From Bacteroidota bacterium (lineage in GTDB: Bacteria; Bacteroidota; Bacteroidia; Chitinophagales; Chitinophagaceae): a stretch of DNA of 64,000 bases. Below are positions 1-64,000 of the stretch, piece after piece. The number at the start of each line of letters is the position of its first letter. The stretch's first letter is position 1. Where the stretch lies: assembly GCA_028876495.1 (NCBI GenBank), contig JAGWRO010000011.1, positions 62,001-126,000 of the forward strand, given 5' to 3'. The notes beneath the pieces are model-generated. The model made no database searches. It saw nothing but the letters and a program-made list of their open reading frames with translations, and was not told the DNA's origin. The position numbers were made by a program, and so were the translations under genes.

Positions 1-23
1 TTTTATTGAGTATTTTTATTTTG
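1..23 (+). repeat. 34-bp dispersed repeat, copy truncated by window edge
   Basis: Ten bases of the conserved spacer (TTTTATTGAG) are followed by an exact TATTTTTATTTTG block. The AGTAAAC half would lie to the left of the window. Confidence 0.6.
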
Positions 24-320
24 TAAATGCCGGTGGTGATGGGTCTGCGGCTCTCCCCCCTGGATCGTGTCCTTTACGAACCAGATTGAGAGATGAAAAA
101 TTTTAAAAGATCTGAGAGATGAATTTTGAGGATTTGAGCTGAAAGGCTGATTGGTTTGTGGGAACAGGTGACCATATACCTGTTATATATATAGTTACCC
201 TGAGACACGAATCATGGGGATAGAAAATACCTTTCCAGGTTTGCGTATATTCGTGGCTGTTAGTGGCAAGCCAAACAGGAACTTAAATCTATTTATATAA
301 ACCCAAAAAATAACAAGACT
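1..320. other. Left-edge non-coding stretch
   Basis: No open frame here looks like a gene. The first 23 bases are the right part of the dispersed 34-bp repeat described below, cut by the window edge. The rest contains a C-rich patch near 53-62 and AT-rich sequence leading into the gene that starts at 321. No clear promoter or terminator was recognised. Confidence 0.5.
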
Positions 321-1190
321 TTGGTTTCAAGTATTCAAAAAGAAAAAGCTGAAAGATTCCTGAAATTTCACCAGGACAAAGAAATCCTGGTTCTGCTGAA
401 TTCATGGGACATCGGAAGTTCTAAATTAATAGAAGCATGCGGCTATAAAGCAATTGCCACAACAAGTATGGGAATAGCTGCCTCTTTAGGTTATCCTGAC
501 TGCCAGGTAATACAGTTGTCAGAAATGATCGATGCTATAACGGGGATCGTAAACGCTGTACAGGTTCCGGTAACTGTGGATATAGAAGCCGGATATGGAA
601 ATAATTTAAATGAAATAATTGATTCGGTTAAGAAGATAATTGCAACAGGAATTGCAGGGATAAATATTGAAGATAGTATTGATTTAAATCCGAAATTAAT
701 CGACGAGATGGAATTTTGTGAACGAATATCAGCTATTCGTGCATTATCAGATTCACTTGGTTTTCATTTAGTAATTAATGCAAGGACCGATTCATTTTAT
801 ACTTCATCAGCTTCGTCACGCGAAAAATTATCTGAATCGATAAAGCGCGGCAATAAATACCGGGAAGCAGGTGCCGACTGTATATTTGTGCAACCTGTAT
901 GGGAAAAAGAAACGATTGCAACACTGATAAAGGAAATTAATGCGCCTATTAATATTCTTTCAAACCCTACGATTGGGGCAGGATCACCACTGTCTGTACG
1001 TGAACTCCAGGATTTAGGTGTTGCCCGCTTAAGCCTGGGTTCCGGTTTGATGAAAGCTACTTTAGCCTTAATTAAAAAAGTTGCTGACGAACTATCAGAA
1101 AAAGGAACGTACCATATTTTATCAGATGCGCTAACGCCACTTTCCGACACAGCAATGGCGTATAAAATGGCAACAGGGAGTAATAAATGA
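321..1190 (+). CDS. Isocitrate lyase/PEP mutase family protein
   Basis: The 289-residue protein belongs to the isocitrate lyase/phosphoenolpyruvate mutase superfamily, whose TIM-barrel enzymes make or break C-C or C-P bonds next to a carboxylate. The N-terminal LLNSWDIGSSKLIEACGYKAI stretch, the metal-site region VDIEAGYGN (about residue 88) and NARTDSF (about 153) are typical of the small PEP-mutase-like subgroup often annotated as oxaloacetate decarboxylase or carboxyvinyl-carboxyphosphonate mutase. The actual substrate cannot be told. The only start in the expected place is TTG at 321, preceded by an A-rich leader. It stands alone, and its length is normal for the family. Confidence 0.85.
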   Translation: MVSSIQKEKAERFLKFHQDKEILVLLNSWDIGSSKLIEACGYKAIATTSMGIAASLGYPDCQVIQLSEMIDAITGIVNAVQVPVTVDIEAGYGNNLNEIIDSVKKIIATGIAGINIEDSIDLNPKLIDEMEFCERISAIRALSDSLGFHLVINARTDSFYTSSASSREKLSESIKRGNKYREAGADCIFVQPVWEKETIATLIKEINAPINILSNPTIGAGSPLSVRELQDLGVARLSLGSGLMKATLALIKKVADELSEKGTYHILSDALTPLSDTAMAYKMATGSNK

Positions 1191-1521
1191 AGAGCAGCGC
1201 AAGCATGAAATGTGTAAAAACCTAAGCTGCACAGGTATTTCATATAATTTTAACGGTATAGATAAGCGGAAGAGGAACCCCCGCCTGACCAAGTCCACGC
1301 CAGCCCGCCCGGATGACCTGGTAAGACAGTAATCAATCTTTCAGGCTGGAATTCGGGCAGAAAGTTTTGTTTGTTATTTTTATTACGGAATTAAAAACAT
1401 TTCTATTTATTGAAAAATATTTCGTACTCTTGACAAGCGAAAGCGAGATCCGAAACCTCTACCAAAAACAGGCAATATCCAGCCCAACTTTATTCTTGCA
1501 AAATTTTAAAATCAAACAAAG
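1191..1521. other. Intergenic region with GC-rich patch
   Basis: No gene is supported in these 331 bases. The stretch from about 1268 to 1325 is far richer in G and C than the surroundings and adjoins the GC-rich gene at 1522. A TATTCTTGC just upstream of that gene (about 1491-1499) resembles a Bacteroidota -7 box, but no good -33 partner was found. Confidence 0.4.
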
Positions 1522-1908
1522 ATGAAACCTAAAGTTATGTTTATCATCGCGGCTGTCTACGGGCTGGTGGTGGGTGTTCCTTCAATCGTAGCTCCGCAGG
1601 CAATGGAATCAATGGTCAATCTTCAATTCCCGCCAACCATGTTGATGATGGTGCGCTTTTTGGGCATAGCCGAGTTTGGGCTGGGGCTCATCGCCTGGCT
1701 GGTTCGCAACGCTGAGGCATCAAAGACGCGTAATGCATTGGTGCTGGGCTACACTATTTATTTCGCACTGCACGCCCTCGCAAGCCTTTATGGCCAGTTT
1801 ACCGATACTGAAGTGCATGTACATTGGGTGATGGCTACCGTGCAAGGCTTGATCGCCATTGGTTTTATTGTGGCAGGCAGCGCCAATAGGCCGAAAAATG
1901 TAAGCTAA
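1522..1908 (+). CDS. Small four-helix membrane protein, GC-rich
   Basis: This 128-residue hydrophobic protein has about four predicted membrane helices (residues 5-22, 42-62, 70-90 and 104-122). Function is unknown. Small proteins of this layout occur widely as DUF4345-like or DoxX-like inner-membrane proteins, but no diagnostic motif is visible, so no family is asserted. Base composition is a clear outlier: two 60-base lines counted by hand give 53% and 58% GC (1561-1620, 1681-1740), against 33% in a line of the next gene (2461-2520). This suggests recent acquisition. It appears to be a single-gene unit. Confidence 0.75.
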   Translation: MKPKVMFIIAAVYGLVVGVPSIVAPQAMESMVNLQFPPTMLMMVRFLGIAEFGLGLIAWLVRNAEASKTRNALVLGYTIYFALHALASLYGQFTDTEVHVHWVMATVQGLIAIGFIVAGSANRPKNVS

Positions 1909-2105
1909 AAGCCCGCTCACTGGTATCAGCAATAATTCCAGCAGACGAACAAATATCAGCTTTTTCTATTAGCTTCATCTTTAATACTTTACGGGGCTGA
2001 CAATTCGATCAGAAGGAGCATTGAAGTTCAACCATACAAACACTGGAAGTTTGGCACTCTAAAAACTTTGGCTGATAAAAGATTAAAAATTATAAATAGT
2101 ATTAA

Positions 2106-2672
2106 ATGAGAAATTTAATTTTCTTTATGCATACATCACTTGACGGTTTTGTAGCGGGGCTTAACGGAGAAATGGATTGGATAAATTTGGACGAGACATT
2201 GTTTGACTTTGTTGCTACTATGACCGACAAAGCCGACACCGCACTTTATGGACGGGTAACCTATGAAATGATGCAAAACTATTGGCCAACTGCCGGTGAA
2301 CAACCCAACGCATCAAAACACGACAAAGAGCATTCGGCCTGGTACAACAAAGTTTCTAAAGTTGTTTTATCAAAGACAATCAGTGAAAAAGGACTTTATA
2401 ACACCACAGTAATTAGCGACCAACTTGCAGACAACATAAATAAATTAAAGCAACAGGAAGGAAAAAATATTTTAATATTCGGAAGTCCCGGTGCTTCACA
2501 ATCGTTATTAAATGAAGGGTTAATTGACGAGTTTTGGCTTTTTGTTAATCCGGTTATATTAGGACAGGGCATGCCGCTATTTAAAGATATAACCGGTACT
2601 ACTAAATTGAAACTTGCAGAGTCTAAAACTTTTTCATGTGGTGTAATTGCACTTCATTATGAAAAATCGTAA
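2106..2672 (+). CDS. Dihydrofolate reductase family protein (RibD C-terminal-like)
   Basis: The 188-residue protein has the DHFR/RibD-C fold. The N-terminal strand LIFFMHTSLDGFVAG matches the typical start of YyaP/YwjB-type proteins. It is followed by the TALYGRVTYEMM segment (about 50) and the late ILIFGSPGASQSLL nucleotide-binding loop (about 123-136). The family binds NAD(P)H and reduces pterin- or flavin-precursor-like substrates, but the physiological substrate is usually unknown. Length is normal for the stand-alone group. It seems to be transcribed alone. Confidence 0.85.
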   Translation: MRNLIFFMHTSLDGFVAGLNGEMDWINLDETLFDFVATMTDKADTALYGRVTYEMMQNYWPTAGEQPNASKHDKEHSAWYNKVSKVVLSKTISEKGLYNTTVISDQLADNINKLKQQEGKNILIFGSPGASQSLLNEGLIDEFWLFVNPVILGQGMPLFKDITGTTKLKLAESKTFSCGVIALHYEKS

Positions 2673-2715
2673 ACAAATTGACCGTTAATAAAACGCCTGC
2701 AGGCAAACTTTAATT

Positions 2716-2928
2716 TTGTTTTCCCAGGAACGTATCCGCACCTTGCAAAAAGTAGAATTGTATATTTACTTTATGAGCAGAAAATATAAATTCCTGGACA
2801 GTGATAAGTTGTATTTTTTTGATTTGAATCCCGTCATGGCTGGTTCTGTAATTAAGCCTGAAGATGGGAAGTACAGAAGTGCCTGTTATTTTTTCAGGTA
2901 TGAAAGGATTGATAGCATTGAATTTTAA
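2716..2928 (+). pseudogene. Remnant of a REP-associated tyrosine transposase (C-terminal end)
   Basis: Residues 20-70 of this short frame (from about 2773) align by eye to the C-terminal end of REP-associated tyrosine transposases (IS200-like Y1 family). FFDLNPVMAGSVIKPEDGKYRSACYFF corresponds to the common YIHNNPVKAGLVxxPEDYKYSSARNY signature, split here by substitutions. The catalytic HUH and tyrosine parts are absent, so this is a decayed stump rather than a working gene. The in-frame start at 2716 is TTG and has no meaning for function. Such transposases process REP palindromes, and REP-like repeats occur elsewhere in this window. Confidence 0.7.
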
Positions 2929-2975
2929 TTAGCATTGATAGCACAAGAGGACGCTTACCTAAAAGAGGGATATTA

Positions 2976-4070
2976 TTACTGAATAATGGTTTTTAATTTG
3001 CTCCAAAGCTTGTTATCAAAATCAGATACAGAAAGCTGAAAACCACCTGCAGAATCGCCCATTCGTATTACCACTAATTTTTGAGAAGGAACCACATATA
3101 TTTTCTGATCATTTTTACCGAGAGCCGCATACATATCGGCTGGTGCGTTAGGAATAAGCGGACCTGGAAATACATTCTGAAGCGTAGGTACCATAAAGCT
3201 GGTTTTACCATTAAGCCAGGTTAAATAACCATAACTCAGGTTTAAATTCTGAGAAGTATTTACCTGTGCATTAAAATAATTGGTATCGCTTAAAATAGCC
3301 GTTTTATCCCACTTTCCTTTGTTAAGCATCAGCAATCCAAACCTTGCCATACTGCGCGCGTTACTGTAAAATACATTATTCGAATTCGGCGATTTTATCC
3401 AAAGCCCATTCATTCCAATTCTATTCCTGATCTTTTGCTGAAAATAGGCGTTGTAAGAAAGACCGCTCGCATTTTGAATTACCTCGTCTAAAAGCGTATA
3501 GGCAGCATTATGATAAGCCCAGCGGGTTCCTGCATCCGATTTATAAACAAGGCAGGCAGGTAAAGTACAATCTGGGTCAGCTATGCCATCGTCCAACCCG
3601 GTTGTCATAGTTAACTGATTTTTTATGGTAATAAGATTTTCTTTATCCAGGGGTTCGGACGTCCAGCCTGTTCCCAGGTATTTAGAAGTTTTGTCATTTA
3701 GGTTTATTATCCCATCCTGTTGTGCAATACCCGTTAAAAAAGCAGTTAGTGTTTTCCCTGCCGAAGCCCAATACCAAAGGCTATCGGCAGTGAACGTTCC
3801 AAAATATTTTTCAACTACCAGTTTCCCGCCTTTCAGAATAATAAACGCTTTGGTATGCTCGCTATCAAGATAAGTATATAAATTATTGAGTTCATTGGTA
3901 TTCCATCCAAGAGAAGAAGGTGTAGTTGTTTGCCATTCAATGCTGCCCACGGGAGGGAAATAAAGTGTATCGGTTGCAACAACAGACTGAGGTAAAGTAT
4001 TTGTTTTCTTACAGGAAAAGATTAATGCTCCGGAGAAAAGCAGAAGAAAAAAGACTTTTAGTTTTGCCAT
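2976..4070 (-). CDS. Serine hydrolase lipoprotein (beta-lactamase/PBP-like family)
   Basis: The 364-residue protein has a lipoprotein signal with lipobox FSC (Cys20), so it is probably membrane-anchored in the periplasm or outer membrane. The catalytic SxxK motif of the class C beta-lactamase/penicillin-binding-protein fold is SAGK (Ser103-Lys106). The second motif is YHN (Tyr186-Asn188). Members hydrolyse D-peptides, esters or beta-lactams, and the substrate here is unknown. A perfect anti-16S sequence AAGGAGGTCAA (4081-4091) lies 10 bases before the ATG, which is unusual for this phylum. The gene is divergent from the gene at 4487. Confidence 0.88.
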   Translation of the reverse strand: MAKLKVFFLLLFSGALIFSCKKTNTLPQSVVATDTLYFPPVGSIEWQTTTPSSLGWNTNELNNLYTYLDSEHTKAFIILKGGKLVVEKYFGTFTADSLWYWASAGKTLTAFLTGIAQQDGIINLNDKTSKYLGTGWTSEPLDKENLITIKNQLTMTTGLDDGIADPDCTLPACLVYKSDAGTRWAYHNAAYTLLDEVIQNASGLSYNAYFQQKIRNRIGMNGLWIKSPNSNNVFYSNARSMARFGLLMLNKGKWDKTAILSDTNYFNAQVNTSQNLNLSYGYLTWLNGKTSFMVPTLQNVFPGPLIPNAPADMYAALGKNDQKIYVVPSQKLVVIRMGDSAGGFQLSVSDFDNKLWSKLKTIIQ

Positions 4071-4140
4071 TTTTTATTTTTTGACCTCCTTGTTTTTAAA
4101 ATGTTTAAGGGGACATGAAAAGGTTACCTTATAACGCTTA

Positions 4141-4175
4141 ATTAAACGAAATTGTATTGGGTATTTATTATTTTG
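4141..4175 (+). repeat. 34-bp dispersed repeat copy (one-base insertion)
   Basis: ATTAAAC (one mismatch to AGTAAAC) is followed by 14 bases ending in ATTGGG and then TATTTATTATTTTG, one base longer than the usual right block. It lies upstream of the gene at 4487. Confidence 0.6.
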
Positions 4176-4486
4176 ATTGGTTAAACACCAACGATAACAA
4201 GTTGCTTCACTATGGGAAGTTTTAATTTGAATGCTTTGATTTATCGGAATCTTTCTTTTTATTTGTATTTCCAACACTTAAGAAATACTGCTCCAGGTTC
4301 CTTTAACTTCCTTTACAATATCTCCTGAAAATCAAATGCTTTTTTGCATTTATAATGGTTGACTACACCATTCCCAATTCTCCTTTATTTTTTATCTGAA
4401 TATAACCATGTTATCAAAATACAGGTTATAAGAATAAATGTTGCAAACAAATGAGAGCACAATCAGTAAATCATTAATAAATTATT

Positions 4487-5011
4487 ATGAAAATAAAAAT
4501 CATTGTACTTGTAGCAATTATTCTTCCCTGCTGCAGCTATTCGCAAATTAAAAACTACCAAAATACTCAAACAAAATATTATCAGAAGGTTCAGGCAGGT
4601 AATAACCATAAGGCAAAAATCAATGAAGTTTTAATGTATACCTGCCAATTTGTAGCCGGCAGCGCAGACGGCGTTAACCAGGCACTCGTTCATCATTACC
4701 TCGGAATGGGAAACAGGTTTTGGGATTTCCAGACTTCATGGAAAAACAAATACAAAAATTATGATAAAGGTGATTTAAGGCCGGCCTTTCCGGGAGCCAC
4801 TTCAATTGCAGTTAGTTTTACAGACGGCTATCATTTGACCCGTATGATAGACAGGGCTTTTTCTTTAGGTTCTATCGGGTTTGCATTAGGAGAAAAACAA
4901 TCTTTTAAAAGCATAGCGAAAAAAATCATCATTTCTTCCCTGGTAAACAGGGCAGGTTTTTTACTATTCTATAATGTGATTTACCCCGGAAACAGGGCAA
5001 AAAGAACTTAA
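4487..5011 (+). CDS. Secreted protein of unknown function
   Basis: The protein is 174 residues long. An N-terminal signal peptide (MKIKIIVLVAIILPCCSYSQ) ends near residue 19-20, so the protein is exported. The body contains the segments FVAGSADGVNQALVHHY (about 56-72), FWDFQTSWKNKY and FTDGYHLTRMIDRA (about 111-124), with many aromatic and charged residues and a C-terminal hydrophobic stretch. Proteins of this kind occur across Bacteroidota with no assigned role, and I do not recognise a characterised family. It stands alone, convergent with the serine hydrolase at 5114-6367. Confidence 0.7.
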   Translation: MKIKIIVLVAIILPCCSYSQIKNYQNTQTKYYQKVQAGNNHKAKINEVLMYTCQFVAGSADGVNQALVHHYLGMGNRFWDFQTSWKNKYKNYDKGDLRPAFPGATSIAVSFTDGYHLTRMIDRAFSLGSIGFALGEKQSFKSIAKKIIISSLVNRAGFLLFYNVIYPGNRAKRT

Positions 5012-5055
5012 ACGTTTTGGCGGGGCATTTATTAAAAGAAAGATGGCAAGAGTAT

Positions 5056-5089
5056 AGTAAACCAACTTTTATTGGGTATTTTTATTTTG
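5056..5089 (+). repeat. 34-bp dispersed repeat, perfect copy
   Basis: Exact AGTAAAC (5056-5062), a 14-base spacer CAACTTTTATTGGG, and exact TATTTTTATTTTG (5077-5089). It sits between two convergent genes, so it cannot be a promoter for either neighbour. Confidence 0.75.
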
Positions 5090-5113
5090 AATTAACTGTT
5101 ATCTAAACCAGGT

Positions 5114-6367
5114 TTATTGTTGATAACACTTTAAGATAGCTTCAAAAATTTGCTTGCGTACAGGATTTAAATTATAATAATCTCCATTGTTCAATAACCC
5201 CATATTCTGGCGATTGATCAAAAGGATCACCGACAAATTATATTGAGGAATTACAACAATACTGGTACCTGTAAATCCGAGATGGCCAAAAGTACCCACG
5301 GGCCCATCTTTGATGAAGGAATCCGTGGTATCCATCATCCAGCCCAATCCATTATTGAATTTATCCTTCACGAAAAAAGAAGCAATCACGTTTGCCGAAA
5401 TAAATTGTTTGTTTCCCACTTTCCCTTTATGCATCAGCATGTCCACTAATTGCTGCATGTCGTCAACCGTAGAAAATAAACCTGCCGAACCGGCAATACC
5501 TCCATTGGCATACCATGCATTACCATCATTTACTTCACCTTTTAACACATAGTTTCTCCATCCGTTCCAACTTGTTGGATCAAGGCCTTTAACTGAAAAC
5601 CCAAGAGAGGAATCATACACCATCCGGTGTTCATATGGATTACCGGGTGATGTAGCGGCAATATTGGTAGTTCTTCCATGCTTTAAAGGATTATAGGTGG
5701 TATGTTGCATACCCAACGGCACAAAAATATTTTGTTTCTCAAATTGGTCTAATGAAAGGCCCGAAACTTTTTCAATAATTTCACCCAGCAATATAAAACC
5801 CAGGTCGCTATAACTGCGCTTTACACCTACCGGGTATTTAAGCGGTAAGGCACCGATCACTTTATAGGTTGTTTCCTTATTGGAAGAAAAATAAAAAAGC
5901 GGGTACCATTCGATGAGGCCGGCAGTATGGGTAAGCAGGTTCCTGATCGTTATCTCCTTTTTTTCAGGTGTATCAAAACTTTTAATATACTTTCCAACGG
6001 GGTCATCTACTTTAATAAGTCCCCTGTCAACCAGCAACATAATTGAGGTAGTTGTGCCGATAACTTTGGTAAGGGAAGCCATGTCAAAAAGTGTAGCAGT
6101 ATTCATTGGCGCAGGAGGGTTGAGCAGATGATGGTGGAAATCATATTTCTGCGCATAACCATAGGCGTGATGGTAAATAATTTTACCGTCTTTTTTTATT
6201 TGAATTACCGCTCCCGGTATTTGGTCATTAGCAACCTGGCTATTTAGTATACTGTCAATTTCCGTAAGCAGTTTTGTTTCATTTTTTTTATGGCTTATAC
6301 TTTGACTCTTTAAAATACCGGTAATAAAACATAACAGGAATAGTATAAACAATAATTTTTTTCTCAT
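5114..6367 (-). CDS. Secreted serine hydrolase (class C beta-lactamase/PBP-like)
   Basis: The 417-residue protein has a signal peptide (cleavage near residue 22). Motifs of the beta-lactamase-fold serine hydrolases are clear: SLTK (Ser98-Lys101), YSD (Tyr186-Asp188) and a late HLGFTGTS, corresponding to the HxG/KTG motif. Such proteins act on D-amino-acid peptides or esters in the periplasm. It is the last gene of a three-gene unit with the GNAT enzyme and symporter upstream (57-base gap to the GNAT stop). That set is seen near peptidoglycan-recycling genes in Bacteroidota, so a role in cell-wall fragment use is plausible but inferred. Confidence 0.88.
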   Translation of the reverse strand: MRKKLLFILFLLCFITGILKSQSISHKKNETKLLTEIDSILNSQVANDQIPGAVIQIKKDGKIIYHHAYGYAQKYDFHHHLLNPPAPMNTATLFDMASLTKVIGTTTSIMLLVDRGLIKVDDPVGKYIKSFDTPEKKEITIRNLLTHTAGLIEWYPLFYFSSNKETTYKVIGALPLKYPVGVKRSYSDLGFILLGEIIEKVSGLSLDQFEKQNIFVPLGMQHTTYNPLKHGRTTNIAATSPGNPYEHRMVYDSSLGFSVKGLDPTSWNGWRNYVLKGEVNDGNAWYANGGIAGSAGLFSTVDDMQQLVDMLMHKGKVGNKQFISANVIASFFVKDKFNNGLGWMMDTTDSFIKDGPVGTFGHLGFTGTSIVVIPQYNLSVILLINRQNMGLLNNGDYYNLNPVRKQIFEAILKCYQQ

Positions 6368-6424
6368 GTAATTGGATTTTTAAATATCGAACGTTTATAA
6401 TAATTTTAAATAAAACTTGTTAGA

Positions 6425-6934
6425 TCAGGAATTATCATCATCCGGTTGAGCAACATAGCCAAGCCTTGGCCCGATGGTTTTACGGAGTAATAATTCGTCA
6501 AAACCTTCCTTTACAAAATCTTTCAACTCTCCTACCAGCTTAAATCCAAATTCATAATACAATTTGATTGCGCCTTTGTTGAATGATGAAACACAAATAA
6601 AAATATTAGGTGAAATTTTATGAATTCTTTCTTCACAAAAATACAACAACCTTTTTCCCAATCCTTCTCCCCTGTATTTTTTATTAATACAGATTGTCTG
6701 GATATAGCCACTAAATGTTCCGCAAATTTGAAGTATTACAAATCCTGCTATTTCATCATCATTTTCTAAAACATAAATTTCTTTACAAGGCCCTTTAAAT
6801 GCTTCAAGGCATGCATGGTAATCAATTCCTAACGTGATCCACGGATCGGAAGACGACATCATCAATGCACCTACGCCAAATTTTCCACGGTCATTAGTAA
6901 GGCTGATCGTATAAGTGTCTTTATCATGCATCAC
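6425..6934 (-). CDS. GNAT family N-acetyltransferase
   Basis: The 169-residue protein has the GNAT fold. The acetyl-CoA pyrophosphate loop is seen in YRGEGLGKRLLYF (Q/RxxGxG/A motif, about residues 86-98). It is preceded by the beta-4 strand GYIQTICINKKYRG and followed by FICVSSFNKGAIKLYYEFGFKLVGEL, the usual C-terminal signature. The acceptor substrate is unknown. Its ATG overlaps the stop codon of the upstream symporter gene by four bases, showing translational coupling. The pair would fit acetylation of an imported amino sugar or peptide, which is an inference from context. Confidence 0.88.
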   Translation of the reverse strand: MMHDKDTYTISLTNDRGKFGVGALMMSSSDPWITLGIDYHACLEAFKGPCKEIYVLENDDEIAGFVILQICGTFSGYIQTICINKKYRGEGLGKRLLYFCEERIHKISPNIFICVSSFNKGAIKLYYEFGFKLVGELKDFVKEGFDELLLRKTIGPRLGYVAQPDDDNS

Positions 6935-8382
6935 CTTTTTCTTTTAATGATTAATAAGAACAAAATGGTTAAAACTGCATTCATAAATATATTCATAAAT
7001 CCAACATCAAAATGAAATACTCTTATGAAATAGTCATTTAAAACATAAGTAACCACTGCTGCCATTACGCAGGCTAACGGCACCCATTTCCCTTTGAGTG
7101 CTATCTTAGAAAAAAGCCCTAAAAGGTATAATCCAAGAAGAGGTCCATAGGTATACCCTGCAATTTTAAAAATGGTAGTTATGATAGCGCCATGGCTGTT
7201 CCAGAACAACATTACTATTATAAACATAACAATATTGACGCCCAGCAATACCTTGTTTTTTAATTGCTTTCTTCTCTCATGAGGGCGATTTTCAATATTT
7301 AAGAAATCATAACTGAAAGAGGTGGTTAATGCAGTAATGCATGCATCAATGCTGGCGAAGGTAGAAGCAATCACTGCAATTAAAAATGCAATTGCACCGA
7401 TAATGCCAAAATAATGCAAGGTAAGTAACGGGTAAATATCATCGGTATTAATAAACTTCCCTTTAAGGGTAGACAGATGTATTCCGTTTCTTTCGGCATA
7501 TATATAAATTAATACGCCAAGCCCCAAAAACAAGGTTTGTGCAAAGGCTATAAAAAATCCAAACGACAAAACATTTTTTTTAGCATCTTTCTCAAGTTTT
7601 ACTGTAAGTGTTTTTTGCATCATACTTTGATCAAGTCCTACAAGTGCAACTGTAATTAACAGCCCGGAAATAAATTGTTTAAAAAAATTAGTACCTGAAT
7701 GCATATCCCAATCAAAAAGCCGCGAATAAGGATGGCTGGCAATGGTTGTAAACATACCTGAAAAAGAAAGGCCCAAAGAATGCTTAATGGTAAATATTGA
7801 AATAATAATAACCGTAACAAGGAATAAAGATTGTAAAGCATCTGTCCATACAATCGTTTTAATACCTGATTTATTGGTATATAACCAAATGAGAACTAAC
7901 ACAATTATAATGGTAACAAAATAAGGAATATGCAAAGCATCAAAAAAGGCATATTGTAAAATTTTAATGGACAAAAGTAATCGCAGTGCCGCTCCAAAAG
8001 ATTGAGATACCAAAAAGAACAATGACCCGGTTTTATAAGCAGTATCGCCAAACCGCACATTAAGGTAACTATAAATAGAAACTACCTTCAGCTTAAAGTA
8101 AATAGGAATTAATATAAACGCGATAAAGAGATTCCCCGCTATGGTACCGAGGATAAACTGGAAGAAATACATATTCTCGTTGCCTACATTCCCTGGAATT
8201 GAAACAAGTGAAACAGCAGAAATGCCAGAACCTATCATGCCAAAAGCAACCAGGAACCAGGGAGATTCTCTGTTTCCGTCAAAAAAAGTTGTATCCCGTG
8301 TATGCCTTGACGTGAGATACGATATAAACATCAACAATGAAAAATATGCGAGGATTATTAAAAAAATCAGCGTTGCACTCAT
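6931..8382 (-). CDS. Sodium:solute symporter (SSS family)
   Basis: The 483-residue integral membrane protein has about 13 predicted helices, which is the normal size for the SSS/SLC5 family. The N-terminal segment ending GSGISAVSLVSIPGNVG and the central IWLYTNKSGIKTIVWTDALQ match the conserved SSS regions. These carriers use the sodium gradient to import sugars, amino acids or similar solutes. The substrate is not evident. It is first in the operon with the GNAT enzyme and the serine hydrolase, so an amino sugar or muropeptide-derived solute is a reasonable guess. Confidence 0.9.
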   Translation of the reverse strand: MSATLIFLIILAYFSLLMFISYLTSRHTRDTTFFDGNRESPWFLVAFGMIGSGISAVSLVSIPGNVGNENMYFFQFILGTIAGNLFIAFILIPIYFKLKVVSIYSYLNVRFGDTAYKTGSLFFLVSQSFGAALRLLLSIKILQYAFFDALHIPYFVTIIIVLVLIWLYTNKSGIKTIVWTDALQSLFLVTVIIISIFTIKHSLGLSFSGMFTTIASHPYSRLFDWDMHSGTNFFKQFISGLLITVALVGLDQSMMQKTLTVKLEKDAKKNVLSFGFFIAFAQTLFLGLGVLIYIYAERNGIHLSTLKGKFINTDDIYPLLTLHYFGIIGAIAFLIAVIASTFASIDACITALTTSFSYDFLNIENRPHERRKQLKNKVLLGVNIVMFIIVMLFWNSHGAIITTIFKIAGYTYGPLLGLYLLGLFSKIALKGKWVPLACVMAAVVTYVLNDYFIRVFHFDVGFMNIFMNAVLTILFLLIIKRKR

Positions 8383-8541
8383 TACTTAATTTTAATAAAA
8401 GATAGTCTTCATGCTTATTATTAAGGTTACTTTTTTTCAAATGCAATGTTAGGATTATTATTTATTAATAAGCACAGGAAGGAACAGCGGGTGAGAAATC
8501 CAACATAAAGTAGATAACCGCAATAAATTCTACAAAGGCAT

Positions 8542-8575
8542 AGTAAACATACTTCCGTTGAGTATTTTTATTTTA
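8542..8575 (+). repeat. 34-bp dispersed repeat copy
   Basis: Exact AGTAAAC (8542-8548), a 14-base spacer, then TATTTTTATTTTA (12 of 13). It ends 39 bases before the start codon at 8615, in the same direction, so a promoter role is possible here. Confidence 0.65.
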
Positions 8576-8614
8576 TGATGATGCAGGTCATCAAAATACT
8601 TAAATTTATACTTC

Positions 8615-9079
8615 ATGAATTCTCACTTAGAAATCAATGACGAAGATTTTGAAATCCTGTTTCAAAAAAGCTCTCTTCCAGCTTCCCTGTTTACCCATGA
8701 AGCCCATTTGCGGCTTGCTTGGATTCAGATAAATAAATATGGAACGGAAGAAGCGATCAAAAATATTTGTGATCAGTTATCAAACTATGTTGAATTAATT
8801 GGTGCCGGTGATAAATATAATAAGACACTTACCATTGCTGCAATCAAAGCAGTAAGCCATTTCAATAATAAGTGCAAATTAAATAGTTTCAAAGATTTTA
8901 TTGAATTGTTTCCCAGGTTAAAATATAATTTTAAAGAGTTAATGGCTCTTCATTACCAAAATGATATTTATAATTCAGAAAGGGCAAAGAGAGAATATAT
9001 TGAGCCAGACCTGTTGGCATTTTCCAAGCAAATGCAGCTAACTTCAAATTTGAGAAAAAAATTCCATCGTTCTTTTTGA
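8615..9079 (+). CDS. Conserved hypothetical protein
   Basis: The 154-residue cytoplasmic protein has no signal peptide or membrane helix. It is predicted mostly helical, with segments LFTHEAHLRLAWIQINKYG (about 24-42) and AIKAVSHFNNK (about 71-81) that look conserved. I recognise it only as a type of small uncharacterised protein seen in Bacteroidota. It lies between two copies of the 34-bp repeat (8542 and 9085). Confidence 0.65.
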   Translation: MNSHLEINDEDFEILFQKSSLPASLFTHEAHLRLAWIQINKYGTEEAIKNICDQLSNYVELIGAGDKYNKTLTIAAIKAVSHFNNKCKLNSFKDFIELFPRLKYNFKELMALHYQNDIYNSERAKREYIEPDLLAFSKQMQLTSNLRKKFHRSF

Positions 9080-9084
9080 GGAAG

Positions 9085-9118
9085 AGTAAACGAACTTTTT
9101 TGGGGTATTTTTATTTTG
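9085..9118 (+). repeat. 34-bp dispersed repeat copy
   Basis: Exact AGTAAAC (9085-9091), spacer GAACTTTTTTGGGG (14 bases), and exact TATTTTTATTTTG (9106-9118). It ends 109 bases before the gene at 9228, in the same direction. Confidence 0.7.
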
Positions 9119-9227
9119 GATACAACCTTGTTACCTGTTAGCATCCCGCCAACCGTTGCAGGAACTACTTCAGATTGTCTTCAGAATTGTTATTTAGGTT
9201 TGGTAACATTTTAAATATATTCCCAAC

Positions 9228-10229
9228 ATGAAAAAAATATTACTCATCTGTACCGTCTTGATTTTATCCAAAGGAAACCTATTTGCCCAGTCATCAGGGT
9301 ATCACCTGGCAGAAAGTTTTCATATTAAAAGTAATGGCTGGTGGGATTACATAGCCGTCAATAAAAACAAATTATATGTGTCGCACGGCACCCAGGTAAA
9401 TATTCTTAATAAAAATAACGGCGATTCCATTGGTGTTATTCCGGATACCAAAGGTGTGCATGGTATTGCTTTCGTGAATACACTGAATAAGGGATATACC
9501 AGCAATGGAGGTGCTGATAATGTAACCGTATTTGATCTTTCTAACGATAAGGTATTAGGTGAAATACCCACCGGCAAAGATCCTGATGCGATTTTTTATG
9601 ATGATTATTCCAAAAAAATAATTACCTGCAATGGCAGGGACGCCAGCCTTTCAGTAATTGATCCTTCAACAGATAAAGTGGTAGGCACAATAGCTTTGAG
9701 CGGCAAACCTGAAACAGCAGTAAGCGATGGCGCGGGTAAAGTATTTGTAAATATTGAAAATAAAAGTGCAATCAGCGAAATAGATATCACCCATTTGAAA
9801 GTGATAACCACCTGGCCTATTGCGCCTGGAGAATCTCCTTCGGGCCTTTCAATTGACCGCCAAACGAAAAGATTATTTGCAGGCTGCGATAACAAAATGC
9901 TGATAGTATTAAATGCTGAAAACGGAAAGATAGTAAGCACACCTGCCATTGGCAACGGATGCGATGGTACCGCATTTGATCCTGAATTAAAATATGTTTA
10001 TTCATCAAACGGAGATGGAACGCTTACTGTAATTAAAGAAATTTCAAAAGATAAATTCATAGTTTTAGAAAATGTACCAACAAAAAGAGGTGCAAGAACA
10101 ATGACAATTGATCCCGAAACTCATACCGCCTATTTGCCCACTGCAGATTTTGGTGCTACTGTAGCCGGTCAAAGACGACCGCCTATGATCCCTGGCAGTT
10201 TCCAGGTTTTAGTAGTTAAGAAGAAATAA
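9228..10229 (+). CDS. Secreted YVTN-type beta-propeller protein
   Basis: The 333-residue protein has an N-terminal signal peptide ending at FAQ (about residue 21). Repeated blocks of about 40 residues, such as VTVFDLSNDKVLGEIPTGKDPDA and LSVIDPSTDKVVGTIALSGKPE, are the YVTN/YncE-like seven-bladed propeller repeats. The protein is exported. Members serve as binding scaffolds or surface proteins and no enzymatic residues can be pointed out. It is a single-gene unit, followed by a hairpin terminator at 10261. Confidence 0.85.
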   Translation: MKKILLICTVLILSKGNLFAQSSGYHLAESFHIKSNGWWDYIAVNKNKLYVSHGTQVNILNKNNGDSIGVIPDTKGVHGIAFVNTLNKGYTSNGGADNVTVFDLSNDKVLGEIPTGKDPDAIFYDDYSKKIITCNGRDASLSVIDPSTDKVVGTIALSGKPETAVSDGAGKVFVNIENKSAISEIDITHLKVITTWPIAPGESPSGLSIDRQTKRLFAGCDNKMLIVLNAENGKIVSTPAIGNGCDGTAFDPELKYVYSSNGDGTLTVIKEISKDKFIVLENVPTKRGARTMTIDPETHTAYLPTADFGATVAGQRRPPMIPGSFQVLVVKKK

Positions 10230-10260
10230 CCTATAATAAGAAAAACCCTTTTTACTAATG

Positions 10261-10286
10261 GCCGGTATTTTACCGGCTATTTATTT
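10261..10286 (+). terminator. Hairpin terminator after the propeller gene
   Basis: GCCGGTA and TACCGGC form a perfect seven-pair stem around a TTT loop (10261-10277), followed by a T-rich tail, 31 bases after the stop of the propeller gene. Confidence 0.65.
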
Positions 10287-10334
10287 GTAAGTCAGCGCAC
10301 ATAAACATCCTGCTAACCTTACAGGTTTAGCAAT

Positions 10335-10589
10335 TCATTTGTACTTTAACTTATAAACAAGGATGATTATAGAAAAAACAAGGGTAATTCCATTGGCTAA
10401 AGTAATAGGTAAATTTGAAGAAAATACTCCATAAAGAAGCCATAAGAGGGTACCAAAGGCAAATAAAGAATACATGCCTAAAGATATACCAGATGTATTT
10501 TGGGTTTGAATAGTTTTAATAGCCTGGGGAACAAAAGATACGGTTGTGCAAAATGCTGCTATCAAACCTATTATTTTAATAGTATTCAT
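10335..10589 (-). CDS. SemiSWEET family sugar transporter
   Basis: The 84-residue protein has three predicted membrane helices (about 5-23, 38-57 and 61-80). The first helix contains the PQ motif in VSFVPQAIKTIQTQNTSGIS, typical of bacterial SemiSWEETs, which dimerise to carry sugars down their gradient. Length is typical. The sugar cannot be told. It stands alone, convergent with the propeller gene. Confidence 0.88.
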   Translation of the reverse strand: MNTIKIIGLIAAFCTTVSFVPQAIKTIQTQNTSGISLGMYSLFAFGTLLWLLYGVFSSNLPITLANGITLVFSIIILVYKLKYK

Positions 10590-11051
10590 ATAATTAAAAA
10601 TGAAAGCGTAAATTACTTCAATAGCTCACGAATTGCTATTAAAGTTTCTTAACATTGTTCGAAGTTTAACACCCGGTCTATTTATTTCATTATAAGTTAA
10701 ACTTGAGATAAACCAATTGTTTACCAATAATAAAATGTAGCTTACAGAAGTTTTTTTTAATTTAATTATAATGTTTATTTTCCTGTTTCCTTTTTCGTCG
10801 ATGGTTTTATAACCACTTTTCAGAAATTCTCCCCCGTAGACTTTGCTTGTAGTGAAAGGGACGGCGTCCCGGGAATCTATGATAAGCTATTGTTTCATAG
10901 ACATGGCTTTTCACAAAGCAAACACTCCAATATTTCAAAATTATTAGATTAAAAGTTTTAGCAAGGCGGTTATGTAACCCGCGTGTGATGCATGTTGTAT
11001 GTTACAGAAAGTTTATGCTGAAAAACATTTAATATAAAACCTTTTTACGCT
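10590..11051. other. Intergenic region before the desaturase
   Basis: No coding frame is supported in these 462 bases. A perfect short hairpin GGGAC-GGC-GTCCC lies at 10858-10870 without a T tail. The rest is AT-rich. A regulatory region for the desaturase gene is likely, but no specific box was identified. Confidence 0.4.
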
Positions 11052-12146
11052 ATGTCAAATAAAATAAGGTTTGCAAAAGCAACCGACCATGATTTTTATT
11101 CAACTCTAAACAAACGGGTAGATGAATATTTCAGCCTTAATAAATTATCGAAGAATGCTAACCCGATGATGATATTTAAGGTCTTTTTTTACCTGTTAGT
11201 ACTTATTGCAGCCTACCTTGTTTTGATTTTAAATTCAAACCCTCTTTGGGTTCAATTTATGTTATGGATGGTACTCGGATTTTTTACCGCATTCATTGGG
11301 CTTAATATTTCGCACGATGCCATTCATGGTTCTTTATCACGCCATAAAAAGGTAAATTCCTTTCTTAGCTATACTTTTAATATTATCGGAGCAAATGCTT
11401 ACATGTGGAGTATTATGCACAATATTGTCCACCATACCTATACTAACATCCAGGGGCATGACGAAGATATTGCATCCGTTCCTTTGTTGAGAATGTCGCC
11501 TCATCAAAAATTAATGAAAATACATCGTTATCAACATTTGTATGCACTTTTCTTTTATGGTTTCGGCTCTCTCTCCTGGGTATTTGTAAAAGACTACGTA
11601 AAATTCTTTAAAAAGAAAATCGGCAACTACGACAATAAAAAGCACCCACGCATTGAGTACTTCAATTTGTTTTTTTTCAAGCTTGTGTATTATACTATCT
11701 TTTTAGTGTTACCCTTGATCTTTATAAATGCCTTATGGTGGCAGGTATTGTTAGGATTTTTTGTATTGCATTTTTGCGAAGGAATAACTATGGCGGTTAT
11801 TTTTATGCTGGCGCATGTAGTGGAAGAAACACATTTTCCACTGCCTAACGAAAACGGGAATTTACAGAATTCATGGGCAGTTCATCAATTGTATACCACT
11901 GCAGATTTTGGCAGGGAAAACAACCTGCTAAGTTTTTTTTGTGGCGGTTTAAACTTCCAGGTAGAGCACCATTTATTTCCACGAATTTGCCATGTACATT
12001 ATAAGCCCATATCTGATATCGTTAAAAAAACGGCAGAAGAATATAGCCTGCGCTACAATGCCAATCCTTCTTTCAGAGGAGCCATCCTGTCTCATATACG
12101 TTTACTTAAAAAATTGGGCAATAAAGAAATAGCTGCCGTTGCATAA
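11052..12146 (+). CDS. Fatty acid desaturase (acyl-lipid/acyl-CoA type)
   Basis: The 364-residue membrane protein has the three histidine boxes of the membrane desaturase family: HDAIH (about residue 89), HNIVHH (about 123) and VEHHLFP (about 314). Together they hold the di-iron centre. Membrane helices lie around 40-80 and 210-260. The form resembles front-end or linoleoyl-CoA-type desaturases. It introduces a double bond into membrane-lipid acyl chains. The convergent neighbour is a cyclopropane-synthase-like methyltransferase, which may act on the resulting unsaturated chains. Confidence 0.92.
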   Translation: MSNKIRFAKATDHDFYSTLNKRVDEYFSLNKLSKNANPMMIFKVFFYLLVLIAAYLVLILNSNPLWVQFMLWMVLGFFTAFIGLNISHDAIHGSLSRHKKVNSFLSYTFNIIGANAYMWSIMHNIVHHTYTNIQGHDEDIASVPLLRMSPHQKLMKIHRYQHLYALFFYGFGSLSWVFVKDYVKFFKKKIGNYDNKKHPRIEYFNLFFFKLVYYTIFLVLPLIFINALWWQVLLGFFVLHFCEGITMAVIFMLAHVVEETHFPLPNENGNLQNSWAVHQLYTTADFGRENNLLSFFCGGLNFQVEHHLFPRICHVHYKPISDIVKKTAEEYSLRYNANPSFRGAILSHIRLLKKLGNKEIAAVA

Positions 12147-12195
12147 ATGCAACGACGGTGGTTGAAATGCAGGATCAGCAGATGCTGAATAATCC

Positions 12196-13098
12196 TTATA
12201 CTTTTTCAAATACCAGCCTGAAGTGATCCATGGTTTCATTTTCAAAACAAATTTTGTTAGGGCTTATTTTGAATACTTCCACCAGGTGGCGAAACTCTTT
12301 ATCAAAAAGATATTTTGGCAGGAGGGATGCATATAAAAAATATTTTTTCAAATTAAATTTCCTGAATTTCTTTCTCCATCTTTTAATGGTCTCAATATAA
12401 TCGTATCTGCCACTGCTTTTGGAAATTAATTTAAAATAAGGTGCCGCATTTCTGATTACCTGCTCCTCTCCATAAGGCAACCAGGATCCGGGAAATTGCT
12501 TAACCATTAATGCCATTGCATAAGAAGGTGAATTTTTATCCGCATCCACGCTTACTTCTTCGAGCGGCATCATATTTTTGTCGAAAACCATTGTTTGCAT
12601 ATAAAATCTTCCACCCGTTGGTAAAAGATCATTAAGGCCTTTAAAAAAGTTATGATACACCTCATCCTGTTTGCCTGCCTTATATTCTTCTATAGAACAA
12701 AAATGCTCCAGGCCACCAATACAGGTTACGGCATCAAAAGTTCCGAAGTTTTCCGGTTTAATATACCTGCAATCCATAACCTGCACATCCAGGTCATTCT
12801 TAACACAGGCAGCAGCCTGTCCTGTTGATAAAGTAACTCCTGAACCCTTGGCACCCCTCCCTTTAATATATCGAAGAAAGGGTCCCCAGCCACATGCCAT
12901 ATCGAGTACCCTGGTATCCTTTTTTATACCGAGGCTGTCGGCAATAAAAGCGTGTTTGTTTTTTTGAGCCTCTTCAAGAGTCATTGAAAAATTGCCGTTA
13001 AACATAGCGCCGCTATAATCAGCCATTTCTCCAATACTTAACCGGAATATTTCATCAATCGTTGTGTAAGTGAAATCAAGATCATTTTTGGAGGCCAT
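12196..13098 (-). CDS. SAM-dependent methyltransferase, cyclopropane-fatty-acyl-phospholipid synthase-like
   Basis: The 300-residue protein has the class I SAM-binding motif VLDMACGWGPFLRYI (about residues 64-78) followed by GVTLSTGQ. The latter matches the GxTLSxxQ stretch of cyclopropane fatty acid synthases and mycolic acid cyclases. CIGGLEHF (about 127-134) is the substrate-site region with the conserved E-H. The protein is shorter than E. coli Cfa (about 380) and lacks its N-terminal part. A lipid methylation or cyclopropanation role is supported by the adjacent desaturase. A small-molecule methyltransferase cannot be excluded. Confidence 0.82.
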   Translation of the reverse strand: MASKNDLDFTYTTIDEIFRLSIGEMADYSGAMFNGNFSMTLEEAQKNKHAFIADSLGIKKDTRVLDMACGWGPFLRYIKGRGAKGSGVTLSTGQAAACVKNDLDVQVMDCRYIKPENFGTFDAVTCIGGLEHFCSIEEYKAGKQDEVYHNFFKGLNDLLPTGGRFYMQTMVFDKNMMPLEEVSVDADKNSPSYAMALMVKQFPGSWLPYGEEQVIRNAAPYFKLISKSSGRYDYIETIKRWRKKFRKFNLKKYFLYASLLPKYLFDKEFRHLVEVFKISPNKICFENETMDHFRLVFEKV

Positions 13099-13273
13099 TT
13101 TTATTTTTTTTATTGCTATACTAACTCCTTACAAGGTACGCAGATTAATTGCATTGGATATAATAAAACTTTAGCCTTCTCAGGTAATCCTTCTTTTCCT
13201 AATGAAGTTATTACCCGCTGGAGAACTGCAAGCCGGTGACCTGCCTTATTGCAACAAAATTATTGAAAGACAC

Positions 13274-13307
13274 AGTAAACAAACTTTTATTTGATATTTA
13301 TATTTTG
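13274..13307 (+). repeat. 34-bp dispersed repeat copy
   Basis: Exact AGTAAAC (13274-13280), spacer AAACTTTTATTTGA, then TATTTATATTTTG (12 of 13). The next gene downstream runs toward it, so no forward gene follows. Confidence 0.65.
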
Positions 13308-13342
13308 TGTAAAAGCCATTTAGGTCAAGAGATATCGAAAAA

Positions 13343-13381
13343 TAAAAAAACCTTCCGGTTTTTAACCCGGAAGGTTTGTAG
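13343..13381 (-). terminator. Terminator of the SQR-DsrC-DsrE operon
   Basis: On the minus strand an 11-pair stem (AAACCTTCCGG paired with CCGGAAGGTTT) is followed by a run of Ts. It begins about 30 bases after the DsrE stop. Confidence 0.85.
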
Positions 13382-13409
13382 AAAATCATCCTATTTGCGC
13401 TTTACCATT

Positions 13410-13892
13410 TTAAATAAATAGCATATGCACTCCTTCGCCCTTGCTATGTTTATAGAAATCACCTATGGTGATTATATCTTCTATTCCTTCATAAAAATCT
13501 TCTCTTTTGTAGTGAAACATGTCGACTGCTAATTTACACGCCCACAATTTTACGCCAGAGGCGGTTAGGATTTCTAAAAACTCAGGTATTTCAGGCATGT
13601 CTATCTTTTCCATTTCTTTTTTCATCATAGAAGTAGCAAATGCTTCTACTCCCGGCAAGCCACCAAGCATAGTTGGCATGTGCAGGGCAGGGTTACCTAC
13701 CGTAGCTGTGTGCAGATGCTCCAGTTTCTTATTGTGAATTGCTTCCAATCCAAAAAATGTAAAAAATATTTCTGCCTCAATTCCTTCCATCCTTGCTCCA
13801 TTAGCCATAACAAAAGCTGCATATACATTTTCTAATGTTGCTTTAGATAAGATGAACATCATCTTTTTAATTTCTCCATTAGTCTCTTTCAT
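13410..13892 (-). CDS. DsrE-family sulfur-transfer protein (DsrE2-like)
   Basis: The chosen start is MKETNGEIKK at 13892, because the longer frame to 13943 would read into the DsrC gene. The 160-residue protein has the DsrE/DsrF-like fold. It begins with the strand MMFILSKATLENVYAAFVMANGARMEG and carries a conserved cysteine in KLWACKLAVDMF (about residue 119). Such proteins carry sulfur as cysteine persulfide between sulfurtransferases. It is the last gene of a three-gene operon with DsrC and a sulfide:quinone reductase, so it probably receives sulfane sulfur produced in the cytoplasm. Confidence 0.85.
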   Translation of the reverse strand: MKETNGEIKKMMFILSKATLENVYAAFVMANGARMEGIEAEIFFTFFGLEAIHNKKLEHLHTATVGNPALHMPTMLGGLPGVEAFATSMMKKEMEKIDMPEIPEFLEILTASGVKLWACKLAVDMFHYKREDFYEGIEDIITIGDFYKHSKGEGVHMLFI

Positions 13893-13911
13893 GATCTTGA
13901 ATTTTATTTGG

Positions 13912-14220
13912 TTAAATGCAACTTGCAGGTTTAGGAATTCCACAAATTTTTGTTGCAGTTTTTAAAGGTGCAACCGGAAATAACTGGTAAAATTCTTTGA
14001 TGTCTACTACGCCACTTTTTCCAATGCGCCTGATACTTAGTGCAGCTTGTTTCATGTGTTCATCCTGCAAATATTTTAATACTTCCCAATGCCTTGGTGT
14101 TAATTCAATACTTGCATCTGTTGCCAGTTTTTCAGCTACCTGTTCATTCCATTGACTAAAATCGGTTAAGTAGCCTTCTTCGTTTACGGTAATTGAGAAA
14201 CCGTTAATTATTGTTTCCAT
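13912..14220 (-). CDS. TusE/DsrC-family sulfur carrier
   Basis: The 102-residue protein has the DsrC/TusE/DsvC architecture: the N-terminal FSITVNEEGYLTDFSQW block, the helix RHWEVLKYLQDEH, and a C-terminal arm GIPKPASCI with the penultimate cysteine (Cys101) that becomes persulfidated. Classical DsrC has a second cysteine ten or eleven residues before it. Here that position is Thr, and a cysteine instead sits directly before the Gly (Cys93), eight residues from Cys101. This is a variant arm that may still form the disulfide. It lies between SQR and DsrE with gaps of 12 and about 20 bases. Confidence 0.9.
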   Translation of the reverse strand: METIINGFSITVNEEGYLTDFSQWNEQVAEKLATDASIELTPRHWEVLKYLQDEHMKQAALSIRRIGKSGVVDIKEFYQLFPVAPLKTATKICGIPKPASCI

Positions 14221-14232
14221 GGTTTTAAATTT

Positions 14233-15507
14233 TTATAGTTGATTGATTAATGTTGATTGATTTGTTGTTTTTTTATCGTAATGTTTTCCACTTTCTGACA
14301 TGGTTGCTGAAACAAAAGGTATATGCGTTCCTTTCAGCAACATGTTCCAGTAGATCCAGCGGAAGGCCAGTTTTCCCATATGGTTCATCCTGCTTTCTTT
14401 TAATAAACGCAATGGCCCTAAACCAGGGAAGGGGAAAGTTCCTTCAACAGGCTCGTGTGTATAATTAAAATCAATAAGAAGCGCTTTGCTGTTACCTGTC
14501 TCGATAAAACAGTTAGCATGCCCGTCAAATTCTTCTTTCAGTGGCTCTCCGTGAATAAAGCGAAGAATGTTTTCGGTTAATATCTCAGCTTCAAAATGTG
14601 CAACAGAGCCGGCCTTGGAAGCAGGTATATTACTTGCATCTCCTAAAACGAAAACATTTTCATAACCCTTAGATTGAAGCGTGGCTTTATTAGTGGGTAC
14701 ATAATTTAAATCGTCGCCCATCCCTGATCTTTCCAGCAATTCGTCACCTTTGTTGGTAGGTACGGTTACCAGCAGATCAAAGGGAATAACTTTACCACCA
14801 TAATCCACAATTTCTTTATTTTCATTATCTACCCTTTCAATCGCAAAATCACTTTCAATATTGATGTTCTTTTCTTCCAGCAAATGTTCGAGCGCCTCGG
14901 TGGCTTTTGGTTTTGTAAAAGCGCCACTTAAGGGCGTTACATAAGTAATCTCCACTTTATCGCGCATGTTTTTATGTTTGAAAAAAGAATCGGCTAAAAA
15001 AGCAAATTCCAGCGGAGCAACGGGACACTTGATAGGCATCTCGGTAATATGAACTACCAGTTTGCCTCCTTCCCATTCTCTCAATTTGTTGCGCAAAGCC
15101 AATGAACCTTCAAAAGAGTAAAAATCAAATACAGATTTTTGCCATTCTGATCCTTTCATTCCTTCTGTTTCTTCAGGAGCAATTTTTGCACCGGTAGCTA
15201 TAATCAATATATCATAAGGCAACTCTTTACCGCCTGCCAGTTCGATTTTATTTTCATTTGGTGAAATGCGGTCGATTTTACTTTTGATCAGTTCCACATT
15301 TTTTGGGATAAATTCTTCAATTGTTTTTACAATGTCTTCCGGAGAATAAATATCAAATGGAAGAAACAGGTATCCGGGCTGATAATGATGAGCTTCACGT
15401 TCATCAATAATAGTTATCTGCCATTCCGGCTGTTTTAGATGATGATTTAAATGATTGGCCATCATGGTCCCTGCTGTTCCTGCTCCGAGTATTACTAAAT
15501 TTTTCAT
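14233..15507 (-). CDS. Sulfide:quinone oxidoreductase-like flavoprotein
   Basis: The 424-residue protein has the FAD-binding GAGTAGTMMANHL at residues 8-20, a second dinucleotide-fold region, and VFVLGDASNIPASKAG (about 286-300), the flavin-binding GD motif. Cys161 (in IKCPVAPLEF) and Cys333 (in ANCFIETG) fit the redox cysteine pair of SQR enzymes. SQR oxidises sulfide at the membrane, passing electrons to quinone and leaving sulfane sulfur. The downstream DsrC and DsrE genes support this over a plain NADH dehydrogenase. The gene starts the operon. GTAACT-type inverted repeats lie about 100 bases upstream. Confidence 0.85.
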   Translation of the reverse strand: MKNLVILGAGTAGTMMANHLNHHLKQPEWQITIIDEREAHHYQPGYLFLPFDIYSPEDIVKTIEEFIPKNVELIKSKIDRISPNENKIELAGGKELPYDILIIATGAKIAPEETEGMKGSEWQKSVFDFYSFEGSLALRNKLREWEGGKLVVHITEMPIKCPVAPLEFAFLADSFFKHKNMRDKVEITYVTPLSGAFTKPKATEALEHLLEEKNINIESDFAIERVDNENKEIVDYGGKVIPFDLLVTVPTNKGDELLERSGMGDDLNYVPTNKATLQSKGYENVFVLGDASNIPASKAGSVAHFEAEILTENILRFIHGEPLKEEFDGHANCFIETGNSKALLIDFNYTHEPVEGTFPFPGLGPLRLLKESRMNHMGKLAFRWIYWNMLLKGTHIPFVSATMSESGKHYDKKTTNQSTLINQL

Positions 15508-15897
15508 GAGTCTTATTATTTATTTTCGAATTCAAAATTAAAGCGTAATGAAAAATTTTAATCTGATCAAAATCATTCATTCATATGACCTTTATAGGGT
15601 AGTTATGTAACTAAAGTTACCAGTTACTAGTCCCTGTTCGCAGTAACTCTATTTGGGACGATCCGATTACTATCAGAGACACAGTAAATGCCCGGATAAC
15701 CTGATCGTGGGATGAGAATAAATCTTTCGGTAAGGAGCTTTTAATTGTTATTTTCATATGGCATTAAAAGCCTTTACAATATCTGCCCGGGCGTAAACGC
15801 GCTGTGCTGGCAGAAATGCCAGAATTAGCCTTTCAGGATTCGAATATAAATCAACTTATTTTTGTAGTAACTAAAATCATTTTAATCACAGCGCGAT
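15508..15897. other. Divergent intergenic region with inverted repeats
   Basis: No gene is supported in these 390 bases. The most obvious structure is the cluster of GTAACT/AGTTAC hexamers at 15607-15648. The rest includes a GC-richer patch near 15788-15825. Confidence 0.45.
15607..15648. promoter_or_regulatory. Candidate operator: GTAACT inverted repeats
   Basis: A perfect 14-base palindrome GTAACT-AA-AGTTAC (15607-15620) is followed by AGTTACT (15622-15628) and its inverse AGTAACT (15642-15648). It lies about 100 bases upstream of the SQR start, so it may bind a regulator of the sulfide operon. This is inferred from pattern and position only. Confidence 0.4.
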
Positions 15898-16236
15898 ATG
15901 AAGGGTGAAATAAAATTGATCATTATTAAGATTATTCACACACTGGTTTGGATCTTTTTCAATGTTGTAATCTTCTACATGCTTTATGCAGTAATTTCAA
16001 ATAAATTGGACATATGGCTCTGGATGGGTTACGTGTTATTTATTTTAGAAGGAATTGTTCTTCTTGTTTTTAAATTCTTTTGTCCTTTAACCATTATTGC
16101 CCGCAAATATTCCAATTCGGCTAAAGAGAATTTTGACATTTATCTTCCAAACTGGCTGGCGAAATATAACAAGCTAATTTATACTTCAATTTTAGGCGTT
16201 ATCATAGGCATAACGATCTTCCAAATTCTCAAATAG
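15898..16236 (+). CDS. Small membrane protein of unknown function
   Basis: The 112-residue protein has three predicted membrane helices (about 9-30, 38-58 and 92-110). Between helices two and three is a soluble loop with CPLTIIARKYSNSAKENFDIYLPNWLAKYNK. This kind of protein is widespread in Bacteroidota without an assigned role. It is divergent from the SQR operon and convergent with the DUF1330 gene. Confidence 0.75.
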   Translation: MKGEIKLIIIKIIHTLVWIFFNVVIFYMLYAVISNKLDIWLWMGYVLFILEGIVLLVFKFFCPLTIIARKYSNSAKENFDIYLPNWLAKYNKLIYTSILGVIIGITIFQILK

Positions 16237-16252
16237 TTAATCTAAAAACCAA

Positions 16253-16543
16253 TTACTCAAATCCTTCCACTACCAGCATTTTGGTAATTGCTGCGCGTTG
16301 TCGTATTGCTTTGGCTTTTGAATATCCTTCAGAACTCCACCATTCTTTTGCACGGTCAACAGAAGGAAACTCAAGAATCACCAGTCTTTGCGGGTTCCAG
16401 TCGCCCTCAAGTGATTCTGTTTTCGCGCCGCGCACCAAAAATTTTCCATCATACGCTGCAATTGTTGCAGGTGTTAACTTTTTATATTCATCATACAACT
16501 CCTGGTCGTGAATAGTTATTTCAACAATTACATATGCTTTCAT
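16253..16543 (-). CDS. DUF1330 domain protein
   Basis: Start chosen at MKAYVIVEI (16543), which is the usual beginning of DUF1330 proteins; the longer frame adds seven unconserved residues. The 96-residue protein has the dimeric alpha/beta-barrel signature: YDEYKKLTPATIAAYDGKFLVRGAKTE, then RLVILEFPSVDRAKEWWSSEGY. The function of the family is unknown. It appears to be a single gene. Confidence 0.88.
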   Translation of the reverse strand: MKAYVIVEITIHDQELYDEYKKLTPATIAAYDGKFLVRGAKTESLEGDWNPQRLVILEFPSVDRAKEWWSSEGYSKAKAIRQRAAITKMLVVEGFE

Positions 16544-16622
16544 AATTAAGATTTTAGAAATCATTTCAAATATTATCTCCCGGTCAAATTTAGGAAGAAC
16601 AATAGGATAAAATAATCAAACA

Positions 16623-16656
16623 GTAATTAAAAACCCGTCGAATTTGTTCGTTTACT
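16623..16656 (-). repeat. 34-bp dispersed repeat, degenerate copy
   Basis: On the minus strand an exact AGTAAAC (16650-16656) is followed by 14 bases and a right block matching 8 of 13. It lies about 80 bases upstream of the DUF1330 gene in the same direction. Confidence 0.4.
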
Positions 16657-16764
16657 GCAACAAGGTAATTTATCGTCAGAAAAAAATCATATTACAAGCT
16701 AAAACTCAAGGCAAGTGTGGTATAAATGTAAATTTTTGCACAAATCATTTCATAAGTAACATTT

Positions 16765-17412
16765 ATGACACAACAGGCAGAGGAGATTTGTATTTTTACC
16801 CGGATCGATAAAATATATTTAATCGTAAAAAAAGTGGACTCAAAAAAGATTTTTACAAAGCTCAAAAAAAATTGGGGCAATATCCTGTTTTATACAGTGA
16901 TACTCGTTTTCATTTTTAGTCCTTCTGCAAAAGCATGGTTGTTGCAGCGCATAATTTCCACCGGCTTGTTTAAAGCTGAAATAAAAAAAGAACAGCCCGC
17001 AAATATCGCCTCTCCCGCATTTTCTTTTACCGATTCAAATGGAATGACGGTTACTTCGGAAGAATTAAAAGGCAAAGTAGTTCTTATCAACTTTTGGGCT
17101 TCGTGGTGCCCGCCATGTCGCGCCGAAATGCCCTCATTAAATAAATTATATCTGTCTCTTCAAAACGACAGCCGTTATGTTTTTTTATTTGTAAACGAAG
17201 ATGAAGACATCAGCAAAGGCATTAATTTTATTAAAAAAAATAACTTTGCTATTCCTTTTTACCAGGCAAATGCAGTATCTCCCGAACTGTTTGGAGGAAC
17301 GCTGCCAACAACAATTGTGTTGAATAAAGAAGGTAATATTGTTTTGAAACATGAGGGGATGGCTGATTATGATAACGATGAATTCATCCGTCAATTAAAA
17401 GAATTGCAATAA
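16765..17412 (+). CDS. TlpA-like membrane-anchored thioredoxin-fold protein
   Basis: The protein has up to 215 residues: one membrane helix (about 39-58) followed by a periplasmic thioredoxin-like domain with WASWCPPCRAEMPSLNKLY (CxxC, about residues 114-117). It belongs to the TlpA/ResA group of disulfide reductases that act outside the cytoplasmic membrane. The start is uncertain: GTG at 16834, just before the basic stretch and helix, would also make a normal N-terminus. It is followed after 17 bases by a secreted DsrE-like gene, so the two probably form one unit handling thiols or sulfur in the periplasm. Confidence 0.88.
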   Translation: MTQQAEEICIFTRIDKIYLIVKKVDSKKIFTKLKKNWGNILFYTVILVFIFSPSAKAWLLQRIISTGLFKAEIKKEQPANIASPAFSFTDSNGMTVTSEELKGKVVLINFWASWCPPCRAEMPSLNKLYLSLQNDSRYVFLFVNEDEDISKGINFIKKNNFAIPFYQANAVSPELFGGTLPTTIVLNKEGNIVLKHEGMADYDNDEFIRQLKELQ

Positions 17413-17429
17413 AAAATAAAATAAACAAT

Positions 17430-17885
17430 ATGAAAATCATCAAACTGCTTCTGCTCTCAGCATTCGTTTTCTTTACTACCAATTCCTTTAGCCAAACTAC
17501 TACCCCTTCCACCTTTCACGGTGCCGAAGCGAATTTAAAATCTTACAAAGCCTTGTTTATCCTTGATGAATCAGATCCACACAAAATGCAAATGATTCTT
17601 CATAATATAAAAAACTCATTGGATGATCCACGACTGAATGGAAAGCTACAGGTGGAGCTGATTGCTTTTGGTCCCGGAGTAAAATTATATTTAAAAACCA
17701 GCCACATGGATACCATGCTTTTACCATTGGTTAAAAGAGGGGTTATTTTTGCCGAGTGCGAAAACACGATGAAAATGGCAAAGCTTACTCCTGATCAATT
17801 ATGGCCTTTTGTTTCTTATGTACCGAGTGGCAATGGCGAAATCATCATAAGAGAATCACAGGGATGGGTAGGCATACATCCTTAG
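17430..17885 (+). CDS. Secreted DsrE-family protein
   Basis: The 151-residue protein has a signal peptide (MKIIKLLLLSAFVFFTTNSFSQ, cleavage near 22). The mature part has the DsrE-like pattern: KALFILDESDPHKMQMILHNIKNSL, then LQVELIAFGPGVKLYLK, then GVIFAECENTMKM with a cysteine near residue 111. Members of the periplasmic DsrE group are usually annotated only by fold. The gene directly follows the TlpA-like gene, which suggests that the thioredoxin-fold partner reduces this cysteine. Confidence 0.82.
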   Translation: MKIIKLLLLSAFVFFTTNSFSQTTTPSTFHGAEANLKSYKALFILDESDPHKMQMILHNIKNSLDDPRLNGKLQVELIAFGPGVKLYLKTSHMDTMLLPLVKRGVIFAECENTMKMAKLTPDQLWPFVSYVPSGNGEIIIRESQGWVGIHP

Positions 17886-17917
17886 TAAACTAACAAAAAA
17901 CACGATTTTTTATTTTG
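17884..17917 (+). repeat. 34-bp dispersed repeat copy
   Basis: Exact AGTAAAC (17884-17890) overlaps the stop codon of the DsrE gene. It is followed by a 14-base spacer and ATTTTTTATTTTG (11 of 13). It lies directly before the promoter of the gene at 18004. Confidence 0.55.
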
Positions 17918-17950
17918 CTTGTCGTATGTCAAAAATCTATTCTATTTTTG
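17918..17950 (+). promoter_or_regulatory. Bacteroidota-type promoter for the TMEM175-like gene
   Basis: A -7 box TATTTTTG (17943-17950, matching TAnnTTTG) lies 21 bases after CTTG (17918-17921, near the -33 TTG). The start codon is 54 bases downstream. Both boxes fit the phylum consensus. Confidence 0.5.
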
Positions 17951-18003
17951 GTAGTGATGTAAGCTAACCTTACCATCACCGCACATCCAAAAAATTTAAT
18001 GGA

Positions 18004-18696
18004 ATGAGAGAACCAAAACACGACAAGGAAAGATTAGATTTCCAATTGGAAAGATTTACTTTTTTTACAGATGGCGTTTGCGCCATTTGTATCACCTTAT
18101 TGATCATTGATATCAAAGTTCCTGAACTTGAATTTCCCTCCGATCAACTTTTATGGCAATCACTTTCGCACATGTCCTTTCGTTTTTTGGGATTTATCAT
18201 CAGCTTTGGAATTGTAGGTCATTACTGGTCGGTTCACCACCGCATATTCGGTTATGTAGTAAAATATACTACTGCCTTATTATGGCTTAATCTTGCTTAT
18301 CTATTCACGATGGTATTACTTCCTTTCAGCGCAGGCTTTCTTGGACAATACAGTTCTGATTCCGGGCTGAAACTCCCTTATGGTGTGTACACATTTAACA
18401 TGGTCCTTACCGGTTTTATGAATTGCTGGCTTTGGCTCTACGTAAGCAATCCAAAAAGAAAAATGCTTTCACGGGTAATATCACCAGCCAGGATCAGGCT
18501 GGGTTTATACAGAAGCCTTGTTATCCCGGTAATTTTTATCATTTCTTTTTTGGTGTTTTTGGTTTGGCCCGTTGTATCAAAATTCATTTTATTACTGATA
18601 CCGGTTATGCTGCATTGGGGAATGAAAGGGTTAGAAAAGAGAGCTGAGATAGAAGAAATGAAAACTGCAAAAATCAGTTTGGCAAAACCCGATTAA
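18004..18696 (+). CDS. TMEM175-like potassium channel family protein
   Basis: The 230-residue membrane protein has about six helices. The first helix carries ERFTFFTDGVCAICITLLIIDIKVP, the RxxxFSD-type signature of the TMEM175/DUF1211 family (Thr in place of the usual Ser). The family forms tetrameric potassium-selective channels without a classical filter loop. Bacterial forms have one six-helix repeat, as here. The C-terminus is charged and cytoplasmic. It is likely transcribed from the promoter at 17918. Confidence 0.88.
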   Translation: MREPKHDKERLDFQLERFTFFTDGVCAICITLLIIDIKVPELEFPSDQLLWQSLSHMSFRFLGFIISFGIVGHYWSVHHRIFGYVVKYTTALLWLNLAYLFTMVLLPFSAGFLGQYSSDSGLKLPYGVYTFNMVLTGFMNCWLWLYVSNPKRKMLSRVISPARIRLGLYRSLVIPVIFIISFLVFLVWPVVSKFILLLIPVMLHWGMKGLEKRAEIEEMKTAKISLAKPD

Positions 18697-18777
18697 AAAA
18701 TAAATTACAGAAGAAAACCCGTCGCTTCATTAATTATAAAAGCACTCTTTACCCTACCCGTAAAGACCAAATTTTAT

Positions 18778-19407
18778 ATGAGAAGAAATCTTTCGATTCT
18801 TTTTGGCCTGATTGCCTGGTTTGCTGTTGTAACCCAGTTTTTACTGATGCTTGAAAACCGTGTGGCTTCTGTCCCTGAAACGTTAGTGCGCTTTTTCAGT
18901 TTCTTTACCATTCTTACCAACCTGTTGGTAGCGATTTACTTTACCTCACAAAGCTTTCAAAGAAAAAATCATTCTGCCGGGTTTATAAACCAACCGGGAG
19001 TTCTGACTTCTGTCACAGTTTACATTACCATAATGGGATTGGTATATCAAATTCTTTTAAGGCATATCTGGCAACCCACAGGCCTTCAAAAAATCGTTGA
19101 TGAACTGCTTCATTCCTTAATTCCTTTGCTTGTTATTATTTATTGGTACTTTTTTGAAAATAAATCAAAAGTTAAGTATCGACAGGTCTTCAAATGGTTG
19201 ATTTATCCTTTGGTTTACCTTTTTTACATTTTAGTAAGAGGAAGCTTTTCCGGTTTTTATCCCTACCCATTTGTTGATGTAAGAAATCTTGGAGTTCAAA
19301 AAGTTTTGATCAACAGCACATGGCTGGTAATTTTGTTTGCGGTTGTATCGCTGTTGTTTGTATGGATTGGAAAATTGTTCGATAAAAAAAAGGTCTTAGC
19401 TGAATAA
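18778..19407 (+). CDS. Pr6Pr family membrane protein
   Basis: The 209-residue protein has six predicted helices. The N-terminus RRNLSILFGLIAWFAVVTQF and the following LVRFFSFFTILTNLLVAIYF are characteristic of the Pr6Pr (FAR-17a/AIG1-like) group. YPFVDVRNLGVQKVLIN near the C-terminus is also typical. Function is not established in bacteria. The gap to the preceding channel gene is 81 bases, so the two may share a transcript. It is convergent with the flavoprotein gene at 19419. Confidence 0.85.
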   Translation: MRRNLSILFGLIAWFAVVTQFLLMLENRVASVPETLVRFFSFFTILTNLLVAIYFTSQSFQRKNHSAGFINQPGVLTSVTVYITIMGLVYQILLRHIWQPTGLQKIVDELLHSLIPLLVIIYWYFFENKSKVKYRQVFKWLIYPLVYLFYILVRGSFSGFYPYPFVDVRNLGVQKVLINSTWLVILFAVVSLLFVWIGKLFDKKKVLAE

Positions 19408-19418
19408 ATTCAATCAAT

Positions 19419-20645
19419 TCACGAAAAAAATAACCTGAAATAAAAAGAAGGTTTGATGAGTTGCTTTTTCAAATCCATATCATTTAGCATAGAATTAATC
19501 AGCGTTTGAACCGATTTATTTTTGTTGGCCTTTTTCACCACAAAATTGATAATTGCGGGATATCGTGCAAGCTTTTGCATGGTATGTCCCATGCGCAGTT
19601 CGTTCCACATTTTAGAATAGATATGTTCGTCATATCTTTTATTGAACACTGCATCAAATTGTTTTTGTTTGAATGCTTTTAATACATGCGCTGCCGCAAA
19701 ACGGCCGCTTCTTATTGAATTCGCAATTCCTTCACCGGTAAAAGGATCAATCAATCCGGCGGCATCTCCGAGCAACAAAAACCGATCACCGGAAATCGTT
19801 CTTTTTTTGGAACCGAGCGGCAATCCGAAACCTTCGATTTCGCCTAAAGGTTTAGCGTCTTTAAAGCGATCCTTAAGTGTCGGTTCCGTTTCAAGCAATC
19901 TCATCATTTCCTTTTTCAGGTTCATCTTTTTTTTGCTCACTACACTCGAAAGCATTCCCAATCCTACGTTTGCTTTGTTTCCCGGAAGCGGAAAAACCCA
20001 AAGATAACCGGGAAGAATTTCTTTATAAAAATGAAGCTCAATATGATTTTCAGGATGAAAGTCTTTCACGTTTTCAAAATATTGCCTTACGCCTGCGCAA
20101 TAATGATCTTTTTCAACTTTGTTGTCAGTCAGTTTTTTGTTGAGTATGGAATGCGCGCCGTCAGCCCCAAGTGCGATAGCCGCTTCAAAGTTTTTGGTGG
20201 CCGATTGCAAAACAATCTTACCCGGTTCATTAATCACCGAAAGAATTTTTTCATTCTGGAAAACTGTAACATCAGGTAATTTGGCTGTTTCAGAAAAAAA
20301 GAAATTATCAAAATCAATTCGTTTGGAAACAAAGCCACCACCAAAAATATTTTTAGGCTTGGACAATTGTATGTCCATCTTTTGATGTTTCGGCGAAAAA
20401 AAACGAACGCCGTTCGAAGGGATCTTTTCCGTGAACTGATCTAATTTTTCGGTAAGTGATTTACTGATTTGGTGAAATTGTTTAGTAACGTCCGCACCTA
20501 AAGCATCGCCACAAATCTTATCTCTCGGAAAAGTATCTTTATCAATCAAAGCAATCTTCAAACCATTTCCTGAAAGTTTATAAGCCGCTGCGCAGCCGGC
20601 GGGGCCTGCACCAACGATCACCACATCAAATTGTACTGTTTCCAT
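19419..20645 (-). CDS. Geranylgeranyl-reductase-family FAD oxidoreductase
   Basis: The 408-residue protein has the FAD motif DVVIVGAGPAGCAAAYKLS (residues 7-25), then DKDTFPRDKICGDAL with the family cysteine, and LLLGDAAGLIDPFTGEGIANSIRSG (about 291-315), which is diagnostic for geranylgeranyl-reductase-like and PHBH-fold flavoenzymes. These reduce or hydroxylate isoprenoid or aromatic chains. In Bacteroidota they may act on quinone side chains, carotenoids or flexirubin-type pigments. No pigment genes are adjacent, so the substrate is open. It is a single gene. Confidence 0.9.
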   Translation of the reverse strand: METVQFDVVIVGAGPAGCAAAYKLSGNGLKIALIDKDTFPRDKICGDALGADVTKQFHQISKSLTEKLDQFTEKIPSNGVRFFSPKHQKMDIQLSKPKNIFGGGFVSKRIDFDNFFFSETAKLPDVTVFQNEKILSVINEPGKIVLQSATKNFEAAIALGADGAHSILNKKLTDNKVEKDHYCAGVRQYFENVKDFHPENHIELHFYKEILPGYLWVFPLPGNKANVGLGMLSSVVSKKKMNLKKEMMRLLETEPTLKDRFKDAKPLGEIEGFGLPLGSKKRTISGDRFLLLGDAAGLIDPFTGEGIANSIRSGRFAAAHVLKAFKQKQFDAVFNKRYDEHIYSKMWNELRMGHTMQKLARYPAIINFVVKKANKNKSVQTLINSMLNDMDLKKQLIKPSFYFRLFFS

Positions 20646-20672
20646 ATTAAGGCAGGCAATCTACAACTTTAT

Positions 20673-20706
20673 AGTAAATGAAGAAATAATTGCAATTTTT
20701 ATTTTA
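20673..20706 (+). repeat. 34-bp dispersed repeat, weaker copy
   Basis: AGTAAAT (one mismatch), a 14-base spacer, and AATTTTTATTTTA (11 of 13), in the gap before the esterase gene. Confidence 0.45.
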
Positions 20707-20715
20707 GAACAATCG

Positions 20716-20873
20716 CCTTCGACAAGTTCAGGCTGTCAGTGTTCTTAAACGTGCGAATTCTTTTTACCAGAACCCACCTTCGACAAGTTCAGGCTGACAC
20801 TACTTTTTTGGAGCGAAACTTAAATGATAAATTTCATTCCGGTAGTTAATGTCACGCAGAGCTTGTCGAAGCG
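20716..20873. repeat. REP-like palindrome cluster (three units)
   Basis: Two direct copies of CCTTCGACAAGTTCAGGCTG (20716-20735 and 20777-20796), each followed by a CA-containing end, are joined by an inverted relative. The inverted unit has GTCACGCAG and AGCTTGTCGAAG at 20851-20872. The direct-inverted layout is typical of REP/BIME elements mobilised by REP-associated transposases, a remnant of which lies at 2716-2928. Confidence 0.7.
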
Positions 20874-20962
20874 CTATTCAATATGAAACACATTTCAACT
20901 TTTGTTGGTAACTTTCATCTTTAATGTTTGCTGAATATTTGATCACTTCAAAATTTACCGAT

Positions 20963-21742
20963 ATGAGATTTTTAAAGACAACCCTTCCTGCTTTTTTATT
21001 GCTTATTTTTTTGGGTAGCTTTAGCAACAGATCATTTTCGCAATCATCATCACGCTTTAGTGCTCAAAATTTTATTCAAAACGGAGATACGCTGCGCTAT
21101 CGCCTGTTGTTTCCTGATGCAGATACATTACGCAAATATCCTTTGGTAATTTTTTTACATGGTTCAGGAGAACGTGGCAATGATAACGAAGCCCAATTAA
21201 AATGGGGTGTACAAAATTTTGCTACCGATGAAATGATGCACCTTCATCCGGCGGTTGTGATTGCACCACAATGCCCTACTCACGAAAGCTGGTCGCATTT
21301 CTCAAACAGCAATCATGGGCCAATGTCACTCTTACCAACGCCTGCCAAATCGATGGAACTGTTGATCGCATTGATTCACCAGGCTGTGAAAAACTTGCCG
21401 GTAGATACAAACAGGATTTATATCACAGGATTGTCGATGGGTGGCTTTGGCACCTACGATGCCATCGAACGTTATCCCAATTTGTTTGCCGCAGCGGTTC
21501 CGGTTTGCGGCGGCGGCGATGTCACAAAAGCACCATCAATCGCGCATATTCCCATGTGGATATTTCATGGATCAGAAGATCCGACCGTAAATCCGCTTTA
21601 TTCTTTAAATATGGCTGAAGCATTACGAAAAGCAGGCGCACATCCCGGACTTACGATGTATCCTGAAACAGGGCATTTCTCATGGATTGCGGCTTACAGT
21701 GATCCTGCAATGATGGAATGGTTATTCAGGCAGCACAAATAA
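20963..21742 (+). CDS. Secreted alpha/beta hydrolase (PHB-depolymerase/feruloyl-esterase-like)
   Basis: Start chosen at 20963 because it begins a proper signal peptide (MRFLKTTLPAFLLLIFLGSF). The 259-residue protein carries the oxyanion-hole region VIFLHGSGERGN (HGSGERG motif), the nucleophile elbow ITGLSMGGFGTYDA (GLSMGG), a likely Asp in FHGSEDPTVNP, and a catalytic His near the C-terminal TGHFSW. It resembles the exported esterases that cleave acyl groups from polysaccharides. It is followed after 16 bases by a small membrane protein gene. Confidence 0.88.
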   Translation: MRFLKTTLPAFLLLIFLGSFSNRSFSQSSSRFSAQNFIQNGDTLRYRLLFPDADTLRKYPLVIFLHGSGERGNDNEAQLKWGVQNFATDEMMHLHPAVVIAPQCPTHESWSHFSNSNHGPMSLLPTPAKSMELLIALIHQAVKNLPVDTNRIYITGLSMGGFGTYDAIERYPNLFAAAVPVCGGGDVTKAPSIAHIPMWIFHGSEDPTVNPLYSLNMAEALRKAGAHPGLTMYPETGHFSWIAAYSDPAMMEWLFRQHK

Positions 21743-21758
21743 AAAAATAGAAGAAAAA

Positions 21759-21989
21759 ATGAATTTCCCATGGTTCAAACGTATCGGCATATTTTTTCTA
21801 CCAAAGGTTTTGGTTGGATGGATTATTTTACTCGTGGCTATTGCTTATGCAGTGTACCAGTTCATTGATATTGACAGCCGGTCTCATTCAGTAAGTGATA
21901 CATTGATCAACTTTTTTTTCATGCTGCTTATTATCGGAGCTGTTTATTCGCTCATCGCTTTTTTTACAAGCAGACCAACAAATTCGTAA
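21759..21989 (+). CDS. Small two-helix membrane protein
   Basis: The 76-residue protein has two predicted helices (about 15-36 and 46-66). Function is unknown and no homologue is recognised. It lies 16 bases after the esterase stop and ends before a strong terminator, so it probably shares the esterase transcript. Confidence 0.65.
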   Translation: MNFPWFKRIGIFFLPKVLVGWIILLVAIAYAVYQFIDIDSRSHSVSDTLINFFFMLLIIGAVYSLIAFFTSRPTNS

Positions 21990-22048
21990 GATTTTTAATC
22001 ATTTAAAAGAATAATTTCTTTGATAATACCTGATACTGTAAGCAGTAA

Positions 22049-22087
22049 AAATAAGAGAGCCCGGCAACTGTTCCGGGCTTTCTTATT
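22049..22087. terminator. Strong bidirectional terminator
   Basis: A long stem (AAATAAGAGAGCCCGG pairing with CCGGGCTTTCTTATTT, with one G-T pair) is flanked by A-rich and T-rich arms. It can end the esterase transcript and also the gene at 22138 from the other side. Confidence 0.85.
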
Positions 22088-22137
22088 TAAGACATTTTTT
22101 AATAGAGGATGCAATTTTTTGCGCTCCACCTCCTCTG

Positions 22138-22581
22138 TTATTTGCGACCAGGGGTACCTTTCTTATTGGTATTCATTTTTTGATTTTGCATCCTGTTAGT
22201 GTTCTGTATTTTGTTAATCTGCTGCAGGTTCATCATGCGTCTTTGATTGAACCGGTTTTGATTAAGATAACGATTGCCTGACATATCCAGGCATTCGCCG
22301 TTGCGCAATTGGTATTGTTGCTGGTTTTTTAGTTGGTACGATCCGTTGGGATTAACCACTGTACCATTTTGTAAGGTCACCTGGTTTTGAACCTGTGTAC
22401 GGGTGCCTTTATTTACACTATAGAGTTTGCCATCTAATAACATGAGATGATCTTCCTGGTGTATGCGATCGCGCTGTTGTATAGGTGCACGGTCCCTGTC
22501 TCTTTGACGAAGGGTATCCTGTGATTTAGCTGCACTAATCATAATAATCAGTGACAGAAACATTAGAAACTTTTTTTTCAT
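22138..22581 (-). CDS. Secreted Gln/Asn/Arg-rich protein (DUF6799-like)
   Basis: Start chosen at MKKKFLMFLS (22581), which gives a signal peptide ending near SAAKSQ; the longer frame has no export signal. The mature part is rich in Q, N and R. It has a small folded unit, HLMLLDGKLYSVNKGTRTQVQNQVTLQNGTVVNPNGSYQL, that resembles the DUF6799 domain of Bacteroidota exported proteins. It ends in an R/Q/M-rich tail. Function is unknown. Confidence 0.75.
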   Translation of the reverse strand: MKKKFLMFLSLIIMISAAKSQDTLRQRDRDRAPIQQRDRIHQEDHLMLLDGKLYSVNKGTRTQVQNQVTLQNGTVVNPNGSYQLKNQQQYQLRNGECLDMSGNRYLNQNRFNQRRMMNLQQINKIQNTNRMQNQKMNTNKKGTPGRK

Positions 22582-22755
22582 AAAAACGATTTTTTGATTG
22601 AATAAATAAAATCCATGAGAACAAAATTGCGCTGTTTGCACTCCTCCATCAATGACAATAGTCAGCGGTAATATTGACAGCAATCAACCACAGCACGCAT
22701 ATAAATCATTGACTGTTAGATCAGCTTGATTTTAAATTGCCAATAAAATAATGTC

Positions 22756-23676
22756 ATGAAAAAATCACTTTTGATACCAGCGGCTTTGTTCCTGTTTATG
22801 CAGCTATCAGCCCAGGAAAGCGTAGAAAGAATCACCAAACTAAAAGGAGGTTCTACTAACACCAGTTATCTTATTGCAGGTGTAGAAACCAGCACAACTG
22901 CTTATATAAATACAAAAACAAATGATAGCAGCGGCACAGCACCTTACGTTTCTTTTTATGCAAATTATCATAATAAAAATCATTTGGGTGTTAGCGCCAA
23001 AACTTATGTTTTGCCGGGAGGAAGCAACAGCGGATTTTATTTAACCTCATTGTCCGCCTATTATGCCAATTATGAAGGCAAGTTAATACCGTTCTTATCT
23101 TATACGCGCCATATACAAGCTTCTAACCCGTCAATACCGTATTCACCTATTCAAAATGAGATACTGGCGCAGCTTCGCATCACTACAAATTTTATTGACC
23201 CTGTTTTTGGTGTTGATTGGGGCTTCGGAAACGACAAAGAGAATAATAATGAAACCGTTTATGACATCAATGCTTTTGCGGGAATAAGTCATAACTTTAT
23301 TTTGTCACCTAATGAAAAGGACAACATGTTGGCTATCGTTCCTACGTTGCAGCTAAATGCGGGTACAGATCAATATTACAGCTTTTTGCAAACTGCAAAA
23401 TATGTTTCAAGAAACAGATCCGTTAATTACCTTTTGCATGGTAATAATTCCGGCGGCAACAGGGGCGGAAATATGAATAACGGGACGATGACCCAAACAG
23501 TAATTAATCAAACCAACGAATTTTCTCTTAGCAACATTGAAGCGAATCTTTATCTTGTATTTATCACCGGCAAATTTTCAATCGCGCCGTCCGGCAGTCT
23601 TTATTTTCCGTTAAGAGGTCAAGACAAAACGATGTATGGTTACTGGCAGTTAAATCTGAACTTCACCATAGATTAA
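22756..23676 (+). CDS. Secreted, probably outer-membrane, protein
   Basis: The 306-residue protein has a signal peptide (MKKSLLIPAALFLFMQLSAQ). The remainder shows alternating aromatic and polar residues in strand-like blocks (for example PYVSFYANYHNKNHLGVSAKTY), ending in a final aromatic strand GYWQLNLNFTID. This pattern suggests an outer-membrane beta-barrel, with an Asn/Gly-rich insertion near 225-240. No family is recognised. It appears to be a single gene. Confidence 0.7.
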   Translation: MKKSLLIPAALFLFMQLSAQESVERITKLKGGSTNTSYLIAGVETSTTAYINTKTNDSSGTAPYVSFYANYHNKNHLGVSAKTYVLPGGSNSGFYLTSLSAYYANYEGKLIPFLSYTRHIQASNPSIPYSPIQNEILAQLRITTNFIDPVFGVDWGFGNDKENNNETVYDINAFAGISHNFILSPNEKDNMLAIVPTLQLNAGTDQYYSFLQTAKYVSRNRSVNYLLHGNNSGGNRGGNMNNGTMTQTVINQTNEFSLSNIEANLYLVFITGKFSIAPSGSLYFPLRGQDKTMYGYWQLNLNFTID

Positions 23677-23784
23677 GCATTTTAATGCAGCCCAATTAAG
23701 GTTAGCGATTATGTTAATCTTAGTCTTGAGTTATTTTAATCAATTAGAACCTTAAACTTATTTTTTGTTGCATCAATGTCTCTT

Positions 23785-23821
23785 AAAAAAACTGTCCCTG
23801 GAATTAAAGTACCAGGGACAG
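23785..23821 (-). terminator. Terminator of the lipoprotein gene at 23835
   Basis: CTGTCCCTGG and CCAGGGACAG form a perfect ten-pair stem (23792-23821). On the minus strand it is followed by seven Ts, just after the stop at 23835. Confidence 0.88.
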
Positions 23822-23834
23822 ATTAGAATTATAA

Positions 23835-24881
23835 TTACTCGTGGTGCCCTCCCCCACATTCTCCTTCAGAAACCAAACCTTCGGTAATACTGAATGATTT
23901 ATCGGCAATAAAATCATTACCCTTAACCACACCACTGATCCTGATTGAATAATTTCCTGTAAGAGTAAGGCCGGAATAATACTGGTCAGGAATTAAAGCA
24001 CGGGTTCCGCCCATTTCATCATTTTTGGGGAAATCATCCAACGGTCCCATTTCAATACTTTTTACAGACCTGTCGCTCCCCACTCCGCTTTCAAATGCAT
24101 AAAAGGCTTCAGGGTTTCCAAAAATACCTGCATTGGCTTCGTAATGCCAGTTAACATTATCTTCCAATGTTTGGCCCGGGGTTCTGGTATCAATTACTTC
24201 ACCATTGTGTAGCAATTCAATCTTTAAACCGGTAAGGCGGGAAGTTTGATCATCATTGCGCAAGTCAAATGAATATTTTTTCGACCAGCCCTGTGAAGCT
24301 TTTGACTTTTCAAGATAAGATGCAGAAGCGATAAAAATATTGGTTAAATGAATCGTGATCCCTTCGCCGTTAATTACTTCAAGGGTCCAACCGGTTTTTT
24401 CAGGATAAGTAGCCGGAGATTTTGGGATACAAGTTACTGTTCTGTTTTGATCCAATCCGCAAACGAAAACAGTTTGAACAAGCGGGGTTCCAAACCAGAA
24501 ATTGCATTTATTATCCTGGAAAGCCTTGTGTTTTCCACGATTAATTTGGTCTTCGGTTGGGTCTCCTGTTGTTGTTACTGTGAAATATTGATCAAAGGCA
24601 GCCAATGCTTCAGGCCTTTCAGACCAGTTATAGGACCATGATTGATAAGAAAAAGGATCCGTTCCGGTAATTTGATAATTTTTCCTTACGCCCTTTACAT
24701 TTACCTGTATTGATTGTGCAGTTTTAGAAGCATTTAAAGATGACGATTTTTTTTCTGAAGTAGTCGAAAGTGTATTATTTTTCGAATCCATTTGTTCTTT
24801 ATTCAGTGCATCTTTTTGGCAGCCATAAAGTGCCAATAAAATCACTGTTCCTATTGCGATTTTTTTAATTAAGTGTATCAT
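23835..24881 (-). CDS. Lipoprotein of unknown function
   Basis: The 348-residue protein has a lipoprotein signal with Cys21 (ALYGC). A Ser/Thr/Lys-rich linker of about 40 residues follows, then a folded domain with many Trp and Tyr and several cysteines (CNFWFG, FVCGLDQNRTVTC), ending in ECGGGHHE. The His and acidic residues at the end could bind metal, though this is speculative. No family is recognised. It is followed by its own terminator and is probably independent of the lipoprotein gene at 25038, which also has a hairpin after it. Confidence 0.75.
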   Translation of the reverse strand: MIHLIKKIAIGTVILLALYGCQKDALNKEQMDSKNNTLSTTSEKKSSSLNASKTAQSIQVNVKGVRKNYQITGTDPFSYQSWSYNWSERPEALAAFDQYFTVTTTGDPTEDQINRGKHKAFQDNKCNFWFGTPLVQTVFVCGLDQNRTVTCIPKSPATYPEKTGWTLEVINGEGITIHLTNIFIASASYLEKSKASQGWSKKYSFDLRNDDQTSRLTGLKIELLHNGEVIDTRTPGQTLEDNVNWHYEANAGIFGNPEAFYAFESGVGSDRSVKSIEMGPLDDFPKNDEMGGTRALIPDQYYSGLTLTGNYSIRISGVVKGNDFIADKSFSITEGLVSEGECGGGHHE

Positions 24882-24977
24882 GATTTTTAAAATTTTGTTC
24901 CTTTACAAATCAACTGTGAGTAATTAATTAATCTCATTTTTATTGTTCCGGAACTATTAAACATAAAATCCCTAAAC

Positions 24978-25013
24978 TTTTAACCCAATGCCTGACTTTG
25001 CATTGGGTTAAAA
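24978..25013 (-). terminator. Hairpin after the glycine-rich lipoprotein gene
   Basis: TTAACCCAATGC and GCATTGGGTTAA form a 12-pair stem around a short loop, 25 to 60 bases after the stop of the gene at 25038. A T-containing stretch follows, although not a long run. Confidence 0.7.
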
Positions 25014-25037
25014 CATAATAGATAATAAAAAAAGTAC

Positions 25038-26198
25038 TTATCTTCCTCCTTTTCCTCCTCCTTTTCCTCCTCCGCCACCGCCGCCGCGGCCTGTTAATGC
25101 CACATCAATGTAAGTCAGGTTATTAGTTGCATCAATATGTGCAGTGTTTCCTGCTCCTTCTTCCGCTGCAACAATTTCAGAAGAACCAATAATTCCTGTA
25201 TTATTTGTTAAGAAGGTGTTTAGGATTGTTCCTGCCTCATCTCCATCAAAACTGAAAGTGATGCGATACTCTCCTGCGCCATCATTAAATTTATTTGCAT
25301 CCCATGTATAACCGTAGATAACCTTCCCTTTAATATTTACCTCTGCGTTATAAAAACCAGGTCCGTCTCCGGCTTGCCAAACTGCAGAACTAAAGACCAC
25401 CGTACCGGCACCATCACCTGTCCAGGAGTCTGAAGAAGTGTTCCAGGTCAAAATTGGATCAGTTTTCGTCAACTTCTGAATGGTAAGCCTTGCATGACGG
25501 GAATAGATTGTAGCCTCATCGCCCAGACCATATTGAACAGTTTTATCGGATGTGGTCTGTAAACCATGCATTTCGTCGACTCCCCAACCGGAAGTATGCC
25601 GCATTGCAAATTGCTTGACGGTTGAAGCAAGTTTTTTAACCAACACGACTTCTGTCCTTACTTTTGAGTTTAAGGTCCAATCACTTGACTCCAGGTTATC
25701 ACCCCAGTCAACTGAATCAACGTTCACCTTTTCACCTGTACCTGCAGTCAAAGTAGTAGCCTGCCAATAGTTGTTCGCGTCCTTTTGAAGATAAGCCCTG
25801 TAAATGGTGCTTGTTCCGTCACCCGGAGTTGTTTCGTTTAAACAAACAAGTTCATTAGAGGGACTTGGCTGGCAACTATATATAGGAGAAGAAGGATCTA
25901 TAGGATCTACTCCCCAAACATACCACCATGCGCCGTTGAGCACAACACTATTCGTGTCATAACCTGATGGTGGTACTCTTAAAGGTAATGTTAACCCCCC
26001 TTCTGCCCATAATACAGGGAAAGACAGGTTGCTTCCAACACTTGTAACTTCTCCTCCACCTTTACCTCCTCCGCCTTTTGCGTTTGATACATTTGTAGGC
26101 GTATCCAAATTCCTGTCAGCTTTTTCACATCCCATGAAAAAAAGAACAGCAGCTATAATAAAGCTTGCCTTCAAAACTGACCTAGATAATCGGTTCAT
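25038..26198 (-). CDS. Lipoprotein with Gly/Lys-rich ends, unknown function
   Basis: The 386-residue protein has a lipobox FMGC (Cys24). After it comes a glycine/lysine block (KGGGGKGGG, about 41-49), then about 315 residues of strand-rich sequence, and a final glycine/lysine/arginine tail (GRGGGGGGGKGGGKGGR). The bracketing of one domain by two Gly-Lys tracts is unusual. The central part mentions no known motif. It may be a surface-exposed binding protein. Confidence 0.75.
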   Translation of the reverse strand: MNRLSRSVLKASFIIAAVLFFMGCEKADRNLDTPTNVSNAKGGGGKGGGEVTSVGSNLSFPVLWAEGGLTLPLRVPPSGYDTNSVVLNGAWWYVWGVDPIDPSSPIYSCQPSPSNELVCLNETTPGDGTSTIYRAYLQKDANNYWQATTLTAGTGEKVNVDSVDWGDNLESSDWTLNSKVRTEVVLVKKLASTVKQFAMRHTSGWGVDEMHGLQTTSDKTVQYGLGDEATIYSRHARLTIQKLTKTDPILTWNTSSDSWTGDGAGTVVFSSAVWQAGDGPGFYNAEVNIKGKVIYGYTWDANKFNDGAGEYRITFSFDGDEAGTILNTFLTNNTGIIGSSEIVAAEEGAGNTAHIDATNNLTYIDVALTGRGGGGGGGKGGGKGGR

Positions 26199-26395
26199 AA
26201 TTTTTGTTTTTAGTTTTAAAAAATGATTAATTCTTCATTTGAAGAATGATCGAAATTATGTAACCTATTATGCGGGGAGAATGACCATTGTCAGCAGGAA
26301 TACTAACTCTGGTTAGTATAATATTTTTTAAGAAAAATACTATGAGACAAGACAACGTATGGACACACGAAAACGAATCGTTAATCTCAGTTTGC

Positions 26396-26429
26396 AGTAA
26401 AACAAGAAATACCCGTGATTTTTAATTAG
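26396..26429 (+). repeat. 34-bp dispersed repeat, degenerate copy
   Basis: AGTAAAA (one mismatch), a 14-base spacer, then GATTTTTAATTAG (10 of 13). It touches the 3' end of the isochorismatase-like gene. Confidence 0.35.
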
Positions 26430-26998
26430 TGTAAAGAAGCAGTCCATTCTTCAGCCGTCGTCACATCAGCCTGGCGGGGAAAGACTTTTGCAGTAAGCAC
26501 GCGATGCACTTCCTCATCCCGGTCTCTGCAACAATCAGAAAGAACCGTTATTGTATAATCTTTATCTGCTGCCTCGCGAATCGTTGATAACACTACACCG
26601 CTGGTAGCGATTCCTGTAAGAACGATGTGTTGTATTTGCTGCGCACGCAATACTACTTCCAAATCGCTGCCTGCAAAAGCGCTCACACGCTTTTTGGTGA
26701 TCACCACATCACCAGGTTGGGGCGCCACTTCTTCAGCTACTTTAAAATCTTCTTCCTTGTCAAAACTCCTCGCACCGCTGATGATGGAAGAAAACATTTT
26801 ATTGTGTGGACTTACTTCAGGATAACCTTTTCTAAATCCTACTACCACATACATTACCCAAATTTTATTTTCCCGCGCAGCAGCAATCGCTTTTTTTAAT
26901 GCAGCAAAAAATGGTTCTCTTTCTTCCAGCGCTTTTACGGTTGCGCCTTGTACATCCATTACCAAAAGCGCGGTGTGTTCATTGTTCAGTTTTTCCAT
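26426..26998 (-). CDS. Isochorismatase-family protein lacking the usual catalytic cysteine
   Basis: The 190-residue protein has the isochorismatase/nicotinamidase fold: the early Asp in ALLVMDVQG (Asp15), a Lys in VITKKRVSAFAGSDL and the cis-peptide/nucleophile segment LTGIATSGVVLSTIREAAD. In cysteine hydrolases that last segment reads GxxTxxCVxxT. Here the cysteine position is Val, as in a common subgroup whose activity is not known. Hydrolysis by the usual mechanism is therefore unlikely. It is divergent from the methyltransferase gene at 27196. Confidence 0.88.
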   Translation of the reverse strand: MEKLNNEHTALLVMDVQGATVKALEEREPFFAALKKAIAAARENKIWVMYVVVGFRKGYPEVSPHNKMFSSIISGARSFDKEEDFKVAEEVAPQPGDVVITKKRVSAFAGSDLEVVLRAQQIQHIVLTGIATSGVVLSTIREAADKDYTITVLSDCCRDRDEEVHRVLTAKVFPRQADVTTAEEWTASLH

Positions 26999-27106
26999 TC
27001 AATCTTTATTTTTGTCATCTTCAATTCATCAAAAATAATGCAGCAAAAATTATTGATGATAATAAAAAAGAATTTTTACGTTTATCCGGTGTGCATCTTC
27101 AGGCTG

Positions 27107-27134
27107 AAACTTTTATTGGGCATTTTTATTTTTG
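27107..27134 (+). repeat. 34-bp dispersed repeat, right half only
   Basis: AAACTTTTATTGGG is followed by CATTTTTATTTTTG. The AGTAAAC box is missing. It ends 62 bases before the methyltransferase start, in the same direction. Confidence 0.5.
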
Positions 27135-27195
27135 AATAAACCCTTCAAAAGGTACATTAAGCAATCAGCAATTCCCGTTATCTTCATGATCAAAA

Positions 27196-27822
27196 ATGAA
27201 CGTTAAAGAATCATACAACATTTGGGCAGAACAATACGATAGTAACGTAAACAAAACCCGCGACCTTGAAGCTTTGTCTTTAAGAGAAACCTTGTCTGCG
27301 GTTGAGTTTAAAAGCTGCCTGGAGATTGGTTGCGGAACGGGGAAAAATACTGAATGGCTCATGCACAAAGCAACACACATTACAGCGGTTGATCTTTCAG
27401 AAAAAATGCTTGCAAAAGCAAAAGAAAAAATAAAGTCTTCCAAAGTAAATTTTCAACTGGCAAACATTACCAAAAACTGGAACTTTATAAAAAAGAAATA
27501 TGATCTTATTACTTTTAGTCTTGTATTAGAGCATATTGAAAACCTGGATGAAGTTTTTAAAAAAGCCTCAATGGCGATCAAACCTAACGGTTTTATGTAC
27601 GTGGGAGAATTGCATCCTTTTAAACAATATTCAGGAACAAAAGCCAGGTTTGAAACAGCAGAGGGCCGGCAAATAGTTACTTGTTTCAATCATCATGTTT
27701 CTGAGTTTACCAATGCGGCAAAAGAAAACGGTTTTGAAATTGTGCAATTGAAGGAATATTTTGATGAGAGCAATCACCCGACTGTTCCAAGAATTTTGAC
27801 CTTACTTTTTCAAAAGAAATGA
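27196..27822 (+). CDS. Class I SAM-dependent methyltransferase
   Basis: The 208-residue protein has SAM motif I CLEIGCGTGKNTEWL (about 41-55), motif II VDLSEKMLAKAKEK, and LITFSLVLEHIENLDEVF (about 102-119), as in the UbiE/Tam/Methyltransf_11 group. The substrate is unknown. It is a single gene with half a 34-bp repeat upstream. Confidence 0.88.
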   Translation: MNVKESYNIWAEQYDSNVNKTRDLEALSLRETLSAVEFKSCLEIGCGTGKNTEWLMHKATHITAVDLSEKMLAKAKEKIKSSKVNFQLANITKNWNFIKKKYDLITFSLVLEHIENLDEVFKKASMAIKPNGFMYVGELHPFKQYSGTKARFETAEGRQIVTCFNHHVSEFTNAAKENGFEIVQLKEYFDESNHPTVPRILTLLFQKK

Positions 27823-28046
27823 AAATAAAAATTCAGCTTATTTATTGGTTTACCGCTAAAAATTATATCCTATCTAAAGTAGAAACCTACATATCATTTT
27901 AAATTCTTACAACCTTCGATAGAAAAGAGTAAAACATCCCAAAATCCATTTCTGCCAAAAAAGAAGGCCGTAGTAATTTCTATATATTCCAGGCTCATTT
28001 CACTGACCAAACTCATACAACAGGCTGACGATTGTTATCGATTTTT

Positions 28047-28065
28047 GGTATTTTAAAAAAATACC
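28047..28065. promoter_or_regulatory. Perfect palindrome before the Hsp20 gene
   Basis: GGTATTTTAAAAAAATACC is a perfect inverted repeat (8 + 3 + 8) located 45 bases before the ATG. Its place in the promoter region suggests an operator. The protein that binds it is unknown. Confidence 0.4.
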
Positions 28066-28100
28066 TTTACTCCAGAAATTAATTATTTAATATTTAAACA

Positions 28101-28106
28101 AGGAGG
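28101..28106 (+). promoter_or_regulatory. Strong Shine-Dalgarno site of the Hsp20 gene
   Basis: AGGAGG lies four bases before the ATG at 28111. Such sites are rare in Bacteroidota, where initiation usually relies on A-rich unstructured leaders. Confidence 0.7.
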
Positions 28107-28110
28107 TTTT

Positions 28111-28560
28111 ATGAAAACAAGAGCATTAACAAGAACAAATGACGTGATGATTCCATCAGTTTTTGACGATTTTTTACGCCCATGGAATGAATGGTTTGAT
28201 GGGGGCAGCTATATCGGGCGCACACTAACCATTCCCTCAGTAAATATCGTTGAAAACAAAGATGACTTCAAATTATCCTTTGCAGTACCGGGTATGAAAA
28301 AAAGCGATTTTAAAATTGATGTAACCGGAAATTTACTTACTATCAGCAGTGAAAAAGAAGAGAAGAAGGAAGAAAAAGAAGAAAACTATTCCCGCGAGGA
28401 ATACAACTATTCTTCTTTCACCCGCAGCTTTACTTTACCCGAAGAAGTAAACAAAGAAAAAATTGATGCCACTTATGTTGATGGAGTCCTAAAGTTGGTT
28501 CTTCCTAAAAAAGAAGAAGCAAAGAAGTTGACAGTGAATAAACATATCACTGTAAAGTAA
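28111..28560 (+). CDS. Hsp20/alpha-crystallin small heat-shock protein
   Basis: The 149-residue protein has an N-terminal arm (FDDFLRPWNEWFDGG) and an alpha-crystallin domain from about residue 43 to 140. The domain includes NKDDFKLSFAVPGMKKSDFKIDV, the charged insertion EKEEKKEEKEENYSREEYNY, the SFTRSFTLPEEV strand and the typical YVDGVLKLVLPKKE. It acts as an ATP-independent holdase that binds unfolding proteins. The gene is monocistronic, with a strong ribosome binding site, an upstream palindrome and its own terminator. Confidence 0.95.
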   Translation: MKTRALTRTNDVMIPSVFDDFLRPWNEWFDGGSYIGRTLTIPSVNIVENKDDFKLSFAVPGMKKSDFKIDVTGNLLTISSEKEEKKEEKEENYSREEYNYSSFTRSFTLPEEVNKEKIDATYVDGVLKLVLPKKEEAKKLTVNKHITVK

Positions 28561-28581
28561 GCAGGTTTTATTCCTACTTTT

Positions 28582-28614
28582 AGCCCCGCTATTGGTTCAG
28601 TGGGGCTTTTTTAT
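28582..28614 (+). terminator. Terminator of the Hsp20 gene
   Basis: AGCCCCGCT pairs with AGTGGGGCT (one G-T pair) and is followed by TTTTTT, 22 bases after the stop codon. Confidence 0.88.
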
Positions 28615-28657
28615 TGTTAGAAAAATAACAATTAGCAGAATGCTAAAATCCGGAAGA

Positions 28658-29716
28658 TCAGTTCACGAGGTTTTCTAATTTCTTTTTGTTTAAAATAGTG
28701 ATTACCCCTTCATTTACATCAATCAGTTTTTCCCGCTTAAAATCGCCGAGGGTTCTTATCAGAGATTCAATAGCGGTGCCGGCGATAGATGCCAAATTAT
28801 CTCGTGTAATATTGATCAGGCATTTTTCATCATTTCCATCTTTGTATTTTTCAACTAAAGTAATTAATGCATCTGCTACTTTTTTGCGCAACGAATTATA
28901 GGCCAACCCTAACAACTTATTTTCATTTTCTGCAATATTTTTTGCCAGCATCTGAATAAATTTTTTACTTACTTCAGGATTACTGTTGATCAATTCTTCA
29001 AAATCTTCGCGTGGTATTATTGCCAGTTCTGTTTCTTCCATTGCAGCCGCCGCCTCGTTGTAATTGGTGTTTTCCAAAAGGTCTACATAGCCAAAAAAAT
29101 CATTTTCTTTATAAAGGCCAACCACCAGTTCTTTTCCATTTTCATTGGCCTTAAAAGTTTTTACTTTTCCCTTTTGAATATAAAACAAACTGTTAGGCCG
29201 GTTTCCTTCTGAAAAGATTAATTGTTTCTTTTTATACCGGTTGATGTTTCGGCCTGTAACCAGTTCGTTCATCAGGTCTTTGCCATTATTCGCTTTCATC
29301 AGCGTATTTAAGCCATTCAAATCAGAATCGTATTCGTCTTTAAGCAACTTTACTTTTTTCAACCTGCTTTCTATGGCTTTCAGCAATTCGGTTCCGCTAA
29401 AGGGCTTGGTGATGTAATCATCTGCACCTAATTCCATTCCTTTACGATAATCTTCTCTTTCGGTTTTGGCAGTAAGAAAAATAAAAGGAGTATTCATGGT
29501 AGCAGAATTTTTACGAAGCATGTGTAATACCCCATAGCCGTCAAGCAACGGCATCATAATATCACATATAATCAGATCAGGTTTTTCGCGTAAAGCAATT
29601 TCCACTCCTGATTTTCCATTTTCTGCACTAAAAACTTTATAGTTCGTCATTTCCAATATCTCAGATGTATTCTCGCGAATCGTATCATTGTCCTCTATAA
29701 TTAATATTTTTTCCAT
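28658..29716 (-). CDS. Receiver-CRP fusion response regulator
   Basis: Start chosen at MEKILIIEDND (29716), the usual receiver beginning. The 352-residue protein has three parts: a receiver domain (residues 1-120, phospho-acceptor Asp in LIICDIMMP, Lys in YITKPFSG), a cyclic-nucleotide-binding-like barrel (about 145-260), and a CRP-type helix-turn-helix (about 290-345, ITRDNLASIAGTAIESLIRTLGDFK). The ligand of the barrel is unknown. It is a DNA-binding regulator controlled by phosphorylation, and the PAS histidine kinase at 30026 is the likely partner. Targets may include anaerobic or stress genes. Confidence 0.9.
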   Translation of the reverse strand: MEKILIIEDNDTIRENTSEILEMTNYKVFSAENGKSGVEIALREKPDLIICDIMMPLLDGYGVLHMLRKNSATMNTPFIFLTAKTEREDYRKGMELGADDYITKPFSGTELLKAIESRLKKVKLLKDEYDSDLNGLNTLMKANNGKDLMNELVTGRNINRYKKKQLIFSEGNRPNSLFYIQKGKVKTFKANENGKELVVGLYKENDFFGYVDLLENTNYNEAAAAMEETELAIIPREDFEELINSNPEVSKKFIQMLAKNIAENENKLLGLAYNSLRKKVADALITLVEKYKDGNDEKCLINITRDNLASIAGTAIESLIRTLGDFKREKLIDVNEGVITILNKKKLENLVN

Positions 29717-30025
29717 GATATAATTTTGATTCGGCATCAAAAAACTCTGATGCAATTTTTTATTTAGAAACTTATTTAAGAAATATATTTATCACAGGCT
29801 ACATTGATTTTACATCAAAACTTTGGCTTTCCTGTCAATATATAGTAGAGCATTTTGGTAGAAAAGATTTCCGGATTTCATTTCTAAATGGCAACAAAAT
29901 AATTTTGAGCCTTCGAACCAAACAACAATCTCTACCGGAAACTAAACAAATACAAAACTACTATTTAATTTCAAATTAAATTACATTTGTTTTTACTGGC
30001 TAAATAGAATTGCAGGCGGTATCTC
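29717..30025. other. Intergenic region between kinase and regulator genes
   Basis: These 309 bases carry no gene. The notable structure is the FNR/CRP-like palindrome at 29804-29818. A separate promoter for the regulator gene is likely here. Confidence 0.4.
29804..29818. promoter_or_regulatory. CRP/FNR-like palindrome upstream of the receiver-CRP gene
   Basis: TTGATTTTACATCAA has the TTGAT/ATCAA arms of FNR-type sites but with a five-base centre instead of four. It lies 88 bases before the regulator start, so autoregulation through its CRP-type helix-turn-helix is possible. Confidence 0.4.
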
Positions 30026-32086
30026 TTATGAAGAAACGATGGAGTGAACTTTAGTTTTAAAAGTGATAATAAATTCAGTTCCCTTATCCCGTTCACTGTT
30101 ACAAAACACTTTTCCATTCATTAATTCCACGTACTTATGAACAATATGCAACCCAAGACCGGTGCCCTGTATGCCTGTTACATTAGAAGCCCTGAAAAAA
30201 CGTTCGAACAAATGAAACTGGTCTTGCTTTGGTATTCCCATTCCCCTGTCGCTTATTCGAACTTCAACATTCGGCAGTTTTACATGCGTAGAAAGATGAA
30301 TTGGCGATTTTTCCGGCGAAAATTTGATAGCGTTTGATAAAAGATTGCTTATAATATGCCTAAGCAAAGAAGGATCAAGCAATACATTATTTTCTCCCTC
30401 ATGCCTATAAAAAATTTCCTGCCCTTTCTTTTGAATTTCTTTCACCTCGTCCAATACGCCGTTTATATGATCTTCAAGATTGAAGTAATTAAACTGAGGC
30501 GCAATCCTGCCTTCTTCAATCTTACCTACATTTAAAAAGTCGTTCAGTATATCTGTAAGTATATTTACAGATGAAACGATGCGCTCTATATGCTTTTCAC
30601 GTTTAAGCTGATCTTCAGGATGTGTATATTTTTGCAGAAGATAAATGGATGACAAAATGCCGCTAAGCGGAGTGCGAAATTCATGAGAAGCTATAGAGAC
30701 AAACCTGGATTTCAACTGGTTTAATTCTTTCTCTACCACAAGTGCTTTTTTTAATTCTACTTCCGTCTTTTTAATTTCAGTTATATCAACAGCAACACCT
30801 AAAAAGCCGGTTATTTCATCCTTTTCATTTCTTAACGCATTTACCGTAAGTGTCACTGGAAAACGTTCGCCACTCTTTTTTACATAAGTCCATTCATCCG
30901 TATTCAATAAGTGTGCTTTACTCTTTGCCACATAGACTTCAAAGCCAGGGTCAATCTCTTTTTTTAATTCCCGTGAAAGCCGTTTCGCTCTTTGTACAGT
31001 TTCCGTTTCATCATGCCAGAGGGATGGGCTATACTTACCGATTACTTCTTCAGCTTTATAACCCAGCACTTTCTCTGCTGCGGTATTAAATAAGGTGATT
31101 ATACCATTTGGATCAGTAGCAATAATTAATGCTCCCGAATAATCAAGAACCGCCTTCTGAAATTCACTTATGCGCAATAATTCTCCTTTCGCCAGTTCGG
31201 TAATCGCTATCTGGTCTTTTAATTTTTTTATAGTCGCAGCAAGTTCATTGGTTCGTTCGTTTACCTTTTTCTCCAGCTCAGTATTTAATTTAATGATCTG
31301 TTCTTCTGTTTTTTTTCTTGCGGAAACGTCAGAAACAAAAGTGATCACAAAAGTTTCTTTTTTATTTGTATAATGTCCAAGGCTTATTTCAATCGGAAAT
31401 TCTGTACCATCTTTTTTTCTGGCAAAAAGGGTCATACCTTCTCCTATAGGTCCGGTTTTCGGATCTTTATAGAAACGGTCGTGGTGTAACGTATAAACTT
31501 TATGAAAGCGTTGGGGAATAAGGATTTCGATATTTTCCCCCTTTAATTCCTTTCGCTGGTACCCAAATAATTGTAAAGCAAAAGAGTTAATTAAAACAAT
31601 TTGCCTTTCACTATTTATGATAACGACGCCCAGGGAAGCATAATCCATCAGTGCACCGAAGCGTTGCTTGGCCTTTAAAAGGCTTTCCTCCGCAGCCATG
31701 GCCCTGTCTATCTTTTCAATTTGAAGTAAATGAAATTCCTCTCCACCTACCGAAAAGGAACTGCACCGCATAAAGCCCCAAAAAAGTGAACTTTTTTTTG
31801 TTTTAAATTCTATCTCTTCTGAATAAAAACCTTTTGATTCAATTTGTTTATCCATGCGGATAAGTTTCTTTTCATCGGGTGTGTCTTTCCATAAAGAAAG
31901 AACCAGGGTGTTTAAAAGGCTATCGGCGTTTTTATATTCAAACATTTCTGCGCCGGCTTTATTTACAAAAACAATCTTCCTGTTGTCCTTTCGGGTTACT
32001 GCCAAAAAATCGAGAATATTTTTTGAAATGGAATCTAGCAGGCTCTGCTGGAATTCTATATTTTTATATAAAGCGTTTCCAGGCAT
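30026..32086 (-). CDS. PAS-domain sensor histidine kinase
   Basis: The 686-residue protein has no membrane helix and is probably cytosolic. It has three PAS domains (about 12-130, 142-265 and 310-430). The second contains the FixL-like RFHKVYTLHHDRF segment. A coiled-coil linker lies around 262-300. HisKA has the phospho-acceptor in SIASHEFRTPLSG (about residue 466), and HATPase_c spans about 570-680, with the N box HIISNLLSNAIKFSPE and the G box GTGLGLHIV. The transmitter type fits the downstream receiver-CRP regulator about 310 bases away. The signal is unknown; redox or oxygen sensing by PAS is plausible. Confidence 0.93.
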   Translation of the reverse strand: MPGNALYKNIEFQQSLLDSISKNILDFLAVTRKDNRKIVFVNKAGAEMFEYKNADSLLNTLVLSLWKDTPDEKKLIRMDKQIESKGFYSEEIEFKTKKSSLFWGFMRCSSFSVGGEEFHLLQIEKIDRAMAAEESLLKAKQRFGALMDYASLGVVIINSERQIVLINSFALQLFGYQRKELKGENIEILIPQRFHKVYTLHHDRFYKDPKTGPIGEGMTLFARKKDGTEFPIEISLGHYTNKKETFVITFVSDVSARKKTEEQIIKLNTELEKKVNERTNELAATIKKLKDQIAITELAKGELLRISEFQKAVLDYSGALIIATDPNGIITLFNTAAEKVLGYKAEEVIGKYSPSLWHDETETVQRAKRLSRELKKEIDPGFEVYVAKSKAHLLNTDEWTYVKKSGERFPVTLTVNALRNEKDEITGFLGVAVDITEIKKTEVELKKALVVEKELNQLKSRFVSIASHEFRTPLSGILSSIYLLQKYTHPEDQLKREKHIERIVSSVNILTDILNDFLNVGKIEEGRIAPQFNYFNLEDHINGVLDEVKEIQKKGQEIFYRHEGENNVLLDPSLLRHIISNLLSNAIKFSPEKSPIHLSTHVKLPNVEVRISDRGMGIPKQDQFHLFERFFRASNVTGIQGTGLGLHIVHKYVELMNGKVFCNSERDKGTEFIITFKTKVHSIVSS

Positions 32087-32175
32087 TAGAATTATTTTTA
32101 AAATAAGTAAATTAAATCATTGAAGGAATATCTCCAAAAGAAAAAAAGAATTCTCATTATTTGTTGCTTTACTAT

Positions 32176-32208
32176 AAAAAAAGGAGCACCCTTTCGAATG
32201 CTCCTTTT
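32176..32208 (-). terminator. Terminator of the M1 peptidase gene
   Basis: AAAAGGAGCA pairs with TGCTCCTTTT around a ten-base loop. On the minus strand a run of Ts follows. It is 20 bases past the stop. Confidence 0.85.
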
Positions 32209-32228
32209 ACACTTTTTAGTTAGGTGTT

Positions 32229-34826
32229 TTATTTAAAATCTTCATCTTTTAAGCCACTGTTTATTTTTGCATCGGTCACGGTTAAAGGAATATCTACCTG
32301 TGATGAAATCGTTATTGAATATGGAATTTTAATTCCACTTACTTCTTTATAATCGGAGTAGGTTGTGGAAGAAGTGCCTGCGTTTGTAGCGGTTTCTTTT
32401 TTCAATTTGAAACCAGTATTTACATCAAAATATTCTTTAACTGTGCTTCCCGCTTTAGAAGTAATATTTACTGCATAAGCGTCTTTATCTTCCACTTTTG
32501 CTATCATGGGTTCCAACGATAATTTATAACCTGCATTTAAAAACTCAATTTCAGGAAAAGGCATCGCCTGTTCTTTGAGCCTTGCACGGGTTTCATCATC
32601 AATCTTCTGCTGCTGTCCCATTGCAGCAACGCTGATACTGTCGCCATTCATCAAAACTTTTTGAATCACCATATTAGAGGAAGTTAAGGTGATTGCTTGC
32701 AGCATATGATCAGGTATTTTAAATTTATTCACCAACTCAATTCCTTGTCCTTGCACCTCTCCTTTTGCTTTGTACGAAAAGTCTTTGACGTCATTTAATT
32801 TATCTTTTCCACCGATTGCTTTCAAATAATTATCGATCACGTTAGTAGCAGTCAGGCCTTGCGGTACCGGTTTCAACGGCTCTCCGGTGTAAGTGTTATT
32901 AGATGGGTCTATATCAGGATAATCATGGTCGGGATCAATGATAATTTTTTTAATAACTGAGGTAGATGGATATTCAAATGTCCATTCACCGCCACGTTGC
33001 CATATTTCAACCGGCAGTTCAATTGAATCGGTTTTACCATTTTCCTGTTCGATCTTCATGGGCACCGGCAATACCATCTGGTCATTATTAACAATAGTAA
33101 TCAGCGCGCCTTTTGAAGGATCATTGTCAACATATTCTACATCTTTCACACCCTGGTCTAGTTTTGAATTGGTAAAGAACCAACCTCTCCAGAAATAAGA
33201 AAGGTCCTCACCGCTCACATTTTCCATCGTTCTGAAAAAATCCCATGGAGTTGGATGCTTAAATGCCCAGCGGTCAATATAAATCCTGAAAGCAGAATCG
33301 AAACGCTCCTTACCAAGGATTTGATTACGCAAAATATTCAATCCATCACTCGGTTTTTCATAGGCTGCTATACCTAAAAAACTTTGCTGTGTTACATCAG
33401 GGATAGTCATGATCGCATCTGCGCCTTTTTTAAACATATAAGGAGCAGATTTTTCTACGTCACTTTTTTGGTAAAATTCCCCATTGTTAAAAACCTTTGT
33501 ATCAACACCATTAATAAAAGTATTGAAACCTTCATCCATCCACGGGAATTTGCGTTCGTTGGAACCAACAATCATTGGGAACCAGTTGTGGCCAAACTCA
33601 TGATTGGTTACACCCCAAAGACCACGACCACTGCTCCTGGAAGAGCAGAAAACGATACCTGGGTATTCCATTCCATTAACAACTCCTGCTACATTGGTAG
33701 CGGTAGGATAAGTAAATTCATACCATTCTTTTGAATATAATTCAATAGCACCTTTTACAAATTCTGTTGATCTTTTCCATGCCTGGGCTTTTGCACTTTC
33801 AACAGGATAAACAGATTGAGCCAAAGCTTTTTTACCACTTGGTAAATTAATGCGCGCTGCATCCCAGATAAATGCTTTTGAGGCAGCCCATGCTACGTCT
33901 CTTGTATTATTGCATACAAAATGCCAGGTAAGGGTAGATTTATTAGGATGATATGAATTTCCATTCAAATCTTCGGCACTTATAATTGTAACTGTTTTAT
34001 CACTCTTCTTAGCCTGTTCAAGCCTGCCCCTGACCGCAGAAGTTAAACATTCGGCAGGATTTTGCAAAGCACCAGAACCAACAACGATAAGGTTAGAAGG
34101 AGCTGTAATGGTATAATCAATATTTCCATATTCAAGATAGAACTCTCCTGCGCCGAGATAAGGCAGTGTGTTCCATCCTTCAATGTCATCAAATACACAC
34201 ATCCGTGGAAACCATTGTGCTATTTCATATATCCAGCCATTCTTTGTATCCAGGCGCCCCATACGGTCGGTACCATATTGAGGAACAGAAAAAGCATAAT
34301 TAATTTTTAGTTGTAAACTTCCGGTTTTGGCAGCCAGGGGTTTTGGCAGCCACACCTGCATACGCGTATCAGAAACTATATATTTGGCCTTCGTGGTTTT
34401 TCCATTCATCACTATGTCTACCGAATTTAATTCATCACCTTTTGTAAAGGCCCGGTTGGCCCACCGGCCGCCTGTGATCAAACTGGTTGCCTGTGCACGG
34501 CTGTCTTCCCTGTAAATATTCTGATCAAGCTGAAGCCATAAAAATTTTAAAGGATCGGGGCTATTGTTCTTATAAGTAATCACTACAGAACCTGAAACCC
34601 GCTTTTGAGCTGTATCCAGAGAAACGGCAATTTTGTAATCTGCCCTGTTTTGCCAGTATGCCGGGCCGGGTTGCCCGCTTGCACTCCTGTATTCATTACC
34701 ATTTGTGGTATAAAAAAAAGGAGCAAAAGCTTTGTGTTGGTCATAATGCGAGCCGCTGTCAGACTGAGAGAAAACAGCGCCTCCTGTAATTATCAATAAA
34801 AATGCTACAATACCTAATTTTTTCAT
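32229..34826 (-). CDS. Secreted M1 family metallopeptidase with C-terminal extension
   Basis: The 865-residue protein has a signal peptide (cleaved near VFSQ, residue 20). The M1 catalytic zinc motif HEFGHNW (about 409) and the downstream Glu in [15 protein letters not shown] (WMDEG) are present. GMEYPGIVF replaces the textbook GAMEN, as usual in this exported subgroup. The catalytic part ends near residue 640. The last 210 residues (from about [21 protein letters not shown]) resemble the outer-membrane lipoprotein-sorting-like domain found in Bacteroidota peptidases. It probably trims peptides in the periplasm. It is a single gene. Confidence 0.92.
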
Positions 34827-35217
34827 ATTTAAATTTTAAGGCGGTGAAGTTATAATATTTCGTTTTTAGGGTGTTAGATTTTATATAAACGGTTTGCTAA
34901 ATTTGGGTTATAATAATTTAAGTAAGAAAATCCCAAATAGAAATATCGATATTTTCTTTGTTTACTGAATCTAAACAAGCAATAGAAAATATAACTAAAG
35001 TAAAAAAAGGATTTATTCTTTGTTGCCCTTTTTGTTTTTCGCGGATGAACAACAGCAAATCAACAAATAATCACAATTCTCCTTTTACTTTTTAATACAA
35101 ATGTGAATGTATAAAATATGATTCCCATCATACACGCAAGTGCCTGAAATCAGTTTTTGCTTTATGCATAATTTTTACTTTGCCAAAGATTATTAATCAC
35201 CATTTTCATACGAAATT
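34827..35217. other. Divergent intergenic region before the pyruvate oxidoreductase operon
   Basis: No gene is supported in these 391 bases. It contains a minus-strand copy of the 34-bp repeat (34933-34966) and, near 35156-35183, a TTTG followed 16 bases later by TACTTTGC, a possible promoter for the operon starting at 35218 with somewhat short spacing. Confidence 0.45.
34933..34966 (-). repeat. 34-bp dispersed repeat copy
   Basis: On the minus strand an exact AGTAAAC (34960-34966), a 14-base spacer and TATTTCTATTTGG (11 of 13). It ends 106 bases before the M1 peptidase start, in the same direction. Confidence 0.5.
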
Positions 35218-36843
35218 ATGTTTGATATTACCAAGCCTGTTGATCTCACACTTCACGCCGAAGGCACCGGCCCTAAAAGATTTCACCGCCCTGTTTATAC
35301 TGATTTTATGCCTCCCTGTAACAGCGCCTGCCCTGCAGGAGAAAACATACAGGCATGGATGGCACACGCTCAAAGCGGAAATTATTTTGAAGCCTTTCAA
35401 ACGTTGGTTGAGGACAATCCTTTTCCGGCTGTGATGGGACGTGTGTGTGTAAAACCCTGCGAAACCGGTTGCAACCGTAATCATATTGATACAACCGTTA
35501 GTATTCATGCTGTAGAAAGATATATCGGCGATGAAGCCATCAAAGAAAAGTGGCCCATAAAATTCTCTGCAGAGCCAACAGGAAAAAGGGTTATGGTGGT
35601 TGGTGGGGGCCCCGGAGGTTTGTCAGCAGCTTATCATCTCACCAGGATGGGACATGCCGTCGAGGTGTTCGATGCAGCCGATAGCGTTGGCGGACTTTTA
35701 TCTTCAGGAGTTCCTGATTACCGGTTGCCAAAAGAAATATTAGAAGCGGAAATAGACAGGATTGTAAAAATGGGTATCCGGATCCACCTCAATCATAAAG
35801 TAGAAGATATTCTAAAAGAAAAAGCAGAAGGAAACTTTGATGCAGTTTATCTTTCTATCGGTGCCGAACTGATAAAAAAAGAAAATTTTCAAAAGGATGA
35901 TTCAGTCTACATCCTGGATGCTTTCTCTTTTTTTAAAGAGATGAAAACCAATCCTTCTCCATTTGAAGGAAAGAAAGTGGTGGTGTATGGTGGCGGTAAA
36001 CTGGCTTTATACCTTTCAAGGATTATCAAAAGATTTGGTTCAGACGCAACCGTTTATTTCGCGGGCGATAAAAAAATGATGCCGGCTTATGATTATGAAA
36101 CTGAAGATGCAATGGCAGAAGGCGTTCATGTAAATCTTTTAAAACGTATCGCTAAAGTAGAAGATAAAAAGATCACGCTTGAGGCGATGAAAGTGGAAAA
36201 AGGAAAAGCAATTGGTACCAATGAATATGAAATGATAGATGCAGACGTATTGATCATTGCCAACCGCCAGGAATCCGATTCTGGTTTCTTACGTGCTCTT
36301 TCAGATATCCTTATTAATGATGATGGAACGGTAAAGATTGATGCTCAAAGAATGACAGGGCATGAAGGAATTTTTGCCGGTGGAGATATGTTACCGGCTG
36401 AAAACAGAAGCTCAACTATATCGATTGGACATGGTAAAAAATCTGCGCGCTTTATTGATGGCTATCTGAAACAAGAACCATATATAAAACCAGAAAAACA
36501 TCCTACAGCCAGTTATAAAAAACTGCACATGTGGTACAAAACGGATGCGCCGCAAAAGGAACAGGACAAGCTCGCTCCCTTATTAGCCATCCAAAGTTTT
36601 GATGAAGTGATAGCAGGTTTATCAGAACCTGAAGCAAGATTTGAAGCGCAGCGCTGCCTTAGTTGTGGTAATTGTTTTGAATGTGACGGATGCTTTGGCG
36701 CTTGTCCGGAAGATGCCATCATTAAGTTAGGAAAGGGAAACCGATATAAATTCAACTACGATGCCTGCACCGGTTGCGCTGTTTGCTACGAGCAATGCCC
36801 GTGCCATGCTATTGAAATGATTCCAGAACCTGTTAACCCATAA
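35218..36843 (+). CDS. GltD-like NAD(P)-binding oxidoreductase with ferredoxin domains
   Basis: The 541-residue protein has an N-terminal Fer4_20-like iron-sulfur region (CNSACPAGENIQAW and CVKPCETGCNRNHID). The FAD/NAD(P) fold of glutamate-synthase small subunits follows (GKRVMVVGGGPGGLSAAYHL, about 122-141; a second nucleotide loop VVVYGGGKLALYL near 258). Two C-terminal ferredoxin clusters are CLSCGNCFECDGCFGACP and CTGCAVCYEQCPCHA (about 480-531). Without the large GltB subunit it probably passes electrons between NAD(P)H and ferredoxin or the next enzyme. It lies four bases before the PFOR gene, so both are co-transcribed. Confidence 0.9.
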   Translation: MFDITKPVDLTLHAEGTGPKRFHRPVYTDFMPPCNSACPAGENIQAWMAHAQSGNYFEAFQTLVEDNPFPAVMGRVCVKPCETGCNRNHIDTTVSIHAVERYIGDEAIKEKWPIKFSAEPTGKRVMVVGGGPGGLSAAYHLTRMGHAVEVFDAADSVGGLLSSGVPDYRLPKEILEAEIDRIVKMGIRIHLNHKVEDILKEKAEGNFDAVYLSIGAELIKKENFQKDDSVYILDAFSFFKEMKTNPSPFEGKKVVVYGGGKLALYLSRIIKRFGSDATVYFAGDKKMMPAYDYETEDAMAEGVHVNLLKRIAKVEDKKITLEAMKVEKGKAIGTNEYEMIDADVLIIANRQESDSGFLRALSDILINDDGTVKIDAQRMTGHEGIFAGGDMLPAENRSSTISIGHGKKSARFIDGYLKQEPYIKPEKHPTASYKKLHMWYKTDAPQKEQDKLAPLLAIQSFDEVIAGLSEPEARFEAQRCLSCGNCFECDGCFGACPEDAIIKLGKGNRYKFNYDACTGCAVCYEQCPCHAIEMIPEPVNP

Positions 36844-36847
36844 ACTG

Positions 36848-39800
36848 ATGTCAAGTACTAAAAAAATAATTTCAACTATTGATGGTAATGAAGCGGCTGC
36901 TTATGTAGCCTATCGCACAAATGAAGTTTGCGCCATCTACCCGATAACCCCTTCTTCCACTATGGCAGAACTTGCAGATGAATGGGCTTCAAAAGGATTA
37001 AAAAACATCTGGGGCGCTGTTCCCGATGTGATGGAAATGCAAAGTGAAGGTGGTGCTGCAGGAACCGTACATGGTGCTTTACAAACCGGCTCTTTAACCA
37101 CCACATTTACCGCTTCACAGGGATTAATGCTGATGCTGCCCAATATGTACAAAATCGCGGGAGAACTTACTGCAACCGTGTTTCATGTTGCAGCACGTTC
37201 TTTAGCAGCGCAAGGCCTTTCTATATTTGGTGATCACCAGGATGTAATGGCAGCAAGAACTACCGGTTTTGCTTTGCTAAGTTCGGCAAGTGTCCAGGAA
37301 GCGCATGACTTTGCTTTAATATCCCAGGCCGTTACCTTAAAATCAAGAATACCTGTTGTTCATTTTTTTGATGGCTTCCGCACTTCACATGAGGTAAATA
37401 AACTGGAACTTCTTTCCGATGAACAAATAAAATCAATGATACCGGACGAGTTGGTTATTGCTCACCGGAAAAGAGGATTGAATCCTGAGCATCCATTTGT
37501 AAGAGGTACCGCTCAAAACCCCGACGTATATTTCCAGGGAAGGGAAACAGTGAATTCATTCTATAACAAAATGCCTGCTATCGTTGATGAGACAATGAAT
37601 GACTTCGAAAAAATGACAGGCAGAAAGTACGATTTGTTCCAATATACAGGAGTTCAGGATGCTGAGCGAATTATCATCATTATGGGTTCTGCAGGAGAAA
37701 CCGTTGCTGAAACCGTAAAAGCATTAAATGAAAGTGGAGAAAAAACCGGGGTAATTCAAATCCGTTTATACAGGCCTTTCTCTTTAGATTATTTACTAAA
37801 AGCTATACCTGCAACTACCAAATCAATTGCCGTGCTTGATCGTACTAAAGAAGCAGGCGCTTCCGGAGAGCCTATTTACCAGGATGTTTTAGCCACACTG
37901 GTAGATGCCATCCAACAGGGAAAGCTGGAAAAACTTCCAAAGTTAATAGGTGGCCGTTATGGACTTTCTTCAAAAGAATTTACACCGGCAATGGTGAAAG
38001 GAATATTTGATGAATTAAAAAAAGAACATCCAAAAAACAACTTCACTATTGGCATCAATGATGACGTAACATTCACGAGTCTTGAGTATGATCCTTCTTT
38101 TACTTTGGATGAATCTGAATGGCGGCAGGGATTATTTTTTGGATTAGGAGCCGACGGAACCGTGGGAGCTAATAAAAACACGATTAAGATCATTGGAGAA
38201 AATACTGATCTTTTTGCACAGGGATACTTTGTATATGATTCAAAAAAATCAGGAGCCCGAACTGTATCACATTTACGTTTCGGGCCCAAACCGATTCGTG
38301 CGCCTTACCTTATTACCAAAGCAGACTTTATAGCCTGCCACCAGTTCAATTTTACCAACAAAGTAGAGATGCTCCAATATGCCAAAGCCGGGGCTACTTT
38401 TTTATTGAACAGCCCATATAGCAAAGAGGAAGTTTGGGGTAAACTGTCAGGGCAGGTTCAGCAAAGTATTATTGAAAAGAAACTTAAATTCTTTGTGATC
38501 GATGCTACGTCTGTTGCGCGTGATACCAGCATGGGTACCCGTATCAATACCATTATGCAAACCTGTTATTTTGCTTTGTCGGGCGTATTGCCAAGAGAAG
38601 ATGCCATCAAACAAATCAAAAAAGCAATTGAGAAAACTTACTTCAAAAAAGGACAAAAAATTATTGAGCAAAATTTTAAAGCGGTAGATGCTACACTTGA
38701 AAACCTATATGAAGTTACCTATCCTGAAAATGCTTCTGCTGCAGACCATGCACTTTTCACTGTTTCGCCAAAAGCGCCGGAGTTTGTGCAGAAAGTTACT
38801 TCTATAATGATGGCAGATCATGGAGATCAATTACCGGTAAGCATGTTGCCAATTGACGGCACCTATCCAAGCGGGACTACCCAATGGGAAAAGAGAAATG
38901 TTTCTGACCTGGTTGCTTCATGGGAACCTGATCTGTGTATTCAATGCGGCAATTGTGCCTATGTATGCCCCCATAGTGTTATCCGGTCAAAATTCTATCA
39001 TAAAGATAATTTGGAAAAAGCGCCCGAGGGCTTTAAGCACGCTCCTATTAATGCAAGAGGTTTTCCTGAAACACAGTATTCATTACAGGTTTACCTTGAA
39101 GATTGCACCGGCTGCAACTTATGCGTGGAAGCCTGCCCTGTAAGTCAACAGGGAAACCCGTCACACAAAGCAATCAACTTAGTAGAAAAAGAACCGGTGC
39201 TTGAAATAGAAAAAGAGAATATTGATTTCTTTGAAACCATCAGTTGGAACGATCGTTCCAAAATTGATTTCTCCACTGTTCATGGAGCGCAATTCCTTGA
39301 ACCATTATTTGAATTCTCAGGAGCTTGTGCCGGTTGTGGAGAAACACCTTATTTAAAACTACTTTCCCAATTATTTGGTGAAAGATTACTGGTTGCCAAT
39401 GCGACAGGGTGCTCATCCATCTATGGAGGAAATCTCCCTACCACTCCATGGACAGTGAACAAGCAAGGCCGGGGGCCTGCATGGTCAAACTCTTTGTTTG
39501 AAGATAATGCAGAGTTTGGTTTGGGCATGAGAATTACTGCCGATAATCAACTTGTAATTGCAAAGCAATATTTAATGGAATTAAAAGATGAACTCGGTGC
39601 ATCTTTTGTAAATGAAATTTTAGAGGCCAAACAGATTCTTGAATCTGAACTGGTAGCACAACAAATAAGAGTACAGCTATTGAAAGAAAAGTTGAAAGAA
39701 ATAACTTCTCCATCTGCCGCATTCCTGTTATCTGTTTGCGATCAGTTCGTTCGCCGAAGTGTGTGGTTGGTAGGTGGTGACGGTTGGGCGTATGATATTG

Positions 39801-40423
39801 GATATGGCGGACTGGATCATGTATTGGCGAGTGGCAAAAATATTAAAGTATTGGTTCTTGATACAGAAGTGTACTCCAATACAGGTGGCCAATCTTCAAA
39901 AGCCACGCCAACTGCGGCTACAGCCAAATTTGCAGCAGGCGGAAAGCCCGGAGGCAAAAAAGACCTGGCGATGCAGGCAATTTCTTATGGAAATGTATAT
40001 GTAGCAAGAGTAGCATTTGGCGCTAATCCACAGCAAACATTATTAGCAATGCGCGAGGCAGAAGCTTATGACGGACCAGCCCTGATTCTTGCTTATAGCC
40101 ATTGTATTGCTCATGGTTACGATTTAAAAAATGGATTGAATCAACAAAATAAAGCAGTAGCATGTGGCCACTGGCCTTTGATCAGGTACAATCCAACATT
40201 ACAAAAGAAAAATCAAAATCCATTTGTGCTTGATTCTCCAAGACCAACACTTCCTTTACGGGATTATGCCTACAATGAATTAAGGTACAAGGTACTTACC
40301 GTAACACATCCCGAAGAAGCCGAAAAACTAATGAAGCATGCACAGGAATTGGTAAATCTCAAATGGAAAAACTACGAAGAACTTGCCACTAAAAAGGCAA
40401 GCGATTTTGTTCCTGTAGCATAA
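36848..40423 (+). CDS. nifJ: Pyruvate:ferredoxin (flavodoxin) oxidoreductase
   Basis: The 1191-residue single-chain PFOR converts pyruvate and CoA to acetyl-CoA and CO2 with reduction of ferredoxin. Domain order is normal: domain I with YPITPSSTMAELADEW (about 31-46), domain II, the gamma domain, a 2[4Fe-4S] insert (CIQCGNCAYVCP about 697; CTGCNLCVEACP about 753), and the TPP-binding domain (GDGWAYDIGYGG about 977 and NTGGQSSKATP). The proximal cluster cysteines, GACAGCGETPY, lie near 828-838. Length matches the family. It shows that the organism can run pyruvate oxidation under low-oxygen conditions. Confidence 0.97.
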   Translation: MSSTKKIISTIDGNEAAAYVAYRTNEVCAIYPITPSSTMAELADEWASKGLKNIWGAVPDVMEMQSEGGAAGTVHGALQTGSLTTTFTASQGLMLMLPNMYKIAGELTATVFHVAARSLAAQGLSIFGDHQDVMAARTTGFALLSSASVQEAHDFALISQAVTLKSRIPVVHFFDGFRTSHEVNKLELLSDEQIKSMIPDELVIAHRKRGLNPEHPFVRGTAQNPDVYFQGRETVNSFYNKMPAIVDETMNDFEKMTGRKYDLFQYTGVQDAERIIIIMGSAGETVAETVKALNESGEKTGVIQIRLYRPFSLDYLLKAIPATTKSIAVLDRTKEAGASGEPIYQDVLATLVDAIQQGKLEKLPKLIGGRYGLSSKEFTPAMVKGIFDELKKEHPKNNFTIGINDDVTFTSLEYDPSFTLDESEWRQGLFFGLGADGTVGANKNTIKIIGENTDLFAQGYFVYDSKKSGARTVSHLRFGPKPIRAPYLITKADFIACHQFNFTNKVEMLQYAKAGATFLLNSPYSKEEVWGKLSGQVQQSIIEKKLKFFVIDATSVARDTSMGTRINTIMQTCYFALSGVLPREDAIKQIKKAIEKTYFKKGQKIIEQNFKAVDATLENLYEVTYPENASAADHALFTVSPKAPEFVQKVTSIMMADHGDQLPVSMLPIDGTYPSGTTQWEKRNVSDLVASWEPDLCIQCGNCAYVCPHSVIRSKFYHKDNLEKAPEGFKHAPINARGFPETQYSLQVYLEDCTGCNLCVEACPVSQQGNPSHKAINLVEKEPVLEIEKENIDFFETISWNDRSKIDFSTVHGAQFLEPLFEFSGACAGCGETPYLKLLSQLFGERLLVANATGCSSIYGGNLPTTPWTVNKQGRGPAWSNSLFEDNAEFGLGMRITADNQLVIAKQYLMELKDELGASFVNEILEAKQILESELVAQQIRVQLLKEKLKEITSPSAAFLLSVCDQFVRRSVWLVGGDGWAYDIGYGGLDHVLASGKNIKVLVLDTEVYSNTGGQSSKATPTAATAKFAAGGKPGGKKDLAMQAISYGNVYVARVAFGANPQQTLLAMREAEAYDGPALILAYSHCIAHGYDLKNGLNQQNKAVACGHWPLIRYNPTLQKKNQNPFVLDSPRPTLPLRDYAYNELRYKVLTVTHPEEAEKLMKHAQELVNLKWKNYEELATKKASDFVPVA

Positions 40424-40438
40424 TTAAAATACACAAAT

Positions 40439-41425
40439 ATGAAAACAGATACAACTTACATGGGAATAAAATTGAATTCCCCGATTGTAGTGTCAGCGTG
40501 CACTTTATCTGAAAAAACAGATAATATCTTAAAAATGGAAGATAGCGGCGCAGGTGCGGTCGTCATGTTTTCATTGTTTGAAGAACAGATAAAGAAAGAA
40601 GAAGAAGGTTTTGCAGTAGTAATACGGCAAACCACAAACTCTTTTGCAGAAGCGAGTGATTTTTTTCCGGCATATGAATATAATATCAGCACAGACGCTT
40701 ACCTGGAAAACATAAGAAGAGCGAAGGAACGCGTTAACATCCCAATCATCGCAAGTTTGAACGGAATTACCAATGAAGGCTGGATCTATTATTCAAAGCT
40801 GATGGAACAGGCCGGTGCTGATGCAATAGAAGTGAATATTTTTTTTATACCCGGAGAAATTACCATGTCTTCAGCAGAAGTTGAACATCGCTATCTCAAC
40901 ATCATTGACAACATTAAGCAAACAGTAAAAATTCCTGTGGCCGTTAAATTAAATCCATACTTCAGCGCCATGGGAAATATGGCTTACCGTATTAAACACG
41001 CCGGTGCTAACGCTTTGGTTTTGTTCAACCGCTTTTATCAACCTGACTTTGACATCAATGAATTAACCATTAAAAACGATTTGATTTACAGTGACTCTAA
41101 CGAAATCAGGTTGCCCTTGTTATGGCTCGCTCTATTATATGGCAAAGTAAATTTATCATTAGCAGCCACAACTGGTGTTCAGAGCGCCATTGAAGTAATC
41201 AAGTATCTTCTTGCCGGCGCAGATGTAGTAATGACAGCCTCGTCTTTATACAAAAACGGGATCACTTATCTAAAAACCATGAACGCTGAATTAGAAGATT
41301 GGATGTTTAGAATGGGCTTTGATGATATTGATTCTTTTAAAGGCAAATTAAGCCAGCAGGATATTTTTGATCCAACAGTTTACGAAAGAACCAATTATAT
41401 TAAGATTCTTGGAGGGATGAAGTAA
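40439..41425 (+). CDS. Dihydroorotate dehydrogenase-like FMN protein
   Basis: The 328-residue protein has the DHODH TIM-barrel fold: the N-terminal YMGIKLNSPIVVSACTLSEK, IPIIASLNGITNEGWIYY (about 101-118), VAVKLNPYFS (about 167-176, with the FMN-contacting Lys) and a late ATTGVQSAIEVIKYLLAGADVVMTAS that binds the FMN phosphate. It belongs to the DHODH-like subgroup found next to PFOR genes, not the biosynthetic PyrD. The real substrate is unknown. It probably draws on or feeds ferredoxin-linked electrons made by the preceding enzymes. Confidence 0.88.
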   Translation: MKTDTTYMGIKLNSPIVVSACTLSEKTDNILKMEDSGAGAVVMFSLFEEQIKKEEEGFAVVIRQTTNSFAEASDFFPAYEYNISTDAYLENIRRAKERVNIPIIASLNGITNEGWIYYSKLMEQAGADAIEVNIFFIPGEITMSSAEVEHRYLNIIDNIKQTVKIPVAVKLNPYFSAMGNMAYRIKHAGANALVLFNRFYQPDFDINELTIKNDLIYSDSNEIRLPLLWLALLYGKVNLSLAATTGVQSAIEVIKYLLAGADVVMTASSLYKNGITYLKTMNAELEDWMFRMGFDDIDSFKGKLSQQDIFDPTVYERTNYIKILGGMK

Positions 41426-41440
41426 AACAGGTTTTGTTGA

Positions 41441-42688
41441 ATGATAAAAAATAAAATTGAGTTATTGGCTCCGGCAGGCTCTTTCGGGTGCTTACAAGCT
41501 GCCATAAATTCGGGAGCAGATGCTATTTATTTTGGGGTGGAGCAATTGAATATGAGAACTAAATCAGTTGCCCCATTTTTAATTTCGGATATAAAACAGG
41601 TTGCTGCTGTCTGCAAAGCCCATAAAATTAAATCATACATCACTCTTAATACGGTAATGTATGACCACGATATAAGGCTGTTACAAAATATTTTATCAGA
41701 AGTAAAAAAAAATGCTATTGATGCTGTAATTGCGGCTGACTTTGCTGTAATTCAATATTGCCGTCAACTTGATATTCCACTTCATGTTTCCACACAAGCC
41801 AATGTAAGTAATATTGAAGCTGTGGAGTTTTTTTCTTCCTTTGCTGATGCTGTGGTACTGGCACGTGAGTTGACCTTAAAACAAGTGTCGCAAATAACAA
41901 AAGAGATTGAAAGAAAAAAGATAAAAGGCGTTTCAGGAGAATTGATGAAGGTTGAAATATTTGTGCACGGCGCTTTGTGCATGGCAATATCCGGAAAATG
42001 CTATTTAAGCCTTCATACACAAAATGCATCTGCCAACCGGGGTGCGTGTACCCAAAACTGTCGACGACCTTATAAAGTAACTGATACAGAAACCAATGAA
42101 GAATTGCATATCGATAATGAATATATCATGTCGCCAAAAGATTTATGCACTATCGGCGTACTTGACGAAGTGGTAAACAGTGGGGCATGTATTTTAAAAA
42201 TTGAAGGAAGAAGCAAAGGTGCCGATTATGTTTCTGTGGTAACCAAATGTTACCGGGAGGCAATAGACGCTATCGGAGAGGGGAGCTATTCTGATGAGAA
42301 AATTCAGCATTGGAAAAAAGAATTAACGGCTGTTTACAATCGTGGCTTCTGGGAAGGATATTATTTAGGGCATAAATTGGGTGAATGGACAAGAAATCCA
42401 GGCTCATCTGCTACTGAGAAAAAAATTTACATCGGTAAAGGATCAAAATATTACCCCAAAATAAAAGTAGCAGAATTTACCATTGAAAGTGGAAACATCA
42501 GGAAGGGCGATACTTTGATGCTTATTGGCACTGAGCATGGAATGAAAAAAGAGCAAATTGAAAACTTAATGGTAAATGGTGTAGAGGCAGATAAAGCAGT
42601 AAAAGGAGACAAGATCACTTTTGCCTGCGATACTAAAGTTTCGGCAAAAGATAAACTTTATAAAATTGTTCAAAATCCAAATGCCTAA
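41441..42688 (+). CDS. U32 peptidase-family protein (TrhP/YegQ-like)
   Basis: The 415-residue protein has the U32 barrel: LLAPAGSFGCLQAAINSGADAIYFG at the N-terminus and the family signature EIFVHGALCMAISGKCYLS followed by RGACTQNCRRPY (about 180-211). These four cysteines are proposed to hold an iron-sulfur cluster in TrhP and UbiU/V-type relatives. The E. coli relative TrhP takes part in prephenate-dependent tRNA uridine hydroxylation. Here the gene sits in an electron-transfer operon, with the ferredoxin gene overlapping its 3' end by eight bases, so a ferredoxin-dependent hydroxylation is a plausible role. Confidence 0.87.
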   Translation: MIKNKIELLAPAGSFGCLQAAINSGADAIYFGVEQLNMRTKSVAPFLISDIKQVAAVCKAHKIKSYITLNTVMYDHDIRLLQNILSEVKKNAIDAVIAADFAVIQYCRQLDIPLHVSTQANVSNIEAVEFFSSFADAVVLARELTLKQVSQITKEIERKKIKGVSGELMKVEIFVHGALCMAISGKCYLSLHTQNASANRGACTQNCRRPYKVTDTETNEELHIDNEYIMSPKDLCTIGVLDEVVNSGACILKIEGRSKGADYVSVVTKCYREAIDAIGEGSYSDEKIQHWKKELTAVYNRGFWEGYYLGHKLGEWTRNPGSSATEKKIYIGKGSKYYPKIKVAEFTIESGNIRKGDTLMLIGTEHGMKKEQIENLMVNGVEADKAVKGDKITFACDTKVSAKDKLYKIVQNPNA

Positions 42689-42902
42689 AATTATCCATTA
42701 CAGAAACAAATGTATTGGGTGCAATATTTGTTTTGAATTACAACCGGAGATATGGAGAATGTCAAAGAAAGACGGGAAAGCAACCCTAATAAAATCGCTG
42801 GCAAAAAAAGATGTTTTTATTTCAACAATAAATGAATCCATATTATATCAATCACAGGAAGTGGCAAAAGCATGTCCTGCCAAAATAATAAAAATCATAT
42901 GA
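42681..42902 (+). CDS. Monocluster [4Fe-4S] ferredoxin
   Basis: Start chosen at MPKIIHYRNKC (42681), overlapping the U32 stop by eight bases; the longer frame is the shadow of that gene. The 73-residue protein has CIGCNICFE near residues 11-19 and a distant Cys-Pro in KACPAKIIKII, the pattern of single-cluster ferredoxins. It is a likely electron carrier for the enzymes of this operon. The following gene overlaps its stop by ATGA. Confidence 0.88.
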   Translation: MPKIIHYRNKCIGCNICFELQPEIWRMSKKDGKATLIKSLAKKDVFISTINESILYQSQEVAKACPAKIIKII

Positions 42903-43351
42903 ACCCATCAATTGTCGAATTTATTGAAAAGCAAAAATCATGTACACTCTGTTGTGTGGATGAAGTTGGAAAACCTTATTGCTTCAGTTGTTTTTATATA
43001 TTTAACGCCGAACATGGTTTATTGTATTTTAAATCCTCGGCAAAATCTCACCACGCGGGCATCCTGGCAAATAATCCTTTTGTAGCAGGTTCCATTTTAC
43101 CCGACAAACTAAATGTTCTTTTGATCAAAGGAATACAATTTGAAGGAATGGTATTGCCTGAAAATCATTTTTTAGCAGAGCACGCTTCAACGTTTTATTA
43201 CAAAAAAAATCCTGCAGCAGTAACCATCGGGGGTAGTATATGGATAGTAAGAATTGACAACATAAAGATGACAGATAGCACATTGGGTTTTGGAAAAAAA
43301 ATTACCTGGAACAGGAATGAAAAAAACACGACGGTTTCTGTGGATTCATAA
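42899..43351 (+). CDS. Pyridoxamine-5'-phosphate-oxidase-fold protein (YhbP-like)
   Basis: Start chosen at MNPSIVEFIEKQ (42899) on the ATGA overlap with the ferredoxin stop. The 150-residue protein has the split-barrel flavin-binding fold: CTLCCVDEVGKPYCFSCFYIF, then LYFKSSAKSHHAGILANNPFVAGSI, a common YhbP/UPF0306 pattern. The substrate is unknown; it may bind FMN or heme. It closes the six-gene operon. Confidence 0.82.
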   Translation: MNPSIVEFIEKQKSCTLCCVDEVGKPYCFSCFYIFNAEHGLLYFKSSAKSHHAGILANNPFVAGSILPDKLNVLLIKGIQFEGMVLPENHFLAEHASTFYYKKNPAAVTIGGSIWIVRIDNIKMTDSTLGFGKKITWNRNEKNTTVSVDS

Positions 43352-43456
43352 ATCAATTGCGCTTATTGATACCGTTACATGCATCTGTTTTTTGCAAACA
43401 TTTTAAATTTATAGCAAACAAACAAATAAAGAGAATTCTTTTTCGTTTAAACCGAT

Positions 43457-44173
43457 TTACATTCCCATCCTCAGGGAATACTTAAAGAGCAATCCCACAA
43501 AAATGGCAGCTCCAAAACTTAATAAAGTTCCTATTAGTACGTATTCAGTAAGTTTTCTGTCTTTGGCTTCTTTCAAATCGCCAAAGCGGAATATTGATTT
43601 GGCCGCAAGAAGAAATCCAACTGCAGCCCATTGATTGATTATAATAAAAACAAAGACGAGCATCCGCTCGAAAAAACCTATATATTTTCCTGCGCTTTGC
43701 AAAGAAGCACTATCCTGCCCTTCCGGATCCGGAGTCCACTTTGAAATAAAAATTTTCACACCAAAAGAAACAGGACTGGTAAGAAAAATAATACCGGTGA
43801 TGAGCAATAAAAATGATTTATTTTCAAAAATGAAAAAAGGAAAGCTTTTTTCTTCAAGCCACAACCAAATGAGATAAATAGAAATAAAATGAACCGCCTG
43901 GTCTATAAAAAACAACAACCGCCGGTTTGTATTATTTTGTAAAATTAACTTTAGCGAATCGATTATCAAATGAGCAATGGAAATGAGTAATGCATATTTC
44001 CAAAATTGCCAGTTCCATAGAAACAAAAGAACGAGCAATCCGTGCAGTAATGAATGAACATATAATTGCCACGCTGCTATTTTTTTTTCTTCTTTTGCCT
44101 TTACCCATGCCGTAGGTTGCAGAAGAAAATCTACAATTATATGAGCAAGGAATAGTTTAAGAAGAATGGTCAT
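43457..44173 (-). CDS. DUF3307 membrane protein
   Basis: The 238-residue protein has about six predicted helices. The N-terminus LKLFLAHIIVDFLLQPTAWVKAKEEKK is the hallmark of DUF3307 proteins (HxxxDFxLQ pattern). Function is unknown. Its start overlaps the stop of the SatD-like gene by four bases, and the two families are known neighbours. The encoded protein could be a membrane effector controlled by the SatD-like regulator. Confidence 0.9.
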   Translation of the reverse strand: MTILLKLFLAHIIVDFLLQPTAWVKAKEEKKIAAWQLYVHSLLHGLLVLLFLWNWQFWKYALLISIAHLIIDSLKLILQNNTNRRLLFFIDQAVHFISIYLIWLWLEEKSFPFFIFENKSFLLLITGIIFLTSPVSFGVKIFISKWTPDPEGQDSASLQSAGKYIGFFERMLVFVFIIINQWAAVGFLLAAKSIFRFGDLKEAKDRKLTEYVLIGTLLSFGAAIFVGLLFKYSLRMGM

Positions 44174-44781
44174 TTCAATAATTTTAATTTTGCTTTATAC
44201 ATTTCATTCACTTCCATTATTTCTTCAAAATAAGCTCGCCTCAGCCTCGTGCTGATAGCACTTTGTTTTATGCCTATCATTTTTCCAAGTTGTTGCTGCG
44301 ATTTTTCAGGATTTTCCATCGCTACTCTTACTATTTCTGCAGCGTTAACCGTCCAGTTGTTCATTGCAATCAAAGCTAGTTTCAAATATAGGTTCATCTC
44401 ATTATCAAATTGATATGAGTCGCTCTTGATAGCCAGGTTTTGTTTTTCCTGTTTAAGCATTTCGAATTTTTCTCCTGAGTTAACAAAAGCGCTTCCGTTT
44501 GATTCGGTAACTTTTGCCGCATTATAAGTCCTGCTGCCTAAACCTATTGCCATACGCACATTTATTCCTTTAACAGATTTTAAACTGGCTTTTAGTTTCA
44601 TTGCGATCAGCAATGCATCTTCAGGATTATTCATCACTATCTGGAAACTATCTCCGCGGTATATTTCCCACGTTTTAGGAGTTTTACCGATCCTGTTCAA
44701 TTCCTTCTTTAAAGGCGTAAGCCAAACGCGCGGCGCATTCTTTTTTGAATTGATGACATCCCCTGTAATAACAGCAACCAT
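44170..44781 (-). CDS. SatD-family protein with C-terminal helix-turn-helix
   Basis: The 203-residue protein has a SatD-like N-terminal domain with GDVINSKKNAPRVWLTPLKKELNRIG and YRGDSFQIVM (about residues 6-52), resembling a nucleotide-cyclase-like fold. A C-terminal helix-turn-helix follows (about 150-182, EKSQQQLGKMIGIKQSAISTRLRRA). The gene heads a two-gene operon with DUF3307. Immediately upstream are three evenly spaced palindromes (44823-44900), so it is most likely an autoregulated DNA-binding protein. Confidence 0.88.
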   Translation of the reverse strand: MVAVITGDVINSKKNAPRVWLTPLKKELNRIGKTPKTWEIYRGDSFQIVMNNPEDALLIAMKLKASLKSVKGINVRMAIGLGSRTYNAAKVTESNGSAFVNSGEKFEMLKQEKQNLAIKSDSYQFDNEMNLYLKLALIAMNNWTVNAAEIVRVAMENPEKSQQQLGKMIGIKQSAISTRLRRAYFEEIMEVNEMYKAKLKLLK

Positions 44782-44822
44782 TGCTTCCTTTTTAAAGCTA
44801 AAGAATTATTAGCATAGCTAAA

Positions 44823-44844
44823 TTATTGCATTTTTAAGCAATAA
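44823..44844. promoter_or_regulatory. Palindromic operator candidate 1 of 3 (SatD operon)
   Basis: TTATTG, ten bases, then CAATAA. It is the copy nearest the SatD start (42 bases upstream). Its centre is 28 bp from the next site. Confidence 0.7.
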
Positions 44845-44850
44845 TCAAAT

Positions 44851-44872
44851 TTATTGCACTATTACACAATAA
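44851..44872. promoter_or_regulatory. Palindromic operator candidate 2 of 3 (SatD operon)
   Basis: TTATTG, ten bases (CACTATTACA), then CAATAA. The arms and spacing are the same as in site 1. Confidence 0.7.
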
Positions 44873-44878
44873 TATAAA

Positions 44879-44900
44879 TTATTGCCGGTTTCCACAATAA
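44879..44900. promoter_or_regulatory. Palindromic operator candidate 3 of 3 (SatD operon)
   Basis: TTATTG, ten bases (CCGGTTTCCA), then CAATAA. The three centres are exactly 28 bp apart, and only the arms are conserved between sites. Confidence 0.7.
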
Positions 44901-44943
44901 AAAAAGGTAGCTTTTTTATGCTATTAGCAGAAAAAGAATGTAA

Positions 44944-46344
44944 TCACCATCCAAAATAATGGTTTGCATTATTAAAACAAATGTCCTGAATTATTTTACC
45001 GGTCCATTTAATATCGTCGGGCAATTCTCCCCTTTCAATTTCTTCACCAAAAAGATTGCAAAGTATTCTGCGGAAATATTCGTGCCGCGGATAAGAAAGA
45101 AAAGAACGCGAATCGGTAAGCATCCCTACAAACCGGCTCAGCAGCCCCATATTGGAAAGCGCATTGATCTGTTTTGTCATTCCGTCTTTCTGGTCTAAAA
45201 ACCACCAGGCTGATCCGAATTGCATTTTTCCGGGTATGGTTCCGTCATTAAAGTTGCCAATCATCGTTGCCAATAATTCATTATCCGCAGGATTGAGATT
45301 ATAAAGAATTGTTTTGGTTAACTGGTTATTGAAATCAAGCCTGCTAAAAAATTTTACCATAGAATCTCCCTGGGGAAAATCGCCGATCGAATCCCAGCCT
45401 GTATCAGGCCCACAAAGTAATTTCGCTCTTGTATTATTATTTCTGAAAGCACCTACATGGTACTGTTGCACCCAACCTTTTTCGTGATCCCAAATAGAAA
45501 AAATGTACAACATGGCGGATTTGAATTTCAATTTTTCATCGGAAGTAAGTTCGCTACCGCTGTAAATTTTATTGAAGATAAAATTGATCTCTTCAGCAGA
45601 ATAATCTTCAGCATAAATATATTCTAATCCATGATCAGAAACCAAACAACCCATCGTAGCAAAAAAATCATGGCGCTGTTTTAACGCATCCAAATAAGAA
45701 TCGAAAGAAGAAATTTCAATTCCGCTTACCTTTGCCAATTTGTTTACATAACTTTTAAAATCAGATGAATCATCCACCGTCATAGCCTTATCCGGCCTGA
45801 AAGCAGGAAGAATTTTTATTTCAAATCCATCATCTTTTATTTTTTGATGGTATTCCAAAGTATCAATCGGGTCATCAGTTGTACACACCACTTTCACATT
45901 CATCTTCCTCAACAAATTACGCACAGAATATTCTTTCTTCTGCAATTTTTTGGTACACTTATCATAAATTTTTTTCGCTGTGGAAGGATTTAAAATTTCA
46001 TCAATATCAAAATATCTTTGTAGTTCCAGGTGTGTCCATTGGTAAAGCGGGTTGCGCAAGGTATAAGGAACTGTTTCAGCCCACTTTTCAAATTTTTCCC
46101 AATCACTTTTATCGCCGGTACAATAACTTTCATCCACACCGTTAGTACGCATAGCGCGCCATTTATAATGATCACCGTATAACCAAACCTGCGTTAAATT
46201 TTCAAAATTAATGTCGTTTGCAATTTGTTCTACGGGAAGGTGGCAATGGTAATCAATGATCGGCATTTCTTCCGCATAATCGTGATATAGTTTTTCTGCT
46301 GTTTCTGTTTCCAGCAAAAAATTTTTACTTAAAAACTTTTTCAT
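44944..46344 (-). CDS. uxaC: Glucuronate/galacturonate isomerase
   Basis: The 466-residue UxaC family protein has the metal-site region YHCHLPVEQIANDI (about 33-46), TTDDPIDTLEYHQ (about 155-167) and the C-terminal SRSFLSYPRHEYFRRILCNLFGEE typical of uronate isomerases. It converts D-galacturonate to D-tagaturonate in the cytoplasm, the first step of galacturonate use. It is the last gene of the pectin block, after uxaB and uxaA with gaps of a few bases to 40 bases, so the three are co-expressed. Confidence 0.95.
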   Translation of the reverse strand: MKKFLSKNFLLETETAEKLYHDYAEEMPIIDYHCHLPVEQIANDINFENLTQVWLYGDHYKWRAMRTNGVDESYCTGDKSDWEKFEKWAETVPYTLRNPLYQWTHLELQRYFDIDEILNPSTAKKIYDKCTKKLQKKEYSVRNLLRKMNVKVVCTTDDPIDTLEYHQKIKDDGFEIKILPAFRPDKAMTVDDSSDFKSYVNKLAKVSGIEISSFDSYLDALKQRHDFFATMGCLVSDHGLEYIYAEDYSAEEINFIFNKIYSGSELTSDEKLKFKSAMLYIFSIWDHEKGWVQQYHVGAFRNNNTRAKLLCGPDTGWDSIGDFPQGDSMVKFFSRLDFNNQLTKTILYNLNPADNELLATMIGNFNDGTIPGKMQFGSAWWFLDQKDGMTKQINALSNMGLLSRFVGMLTDSRSFLSYPRHEYFRRILCNLFGEEIERGELPDDIKWTGKIIQDICFNNANHYFGW

Positions 46345-46384
46345 ACCTGTTTATCTAAACTAAATTTTTAAAATTTATTTTCCA

Positions 46385-48037
46385 TTAAAGGCTTACTCCC
46401 CTCTTCCAGGGAATAAAGTCATTTTGTTTATGTCTTACGGCACTCACCTCAATTTCGCCACTTGCCACTTTTATCACATATTCCAAAATTCTTTCTCCCG
46501 CTTCTTCAATCGTTTCTTCTCCTTCTATAATTGTACCTGTATTAATATCAATGATATCATTCATTTTGTTGTACAAAGTTGTATTGCTCGAAAGCTTTAT
46601 TACCGGCGCAACAGGATTGCCTGTTGGTGTTCCAAGGCCTGTAGTAAATAAAACAATATTAGCACCTGAGCCCACTTCGGCTGTAGTGCTTTCCACATCA
46701 TTGCCTGGCGTACAAAGAAGGTTAAGTCCTGGCTCTGTAACCATTTCGGGATAATCCAAAACCGCAGTAACCGGCGATGTACCACCTTTTTTTGCCGCAC
46801 CGGCAGATTTAATGGCGTCTGTAATTAAGCCATCTTTTATATTGCCGGGTGAAGGATTCATATCAAATCCGGAACCTACTGCTTTTGCCTTTTCATTATA
46901 AACCTTCATCAGGTTTCCAAATCTTTCGGCCGTTTCCTTGTCAACGCAACGATCACTCAAATTTTGTTCAACTCCGCAGAGTTCCGGAAATTCAGCAAGA
47001 ATTACGGAGCCACCAAGTGCCACGAGGAGATCTGAAGTATAACCAATCGCAGGATTGGCAGAAATTCCACTAAAGCCGTCCGAACCACCGCATTCAAGAC
47101 CAATACAAAGTTTACTTAGGGGTGCCGGTTTCCTTTCCAACTGGTTGGCCTGCACCAAACCTGCGAAGGTTTGTTTAATTGCTTTTGATATCAATTCATT
47201 ACCTCTGCCCACCTGCTGCTGTTCAAGAATGTATAAGGGTTTTGAAAAATTTTTATCGCGTTTTTTTATTTCTTCCTGCAAAATGCCAACCTGTGCATTC
47301 TGGCAGCCAAGACTTAAAACTGTTGCCCCTGCAACATTTGAATGAGTGATATATCCGGCAAGTAATCCGCACAAAGCCTGTGCATCGTCTCTTGTTCCGC
47401 CGCAACCTCCTTCATGCGAAAGAAATTTAATTCCGTCTACATTTGCAAAAACCCTTTGTTTTTTCTCTTCTTCTGCAGCAGGCGCCACATCGGCGCTTAA
47501 AATGTCATCAATATTTTTCCCTTCTTTATACAGGCCAACAAGCCTGGAGACTTCAATTTTTGTATTTTGATTTCTTCCGTATCCTAATTCATTTACCAAA
47601 GCTTCGCGCAACACTTCAATGTTCCTGTTTTCACAAAATACCAATGGAATTACCAGCCAATAATTGGCTGTACCTACTTTTCCGTCAGCCCGGTGAAAGC
47701 CATTAAACGTTCTGTTTATAAATTTTGAGACATCAGGTTTGTGCCAATCAGTTTTTCTTTCTCCAACCTCAAAGCCGCTGGAGGCATGTTTTACATTAGA
47801 CGTAGTAATTCTTCCACCTTTGGGGATTTCGGTCTCTGCTTTACCTACTAAAACTCCGTACATAAAGATTTCATCGCCGGCTTTCATATCCTTAATCACA
47901 AATTTATGTTTCGCAGGAATTCTGTCAGCAAGCGTATATTCCTCACCGTTATATTCAACTTTATCTTGAAGTGTCAAATCAGTTAAAGCCACCAAAACAT
48001 TATCGGCGGGGTGGATCTTCGTCACTTTCTGTTTCAT
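46385..48037 (-). CDS. uxaA: Altronate dehydratase
   Basis: Start chosen at MKQKVTKIHPAD (48037), one base after the uxaB stop. The 550-residue UxaA has an N-terminal SAF domain (about 1-100) and the large catalytic part, with HEGGCGGTRDDA, GLECGGSDGFSGISANPAIG and NPVAPVIKLSSN, which are the iron-dependent dehydratase motifs. It dehydrates D-altronate to 2-keto-3-deoxygluconate. The kinase and aldolase for the next steps (KdgK, KdgA) are not in this window. Confidence 0.95.
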   Translation of the reverse strand: MKQKVTKIHPADNVLVALTDLTLQDKVEYNGEEYTLADRIPAKHKFVIKDMKAGDEIFMYGVLVGKAETEIPKGGRITTSNVKHASSGFEVGERKTDWHKPDVSKFINRTFNGFHRADGKVGTANYWLVIPLVFCENRNIEVLREALVNELGYGRNQNTKIEVSRLVGLYKEGKNIDDILSADVAPAAEEEKKQRVFANVDGIKFLSHEGGCGGTRDDAQALCGLLAGYITHSNVAGATVLSLGCQNAQVGILQEEIKKRDKNFSKPLYILEQQQVGRGNELISKAIKQTFAGLVQANQLERKPAPLSKLCIGLECGGSDGFSGISANPAIGYTSDLLVALGGSVILAEFPELCGVEQNLSDRCVDKETAERFGNLMKVYNEKAKAVGSGFDMNPSPGNIKDGLITDAIKSAGAAKKGGTSPVTAVLDYPEMVTEPGLNLLCTPGNDVESTTAEVGSGANIVLFTTGLGTPTGNPVAPVIKLSSNTTLYNKMNDIIDINTGTIIEGEETIEEAGERILEYVIKVASGEIEVSAVRHKQNDFIPWKRGVSL

Positions 48038-48038
48038 T

Positions 48039-49556
48039 TCAGGCAACTGTTTTTTTTGAATGATAAGTGTCTAAAGTTGCTTTCATTCCTTTATTTATAA
48101 TGTTGTTCAGGTTATTTTTCACGGCCTCTGTAAAACCATTAAACTGTGATAAATCGTGGCCCCAAATAGAAATATCTTTTAAAACTTCTTCTACCAGCGT
48201 ATCCACAGAATTATTCTTCCAGAAACGGTAAAAGCGCTCTGCAGAAGGATCTTCAATAAGATATTCTTCTCCATTAAGCTCACCATAAAATTCTTTTCCG
48301 TCTTGCTTCACGGCCTTCATAAAATAAAGATAAGACGCAAATCCCAAAGCAAACAAAGAAGGTGGAGTGTCCATATTTTTATAATGATTAATTAATAATG
48401 GAATACATCTCATCTTCATTTTAAAAGTATAATTCAACGTGATGCTTTTCCATTGGTGAGCAATATGCGGGTTTCTAAAACGATCCAGCACTTTTGAAAT
48501 AAAAGATTGTTTGGTGGCATCATCTATTTCAAAAGGAATTGCCGGGGCAATTCCGTTGCGCATCAGGTCTTCGATGAAAGCGGAAAAAGTTCCATCTTCC
48601 ATTGCATGTTGCACCGTATCAAACCCGGCAAGAAAAGCGAGGCCACAGGTTAACGTATGAGTTCCGTTGAGCAGTCGCAATTTTAATTCACGATGAAGAT
48701 CAATATTAGGTTCTATTACTACCTCTTCATCCGCATCCGCAAAAGATAAAATATTTTTTATTTTTTCATCACCTTCAATTGCCCAAAGGCTATAGACTTC
48801 TGACATGATAAGCAGATCATCGCTATAGCCCAATTCATTTTCAATTTTATTTTTGGTTTCTTTTTCCGGCATTCCCGTAACAATTCTATCTACCAGTGAA
48901 TTGCAAAAATAATTGCTGTTTTCCAGCCACTCAATAAACTCGTCTTCCAAAGAATTCAGGTGCGCCAGTTCAAGAACAATCGATTCCAGTTTCTTACCAT
49001 TTTCCAAAATCAACTCCGTAGGAATAATTACAAAACCACTGTCTTCACTGCCTTTGAAAGCGATAAATCTTTCATAAAGGAAAGAAAGTAATTTTCCCGG
49101 AAACGAAACCGGTGGGTGTTTTCGGATATCATCTTTCACCAATTGAATGCCTACTTCTGTTGTGTTGGATATTATAATTTGCAGCTCCGGATTATGCGCG
49201 CATTTTAAGATTTCAGTCCATTCATCCTGCGCGTTTAAGACGCGGCTGATAGCTGAACAAATAATATCTTCTTCCACTTTATTTCCATCCTGAATGCCAC
49301 GTTCACACAAAGTATATAATCCATCCTGTTTGTCAAACGCAGTGGTATCGCCCTTCGAAGTGGATTTTACCACTACAATTCTGCCATTAAATATTCCAAC
49401 TTTATTTGCTGCATCGATAAAGTAATCGGGTAATCCGCGAAGTAACACTCCTGTTCCAAATTGTAAAACTTTTTCAGGCAGTTCAAATATTTCCTCATCT
49501 GGCAAAGCGACTCTTTCGGACGTAATATTTTTTAGGTTGTAACGTGATAATTTCAT
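48039..49556 (-). CDS. uxaB: Tagaturonate reductase (altronate oxidoreductase)
   Basis: Start chosen at MKLSRYNLKNIT (49556). The 505-residue protein belongs to the long-chain polyol/mannitol dehydrogenase family. The NAD-binding VLQFGTGVLLRGLPDYFIDAAN lies near the N-terminus and the catalytic KLRLLNGTHTLTCGLAFLAG (K-x5-N-x2-H) near the middle. It reduces D-tagaturonate to D-altronate with NADH. It sits between the GH105 gene and uxaA, in the pathway order. Confidence 0.95.
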   Translation of the reverse strand: MKLSRYNLKNITSERVALPDEEIFELPEKVLQFGTGVLLRGLPDYFIDAANKVGIFNGRIVVVKSTSKGDTTAFDKQDGLYTLCERGIQDGNKVEEDIICSAISRVLNAQDEWTEILKCAHNPELQIIISNTTEVGIQLVKDDIRKHPPVSFPGKLLSFLYERFIAFKGSEDSGFVIIPTELILENGKKLESIVLELAHLNSLEDEFIEWLENSNYFCNSLVDRIVTGMPEKETKNKIENELGYSDDLLIMSEVYSLWAIEGDEKIKNILSFADADEEVVIEPNIDLHRELKLRLLNGTHTLTCGLAFLAGFDTVQHAMEDGTFSAFIEDLMRNGIAPAIPFEIDDATKQSFISKVLDRFRNPHIAHQWKSITLNYTFKMKMRCIPLLINHYKNMDTPPSLFALGFASYLYFMKAVKQDGKEFYGELNGEEYLIEDPSAERFYRFWKNNSVDTLVEEVLKDISIWGHDLSQFNGFTEAVKNNLNNIINKGMKATLDTYHSKKTVA

Positions 49557-49618
49557 AGTTATTAATTTTCGCCAATTATTTCTGTAATTCAATTTTTTAT
49601 TTCAATCTTTTCTTTCGC

Positions 49619-49652
49619 AGTAAACCGACAAATAATTCATTTTTATATTTTC
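49619..49652 (+). repeat. 34-bp dispersed repeat, degenerate copy
   Basis: Exact AGTAAAC, a 14-base spacer and TTTTTATATTTTC (about 10 of 13) in the gap between uxaB and GH105, antisense to both. Confidence 0.4.
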
Positions 49653-49661
49653 CAATTCACT

Positions 49662-51566
49662 TTATTTCGTTTGCCCTATTGCCCATTTCACGAGGCCTTC
49701 AGCCGCCTGGTAGTTTTGAAAGTCCGGAGGAATTTTTCTTCCATCAGTATACTCATTATAAAACCATGGATCGCCTACTGCAAACACAGCTCCTTTACCG
49801 ATTTTAGCAACAGCCGCTACATTTAAATTCCCTTGTTTAAGAACCGGAAATGCAGGTAAATTCAAAGAAAGTGAAGAATACTCTTTGATGTACACTTTCT
49901 TCACGTTTTTGAAAATCGTGTTGTTATTATTTACTTGCAATTGCGCCATATCGAAGTTTCTGCCGGTTTCTTTGTTGTTACAATCAAAATTGAAATGAAT
50001 TCCAAATTTTGATGCCAATTGATTGAAATGAGTAAATTCAACATTAGCAGAATCGTTACTAAATAATAAAAGAACTCCACCACTTTTGACCCATGTATAA
50101 ATAGCGCTAATATCTTTATCCATTATATAATTTGGATGTGCGCTTTCTTTTTCGTTGTCCGGATCAACAATAATGTAAATTGACGTATTTTTTAAATTTT
50201 GTAGTGTTGAAGCAGTTTTCAAAGTTTTGGTAGCAACTCCGTATTTATGAAATATATTTCCAAACATTGAATAACCACCATTGTCGTTTTCACCCCATAC
50301 ATAATGCCATTGAACTGTTTTGCCGGTGATATCTTTCTTGGTCTCGTGATTAAAATAGTAATCAAGTGTTACCGTTTTTCCTTTTCCTACGAAAAGTGTA
50401 GGCAATAATTCCATTTCATCAGAAGCCAATAAAAAAGCACCGATGCCTTTAGGATCATTGGTTACTACTTTTTCATTGATATAATAATTAAAACTTCCAT
50501 CACGGTAAGGATGGCCCCCCAATCCTGAAACACTTACAGTTCCTTTAAAATTCATTTGTCCATCATCGTTAGTAATAAATTTTTTAATAATGCCGGCATA
50601 CCCTTTTTTGGCAACCGCCAGGTAAGAAGAAGGCAGATAACCAAGGCGCACTCCTTTCGCCAACGCATAAACAAACATGCAACTGGCTGATGCTTCTTCA
50701 TAATTACCTTTCCTATGAGGGAAATTCAAAACATCCCACCACAAACCGCTATTAGGATCCTGCGCTTTGGAAACCGCCGCAGCAAAGCGATTCAAAACAG
50801 CAATCAATGCTTTTCTTTTTGGATGGCCTTTTGGGAAGTATGGTAACGCGTCTACCAAACCCATCCCATACCAACCCATTGCCCGTGCCCAGAAGTTTGC
50901 AGAAAGGCCGGTGGTTTTGTTGGCCCACGCTTCTTTTTTGGATGCGTCATACCCATGATACAACAATCCTGTTTTGGGATCACGCGCGTGCTGCTCCATG
51001 ATAATAAACTGGCGGGCGATATCATTAAAATCAGAATCTTCATGGAAAGTAGCAGCCCACTCTGCATAAAACGGTTCTGCCATGTAAAGCCCGTCGAGCC
51101 ACATTTGATCCGGATAAATTTTCTTATGCCAGAAACCTCCTTCGTCTATCCGTGGCTGTTGTCTTAATTGTTCTCTCAATATTGAAGCGGCTTTATAATA
51201 TTTCTTCTTACCGGTTACTTTATAAAGTGTGAGCAATATCCTTCCACATAAAATATTATCCAGTGTATAATTATCAAATTTATAAGTGCGGATATTACCT
51301 TCATCATCCACAAAATGATCCATACTTTTTTGCATGTATTTGAAATAATCACCATTACCTGTAAATTTCCAAAGACCTTCAATTCCTTTCAGGATCACGC
51401 CCTGGTCATAGCTCCACTTTGCAGGTTTTCCATTCCCGTAAGTAACGGAATCTTTCCAGGTATTCATAACTGTTTTTGCCATTGCCTTGTTATAATCATT
51501 TGCATTTTGGGCAGTTGAAGCAAAAGACAGCAGGATAAAAAGTGAAAAGCAAAACGTAATTTTCAT
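49662..51566 (-). CDS. GH105 unsaturated rhamnogalacturonyl hydrolase with C-terminal domain
   Basis: The 634-residue exported protein (signal peptide ending near ASTAQ) has two parts. The first, about 25-375, is an (alpha/alpha)6 GH88/GH105-type domain, with YPDQMWLDGLYMAEPFYAEWA (catalytic Asp) and WARAMGWYGMGLVDALPYFP. The second, about 385-634, is a DUF4350-like or GATase-like domain. The family removes the unsaturated uronic acid left by pectate or rhamnogalacturonan lyases. It precedes the cytosolic uxaBAC genes and has its own upstream operator candidate and 5' hairpin. Confidence 0.92.
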   Translation of the reverse strand: MKITFCFSLFILLSFASTAQNANDYNKAMAKTVMNTWKDSVTYGNGKPAKWSYDQGVILKGIEGLWKFTGNGDYFKYMQKSMDHFVDDEGNIRTYKFDNYTLDNILCGRILLTLYKVTGKKKYYKAASILREQLRQQPRIDEGGFWHKKIYPDQMWLDGLYMAEPFYAEWAATFHEDSDFNDIARQFIIMEQHARDPKTGLLYHGYDASKKEAWANKTTGLSANFWARAMGWYGMGLVDALPYFPKGHPKRKALIAVLNRFAAAVSKAQDPNSGLWWDVLNFPHRKGNYEEASASCMFVYALAKGVRLGYLPSSYLAVAKKGYAGIIKKFITNDDGQMNFKGTVSVSGLGGHPYRDGSFNYYINEKVVTNDPKGIGAFLLASDEMELLPTLFVGKGKTVTLDYYFNHETKKDITGKTVQWHYVWGENDNGGYSMFGNIFHKYGVATKTLKTASTLQNLKNTSIYIIVDPDNEKESAHPNYIMDKDISAIYTWVKSGGVLLLFSNDSANVEFTHFNQLASKFGIHFNFDCNNKETGRNFDMAQLQVNNNNTIFKNVKKVYIKEYSSLSLNLPAFPVLKQGNLNVAAVAKIGKGAVFAVGDPWFYNEYTDGRKIPPDFQNYQAAEGLVKWAIGQTK

Positions 51567-51584
51567 CTTAACAAAACAATTTAT

Positions 51585-51610
51585 AGCAGCTCATTTTTTG
51601 CTGAGCTGCT
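51585..51610 (-). other. 5' UTR hairpin upstream of GH105
   Basis: AGCAGCTCA and TGAGCTGCT form a perfect nine-pair stem around an eight-base loop, ending about 20 bases before the GH105 ATG. It may protect the mRNA or shape initiation. A terminator role for the upstream GH43 is less likely because no T run follows. Confidence 0.55.
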
Positions 51611-51671
51611 GCGTTTAAACAATTGTAACCCCATATTTATTAAATTCCATCTCAATTGAACTATTTATTTA

Positions 51672-51700
51672 CGCAAACGATACCGAAAACGTTCCCGATT
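51672..51700. promoter_or_regulatory. LacI-type operator candidate upstream of GH105-uxaBAC
   Basis: GAAAACGTTCCC (51685-51696) is a near-palindrome with the central ACGT typical of LacI/GalR-family operators. It is preceded at once by a related CAAACGATACC half. It lies about 120 bases before the GH105 start. Uronate genes in many bacteria are run by LacI- or GntR-type regulators, so this fits, but it is inferred. Confidence 0.45.
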
Positions 51701-51748
51701 GCGGTGATTTTATTTTTAGGTTTGATTTTTTATTAACCCTGCAAAGCC

Positions 51749-51782
51749 AGTAAACCAACAAATTCTCAAATTTTTCATTTTA
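51749..51782 (+). repeat. 34-bp dispersed repeat, degenerate copy
   Basis: Exact AGTAAAC, a 14-base spacer and ATTTTTCATTTTA (about 9 of 13), in the gap between GH105 and GH43, antisense to both. Confidence 0.35.
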
Positions 51783-51812
51783 TATTTTTCTTTCAAAATT
51801 TAATATTCCTGG

Positions 51813-53441
51813 TTAAGGAATAGCTGTTATTCTGAACCAATCAAAATCCGCATATCCTGAATCATTAGTTTGAGATTCTCTTGTGCAAAATAATCCCACT
51901 TTAGCCCCGATCCATCTTCCTTCTCTCGCCATAAATGTTTCATCCATATTTTTAAATTCGGTTCCATCAAAGCTGAAGCTGAACTGGCATTTCGCGTCTT
52001 TCATTACTTTTACCCTCAGGTAAATATTCCCCTCTTTAACTTCTGTAATTACCTTTTCATTTTCTTTGGATCCTTTTTCAGCATTCTCGCAAACTCCAAA
52101 TACCAAATACAACTTTCCCTTTATTTTTTTCAAAGCCAGGTCCGCATAACTCATTCCCATGATCGTCAACCCGGCTTTTTCATTTTCCAATTTTTCGTTG
52201 GGATGAAAATTCATTTTGGTGGTAATCATAAATTCTTCTGCAGGAAATTTTTGCAATAAAACATTCGGAACATCCCATAAATTATTGGCACTGTCAGGAA
52301 TTTTTTGAGAATACAATCGCAATGTCCCATTCGTTGCATTCATATAATACCATGTTGATTCTGGATTTGCCATCCATTGCCATTGTAATCCCAAACGATT
52401 TTCATTAAATTCATCGCTTTCCTGTGGTGTTGTTATTGGATAGGTTTTACCGACATCCGGTTTTTTATAAACCATTACAGGCTCTCCGGTTCCATCTCCG
52501 TTTTTATCAATACCAATCACCGGCCAGTTATTTTTCCAATGCATTGGCTGCAAATGAACCAGACGTCCGTAAGGGCCTTTATCCTGGAAATGCAAAAACC
52601 AATTTTCTCCCATCTGTGTTGTTACCCACGCTCCCTGGTGCGGACCGTTGATATTTGTTGAACCCTGGTGCATTACCACTTTTCGTTCATACGGTCCATA
52701 CACATTTTTAGATCGCAGCACCAGTTGCCACCCGGTAGAAACCCCGCCGGCCGGGGCAAAAATGTAATAATATCCATTACGTTTGTAAAACTTTGGGCCT
52801 TCAATTGTTGGATCTTTTTCATGCCCGTCGTAAACAATTTTCCCGGCATCAATTACTTTGTTGCCTTCAGCATTTAATTTGTTTACAACAATAATGCTCT
52901 TGATACCGACACGGCTACCCGCAAATGCATGAACCAAATAAACATTACCGTCATTGTCCCACAAAGGGCAAGGATCAATCAAACCTTTTCCGGGATAAAC
53001 CAAAACCGGATCGCTCCAGGGACCAGCGGGATTTTTTGCTTTCACCAAATAAATCCCAAAATCAGGATCAGGATAATAAATGTAGAATTCTCCTTTGTGA
53101 AAACGAATAGCGGGCGCCCAAACTCCATCACCATGTTGCGGTTTTGAAAAATGATCGTATGGTGGTTGGCGCATTAGAGCATGACCGATGATCGTCCAGT
53201 TTACCAAATCTTTCGAATGTAAAATCGGTAAGCCGGGAATATCTTCAAAACTGGAGGAAACCAAATAAAAATCGTTGCCCACTCTTATTGCATCGGGATC
53301 AGAATAATCGGCATTAATGATGGGATTTTTATAGGTTCCGTTACCGTTATCAGGCACCCAAACTTTGGAGACAGATTGGGTTTGAGCACAGGCAACCACC
53401 CCAAAAAAGAATATGAATATGGTAAATAAAACGCTCTTCAT
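51813..53441 (-). CDS. Glycoside hydrolase family 43 enzyme with C-terminal DUF1349-like domain
   Basis: The 542-residue protein has an export signal with possible lipobox GVVAC (Cys18). The five-bladed propeller of GH43 covers about 30-340. It contains NADYSDPDAIRVGNDFYLVSSSF (general base Asp), GLIDPCPLWDNDGNVYLVHA (pKa-modulating Asp) and KDPTIEGPKFYKRNGYYYIF (acid Glu). The C-terminal 190 residues form a concanavalin-like DUF1349-type domain. It is probably an exo-acting arabinofuranosidase or xylosidase on pectin side chains; the subfamily is not certain. Confidence 0.93.
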   Translation of the reverse strand: MKSVLFTIFIFFFGVVACAQTQSVSKVWVPDNGNGTYKNPIINADYSDPDAIRVGNDFYLVSSSFEDIPGLPILHSKDLVNWTIIGHALMRQPPYDHFSKPQHGDGVWAPAIRFHKGEFYIYYPDPDFGIYLVKAKNPAGPWSDPVLVYPGKGLIDPCPLWDNDGNVYLVHAFAGSRVGIKSIIVVNKLNAEGNKVIDAGKIVYDGHEKDPTIEGPKFYKRNGYYYIFAPAGGVSTGWQLVLRSKNVYGPYERKVVMHQGSTNINGPHQGAWVTTQMGENWFLHFQDKGPYGRLVHLQPMHWKNNWPVIGIDKNGDGTGEPVMVYKKPDVGKTYPITTPQESDEFNENRLGLQWQWMANPESTWYYMNATNGTLRLYSQKIPDSANNLWDVPNVLLQKFPAEEFMITTKMNFHPNEKLENEKAGLTIMGMSYADLALKKIKGKLYLVFGVCENAEKGSKENEKVITEVKEGNIYLRVKVMKDAKCQFSFSFDGTEFKNMDETFMAREGRWIGAKVGLFCTRESQTNDSGYADFDWFRITAIP

Positions 53442-53459
53442 ACTATTTGAAAGAATTCA

Positions 53460-54479
53460 TTAATGAAAAACTTTTTTTATAAAATCATCAATATATTTTA
53501 CCGTGGGTTCAAACCATGGATTGAACAAACAAAATGAATGGGGTGCTGGTTTAAAACTATGCACCTCAGAATAAATATGATTGCTGTCAAGCACATGAAT
53601 ATAATCCTGCCTGCCCGCATGCATTCGCGCTAAGCTACTGTTGATAAATAAAGTTGGCGGCGTTTGTCCGCTCACGTAACTCAGTGGCGAAGCAGCCTCC
53701 CACAATACTTCATTTCCCTTTTTAGGGTAGCCAAACCAATAAGTAGCTGCAGATGTATGTTTACTGTCATCGCCTTCACCACTTTCCTGATTAACAAAAG
53801 AAAGCGTTCCGTCAATATTAACTACAGCAGCTACATTGGTCGGGATACCCGTATTACCATCGCATCCTTCAAAAAGAGGCATGTTACCCGTAGTGCCCAT
53901 AAAAGCAGCCAGCTCGCCGCCTGCCGAAAATCCGGCGATAACTATTTTTGAAGTATCTATGTGATAGATTGATGCATTCGCTTTTACCCATCTTATCGCC
54001 GCTTTGATGTCATAAACCGCAGCAGGAAACAAAGCTTCAGTGGAAAGGCGGTATTCCGGGGTAAAACAAACATAACCCAGATGGGCAAGTCTTTCGGCTA
54101 ATGGATAATGCTGCATGCGGTTACCGGATCGCCAACCGCCACCATGAATCATGATAACCGCAGGCAGTAATTTGGCATTTTTTTTCTTTGGAGAAAAAGC
54201 ATCTATCAGCAAATTGCGATGATTAACCGTGCAGTACGTAATTCCATTTTTTTCCATCACGTCGGGGTAATGAAACCCATGAACAATAGTAATAGCCGGA
54301 AAATCTTTTAGTGTTTTTTGCCAGGCGCTAAAAGTGGTATATGATGTGTCCGGCACTCCGGTAATGCCCTTTAGTGATTGTGCATTTGTTTTTATTGTAA
54401 AAAACCAACTGATAAAAAAAATCAAGAGGTTTGATTTCTTAAACAACAATAATTGATTTAGTTTTTTAAAAAATTCCAT
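53460..54479 (-). CDS. Secreted alpha/beta hydrolase, carbohydrate-esterase-like
   Basis: The 339-residue protein has a hydrophobic N-terminus that looks like an export signal (NLLIFFISWFFTIKTNAQS). Its esterase/lipase-type HGGGWRSGN oxyanion loop (about 112-120) and GFSAGGELA nucleophile elbow (about 178-186) resemble BD-FAE-like exported acetyl or feruloyl esterases. In this pectin locus it probably removes acetyl or feruloyl groups. It ends 19 bases before the GH43 gene. Confidence 0.87.
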   Translation of the reverse strand: MEFFKKLNQLLLFKKSNLLIFFISWFFTIKTNAQSLKGITGVPDTSYTTFSAWQKTLKDFPAITIVHGFHYPDVMEKNGITYCTVNHRNLLIDAFSPKKKNAKLLPAVIMIHGGGWRSGNRMQHYPLAERLAHLGYVCFTPEYRLSTEALFPAAVYDIKAAIRWVKANASIYHIDTSKIVIAGFSAGGELAAFMGTTGNMPLFEGCDGNTGIPTNVAAVVNIDGTLSFVNQESGEGDDSKHTSAATYWFGYPKKGNEVLWEAASPLSYVSGQTPPTLFINSSLARMHAGRQDYIHVLDSNHIYSEVHSFKPAPHSFCLFNPWFEPTVKYIDDFIKKVFH

Positions 54480-54520
54480 ATTATTTTAGATCTACTGATC
54501 ATTATTTGCAGGACCTACCG

Positions 54521-55480
54521 CTATTCAAATTGGTCTGGCATCCATCCACCTAGTACGTTCTCTATTGTATACTTTTTAACTTCATTATCATTCAATTGCT
54601 TTTCCCATGAAACCCTTTCAGATTTATCAGCGCCCGGTCCGTAATCTTCATATTCAGCATAGCGCGCCGTTTTATAATTATCCGTATTGTTCCAGTTACT
54701 GAATCCTTCCGGCTTTATTTGCGGACCTAAAAAGCAATGAATATAAGTTACCGCAGCATAAGCCCGCCACGGGCGGCCGAGTGAAACCTTGTGCAGGCTT
54801 GTATCGCCAGTAAACGTACAATCGTTAAACACATATCCAAACTCATGATCCTGTGGAGTAGAGGCAGCGGTGACATGAGAATTCTTCTTACTGTGGATAT
54901 GGCAATGTTCAAACCAAACCGTTGCAGATCCGAAAATAAAATCAGTGGTACCTTCTATATAACAATCTTCGTAAAACTGGCGACTGTCCGGATTGTTGGT
55001 AAATAAAATATCCTGGAAACCAAGAAGACGGCAGTTAAAATATTGCTCTTTATCACCGTCAGATTCAAGAGCCACTGCTTGTCCGGCGGTAAAACCTGCA
55101 TTGTTTTGAATGGTGATATTTTTAGCGGTAAAATTATTTCCATAAACTACAAAACTATACGAATTACGGGTGTTCACTGTATCGCCTTCTCGTTTAACCT
55201 TCCCCGTATGGTCATCATTGGTAAGAATGGTCTTGAATTCGTCTTCGCCCATTATCGTAACAAAATCTTTGGTAGAATCCAGGTGGAGTTTTTCTTTGTA
55301 GATTCCGTCTTTAATGAAAACCGTTACCGCTCTTTTATTGTGTTTGGGTATTGAATTAAATGCCGCCTGGACTGTTAAAAAATTGCCACTGCCATCGTGG
55401 GCCACTACAATAATTTTCGATTGGCTTTGACAGCTTACAAAACCACAAATGGTAATCAGTAATGAAATAATTCCTTTCAT
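54521..55480 (-). CDS. Pectin methylesterase (CE8), copy 1
   Basis: The 319-residue protein has a probable lipobox GFVSC (Cys17). Right-handed beta-helix pectinesterase motifs are all present: QAVALESDGDKEQYFNCRLLGFQDILF, then EGTTDFIFGSATVWFEHC (catalytic Asp in DFIFG) and SLGRPWRAYAAVTY (GRPW). It removes methyl groups from homogalacturonan so that lyases and polygalacturonase can act. A second CE8 gene lies at 56414, separated only by an esterase gene. Confidence 0.94.
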   Translation of the reverse strand: MKGIISLLITICGFVSCQSQSKIIVVAHDGSGNFLTVQAAFNSIPKHNKRAVTVFIKDGIYKEKLHLDSTKDFVTIMGEDEFKTILTNDDHTGKVKREGDTVNTRNSYSFVVYGNNFTAKNITIQNNAGFTAGQAVALESDGDKEQYFNCRLLGFQDILFTNNPDSRQFYEDCYIEGTTDFIFGSATVWFEHCHIHSKKNSHVTAASTPQDHEFGYVFNDCTFTGDTSLHKVSLGRPWRAYAAVTYIHCFLGPQIKPEGFSNWNNTDNYKTARYAEYEDYGPGADKSERVSWEKQLNDNEVKKYTIENVLGGWMPDQFE

Positions 55481-55487
55481 GTTTTGT

Positions 55488-56414
55488 TTACTTTTTAAAA
55501 GAAATAAAGCCCATTTCCTTCATCCATTTTTGACACAAATCTTTCCATAATGAAGTAGAGCCGGGATTATTGTTGATATTAATTTCGTGCCCTCCCTGTG
55601 GAAAAACATGAAAACTGGTTGAAATATTTTTATCAAGAAGCGCCTGGTAAAATAACAAACTGTTTTCCGGCGGAACTGTTTTATCATTAAATGCATCTGC
55701 TATAAAACAAGGTGGCGTTTGTGCTGTCACGTTATTTTGTGGTGAATATTTTTGAATTAATTCGGGCGAAGGATTATTTCCAAGCAGGCTTTCGCGGCTA
55801 CCTTTGTGCGTGTATTTTCCCATGTCTATCACCGGCGAAACCAATATCATAAAATCAGGATGGGTTGATTTTTTAGCCACCCCATCATGCAAAGTGGTAA
55901 TATCATCGGTAGCAGTACCTACCCATGAGGCCAGGTGGCCACCGGCTGAAACGCCCATTACGCCCAGTTTATTTGGATCTATACCCCATTTCGCCGCGTT
56001 TTCTCTTACCAATTGAATGGCACGCTGGCCATCCTCTAAAGGTCCAAGCTCACTTACTTTCAGATCAGGCGAATTGGGTAAACGGTATTCAACCACAAAA
56101 GCGCTGATACCAAGCGTATTGAACCATTTCGCCAATTGAAAACCTCCAAGATTTAATGTAATGTGCGTATAACCGCCACCCGGATAAATAACCACTGCAG
56201 CTCCGCAATTGTCATCCTGCGAAGGAAAGAAAGCATACATACCGGGAATGGCTACACGAAAAACTCTTTGTCTGGCAATACTGTCCGTTATGTGTAACCC
56301 TTTAGAATCAGGCATGTTGTTTTTAGGCCACAGAGGAATGAATTCCTGTCCTTTTAATACAGAGAAAGCTATTGATAAAATAATTATAGCGGGTATGATT
56401 ACATGTTTTTTCAT
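55488..56414 (-). CDS. Secreted alpha/beta hydrolase (acetyl-esterase-like)
   Basis: Start chosen at MKKHVIIPAI (56414): its A is shared with the stop codon of the upstream pectinesterase (TAATG), and it gives a signal peptide. The 308-residue protein has VVIYPGGGYTH (oxyanion loop), GVMGVSAGGHLASW (nucleophile elbow GVSAGG) and PQGGHEI (His). It resembles xylan or pectin acetylesterases. It lies between two pectin methylesterase genes. Confidence 0.87.
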   Translation of the reverse strand: MKKHVIIPAIIILSIAFSVLKGQEFIPLWPKNNMPDSKGLHITDSIARQRVFRVAIPGMYAFFPSQDDNCGAAVVIYPGGGYTHITLNLGGFQLAKWFNTLGISAFVVEYRLPNSPDLKVSELGPLEDGQRAIQLVRENAAKWGIDPNKLGVMGVSAGGHLASWVGTATDDITTLHDGVAKKSTHPDFMILVSPVIDMGKYTHKGSRESLLGNNPSPELIQKYSPQNNVTAQTPPCFIADAFNDKTVPPENSLLFYQALLDKNISTSFHVFPQGGHEININNNPGSTSLWKDLCQKWMKEMGFISFKK

Positions 56415-57478
56415 TAATAATCTTTTTTTAAAGGATTCCAATTTTTCAACCCTGAGAAAATATTTTTGATACTATATTTTTCAGCCTGATCTTCCGTAAG
56501 TTGATGCGACCATGAAACTCTTTCATTTAGTTTAGCTCCTGCGCCGGTTGAATTTCTTTCAGCATAAAAAACAGTTTTATAATTATCAGTTTTTTGCCAA
56601 TTGCTCCAACCTTTCGGATTGATAAAATCTCCCATTTTGCAATTGATAAAAACAACATTTGCATATTTTCTCCAGGGACGTCCAAGGTAAACATCTTTGA
56701 TTCCCGGAGTCGCTTCTAAAGTGCAATTTTTGAAAACAAATCCATATGCAAACCCTTCAGGCGTTGAAGCAGCGGTGATATAGGAATCGGCTTTACACTT
56801 GATAACACATTTTTCAAACAAAGCCGTTGCTTCGCCAAAAATAAAATCGGCTGTTCCTTCGATATAACAATTCGAAAAATATTGCCGGTTATGTTCTCCT
56901 GAAAGATAAATGGTGTCCTGGTTACCCAAAAAATTACAGTTGGAAAAAGAACAACGATCCGCTTCCACTGATAATGCCAGTGCCTGTCCTACAGGGCCTG
57001 CAGAATTTTCAATAGTTAGATTTTCTGCATGAAAATCATTTCCCTGCACCAAAAGGGTTGCAGTATAAAAAGTACTGTTGGGGCCCTTGTTTATTTTTTT
57101 AAAATAGTCATCATACGAAATGATCGTACTGTCTTTGCTTTCGCCGATCAATGAAATTTTGGTGTTCCATGAAGGGATAAAAACCTTTTCATGATAAACG
57201 CCATTTTTGATAAAAATAGTGATCCGCTTGTACGGGAAAGATTTACTGGCTTCTATCGCAGACTGAATGGAGGTGAAATCGCCGCTTCCATCTTTTGCTA
57301 CGACATAGGTATATTTTACATCCCGCTTTTGTTTCGCAGTGAATGAAAATAAACCGGTGCAACAACAAAATAAAAATCCGGTAAAAAAGGCCTCACCCCA
57401 ACCCCTCTCCAATGGAGAGGGAACATTACCCTTCGAAGATTTCTTTTGAAAATATTTAAAGAAGCGATTCGATTTCAT
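56414..57478 (-). CDS. Pectin methylesterase (CE8), copy 2, with repeat in its N-terminus
   Basis: The 354-residue protein has the CE8 motifs QALALSVEADRCSFSNCNFLGNQDTIYL, then EGTADFIFGEATALFEKC and YLGRPWRKYANVVF. The N-terminus is odd. Before the hydrophobic signal core (FFTGFLFCCCTGLFSF) it contains PSPLERGWGEA, which is the translation of a palindromic repeat (57391-57421). The leader therefore includes repeat DNA turned into coding sequence. A possible downstream start is not obvious. It lies downstream of the SGNH hydrolase gene. Confidence 0.93.
   Translation of the reverse strand: MKSNRFFKYFQKKSSKGNVPSPLERGWGEAFFTGFLFCCCTGLFSFTAKQKRDVKYTYVVAKDGSGDFTSIQSAIEASKSFPYKRITIFIKNGVYHEKVFIPSWNTKISLIGESKDSTIISYDDYFKKINKGPNSTFYTATLLVQGNDFHAENLTIENSAGPVGQALALSVEADRCSFSNCNFLGNQDTIYLSGEHNRQYFSNCYIEGTADFIFGEATALFEKCVIKCKADSYITAASTPEGFAYGFVFKNCTLEATPGIKDVYLGRPWRKYANVVFINCKMGDFINPKGWSNWQKTDNYKTVFYAERNSTGAGAKLNERVSWSHQLTEDQAEKYSIKNIFSGLKNWNPLKKDY
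57391..57421. repeat. REP-like palindromic repeat inside the CE8 leader
   Basis: CCCTCTCCAATGGAGAGGG (57403-57421) is a palindrome with a three-base centre, preceded by CCTCACCCCAAC. Repeats of this form are common between genes in many bacteria, including Bacteroidota. Here one is inside an open reading frame. Confidence 0.65.
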
Positions 57479-57494
57479 TTTAGCAATTGTATCT

Positions 57495-58142
57495 TTAAAA
57501 ATATTTTTTTAATCCTTTCCATACTGCCTTTGCAATTTCTTTTTGTCCGGCAATATTCGGATGTAAGCCATCTGCATAATTCGGTTTTGAAACCACATGT
57601 AACAAAGAGATAAACCCCGTATGCTTCGTCTTTGCTAATTCTTCATATCGTTCTTTAAGTTTATACAGAGACCTTTTTGTGTTCTCATTATATTTTTTAC
57701 CACGGTTTAAATCATTCATGGTTTCAAGATTTATATCAGATGGAGCGAGTAATATAATATGAGCTTTTGAATTCACCTTCCGTATTTCATTAATCATCCA
57801 TTGCATATTTGTAATACAAGTGTTCACCATTGAATCATTGCCATCTTTCAAATCGTTTACACCCAGGAAAATCAGGTAATAATTCGCGTCGGGATATTTT
57901 TTCAGCACAGGTAACAATTCTTCTTTATCGGCCGTTTTTCTTCCATTTCTTCCTGCATTTATAAAATCAATTTTAGGATGATCTTTTGATAAAAAATAAA
58001 CCCAGCTATGCCCGTCAACCTGGGCTCCATGCGTGATTGAATCGCCGAAACAAACTACCTGTCCATGAATTTTTCTAAAGCCGGTTATTGCGATTGCGGT
58101 AAACGAAACAATCATTAATACAGAAAACAATTTTTTATTCAT
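57495..58142 (-). CDS. Secreted SGNH/GDSL hydrolase
   Basis: Start chosen at MNKKLFSVLMIV (58142), which begins a signal peptide. The 215-residue protein has the SGNH blocks: VVCFGDSITHG (catalytic Ser), the Gly in INAGRNGRKT, LGVNDLKDG (Asn) and YADGLHPNIAGQ (Asp-x-x-His). It probably removes acetyl groups from pectin. It lies between the PL10 lyase gene and the second pectinesterase. Confidence 0.9.
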   Translation of the reverse strand: MNKKLFSVLMIVSFTAIAITGFRKIHGQVVCFGDSITHGAQVDGHSWVYFLSKDHPKIDFINAGRNGRKTADKEELLPVLKKYPDANYYLIFLGVNDLKDGNDSMVNTCITNMQWMINEIRKVNSKAHIILLAPSDINLETMNDLNRGKKYNENTKRSLYKLKERYEELAKTKHTGFISLLHVVSKPNYADGLHPNIAGQKEIAKAVWKGLKKYF

Positions 58143-58188
58143 GTGTATATTTTTTATTGTTTTTTGAATTCCGTTAGTCATTAATTTT

Positions 58189-59355
58189 TTATTGGCCGAT
58201 CTTTTTTAACCAGTCAGGATATTCAACAGAAATAAGATGTTGCGGCCAGTAACCAAACCAGGCGTAACCGGTTCTGCGTTCTCGGGAAACCTCAGAAAAT
58301 TTATAAACTTCCTTCCCGTCGCGGTTGGCAAAGAAAGGCCGGTCAGTTTTCAATTCATAATAACGTGTCCAGATGGGCGGCGCAGAAGAATCGTGAACAA
58401 CAATTTTATCGTTATTAGCTTCATGAAACTTGTATACCACGTCTTTCGCAGGAACGGTTTTTACACGCTCACCCTTGATTTCCACCTTCTGAAACCAGGC
58501 TACTGCATTCTTCACTGCATCAATAATTTCTTTATTTGGATTTCTCACGTGCATCAGTAAACGAACTATTTCCACACTTTCTCCACTTGCTTTTGATGGC
58601 AGTTCAAAGGTTCTGGCACCCACCGGTTGTAAAGTAATATTATCATGTTGCTGGCACCAAACCGTTGGAGCTCCGTCTTCAACGATCTGGCATTTTAAAA
58701 TACATTCAATCCCTTTTTGATATGCCGACTCTGCTTCCTTCCTAAATGGATCATCAACAAATGAATAGTAAGATTCGTTTTGAACAATATGCTGCAACAT
58801 TTTCATTACGCCGTTCATCGCGTCATCATTAAAGGTGATGTATTTGCGGTAGCCCTTTACGTCAGGGTAAAACTGTGGCCAGCCTCCGTTTTCATATTGC
58901 GCTTTTAAAATAAAATGCAAACCACGCAAAGCTGCCGCTTCATATTTTTTTTCATGAAGTAAAGTATACGCTTTTGCCAAATATTCAATTTGCGTGTAGG
59001 TGGCACCGTTATCAAAGGTCGTGTGTAATGAATCCTTATGTTGGGAAAGAATCATTTTTTGATCATCAGTTAGAATCGCAAGCATGTCATAATTCTTCGG
59101 CCAGCCACCATTGGGTTGTTGGTATAATAAAATATTATCGGCAATTTGTCTTACTTCTGAAGTTTTATAGCGAGGCTGATCTTTTGAAGGAACAATCACT
59201 TGCTCATGATCAGTAATATCCATCCAGTGATGGCGGCTGTCCTGGAAGCCGGAAACATCTTTAATGTGTAGATCATGCTGCGCAAAAAGAACCGTTGGAA
59301 AAGAACATGAAAGCCATGCAGCAATTACTTTAACACCAATAGAATTAAAGCGCAT
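58189..59355 (-). CDS. Pectate lyase, family PL10
   Basis: The 388-residue exported protein (signal peptide ending near VLFAQ) has the PL10 (alpha/alpha) toroid motifs: YQQPNGGWPKNYD (about 86-98), FDNGATYTQIEYLAKAY, QYENGGWPQFYPDVKGYRKYITFNDDAMNGVM (split across about 168-196) and WTRYYELKTDRPFFANRDG near the end. It cleaves de-esterified polygalacturonate by beta-elimination with calcium. It precedes the SGNH hydrolase by a short gap. Confidence 0.93.
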   Translation of the reverse strand: MRFNSIGVKVIAAWLSCSFPTVLFAQHDLHIKDVSGFQDSRHHWMDITDHEQVIVPSKDQPRYKTSEVRQIADNILLYQQPNGGWPKNYDMLAILTDDQKMILSQHKDSLHTTFDNGATYTQIEYLAKAYTLLHEKKYEAAALRGLHFILKAQYENGGWPQFYPDVKGYRKYITFNDDAMNGVMKMLQHIVQNESYYSFVDDPFRKEAESAYQKGIECILKCQIVEDGAPTVWCQQHDNITLQPVGARTFELPSKASGESVEIVRLLMHVRNPNKEIIDAVKNAVAWFQKVEIKGERVKTVPAKDVVYKFHEANNDKIVVHDSSAPPIWTRYYELKTDRPFFANRDGKEVYKFSEVSRERRTGYAWFGYWPQHLISVEYPDWLKKIGQ

Positions 59356-59376
59356 AGGTTTATCTTTTAAAATAAC

Positions 59377-60804
59377 TCATTTAATGTCCACTTTCTTACC
59401 ATTCACTGTTGTATTTTTTATATGGAGGTCTTTGGCATCCTTTATGAAATTCTCTTTTTCTACATTCGCAAAAGTGCAATTTTCAATGTGAATATTAGTT
59501 GCTGGCTTAGCTTCCAACCCTTCAATATAAATGGCATATTCGCTTTTTTCACTTTTTACATTATTTACATATACGCCGCTTAATGTTGGAGGATAATTAC
59601 AATCCGGACCTTTTTCATTTGCATAATGCATATTGATTTTTACAACCGCTTCATGAACCTGGCCGACTTTAATATTCCTGAAATAGAAATTTTCCAAAAC
59701 ACCCCCACGGCACGCGTTTGACTTGATCCTTATCGCTCTTTCCAAATGCGGGCTGTTCATTACATCATTTTGCGCATACACATTTTCAACGCCGCCGGAA
59801 GTTTCGCTACCGATAACTACACCTCCATGACCATCTTTCATCTGGCAATCCTGCACGATAATATTTTTTGAAGGAACATTCACTCGTCTGCCATCAGCAT
59901 CGCGGCCACTTTTAATGGCGATACAATCATCGCCATCTGTAAACGAACAATTTTTAATCATTACATCACTGCACGATTCCGGGTCGCAACCATCAGTATT
60001 AGGCCCAAGACTGTTGGTGGTAACGCCATCCACTGTTATGTTCTGGCTAAGTGTTGGATGTATGATCCAAAAAGGGGTATTGGTGATAGTTACTCCTTCG
60101 ATCAAAATATTTTTGCAATTATAAAATTCAATCATTGTCGGGCGCATGTAATGGCCTTTACCAAAAATCCGGTCTTTTACAGGAACATTTTGCGCTGCCA
60201 TTTTCATCAGCTTCGGTTCGTTCTCCGGATCATGTTGAGTGGGTTCTCCTTCTTTCCAACCAAAACTTTTTTTGCCAACCCAGTTCCACCAATGATCATT
60301 ATTGGCCTGCCCATCCAGCGTTCCTTTTCCTGTTACCGCAATATTCGTTTGTCCGTAAGCGTAAATAAGCGGCGAGTAATTCATCAGTTCTACACCTTCA
60401 AAACGGGTAAGCACCACCGGTAAATAATCTTCATCATTGGTACTGAATTTTAAAACCGCATTATCATCCAAATGAAGATTCACATTGCTTAATAAATGGA
60501 TCGGGCCTTTTACAAAAAAGTTTCCTGCAGGAACGATCACTCTTCCACCATCGGCTTTATTACATGCTGCAATTGCAGATTTTATGGCAGGAAGGCAATC
60601 AGTTGTTCCGTCTTTTTTTGCGCCATAATCCATAATGGAAAAGTCATGGTTTGCAAATGTGGGAGGAACGATCTTTTTAACCAACTCTGTATAATCTTTC
60701 CAGCCTTTCTCAGCAGCTTTCTGCGCAGTACATCCTGCTGCCAACACAAAAAAAGATAAAGCGACAGGAAGATATTTTATGCTAAACATTTTATTTCGTT
60801 TCAT
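59377..60804 (-). CDS. Polygalacturonase-like glycoside hydrolase, family GH28
   Basis: Start chosen at MKRNKMFSIKYLP (60804). The 475-residue protein has a lipobox LAAGC (Cys25). The GH28 beta-helix has NTDGCDPESC (catalytic Asp, about 266), DGDDCIAIKSGRD (Asp pair), GHGGVVIGSETSGG (His) and RAIRIKS, which are the full active site. It hydrolyses galacturonan or rhamnogalacturonan oligomers. Bacteroidota GH28s are often exo-acting. It is followed by the PL10 lyase. Confidence 0.94.
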   Translation of the reverse strand: MKRNKMFSIKYLPVALSFFVLAAGCTAQKAAEKGWKDYTELVKKIVPPTFANHDFSIMDYGAKKDGTTDCLPAIKSAIAACNKADGGRVIVPAGNFFVKGPIHLLSNVNLHLDDNAVLKFSTNDEDYLPVVLTRFEGVELMNYSPLIYAYGQTNIAVTGKGTLDGQANNDHWWNWVGKKSFGWKEGEPTQHDPENEPKLMKMAAQNVPVKDRIFGKGHYMRPTMIEFYNCKNILIEGVTITNTPFWIIHPTLSQNITVDGVTTNSLGPNTDGCDPESCSDVMIKNCSFTDGDDCIAIKSGRDADGRRVNVPSKNIIVQDCQMKDGHGGVVIGSETSGGVENVYAQNDVMNSPHLERAIRIKSNACRGGVLENFYFRNIKVGQVHEAVVKINMHYANEKGPDCNYPPTLSGVYVNNVKSEKSEYAIYIEGLEAKPATNIHIENCTFANVEKENFIKDAKDLHIKNTTVNGKKVDIK

Positions 60805-60837
60805 GAAGATTGATTTATAATTCATTTTATAATTAAT

Positions 60838-61641
60838 TTATTTTTTTACAATTCTGTCTGCCAGTTCAAGATTTAATTTTTGAATATCATGCAAAACTAT
60901 TTCTGCCATCTTTCTTGCACCCAACTCACTAAAATGCGTGTTATCCGCTCTTCCTTCAGGATAATGCGGATTTTCTCCCGGCTCCAGGTGATTGTATAAA
61001 TAATTAGATGCATCGGGTCCAAATTGCTGAACCAGTTCCTGGCTTTCTTTATCCAGATCAATCAGCGGAACATTGTATTGCTTTGCCACGTCCTTCACCA
61101 ATTGTGTATAGACTGCATGCGTTTCCTCTATTTTTCCTTGTGCATCGAATTTTCTTCTTGCGACCGGAGTTATCAAAACAGGAATGGCTTTTTTACTTCT
61201 TGAATCAGTAACAAATTTTATAAGATTAGCCGTAAAATTTTCCGGAGTTGTATAACTTTTTTTCGTGGGTACTTCATCGTTATGCCCGAATTGTATCAAC
61301 ACATAATCGCCTTCTTTGAGATTATCAACAACCGGTTGCCATCTTCCTTCTCCTATAAAAGTTCTGGTGCTTCTGCCGTTTTTTGCACGGTTATCTACCG
61401 TTACAGAAGAATCGAAAAAATAATGAAACGGCATCCCCCAGCCGGTTTCAGGATACGCCTTTACTTCTTTATCAGCCATGGTAGAATCACCAATAAGGTA
61501 AACCGTTATTTTATTTGTTTCCCGAAAGGCAAATAACATCAAAAGAAATCCAGCCAGTAAACCAACTCTTAACCCGGTTTTATATTTTGTTCTTTTCAAT
61601 TGAAGAGGTTTAAATTTTAAAATATTTACCACCCAAATCAT
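60838..61641 (-). CDS. Rhamnogalacturonan acetylesterase-like SGNH hydrolase (CE12)
   Basis: The protein has ITVYLIGDSTMADKE (GDS, catalytic Ser), NRAKNGRSTRTFIGEGRW, IQFGHNDEVP (Asn) and ADNTHFSELGARKMAE (Asp-x-x-His), the signature of CE12/YxiM-type esterases that deacetylate rhamnogalacturonan. The start is uncertain: ATG at 61641 lies within the pectate-lyase remnant, whereas TTG at 61600 begins a clean signal peptide (KRTKYKTGLRVGLLAGFLLM). A copy of the 34-bp repeat lies antisense in this leader (61556-61589). Confidence 0.92.
   Translation of the reverse strand: MIWVVNILKFKPLQLKRTKYKTGLRVGLLAGFLLMLFAFRETNKITVYLIGDSTMADKEVKAYPETGWGMPFHYFFDSSVTVDNRAKNGRSTRTFIGEGRWQPVVDNLKEGDYVLIQFGHNDEVPTKKSYTTPENFTANLIKFVTDSRSKKAIPVLITPVARRKFDAQGKIEETHAVYTQLVKDVAKQYNVPLIDLDKESQELVQQFGPDASNYLYNHLEPGENPHYPEGRADNTHFSELGARKMAEIVLHDIQKLNLELADRIVKK
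61556..61589 (+). repeat. 34-bp dispersed repeat, copy within the CE12 signal-peptide region
   Basis: Exact AGTAAAC (61556-61562), spacer CAACTCTTAACCCG and GTTTTATATTTTG (10 of 13), antisense to the coding strand. Confidence 0.4.
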
Positions 61642-61864
61642 TTTGTAAATCAATAATTGCTGAAGGATGCGAAATGCCAGTACTGTAATATTGTGCATAA
61701 GGAGCGCCTTCATAAGTTGCTATACCCGTTTCATCTTCGTGAACAATTCTCTTATCCATCACATCTCTTTTGGGAAGAATGGCTCCGGCACTTCCAAGTA
61801 CAGAACAATAAGCATCCTGTGCTGTCCGCGTTGCAAAAACTCCCCTGGGGTTGATTTCAGCATA
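61611..61864 (-). pseudogene. Remnant of a PL1-type pectate lyase (C-terminal end)
   Basis: Reading this frame from 61864 gives INPRGVFATRTAQDAYCSVL, then GSAGAILPKRDVMDKRIVHE, DETGIATYEGAPYAQ and IIDLQNDLGG before a stop at 61611. This matches the C-terminal part of Bacteroidota PL1 pectate lyases (ATRTAxDAYxxVLxxAGAxLPKRDxVDxRI...TGxATYEG). There is no start codon in place and the rest of the gene is gone, because SusD ends only 200 bases upstream. So it is a deletion remnant of a lyase once in this locus. Confidence 0.8.
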
Positions 61865-62063
61865 TTATATTCTTTCATAAACATACCCGGCATAAATCAC
61901 ATGTTCAATCAGATTTATACCGGGGTATTTTCTTAAACTAAAATCACACCAATTACCAGATTGCGCTACAGTTTGAGACCAAGCCTTGACTTTGAGATAG
62001 CATTGAAAACAGGTTAGTTTTTTCAACGCCCACACCAGGCTTGAGATTAAAATAACCAGGCAT
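61865..62063. other. Gap between SusD and the lyase remnant
   Basis: No gene is supported. On the minus strand a short frame right after the SusD stop (starting MPGYFNLKPGVGVEKTNL) ends after 36 codons and matches nothing I recognise. It may be further debris of the deletion that left the lyase remnant. Confidence 0.4.
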
Positions 62064-64000
62064 CTATTCATTTGGCAATCCATAGCCATTGGTAACCTTT
62101 CCTTTTGAACCGCTTATTGTCTCTGAAGGAATGGGCCAATAATACCTGGGTGGATCGCCTGCAGATGTTATCCCGGAAAGAATATTACGTTGATAGCTGG
62201 TAAAATTATTAACAATGTCAATTCCCCATTTGGTTTTGACATACCCTGCATTTTGCAAAGAATCAGCTTCGGGCCCGTTTGGATCAATATAGCGGAACAA
62301 ACCCTCAATGGCTACGTTATGATCGGTGCCAACTACTTTTAAACCAGGTATTGTACTGTAATCATATTGCCCTCTCCATCCGGGGTAAAGAGCCGGATTA
62401 GTGGGGTCGGGGGCATAAGTTAATGGATTATCTAAATGAACCATTTTTGTCCAGATATAATTAGATATGACATTACCATTAGCAAAGGTGTGATAACCCT
62501 GAGACTTAAGGTCATTCACCATTGTTGCCATATCCTGTTGTACAGCTATTGCCCTTTCAGAAAAAGTACCGGATAGTATCATGTCCCAACGCACAGTTCC
62601 TTCACCGGCCAGTTCAAGCTTGCGTTCCTCTAACACGGCATTTATTAATGCATCACCGGATAATCCGGCAATATCATGGTTGGCATCACCAAAAGCTCTT
62701 TCCCGGATTTGGTTTACCAAACTAATTGCGTCACTATTTTCACCCAATTCTGCCTTCACTTCAGCCAACATTAATATTACATCTGCCATTCTTAAAACAG
62801 GCCAATCCTCACCAGAACTCCTTTGATTTACAGTGTATGGCGGATTCATTTTATTATCGTCCCATTTATTGCATGCGATCCCGCCGCTGGTTTTATTTCC
62901 GGGAACAAAAGAGAGCATTGTTTCATTGCCATTTCCTTTACTTCCTGTAACTGCTACGGTGACATCTCTTCGTTTATCTCCATTGTCAAAATCGCCATAA
63001 TAAAAGGTAGGAATAATACGAAGACAACCGAACGTTTTGGTAGGTGCGGCGTTTTTACTGCCGCCAGCTGATGGCCTGCCAAAAGCATAATTATATTCGC
63101 TTGTGGTAAGTTGTGTTCCACCTTGTATATTACCCAATTGAAATAAAGACTCGGGACTTATCTGCAAGTCCATGAAATACTGGAAATTTCTTTGGAATGG
63201 GTTGTTAGCGTAAGATCTGTCGTCTGAAGTAATTAAATGGGCAGACCCTTCATTATCAATAGCCGCCTGCAAATATTGCTCTGCGATTTTGTAATAATTG
63301 AGATAATCGGTACGCCGGGCATATACGCAGCTATACATTTCTGTACCTTTTTTATCAAATTGTACATTTCCATATAAACCGGGTACATCTGTACGTATGG
63401 TTTGATAACCTCCGGAATAAAGCGCTATCTCCCCGATTAGGGCATCACAAAATGTTCTGGAAAAACGTTCGGCAGTTATGCCTCCATCTCCCAGTTTGTA
63501 CATAAGGGGTTCCGCAACTTTAAGAGAAGCAATCAGGCTATCGTAAACATCGAAGCGGGAATTTAACGAATAATCTTCAACGACATTATTCGCATAACCG
63601 TAAGGAACGTCCCCGAAATGTTTTACCAAATCAAAATAACACAGCGCTTTCATTGTTACTGCTTCGCCATATAGTTGAGTCCAATCAGAAACAGTATTTG
63701 CCGCGACATCAGCCTGATAAGCCGGTTTTGCTGCAATGAGATCAGCTACCTTAGCAGCACGTGCGAGTGTGGTATAAAGATTATTGAATCCTCCTGCTGC
63801 CGCATCAATTGGATATAAATCAGGCCGACAAATAGCGGCATCATTATTACTGGAAGTTTGCTCGGGGTACATTTCAGCGTCTGATCCGATGGGGTCATTC
63901 CATCTGTATGTTCCCATAATACAATTCTGACGATAATTTGCATAACACCAGGATAGTGTTTTAAACGTTTCAGAAGGTGTGGACGTAACGAAATTGTCAT
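62064..64000 (-). CDS. SusD/RagB-family glycan-binding lipoprotein (5' end beyond window)
   Basis: The frame stays open to the right edge, so the gene is cut there. The first visible residues are DNFVTSTPSETFKTLSWCYANYRQ, before the internal Met at 63917. SusD marks are the early TPR-like region (GGFNNLYTTLARAAKVADLI), QLYGEAVTMKALCYFDLVKHFGDVPY and the late RSSGEDWPVLRMADVILMLAEVKAELG followed by NQIRERAF. It binds pectin fragments at the outer surface together with a SusC porin, presumably just beyond the window. It is the first visible gene of the pectin locus. Confidence 0.95.
   Translation of the reverse strand, partial: DNFVTSTPSETFKTLSWCYANYRQNCIMGTYRWNDPIGSDAEMYPEQTSSNNDAAICRPDLYPIDAAAGGFNNLYTTLARAAKVADLIAAKPAYQADVAANTVSDWTQLYGEAVTMKALCYFDLVKHFGDVPYGYANNVVEDYSLNSRFDVYDSLIASLKVAEPLMYKLGDGGITAERFSRTFCDALIGEIALYSGGYQTIRTDVPGLYGNVQFDKKGTEMYSCVYARRTDYLNYYKIAEQYLQAAIDNEGSAHLITSDDRSYANNPFQRNFQYFMDLQISPESLFQLGNIQGGTQLTTSEYNYAFGRPSAGGSKNAAPTKTFGCLRIIPTFYYGDFDNGDKRRDVTVAVTGSKGNGNETMLSFVPGNKTSGGIACNKWDDNKMNPPYTVNQRSSGEDWPVLRMADVILMLAEVKAELGENSDAISLVNQIRERAFGDANHDIAGLSGDALINAVLEERKLELAGEGTVRWDMILSGTFSERAIAVQQDMATMVNDLKSQGYHTFANGNVISNYIWTKMVHLDNPLTYAPDPTNPALYPGWRGQYDYSTIPGLKVVGTDHNVAIEGLFRYIDPNGPEADSLQNAGYVKTKWGIDIVNNFTSYQRNILSGITSAGDPPRYYWPIPSETISGSKGKVTNGYGLPNE

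Follow-up and report, generated by a model that had tools for sequence, protein, structure and literature searches.

A bipartite motif of 34-36 bp is dispersed through the gene gaps of a Chitinophagaceae genome, and sequence comparison points, as the most likely reading, to an actively maintained site that is recognised as duplex DNA, because the boxes of the motif are kept, its RNA folds no better than shuffled sequence, and its copies gather within some 40 nt of stop codons, are rare in genes and, at up to three mismatches, lie at more regular intervals than chance predicts. What the site would be for is less certain. The best reading, unproven and held tentatively, is an uptake-signal-like marker of self. 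It is suggested by copies that are abundant and rigidly spaced, by boxes that substitute less than flanks and spacer, by random orientation with every gap type occupied and a few copies deep in genes, by spacing more even than chance (at up to three mismatches), and by the presence of rich and poor species in one genus.

A rigidly spaced repeat confined to one genus

The window, a stretch of 64,000 nucleotides, had been described in a sequence-only reading as carrying a recurrent repeat between genes, AGTAAAC followed after 14 bases by a T-rich right box. At up to three mismatches this pattern matches the window 10 times, where 100 shuffles predict 0.10, and the whole genome 447 times against 17 for the reversed pattern, a frequency well above random. 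Seven of the ten matches had been listed as main copies, two as weak ones and one not at all (Table 1). Trimmed to AGTAAAC-N15-ATTTTTATTTTG with at most two mismatches, the pattern has 403 copies in the 4.7-Mb genome and its reversed control 4, a strong over-representation that bears out the repeat and makes it more numerous than was noted. The claimed fixed spacing also holds when pairs are aligned, as 106 of 138 left/right box pairs lie exactly 15 apart (each box with at most one mismatch, distances 0-39, 1.25 Mb of the genome).

Table 1. Copies of the motif in the window, with their place among the ten matches to the pattern as first drawn
Copy	Position	Strand	Among the ten matches
Truncated at window edge; complete at G000:C89:61990-62023 with 1 mismatch	1..23	+	
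Variant, right block one base longer	4141..4175	+	
Exact, TTTT-type spacer, convergent gap	5056..5089	+	main list
1 mismatch, divergent gap	8542..8575	+	main list
Exact, TTTT-type, stop codon 5 nt before	9085..9118	+	main list
1 mismatch, TTTT-type	13274..13307	+	main list
Weak, 4 mismatches	16623..16656	-	
Overlaps upstream gene's stop codon	17884..17917	+	main list
3 mismatches to pattern as first drawn	20673..20706	+	main list
Weak, 3 mismatches to trimmed pattern	26396..26429	+	
Right half only	27107..27134	+	
Overlaps gene end	27821..27854	-	not listed before
2 mismatches, divergent gap	34933..34966	-	main list
3 mismatches, 9 nt from oncoming gene's stop codon	49619..49652	+	weak list
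Weak, 3 mismatches to trimmed pattern	51749..51782	+	
Within called gene, 2 mismatches to trimmed pattern	61556..61589	+	weak list

The distance of 15 equals the 14 bases plus the first T of the right box as first drawn, a T that is poorly conserved (21 of 69 copies); a C or T stands directly 5' of the left box in 63 of 69. Spacers are of two types, a majority that is AAYAAATA-like and a AACTTTTATT-like type (TTTT-type) common in the window's first 14 kb. The refined motif is (C/T)AGTAAAC-N-AA-N-(A/T)4-5-N5-7-ATTTTTATTTTG. It has no hairpin, and its ends, AGTAAAC and ATTTTG, both lack a GTAG or CGTC tag. At 146 sites no stem-loop was detected, the mean RNA folding energy being -2.71 (-2.83 shuffled) on one strand and -2.65 (-2.68 shuffled) on the reverse. 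Rfam gave no match in the window or in L046, L041 and L051, and the statement that no described family matches the motif still stands for the literature searched.

Within the genus, 5 of 20 genomes are rich in the motif; among 384 genomes from other genera of the family, none is. Most sister species have hardly any copies, and the motif-poor genomes include ones that are 98-100% complete. Sequences in these genomes that look like copies (AGTAAACGAACAAAAAGTTGA..ATTCTG) were taken as coding coincidence because their flanks are conserved and one frame reads open, which is our own reading. Named genomes from beyond the genus gave a single match (L207), which falls inside a long open frame, viral contigs held no exact copy, and a protein-based search of named genomes returned no match.

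Placement of copies relative to genes

Gene calls came from a simple longest-ORF script, so some of the gap types in the following counts are misassigned; the minimum gap length differed among the analyses (30, 34, 40 or 60 nt), shorter gaps being dropped. Copies with more than three mismatches were dropped throughout, and those with more than two in the target-duplication/strand-pair and spacer-composition analyses. Copies are found in 62 of 134 convergent gaps (46%), 85 of 440 co-directional gaps (19%) and 29 of 162 divergent gaps (18%). Density is likewise maximal in convergent gaps (3.03 per kb) and minimal in divergent ones (0.72 per kb); the divergent gaps nevertheless contain 29 copies, compared with 2 of the reversed control. 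Around stop codons, copies are most frequent between -20 and +40 nt, and in 19 long convergent gaps (at least 200 nt) the mean distance from copy to stop is 41 nt against 78 under uniform placement (p 0.004). A few copies do lie deep within genes (in 774 kb, 6 with at most two mismatches, and none of the reversed pattern). Relative to the nearest gene, copies are oriented at random (44:47, leaving out sites near two stops). The copies at 5056 and 13274 had been thought to favour a mobile or structural repeat; both are typical copies, and the structural half of that suggestion is the better one.

Spacing was compared with placement in gaps drawn at random from those of equal type. At up to three mismatches, the coefficient of variation (CV) of intervals in the genome of the window (G000) is 0.777 against 0.923 +/- 0.071 (p 0.009), and in its relative G018 intervals below 1.5 kb make up 0.024 against 0.162 (p 0.003; CV p 0.106). 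Evenness is weaker at up to two mismatches (CV p 0.189 and 0.141; short intervals p 0.167 and 0.014). Copies of the Haemophilus uptake signal sequence (USS) are evenly spaced.

Conservation and the question of mobility

At 24 and 27 orthologous sites compared between sister species, box positions substitute at 0.068 and 0.075 and flanks at about twice that rate (0.145 and 0.146), while spacer positions 17-22 vary freely (0.22 and 0.275); among copies too, the boxes are conserved and the spacer is not. The same 24 and 27 comparisons contain no exact 34-bp empty site, although sites counted only where a single alignment covered them and 60 nt to either side, a condition that selects against large indels. 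No target duplication was found at 146 sites. Together with the confinement of constraint to the boxes, these results speak against the simple mobile element that had been proposed. Motif gain or loss with flanking DNA does occur, since G018 copy C111:8453 sits within a stretch of about 70 nt that is missing from G000 between the same genes. At orthologous gene ends of G000 and G018 the motif is present in both in 26 cases, in neither in 38 and discordant in 14, and at one locus the order A-motif-gene-motif-C of G000 corresponds to A-motif-C in G018.

Other mobile systems were considered and set aside. Integron-like cassettes moved by a tyrosine recombinase were considered when homology between G000 and G018 seemed to end at motif edges, but the association is non-significant over all comparable gaps; Phage_integrase is found in 11 of 12 genomes searched and is missing from G005, which has 47 copies. 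As for the terminal repeats of insertion sequences, one inverted pair flanks a non-transposase gene, which we take to encode an NmrA-like reductase, and neighbouring pairs are mostly direct.

Competing explanations

The motif had been read as a promoter with a different -33 box, and some copies do stand 39-110 nt ahead of genes. The promoter consensus of Bacteroidota is TTTG / TAnnTTTG, and the T-rich right block of the motif ends in TTTG. The usual promoter, TTTG-N17-21-TAnnTTTG, is oriented to genes (15:4 in G000, 7:2 in G018), unlike the motif, whose sense and antisense copies upstream of genes number 56:49 and 30:30, and which is enriched in convergent gaps and sparsest between divergent genes; a promoter is thus highly improbable. 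A chromosome-organising or segregation site (a polar or nucleoid-protein motif) would fit the even spacing and the shared strand of 122 of 196 neighbouring pairs, an excess due in part to one run on C89. In G000, the majority type stands 36:17 where contig pieces have a positive corrected GC3 skew and 35:40 where that skew is negative (p 0.02), with skew signs assigned by us, contigs unordered and weak-skew pieces left out (6 of 20 large ones in G000). This polarity is weak and non-significant in G018 (15:12 vs 11:17, p 0.28), GC skew without gene correction is unlinked to the motif, and the motif is nearly absent from most sisters, which makes such a role improbable. A site at gene ends for a DNA-binding protein, which would stop or insulate transcription (a two-way roadblock terminator) or relieve torsion between converging genes, deserves more weight, though we consider it unlikely. 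The preference for convergent gaps, the peak at stop codons and the hugging of stops in long convergent gaps all point to it, as does a motif state largely common to orthologous ends. Hairpin terminators are also somewhat rarer at convergent ends with the motif (9/77) than without (25/125). However, this difference is weak and is absent at co-directional ends (8/63 with and 31/270 without motif), and motif-poor relatives are not uniformly richer in convergent hairpins (G013 7/16, G016 3/20 and G001 2/16, against 34/202 in G000). Copies also occur in divergent gaps and, in small number, deep within genes, sister species do without the motif, the sharing of sites between G000 and G018 is mostly plain inheritance, and the mutual avoidance of copies is not predicted.

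A REP-like mobile repeat that lacks a palindrome, was spread by some enzyme and is now degenerating where it lies, its TTTT-type copies having been active last, is also doubtful. In the accessible text on REPs, these resemble the motif in their number of copies, their preference for gene ends and their uneven occurrence among species (PMC3733652). TTTT-type gaps are more often broken in synteny than motif-free gaps (6/7 vs 20/78 in G000, 4/7 vs 14/70 in G018), in a split chosen after seeing the data, with small counts and two tables that are not independent. The locus with an additional gene and motif in G000, an extra right flank common to three TTTT-type copies on C89, and the G018 copy within missing DNA also fit. 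On the other side, for motif gaps overall the excess of breaks is not significant (odds ratio 2.0, p 0.12 in G000, setting aside 3/37 motif gaps and 7/85 others at contig edges; 2.1, p 0.11 in G018, setting aside 1/39 motif gaps), target duplications are missing, RNA folding equals that of shuffled sequence, and boxes rather than spacers are conserved among copies and between orthologues. REPs are often clustered as BIMEs, according to the part of the source available (PMC2817692), but motif copies avoid each other. Y1 transposase genes occur in 15 of 15 genus genomes searched, irrespective of copy number. In a scan of 21 Y1 loci, a half copy was seen some 100 nt upstream of one G001 gene, which also has GC palindromes of its own, and ordinary copies lie at a few loci of G000 and G018.

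The uptake-signal reading and its meaning

Under the uptake-signal reading, a candidate cell-surface or periplasmic DNA receptor would prefer motif-bearing DNA, fragments from kin would be taken up and then recombined, and biased uptake would thereby repair and spread good copies (molecular drive) wherever they are harmless, i.e. mostly behind genes. A ComEC-type pore family is present in 14 of 15 genus genomes searched (in G000 at C11:50766-51566), but does not discriminate because it is equally present in motif-poor sisters. The uptake reading is weakened by the hugging of stop codons in long convergent gaps, which a gene-end function explains better; REPs likewise hug gene ends, in the accessible text (PMC3733652). 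As for a possible preference for conserved genes, or scarcity in newly acquired DNA, genes before convergent gaps have a match in G018 in 15 of 87 cases with the motif and 8 of 117 without (p 0.025), on G018 contigs that were chosen for their copies. No preference is seen for co-directional genes (5/57 with motif, 32/275 without) or in a conserved-gene comparison with motif-poor relatives (4/144 with, 15/392 without).

Dispersed, maintained non-coding DNA signals are known in few lineages, and how such signals begin is an open question. With very rich and nearly empty species in one genus, it becomes possible to trace how the system, together with its protein partner, was acquired or lost. If the motif is a gene-end protein site, it would represent a terminator or insulator system independent of RNA hairpins; if it is an uptake marker, the mechanism would be extended to a new phylum, and its near absence from sister species would make its origin observable within one genus. 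More speculatively still, the motif could be the first uptake-type genomic self-marker in Bacteroidota, a signal of about 36 bp, built of a core and A/T tracts, that arose in one genus, reached perhaps a thousand places, for the most part gene ends, through biased uptake and is nearly missing in sister species. No proven uptake sequence in Bacteroidota was found in the literature searched, as far as the accessible texts go; Riemerella columbina, of the same phylum, favours its own DNA, with no proven signal in the part of the source available (PMC7965970).

Comparison with known systems

REP elements (GTAG/CGTC, RAYT-associated) resemble the motif in their length of 20-40 bp, high copy number and location in convergent gaps or at 3' ends, in the accessible part of the source (PMC3733652). 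The motif differs in being non-palindromic, without a GTAG/CGTC tag, with no tie to transposase presence and with mutually avoiding copies. Further parallels are offered by uptake sequences, as described in the available portions of the sources. Those of Neisseria (DNA uptake sequences, DUS) lie for the most part between genes, where the DNA is permissive, and show 97% conservation compared with about 85% (PMC2397512), and those of Haemophilus combine a core with A/T tracts and are rarely found in coding or newly acquired DNA (PMC7811141). The motif exceeds these uptake cores in length and in the number of specified positions (PMC7811141), has another sequence and is much rarer in coding DNA, but it shares with USS/DUS the hundreds of copies, the permissive sites, the conservation above flanks and the differences between related lineages (PMC7811141, PMC2397512), and with Haemophilus USS, as far as the excerpted text goes, a layout in which a short core is followed by two A/T tracts.

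Abundance and architecture of the motif

The motif is a bipartite repeat, in which the left box AGTAAAC is separated from a right box by a spacer. The pattern proposed in the sequence-only reading has 10 matches in the window with up to three mismatches, against 0.10 expected, and 447 in the 4.70-Mb genome holding it (G000), where a control with the letters in backward order (reversed) has 17, confirming an excess over chance at the scale of the whole genome. Trimmed of the poorly conserved first T of the right box, the pattern finds 403 sites in G000 with up to two mismatches (reversed, 4). Over 1.25 Mb of G000, sites with 0, 1, 2, 3 and 4 mismatches number 26, 45, 75, 71 and 109 (reversed, 0, 0, 3, 10 and 61), and extrapolation of these counts suggests a genome-wide total of about 1000. 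The left box and 14-base spacing first read by eye hold up in a position-by-position table built from 69 distinct sites and in the identical box spacing of 106 of the 138 box pairs from 1.25 Mb of G000. According to this table, AGTAAAC and ATTTTTATTTTG are near-invariant, C or T is preferred directly before the left box, AA stands at positions 9-10, an A/T run follows at 12-16, and spacer positions 17-22 are almost free. Other features are collected in the table below.

Coordinates of motif arrangements and other features
Stretch	Position	Feature	Remarks
L048	6295-6377	Tail-to-tail pair of motif copies in a convergent gap, separated by 15 nt	Large inverted repeat
Window	20691-20738; 20752-20799	Two 73%-similar copies of CCTTCGACAAGTTCAGGCTG-type repeat	Distinct dispersed repeat
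Window	44819-44905	Three AT-rich units, head-to-tail, ~28 bp apart	
L046	11384-11442	Hairpin GTGCCTCTGT-AGAA-ACAGAGGCAC	Stretch recurs (~80-91% identity) in many genus genomes searched; Rfam search of L046 without match
Contig of the window	G000:C89:54618-75274 (window to 13307)	One-strand run of TTTT-type motif copies between varied genes	Possible rearrangement hot spot
L052 (genome G001, same genus)	11677-12192	Y1-transposase-like gene, GC-rich palindromes on flanks; half motif copy upstream	Separate REP-type system

Placement relative to genes

Among 217 sites with up to three mismatches in 1.25 Mb of G000 (34 of them outside gaps of at least 30 nt), the motif occurs in 62/134 convergent, 85/440 co-directional and 29/162 divergent gaps, or 3.03, 1.27 and 0.72 sites per kb; the reversed pattern has 0, 3 and 2 sites there. 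The corresponding fractions in G018, of the same genus, are 29/54, 41/196 and 17/66. Along genes of at least 600 nt, the motif appears suddenly some 20 nt ahead of the stop codon, peaks 0-30 nt after it and is nearly absent farther inside; deep-in-gene sites with 0, 1, 2 and 3 mismatches number 0, 1, 5 and 8 (reversed, 0, 0, 0 and 5; 774 kb of G000). The motif often includes the stop codon itself; across G000 and G018, 15 copies in reverse orientation begin at precisely -8. Where convergent gaps are 200 nt or longer (19 cases), copies lie on average 41 nt from the nearer stop, compared with 78 under uniform placement (p 0.004). Orientation to the gene with the nearby stop is forward in 44 and reverse in 47 cases in G000 (17 and 21 in G018). 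Copies with up to three mismatches are spaced more evenly than random choices among same-class gaps (G000, CV p 0.009, short-interval p 0.013; G018, 0.106 and 0.003), and more weakly so with up to two (0.189 and 0.167; 0.141 and 0.014).

Upstream of genes, the motif is found 56 times in sense and 49 in antisense in G000 (30:30 in G018), whereas the canonical promoter pattern shows strand preference (15:4 and 7:2). The promoter role initially proposed is therefore excluded as a general function.

Conservation between related genomes

Single alignments of G018 with G000, 189 kb altogether, are 80-94% identical. Orthologous sites were compared starting from G000 (24 sites) and from G018 (27 sites); the respective divergence is 0.068 and 0.075 at the 19 box positions, 0.145 and 0.146 in the 40 nt flanking each side, and 0.220 and 0.275 at spacer positions 17-22. 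Differences are mostly point changes, with 0 to 6 mismatches in the partner boxes except for a single site with 13, at which a long gap interrupts the alignment; no exactly missing 34-mer was seen at these sites. At one locus, the G018 copy lies inside about 70 nt absent from G000 between the same genes. Among majority-type copies, identity is 0.87 in the boxes and 0.34 in the spacer, for which about 0.3 is a rough estimate of the expectation at this composition, not a computed value. Low divergence in the boxes and a free spacer, both between orthologues and among copies, indicate that preservation applies to the boxes rather than to the whole element. Neither strand differs from shuffled sequence in RNA folding, and no flanking duplication was seen around the sites, so that duplex DNA is most likely what is recognized.

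Copies of a minority type, which have TTTT at positions 12-15, are common on the window's contig; all 11 there (up to three mismatches) lie on one strand. Gene order differs between G000 and G018 at 6/7 gaps with a TTTT-type copy in G000 and 4/7 in G018, against 20/78 and 14/70 gaps without motif. In one clear case, a gene lies between two direct motif copies in G000; G018 lacks the gene and keeps a single copy. This association may reflect ordinary plasticity or recombination between copies.

Distribution among genomes

In 20 genomes of the genus, copies with up to two mismatches number 403 in G000, 332 in G018, 205 in G011, 47 in G005 and 27 in G014, and 0-10 in each of the remaining fifteen. 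Incompleteness does not account for this difference, since the four motif-rich relatives are drafts of 72-87% completeness and the motif-poor genomes include 98-100% complete ones. In a family sample of 394 genomes (10 of this genus), the 384 from other genera show no abundance (maximum count 2). Across 84,980 species, at one genome per species and with very near records possibly missing, exact matches fall in 41 stretches of five assemblies, four of them already in the genus sample: the MAGs 'bacterium clean1869', Chitinophagaceae nzgw140, LS_ISSM_2_bin.58 and Bacteroidota bin50(3d), and a Sphingobacteriales assembly, in which the match sits within a long open frame. No exact copy was found in viral contigs. 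G366, a genome of another genus, carries two copies next to aldo/keto-reductase and cupin genes. A copy also follows the related reductase genes of G000, G005 and G013, a pattern suggestive of transfer or old inheritance.

Possible function

Four explanations were weighed for the motif, of which the presence, spacing and placement, together with the conservation of the boxes, are observed facts. The one favored, tentatively, is an uptake-type signal kept through biased uptake and recombination: an uptake receptor would recognize the motif, and molecular drive would maintain its copies. Expected of such a signal, and seen here, are occurrence in divergent gaps and within genes, indifference to orientation, even spacing, patchiness among lineages and a core-plus-A/T-tract design. 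Its length, the few coding copies and the strong hugging of stop codons count against it. A binding site for a protein that acts at gene ends is rather unlikely. Stop-codon hugging is also described for REPs (PMC3733652), and a REP-like repeat would share this habit; the motif lacks the palindrome and tag that are features of REP elements, and no clear link to a transposase was found here. This explanation is unlikely as well. A chromosome-organizing site appears improbable. A literature search, with most subscription journals outside its scope, returned no description of the motif, in agreement with the original remark that no described family is known to match it. The uptake-type signal is favored also because the signals of Neisseria (PMC2397512) and Haemophilus (PMC7811141) are described with the same conservation and placement as the present motif.
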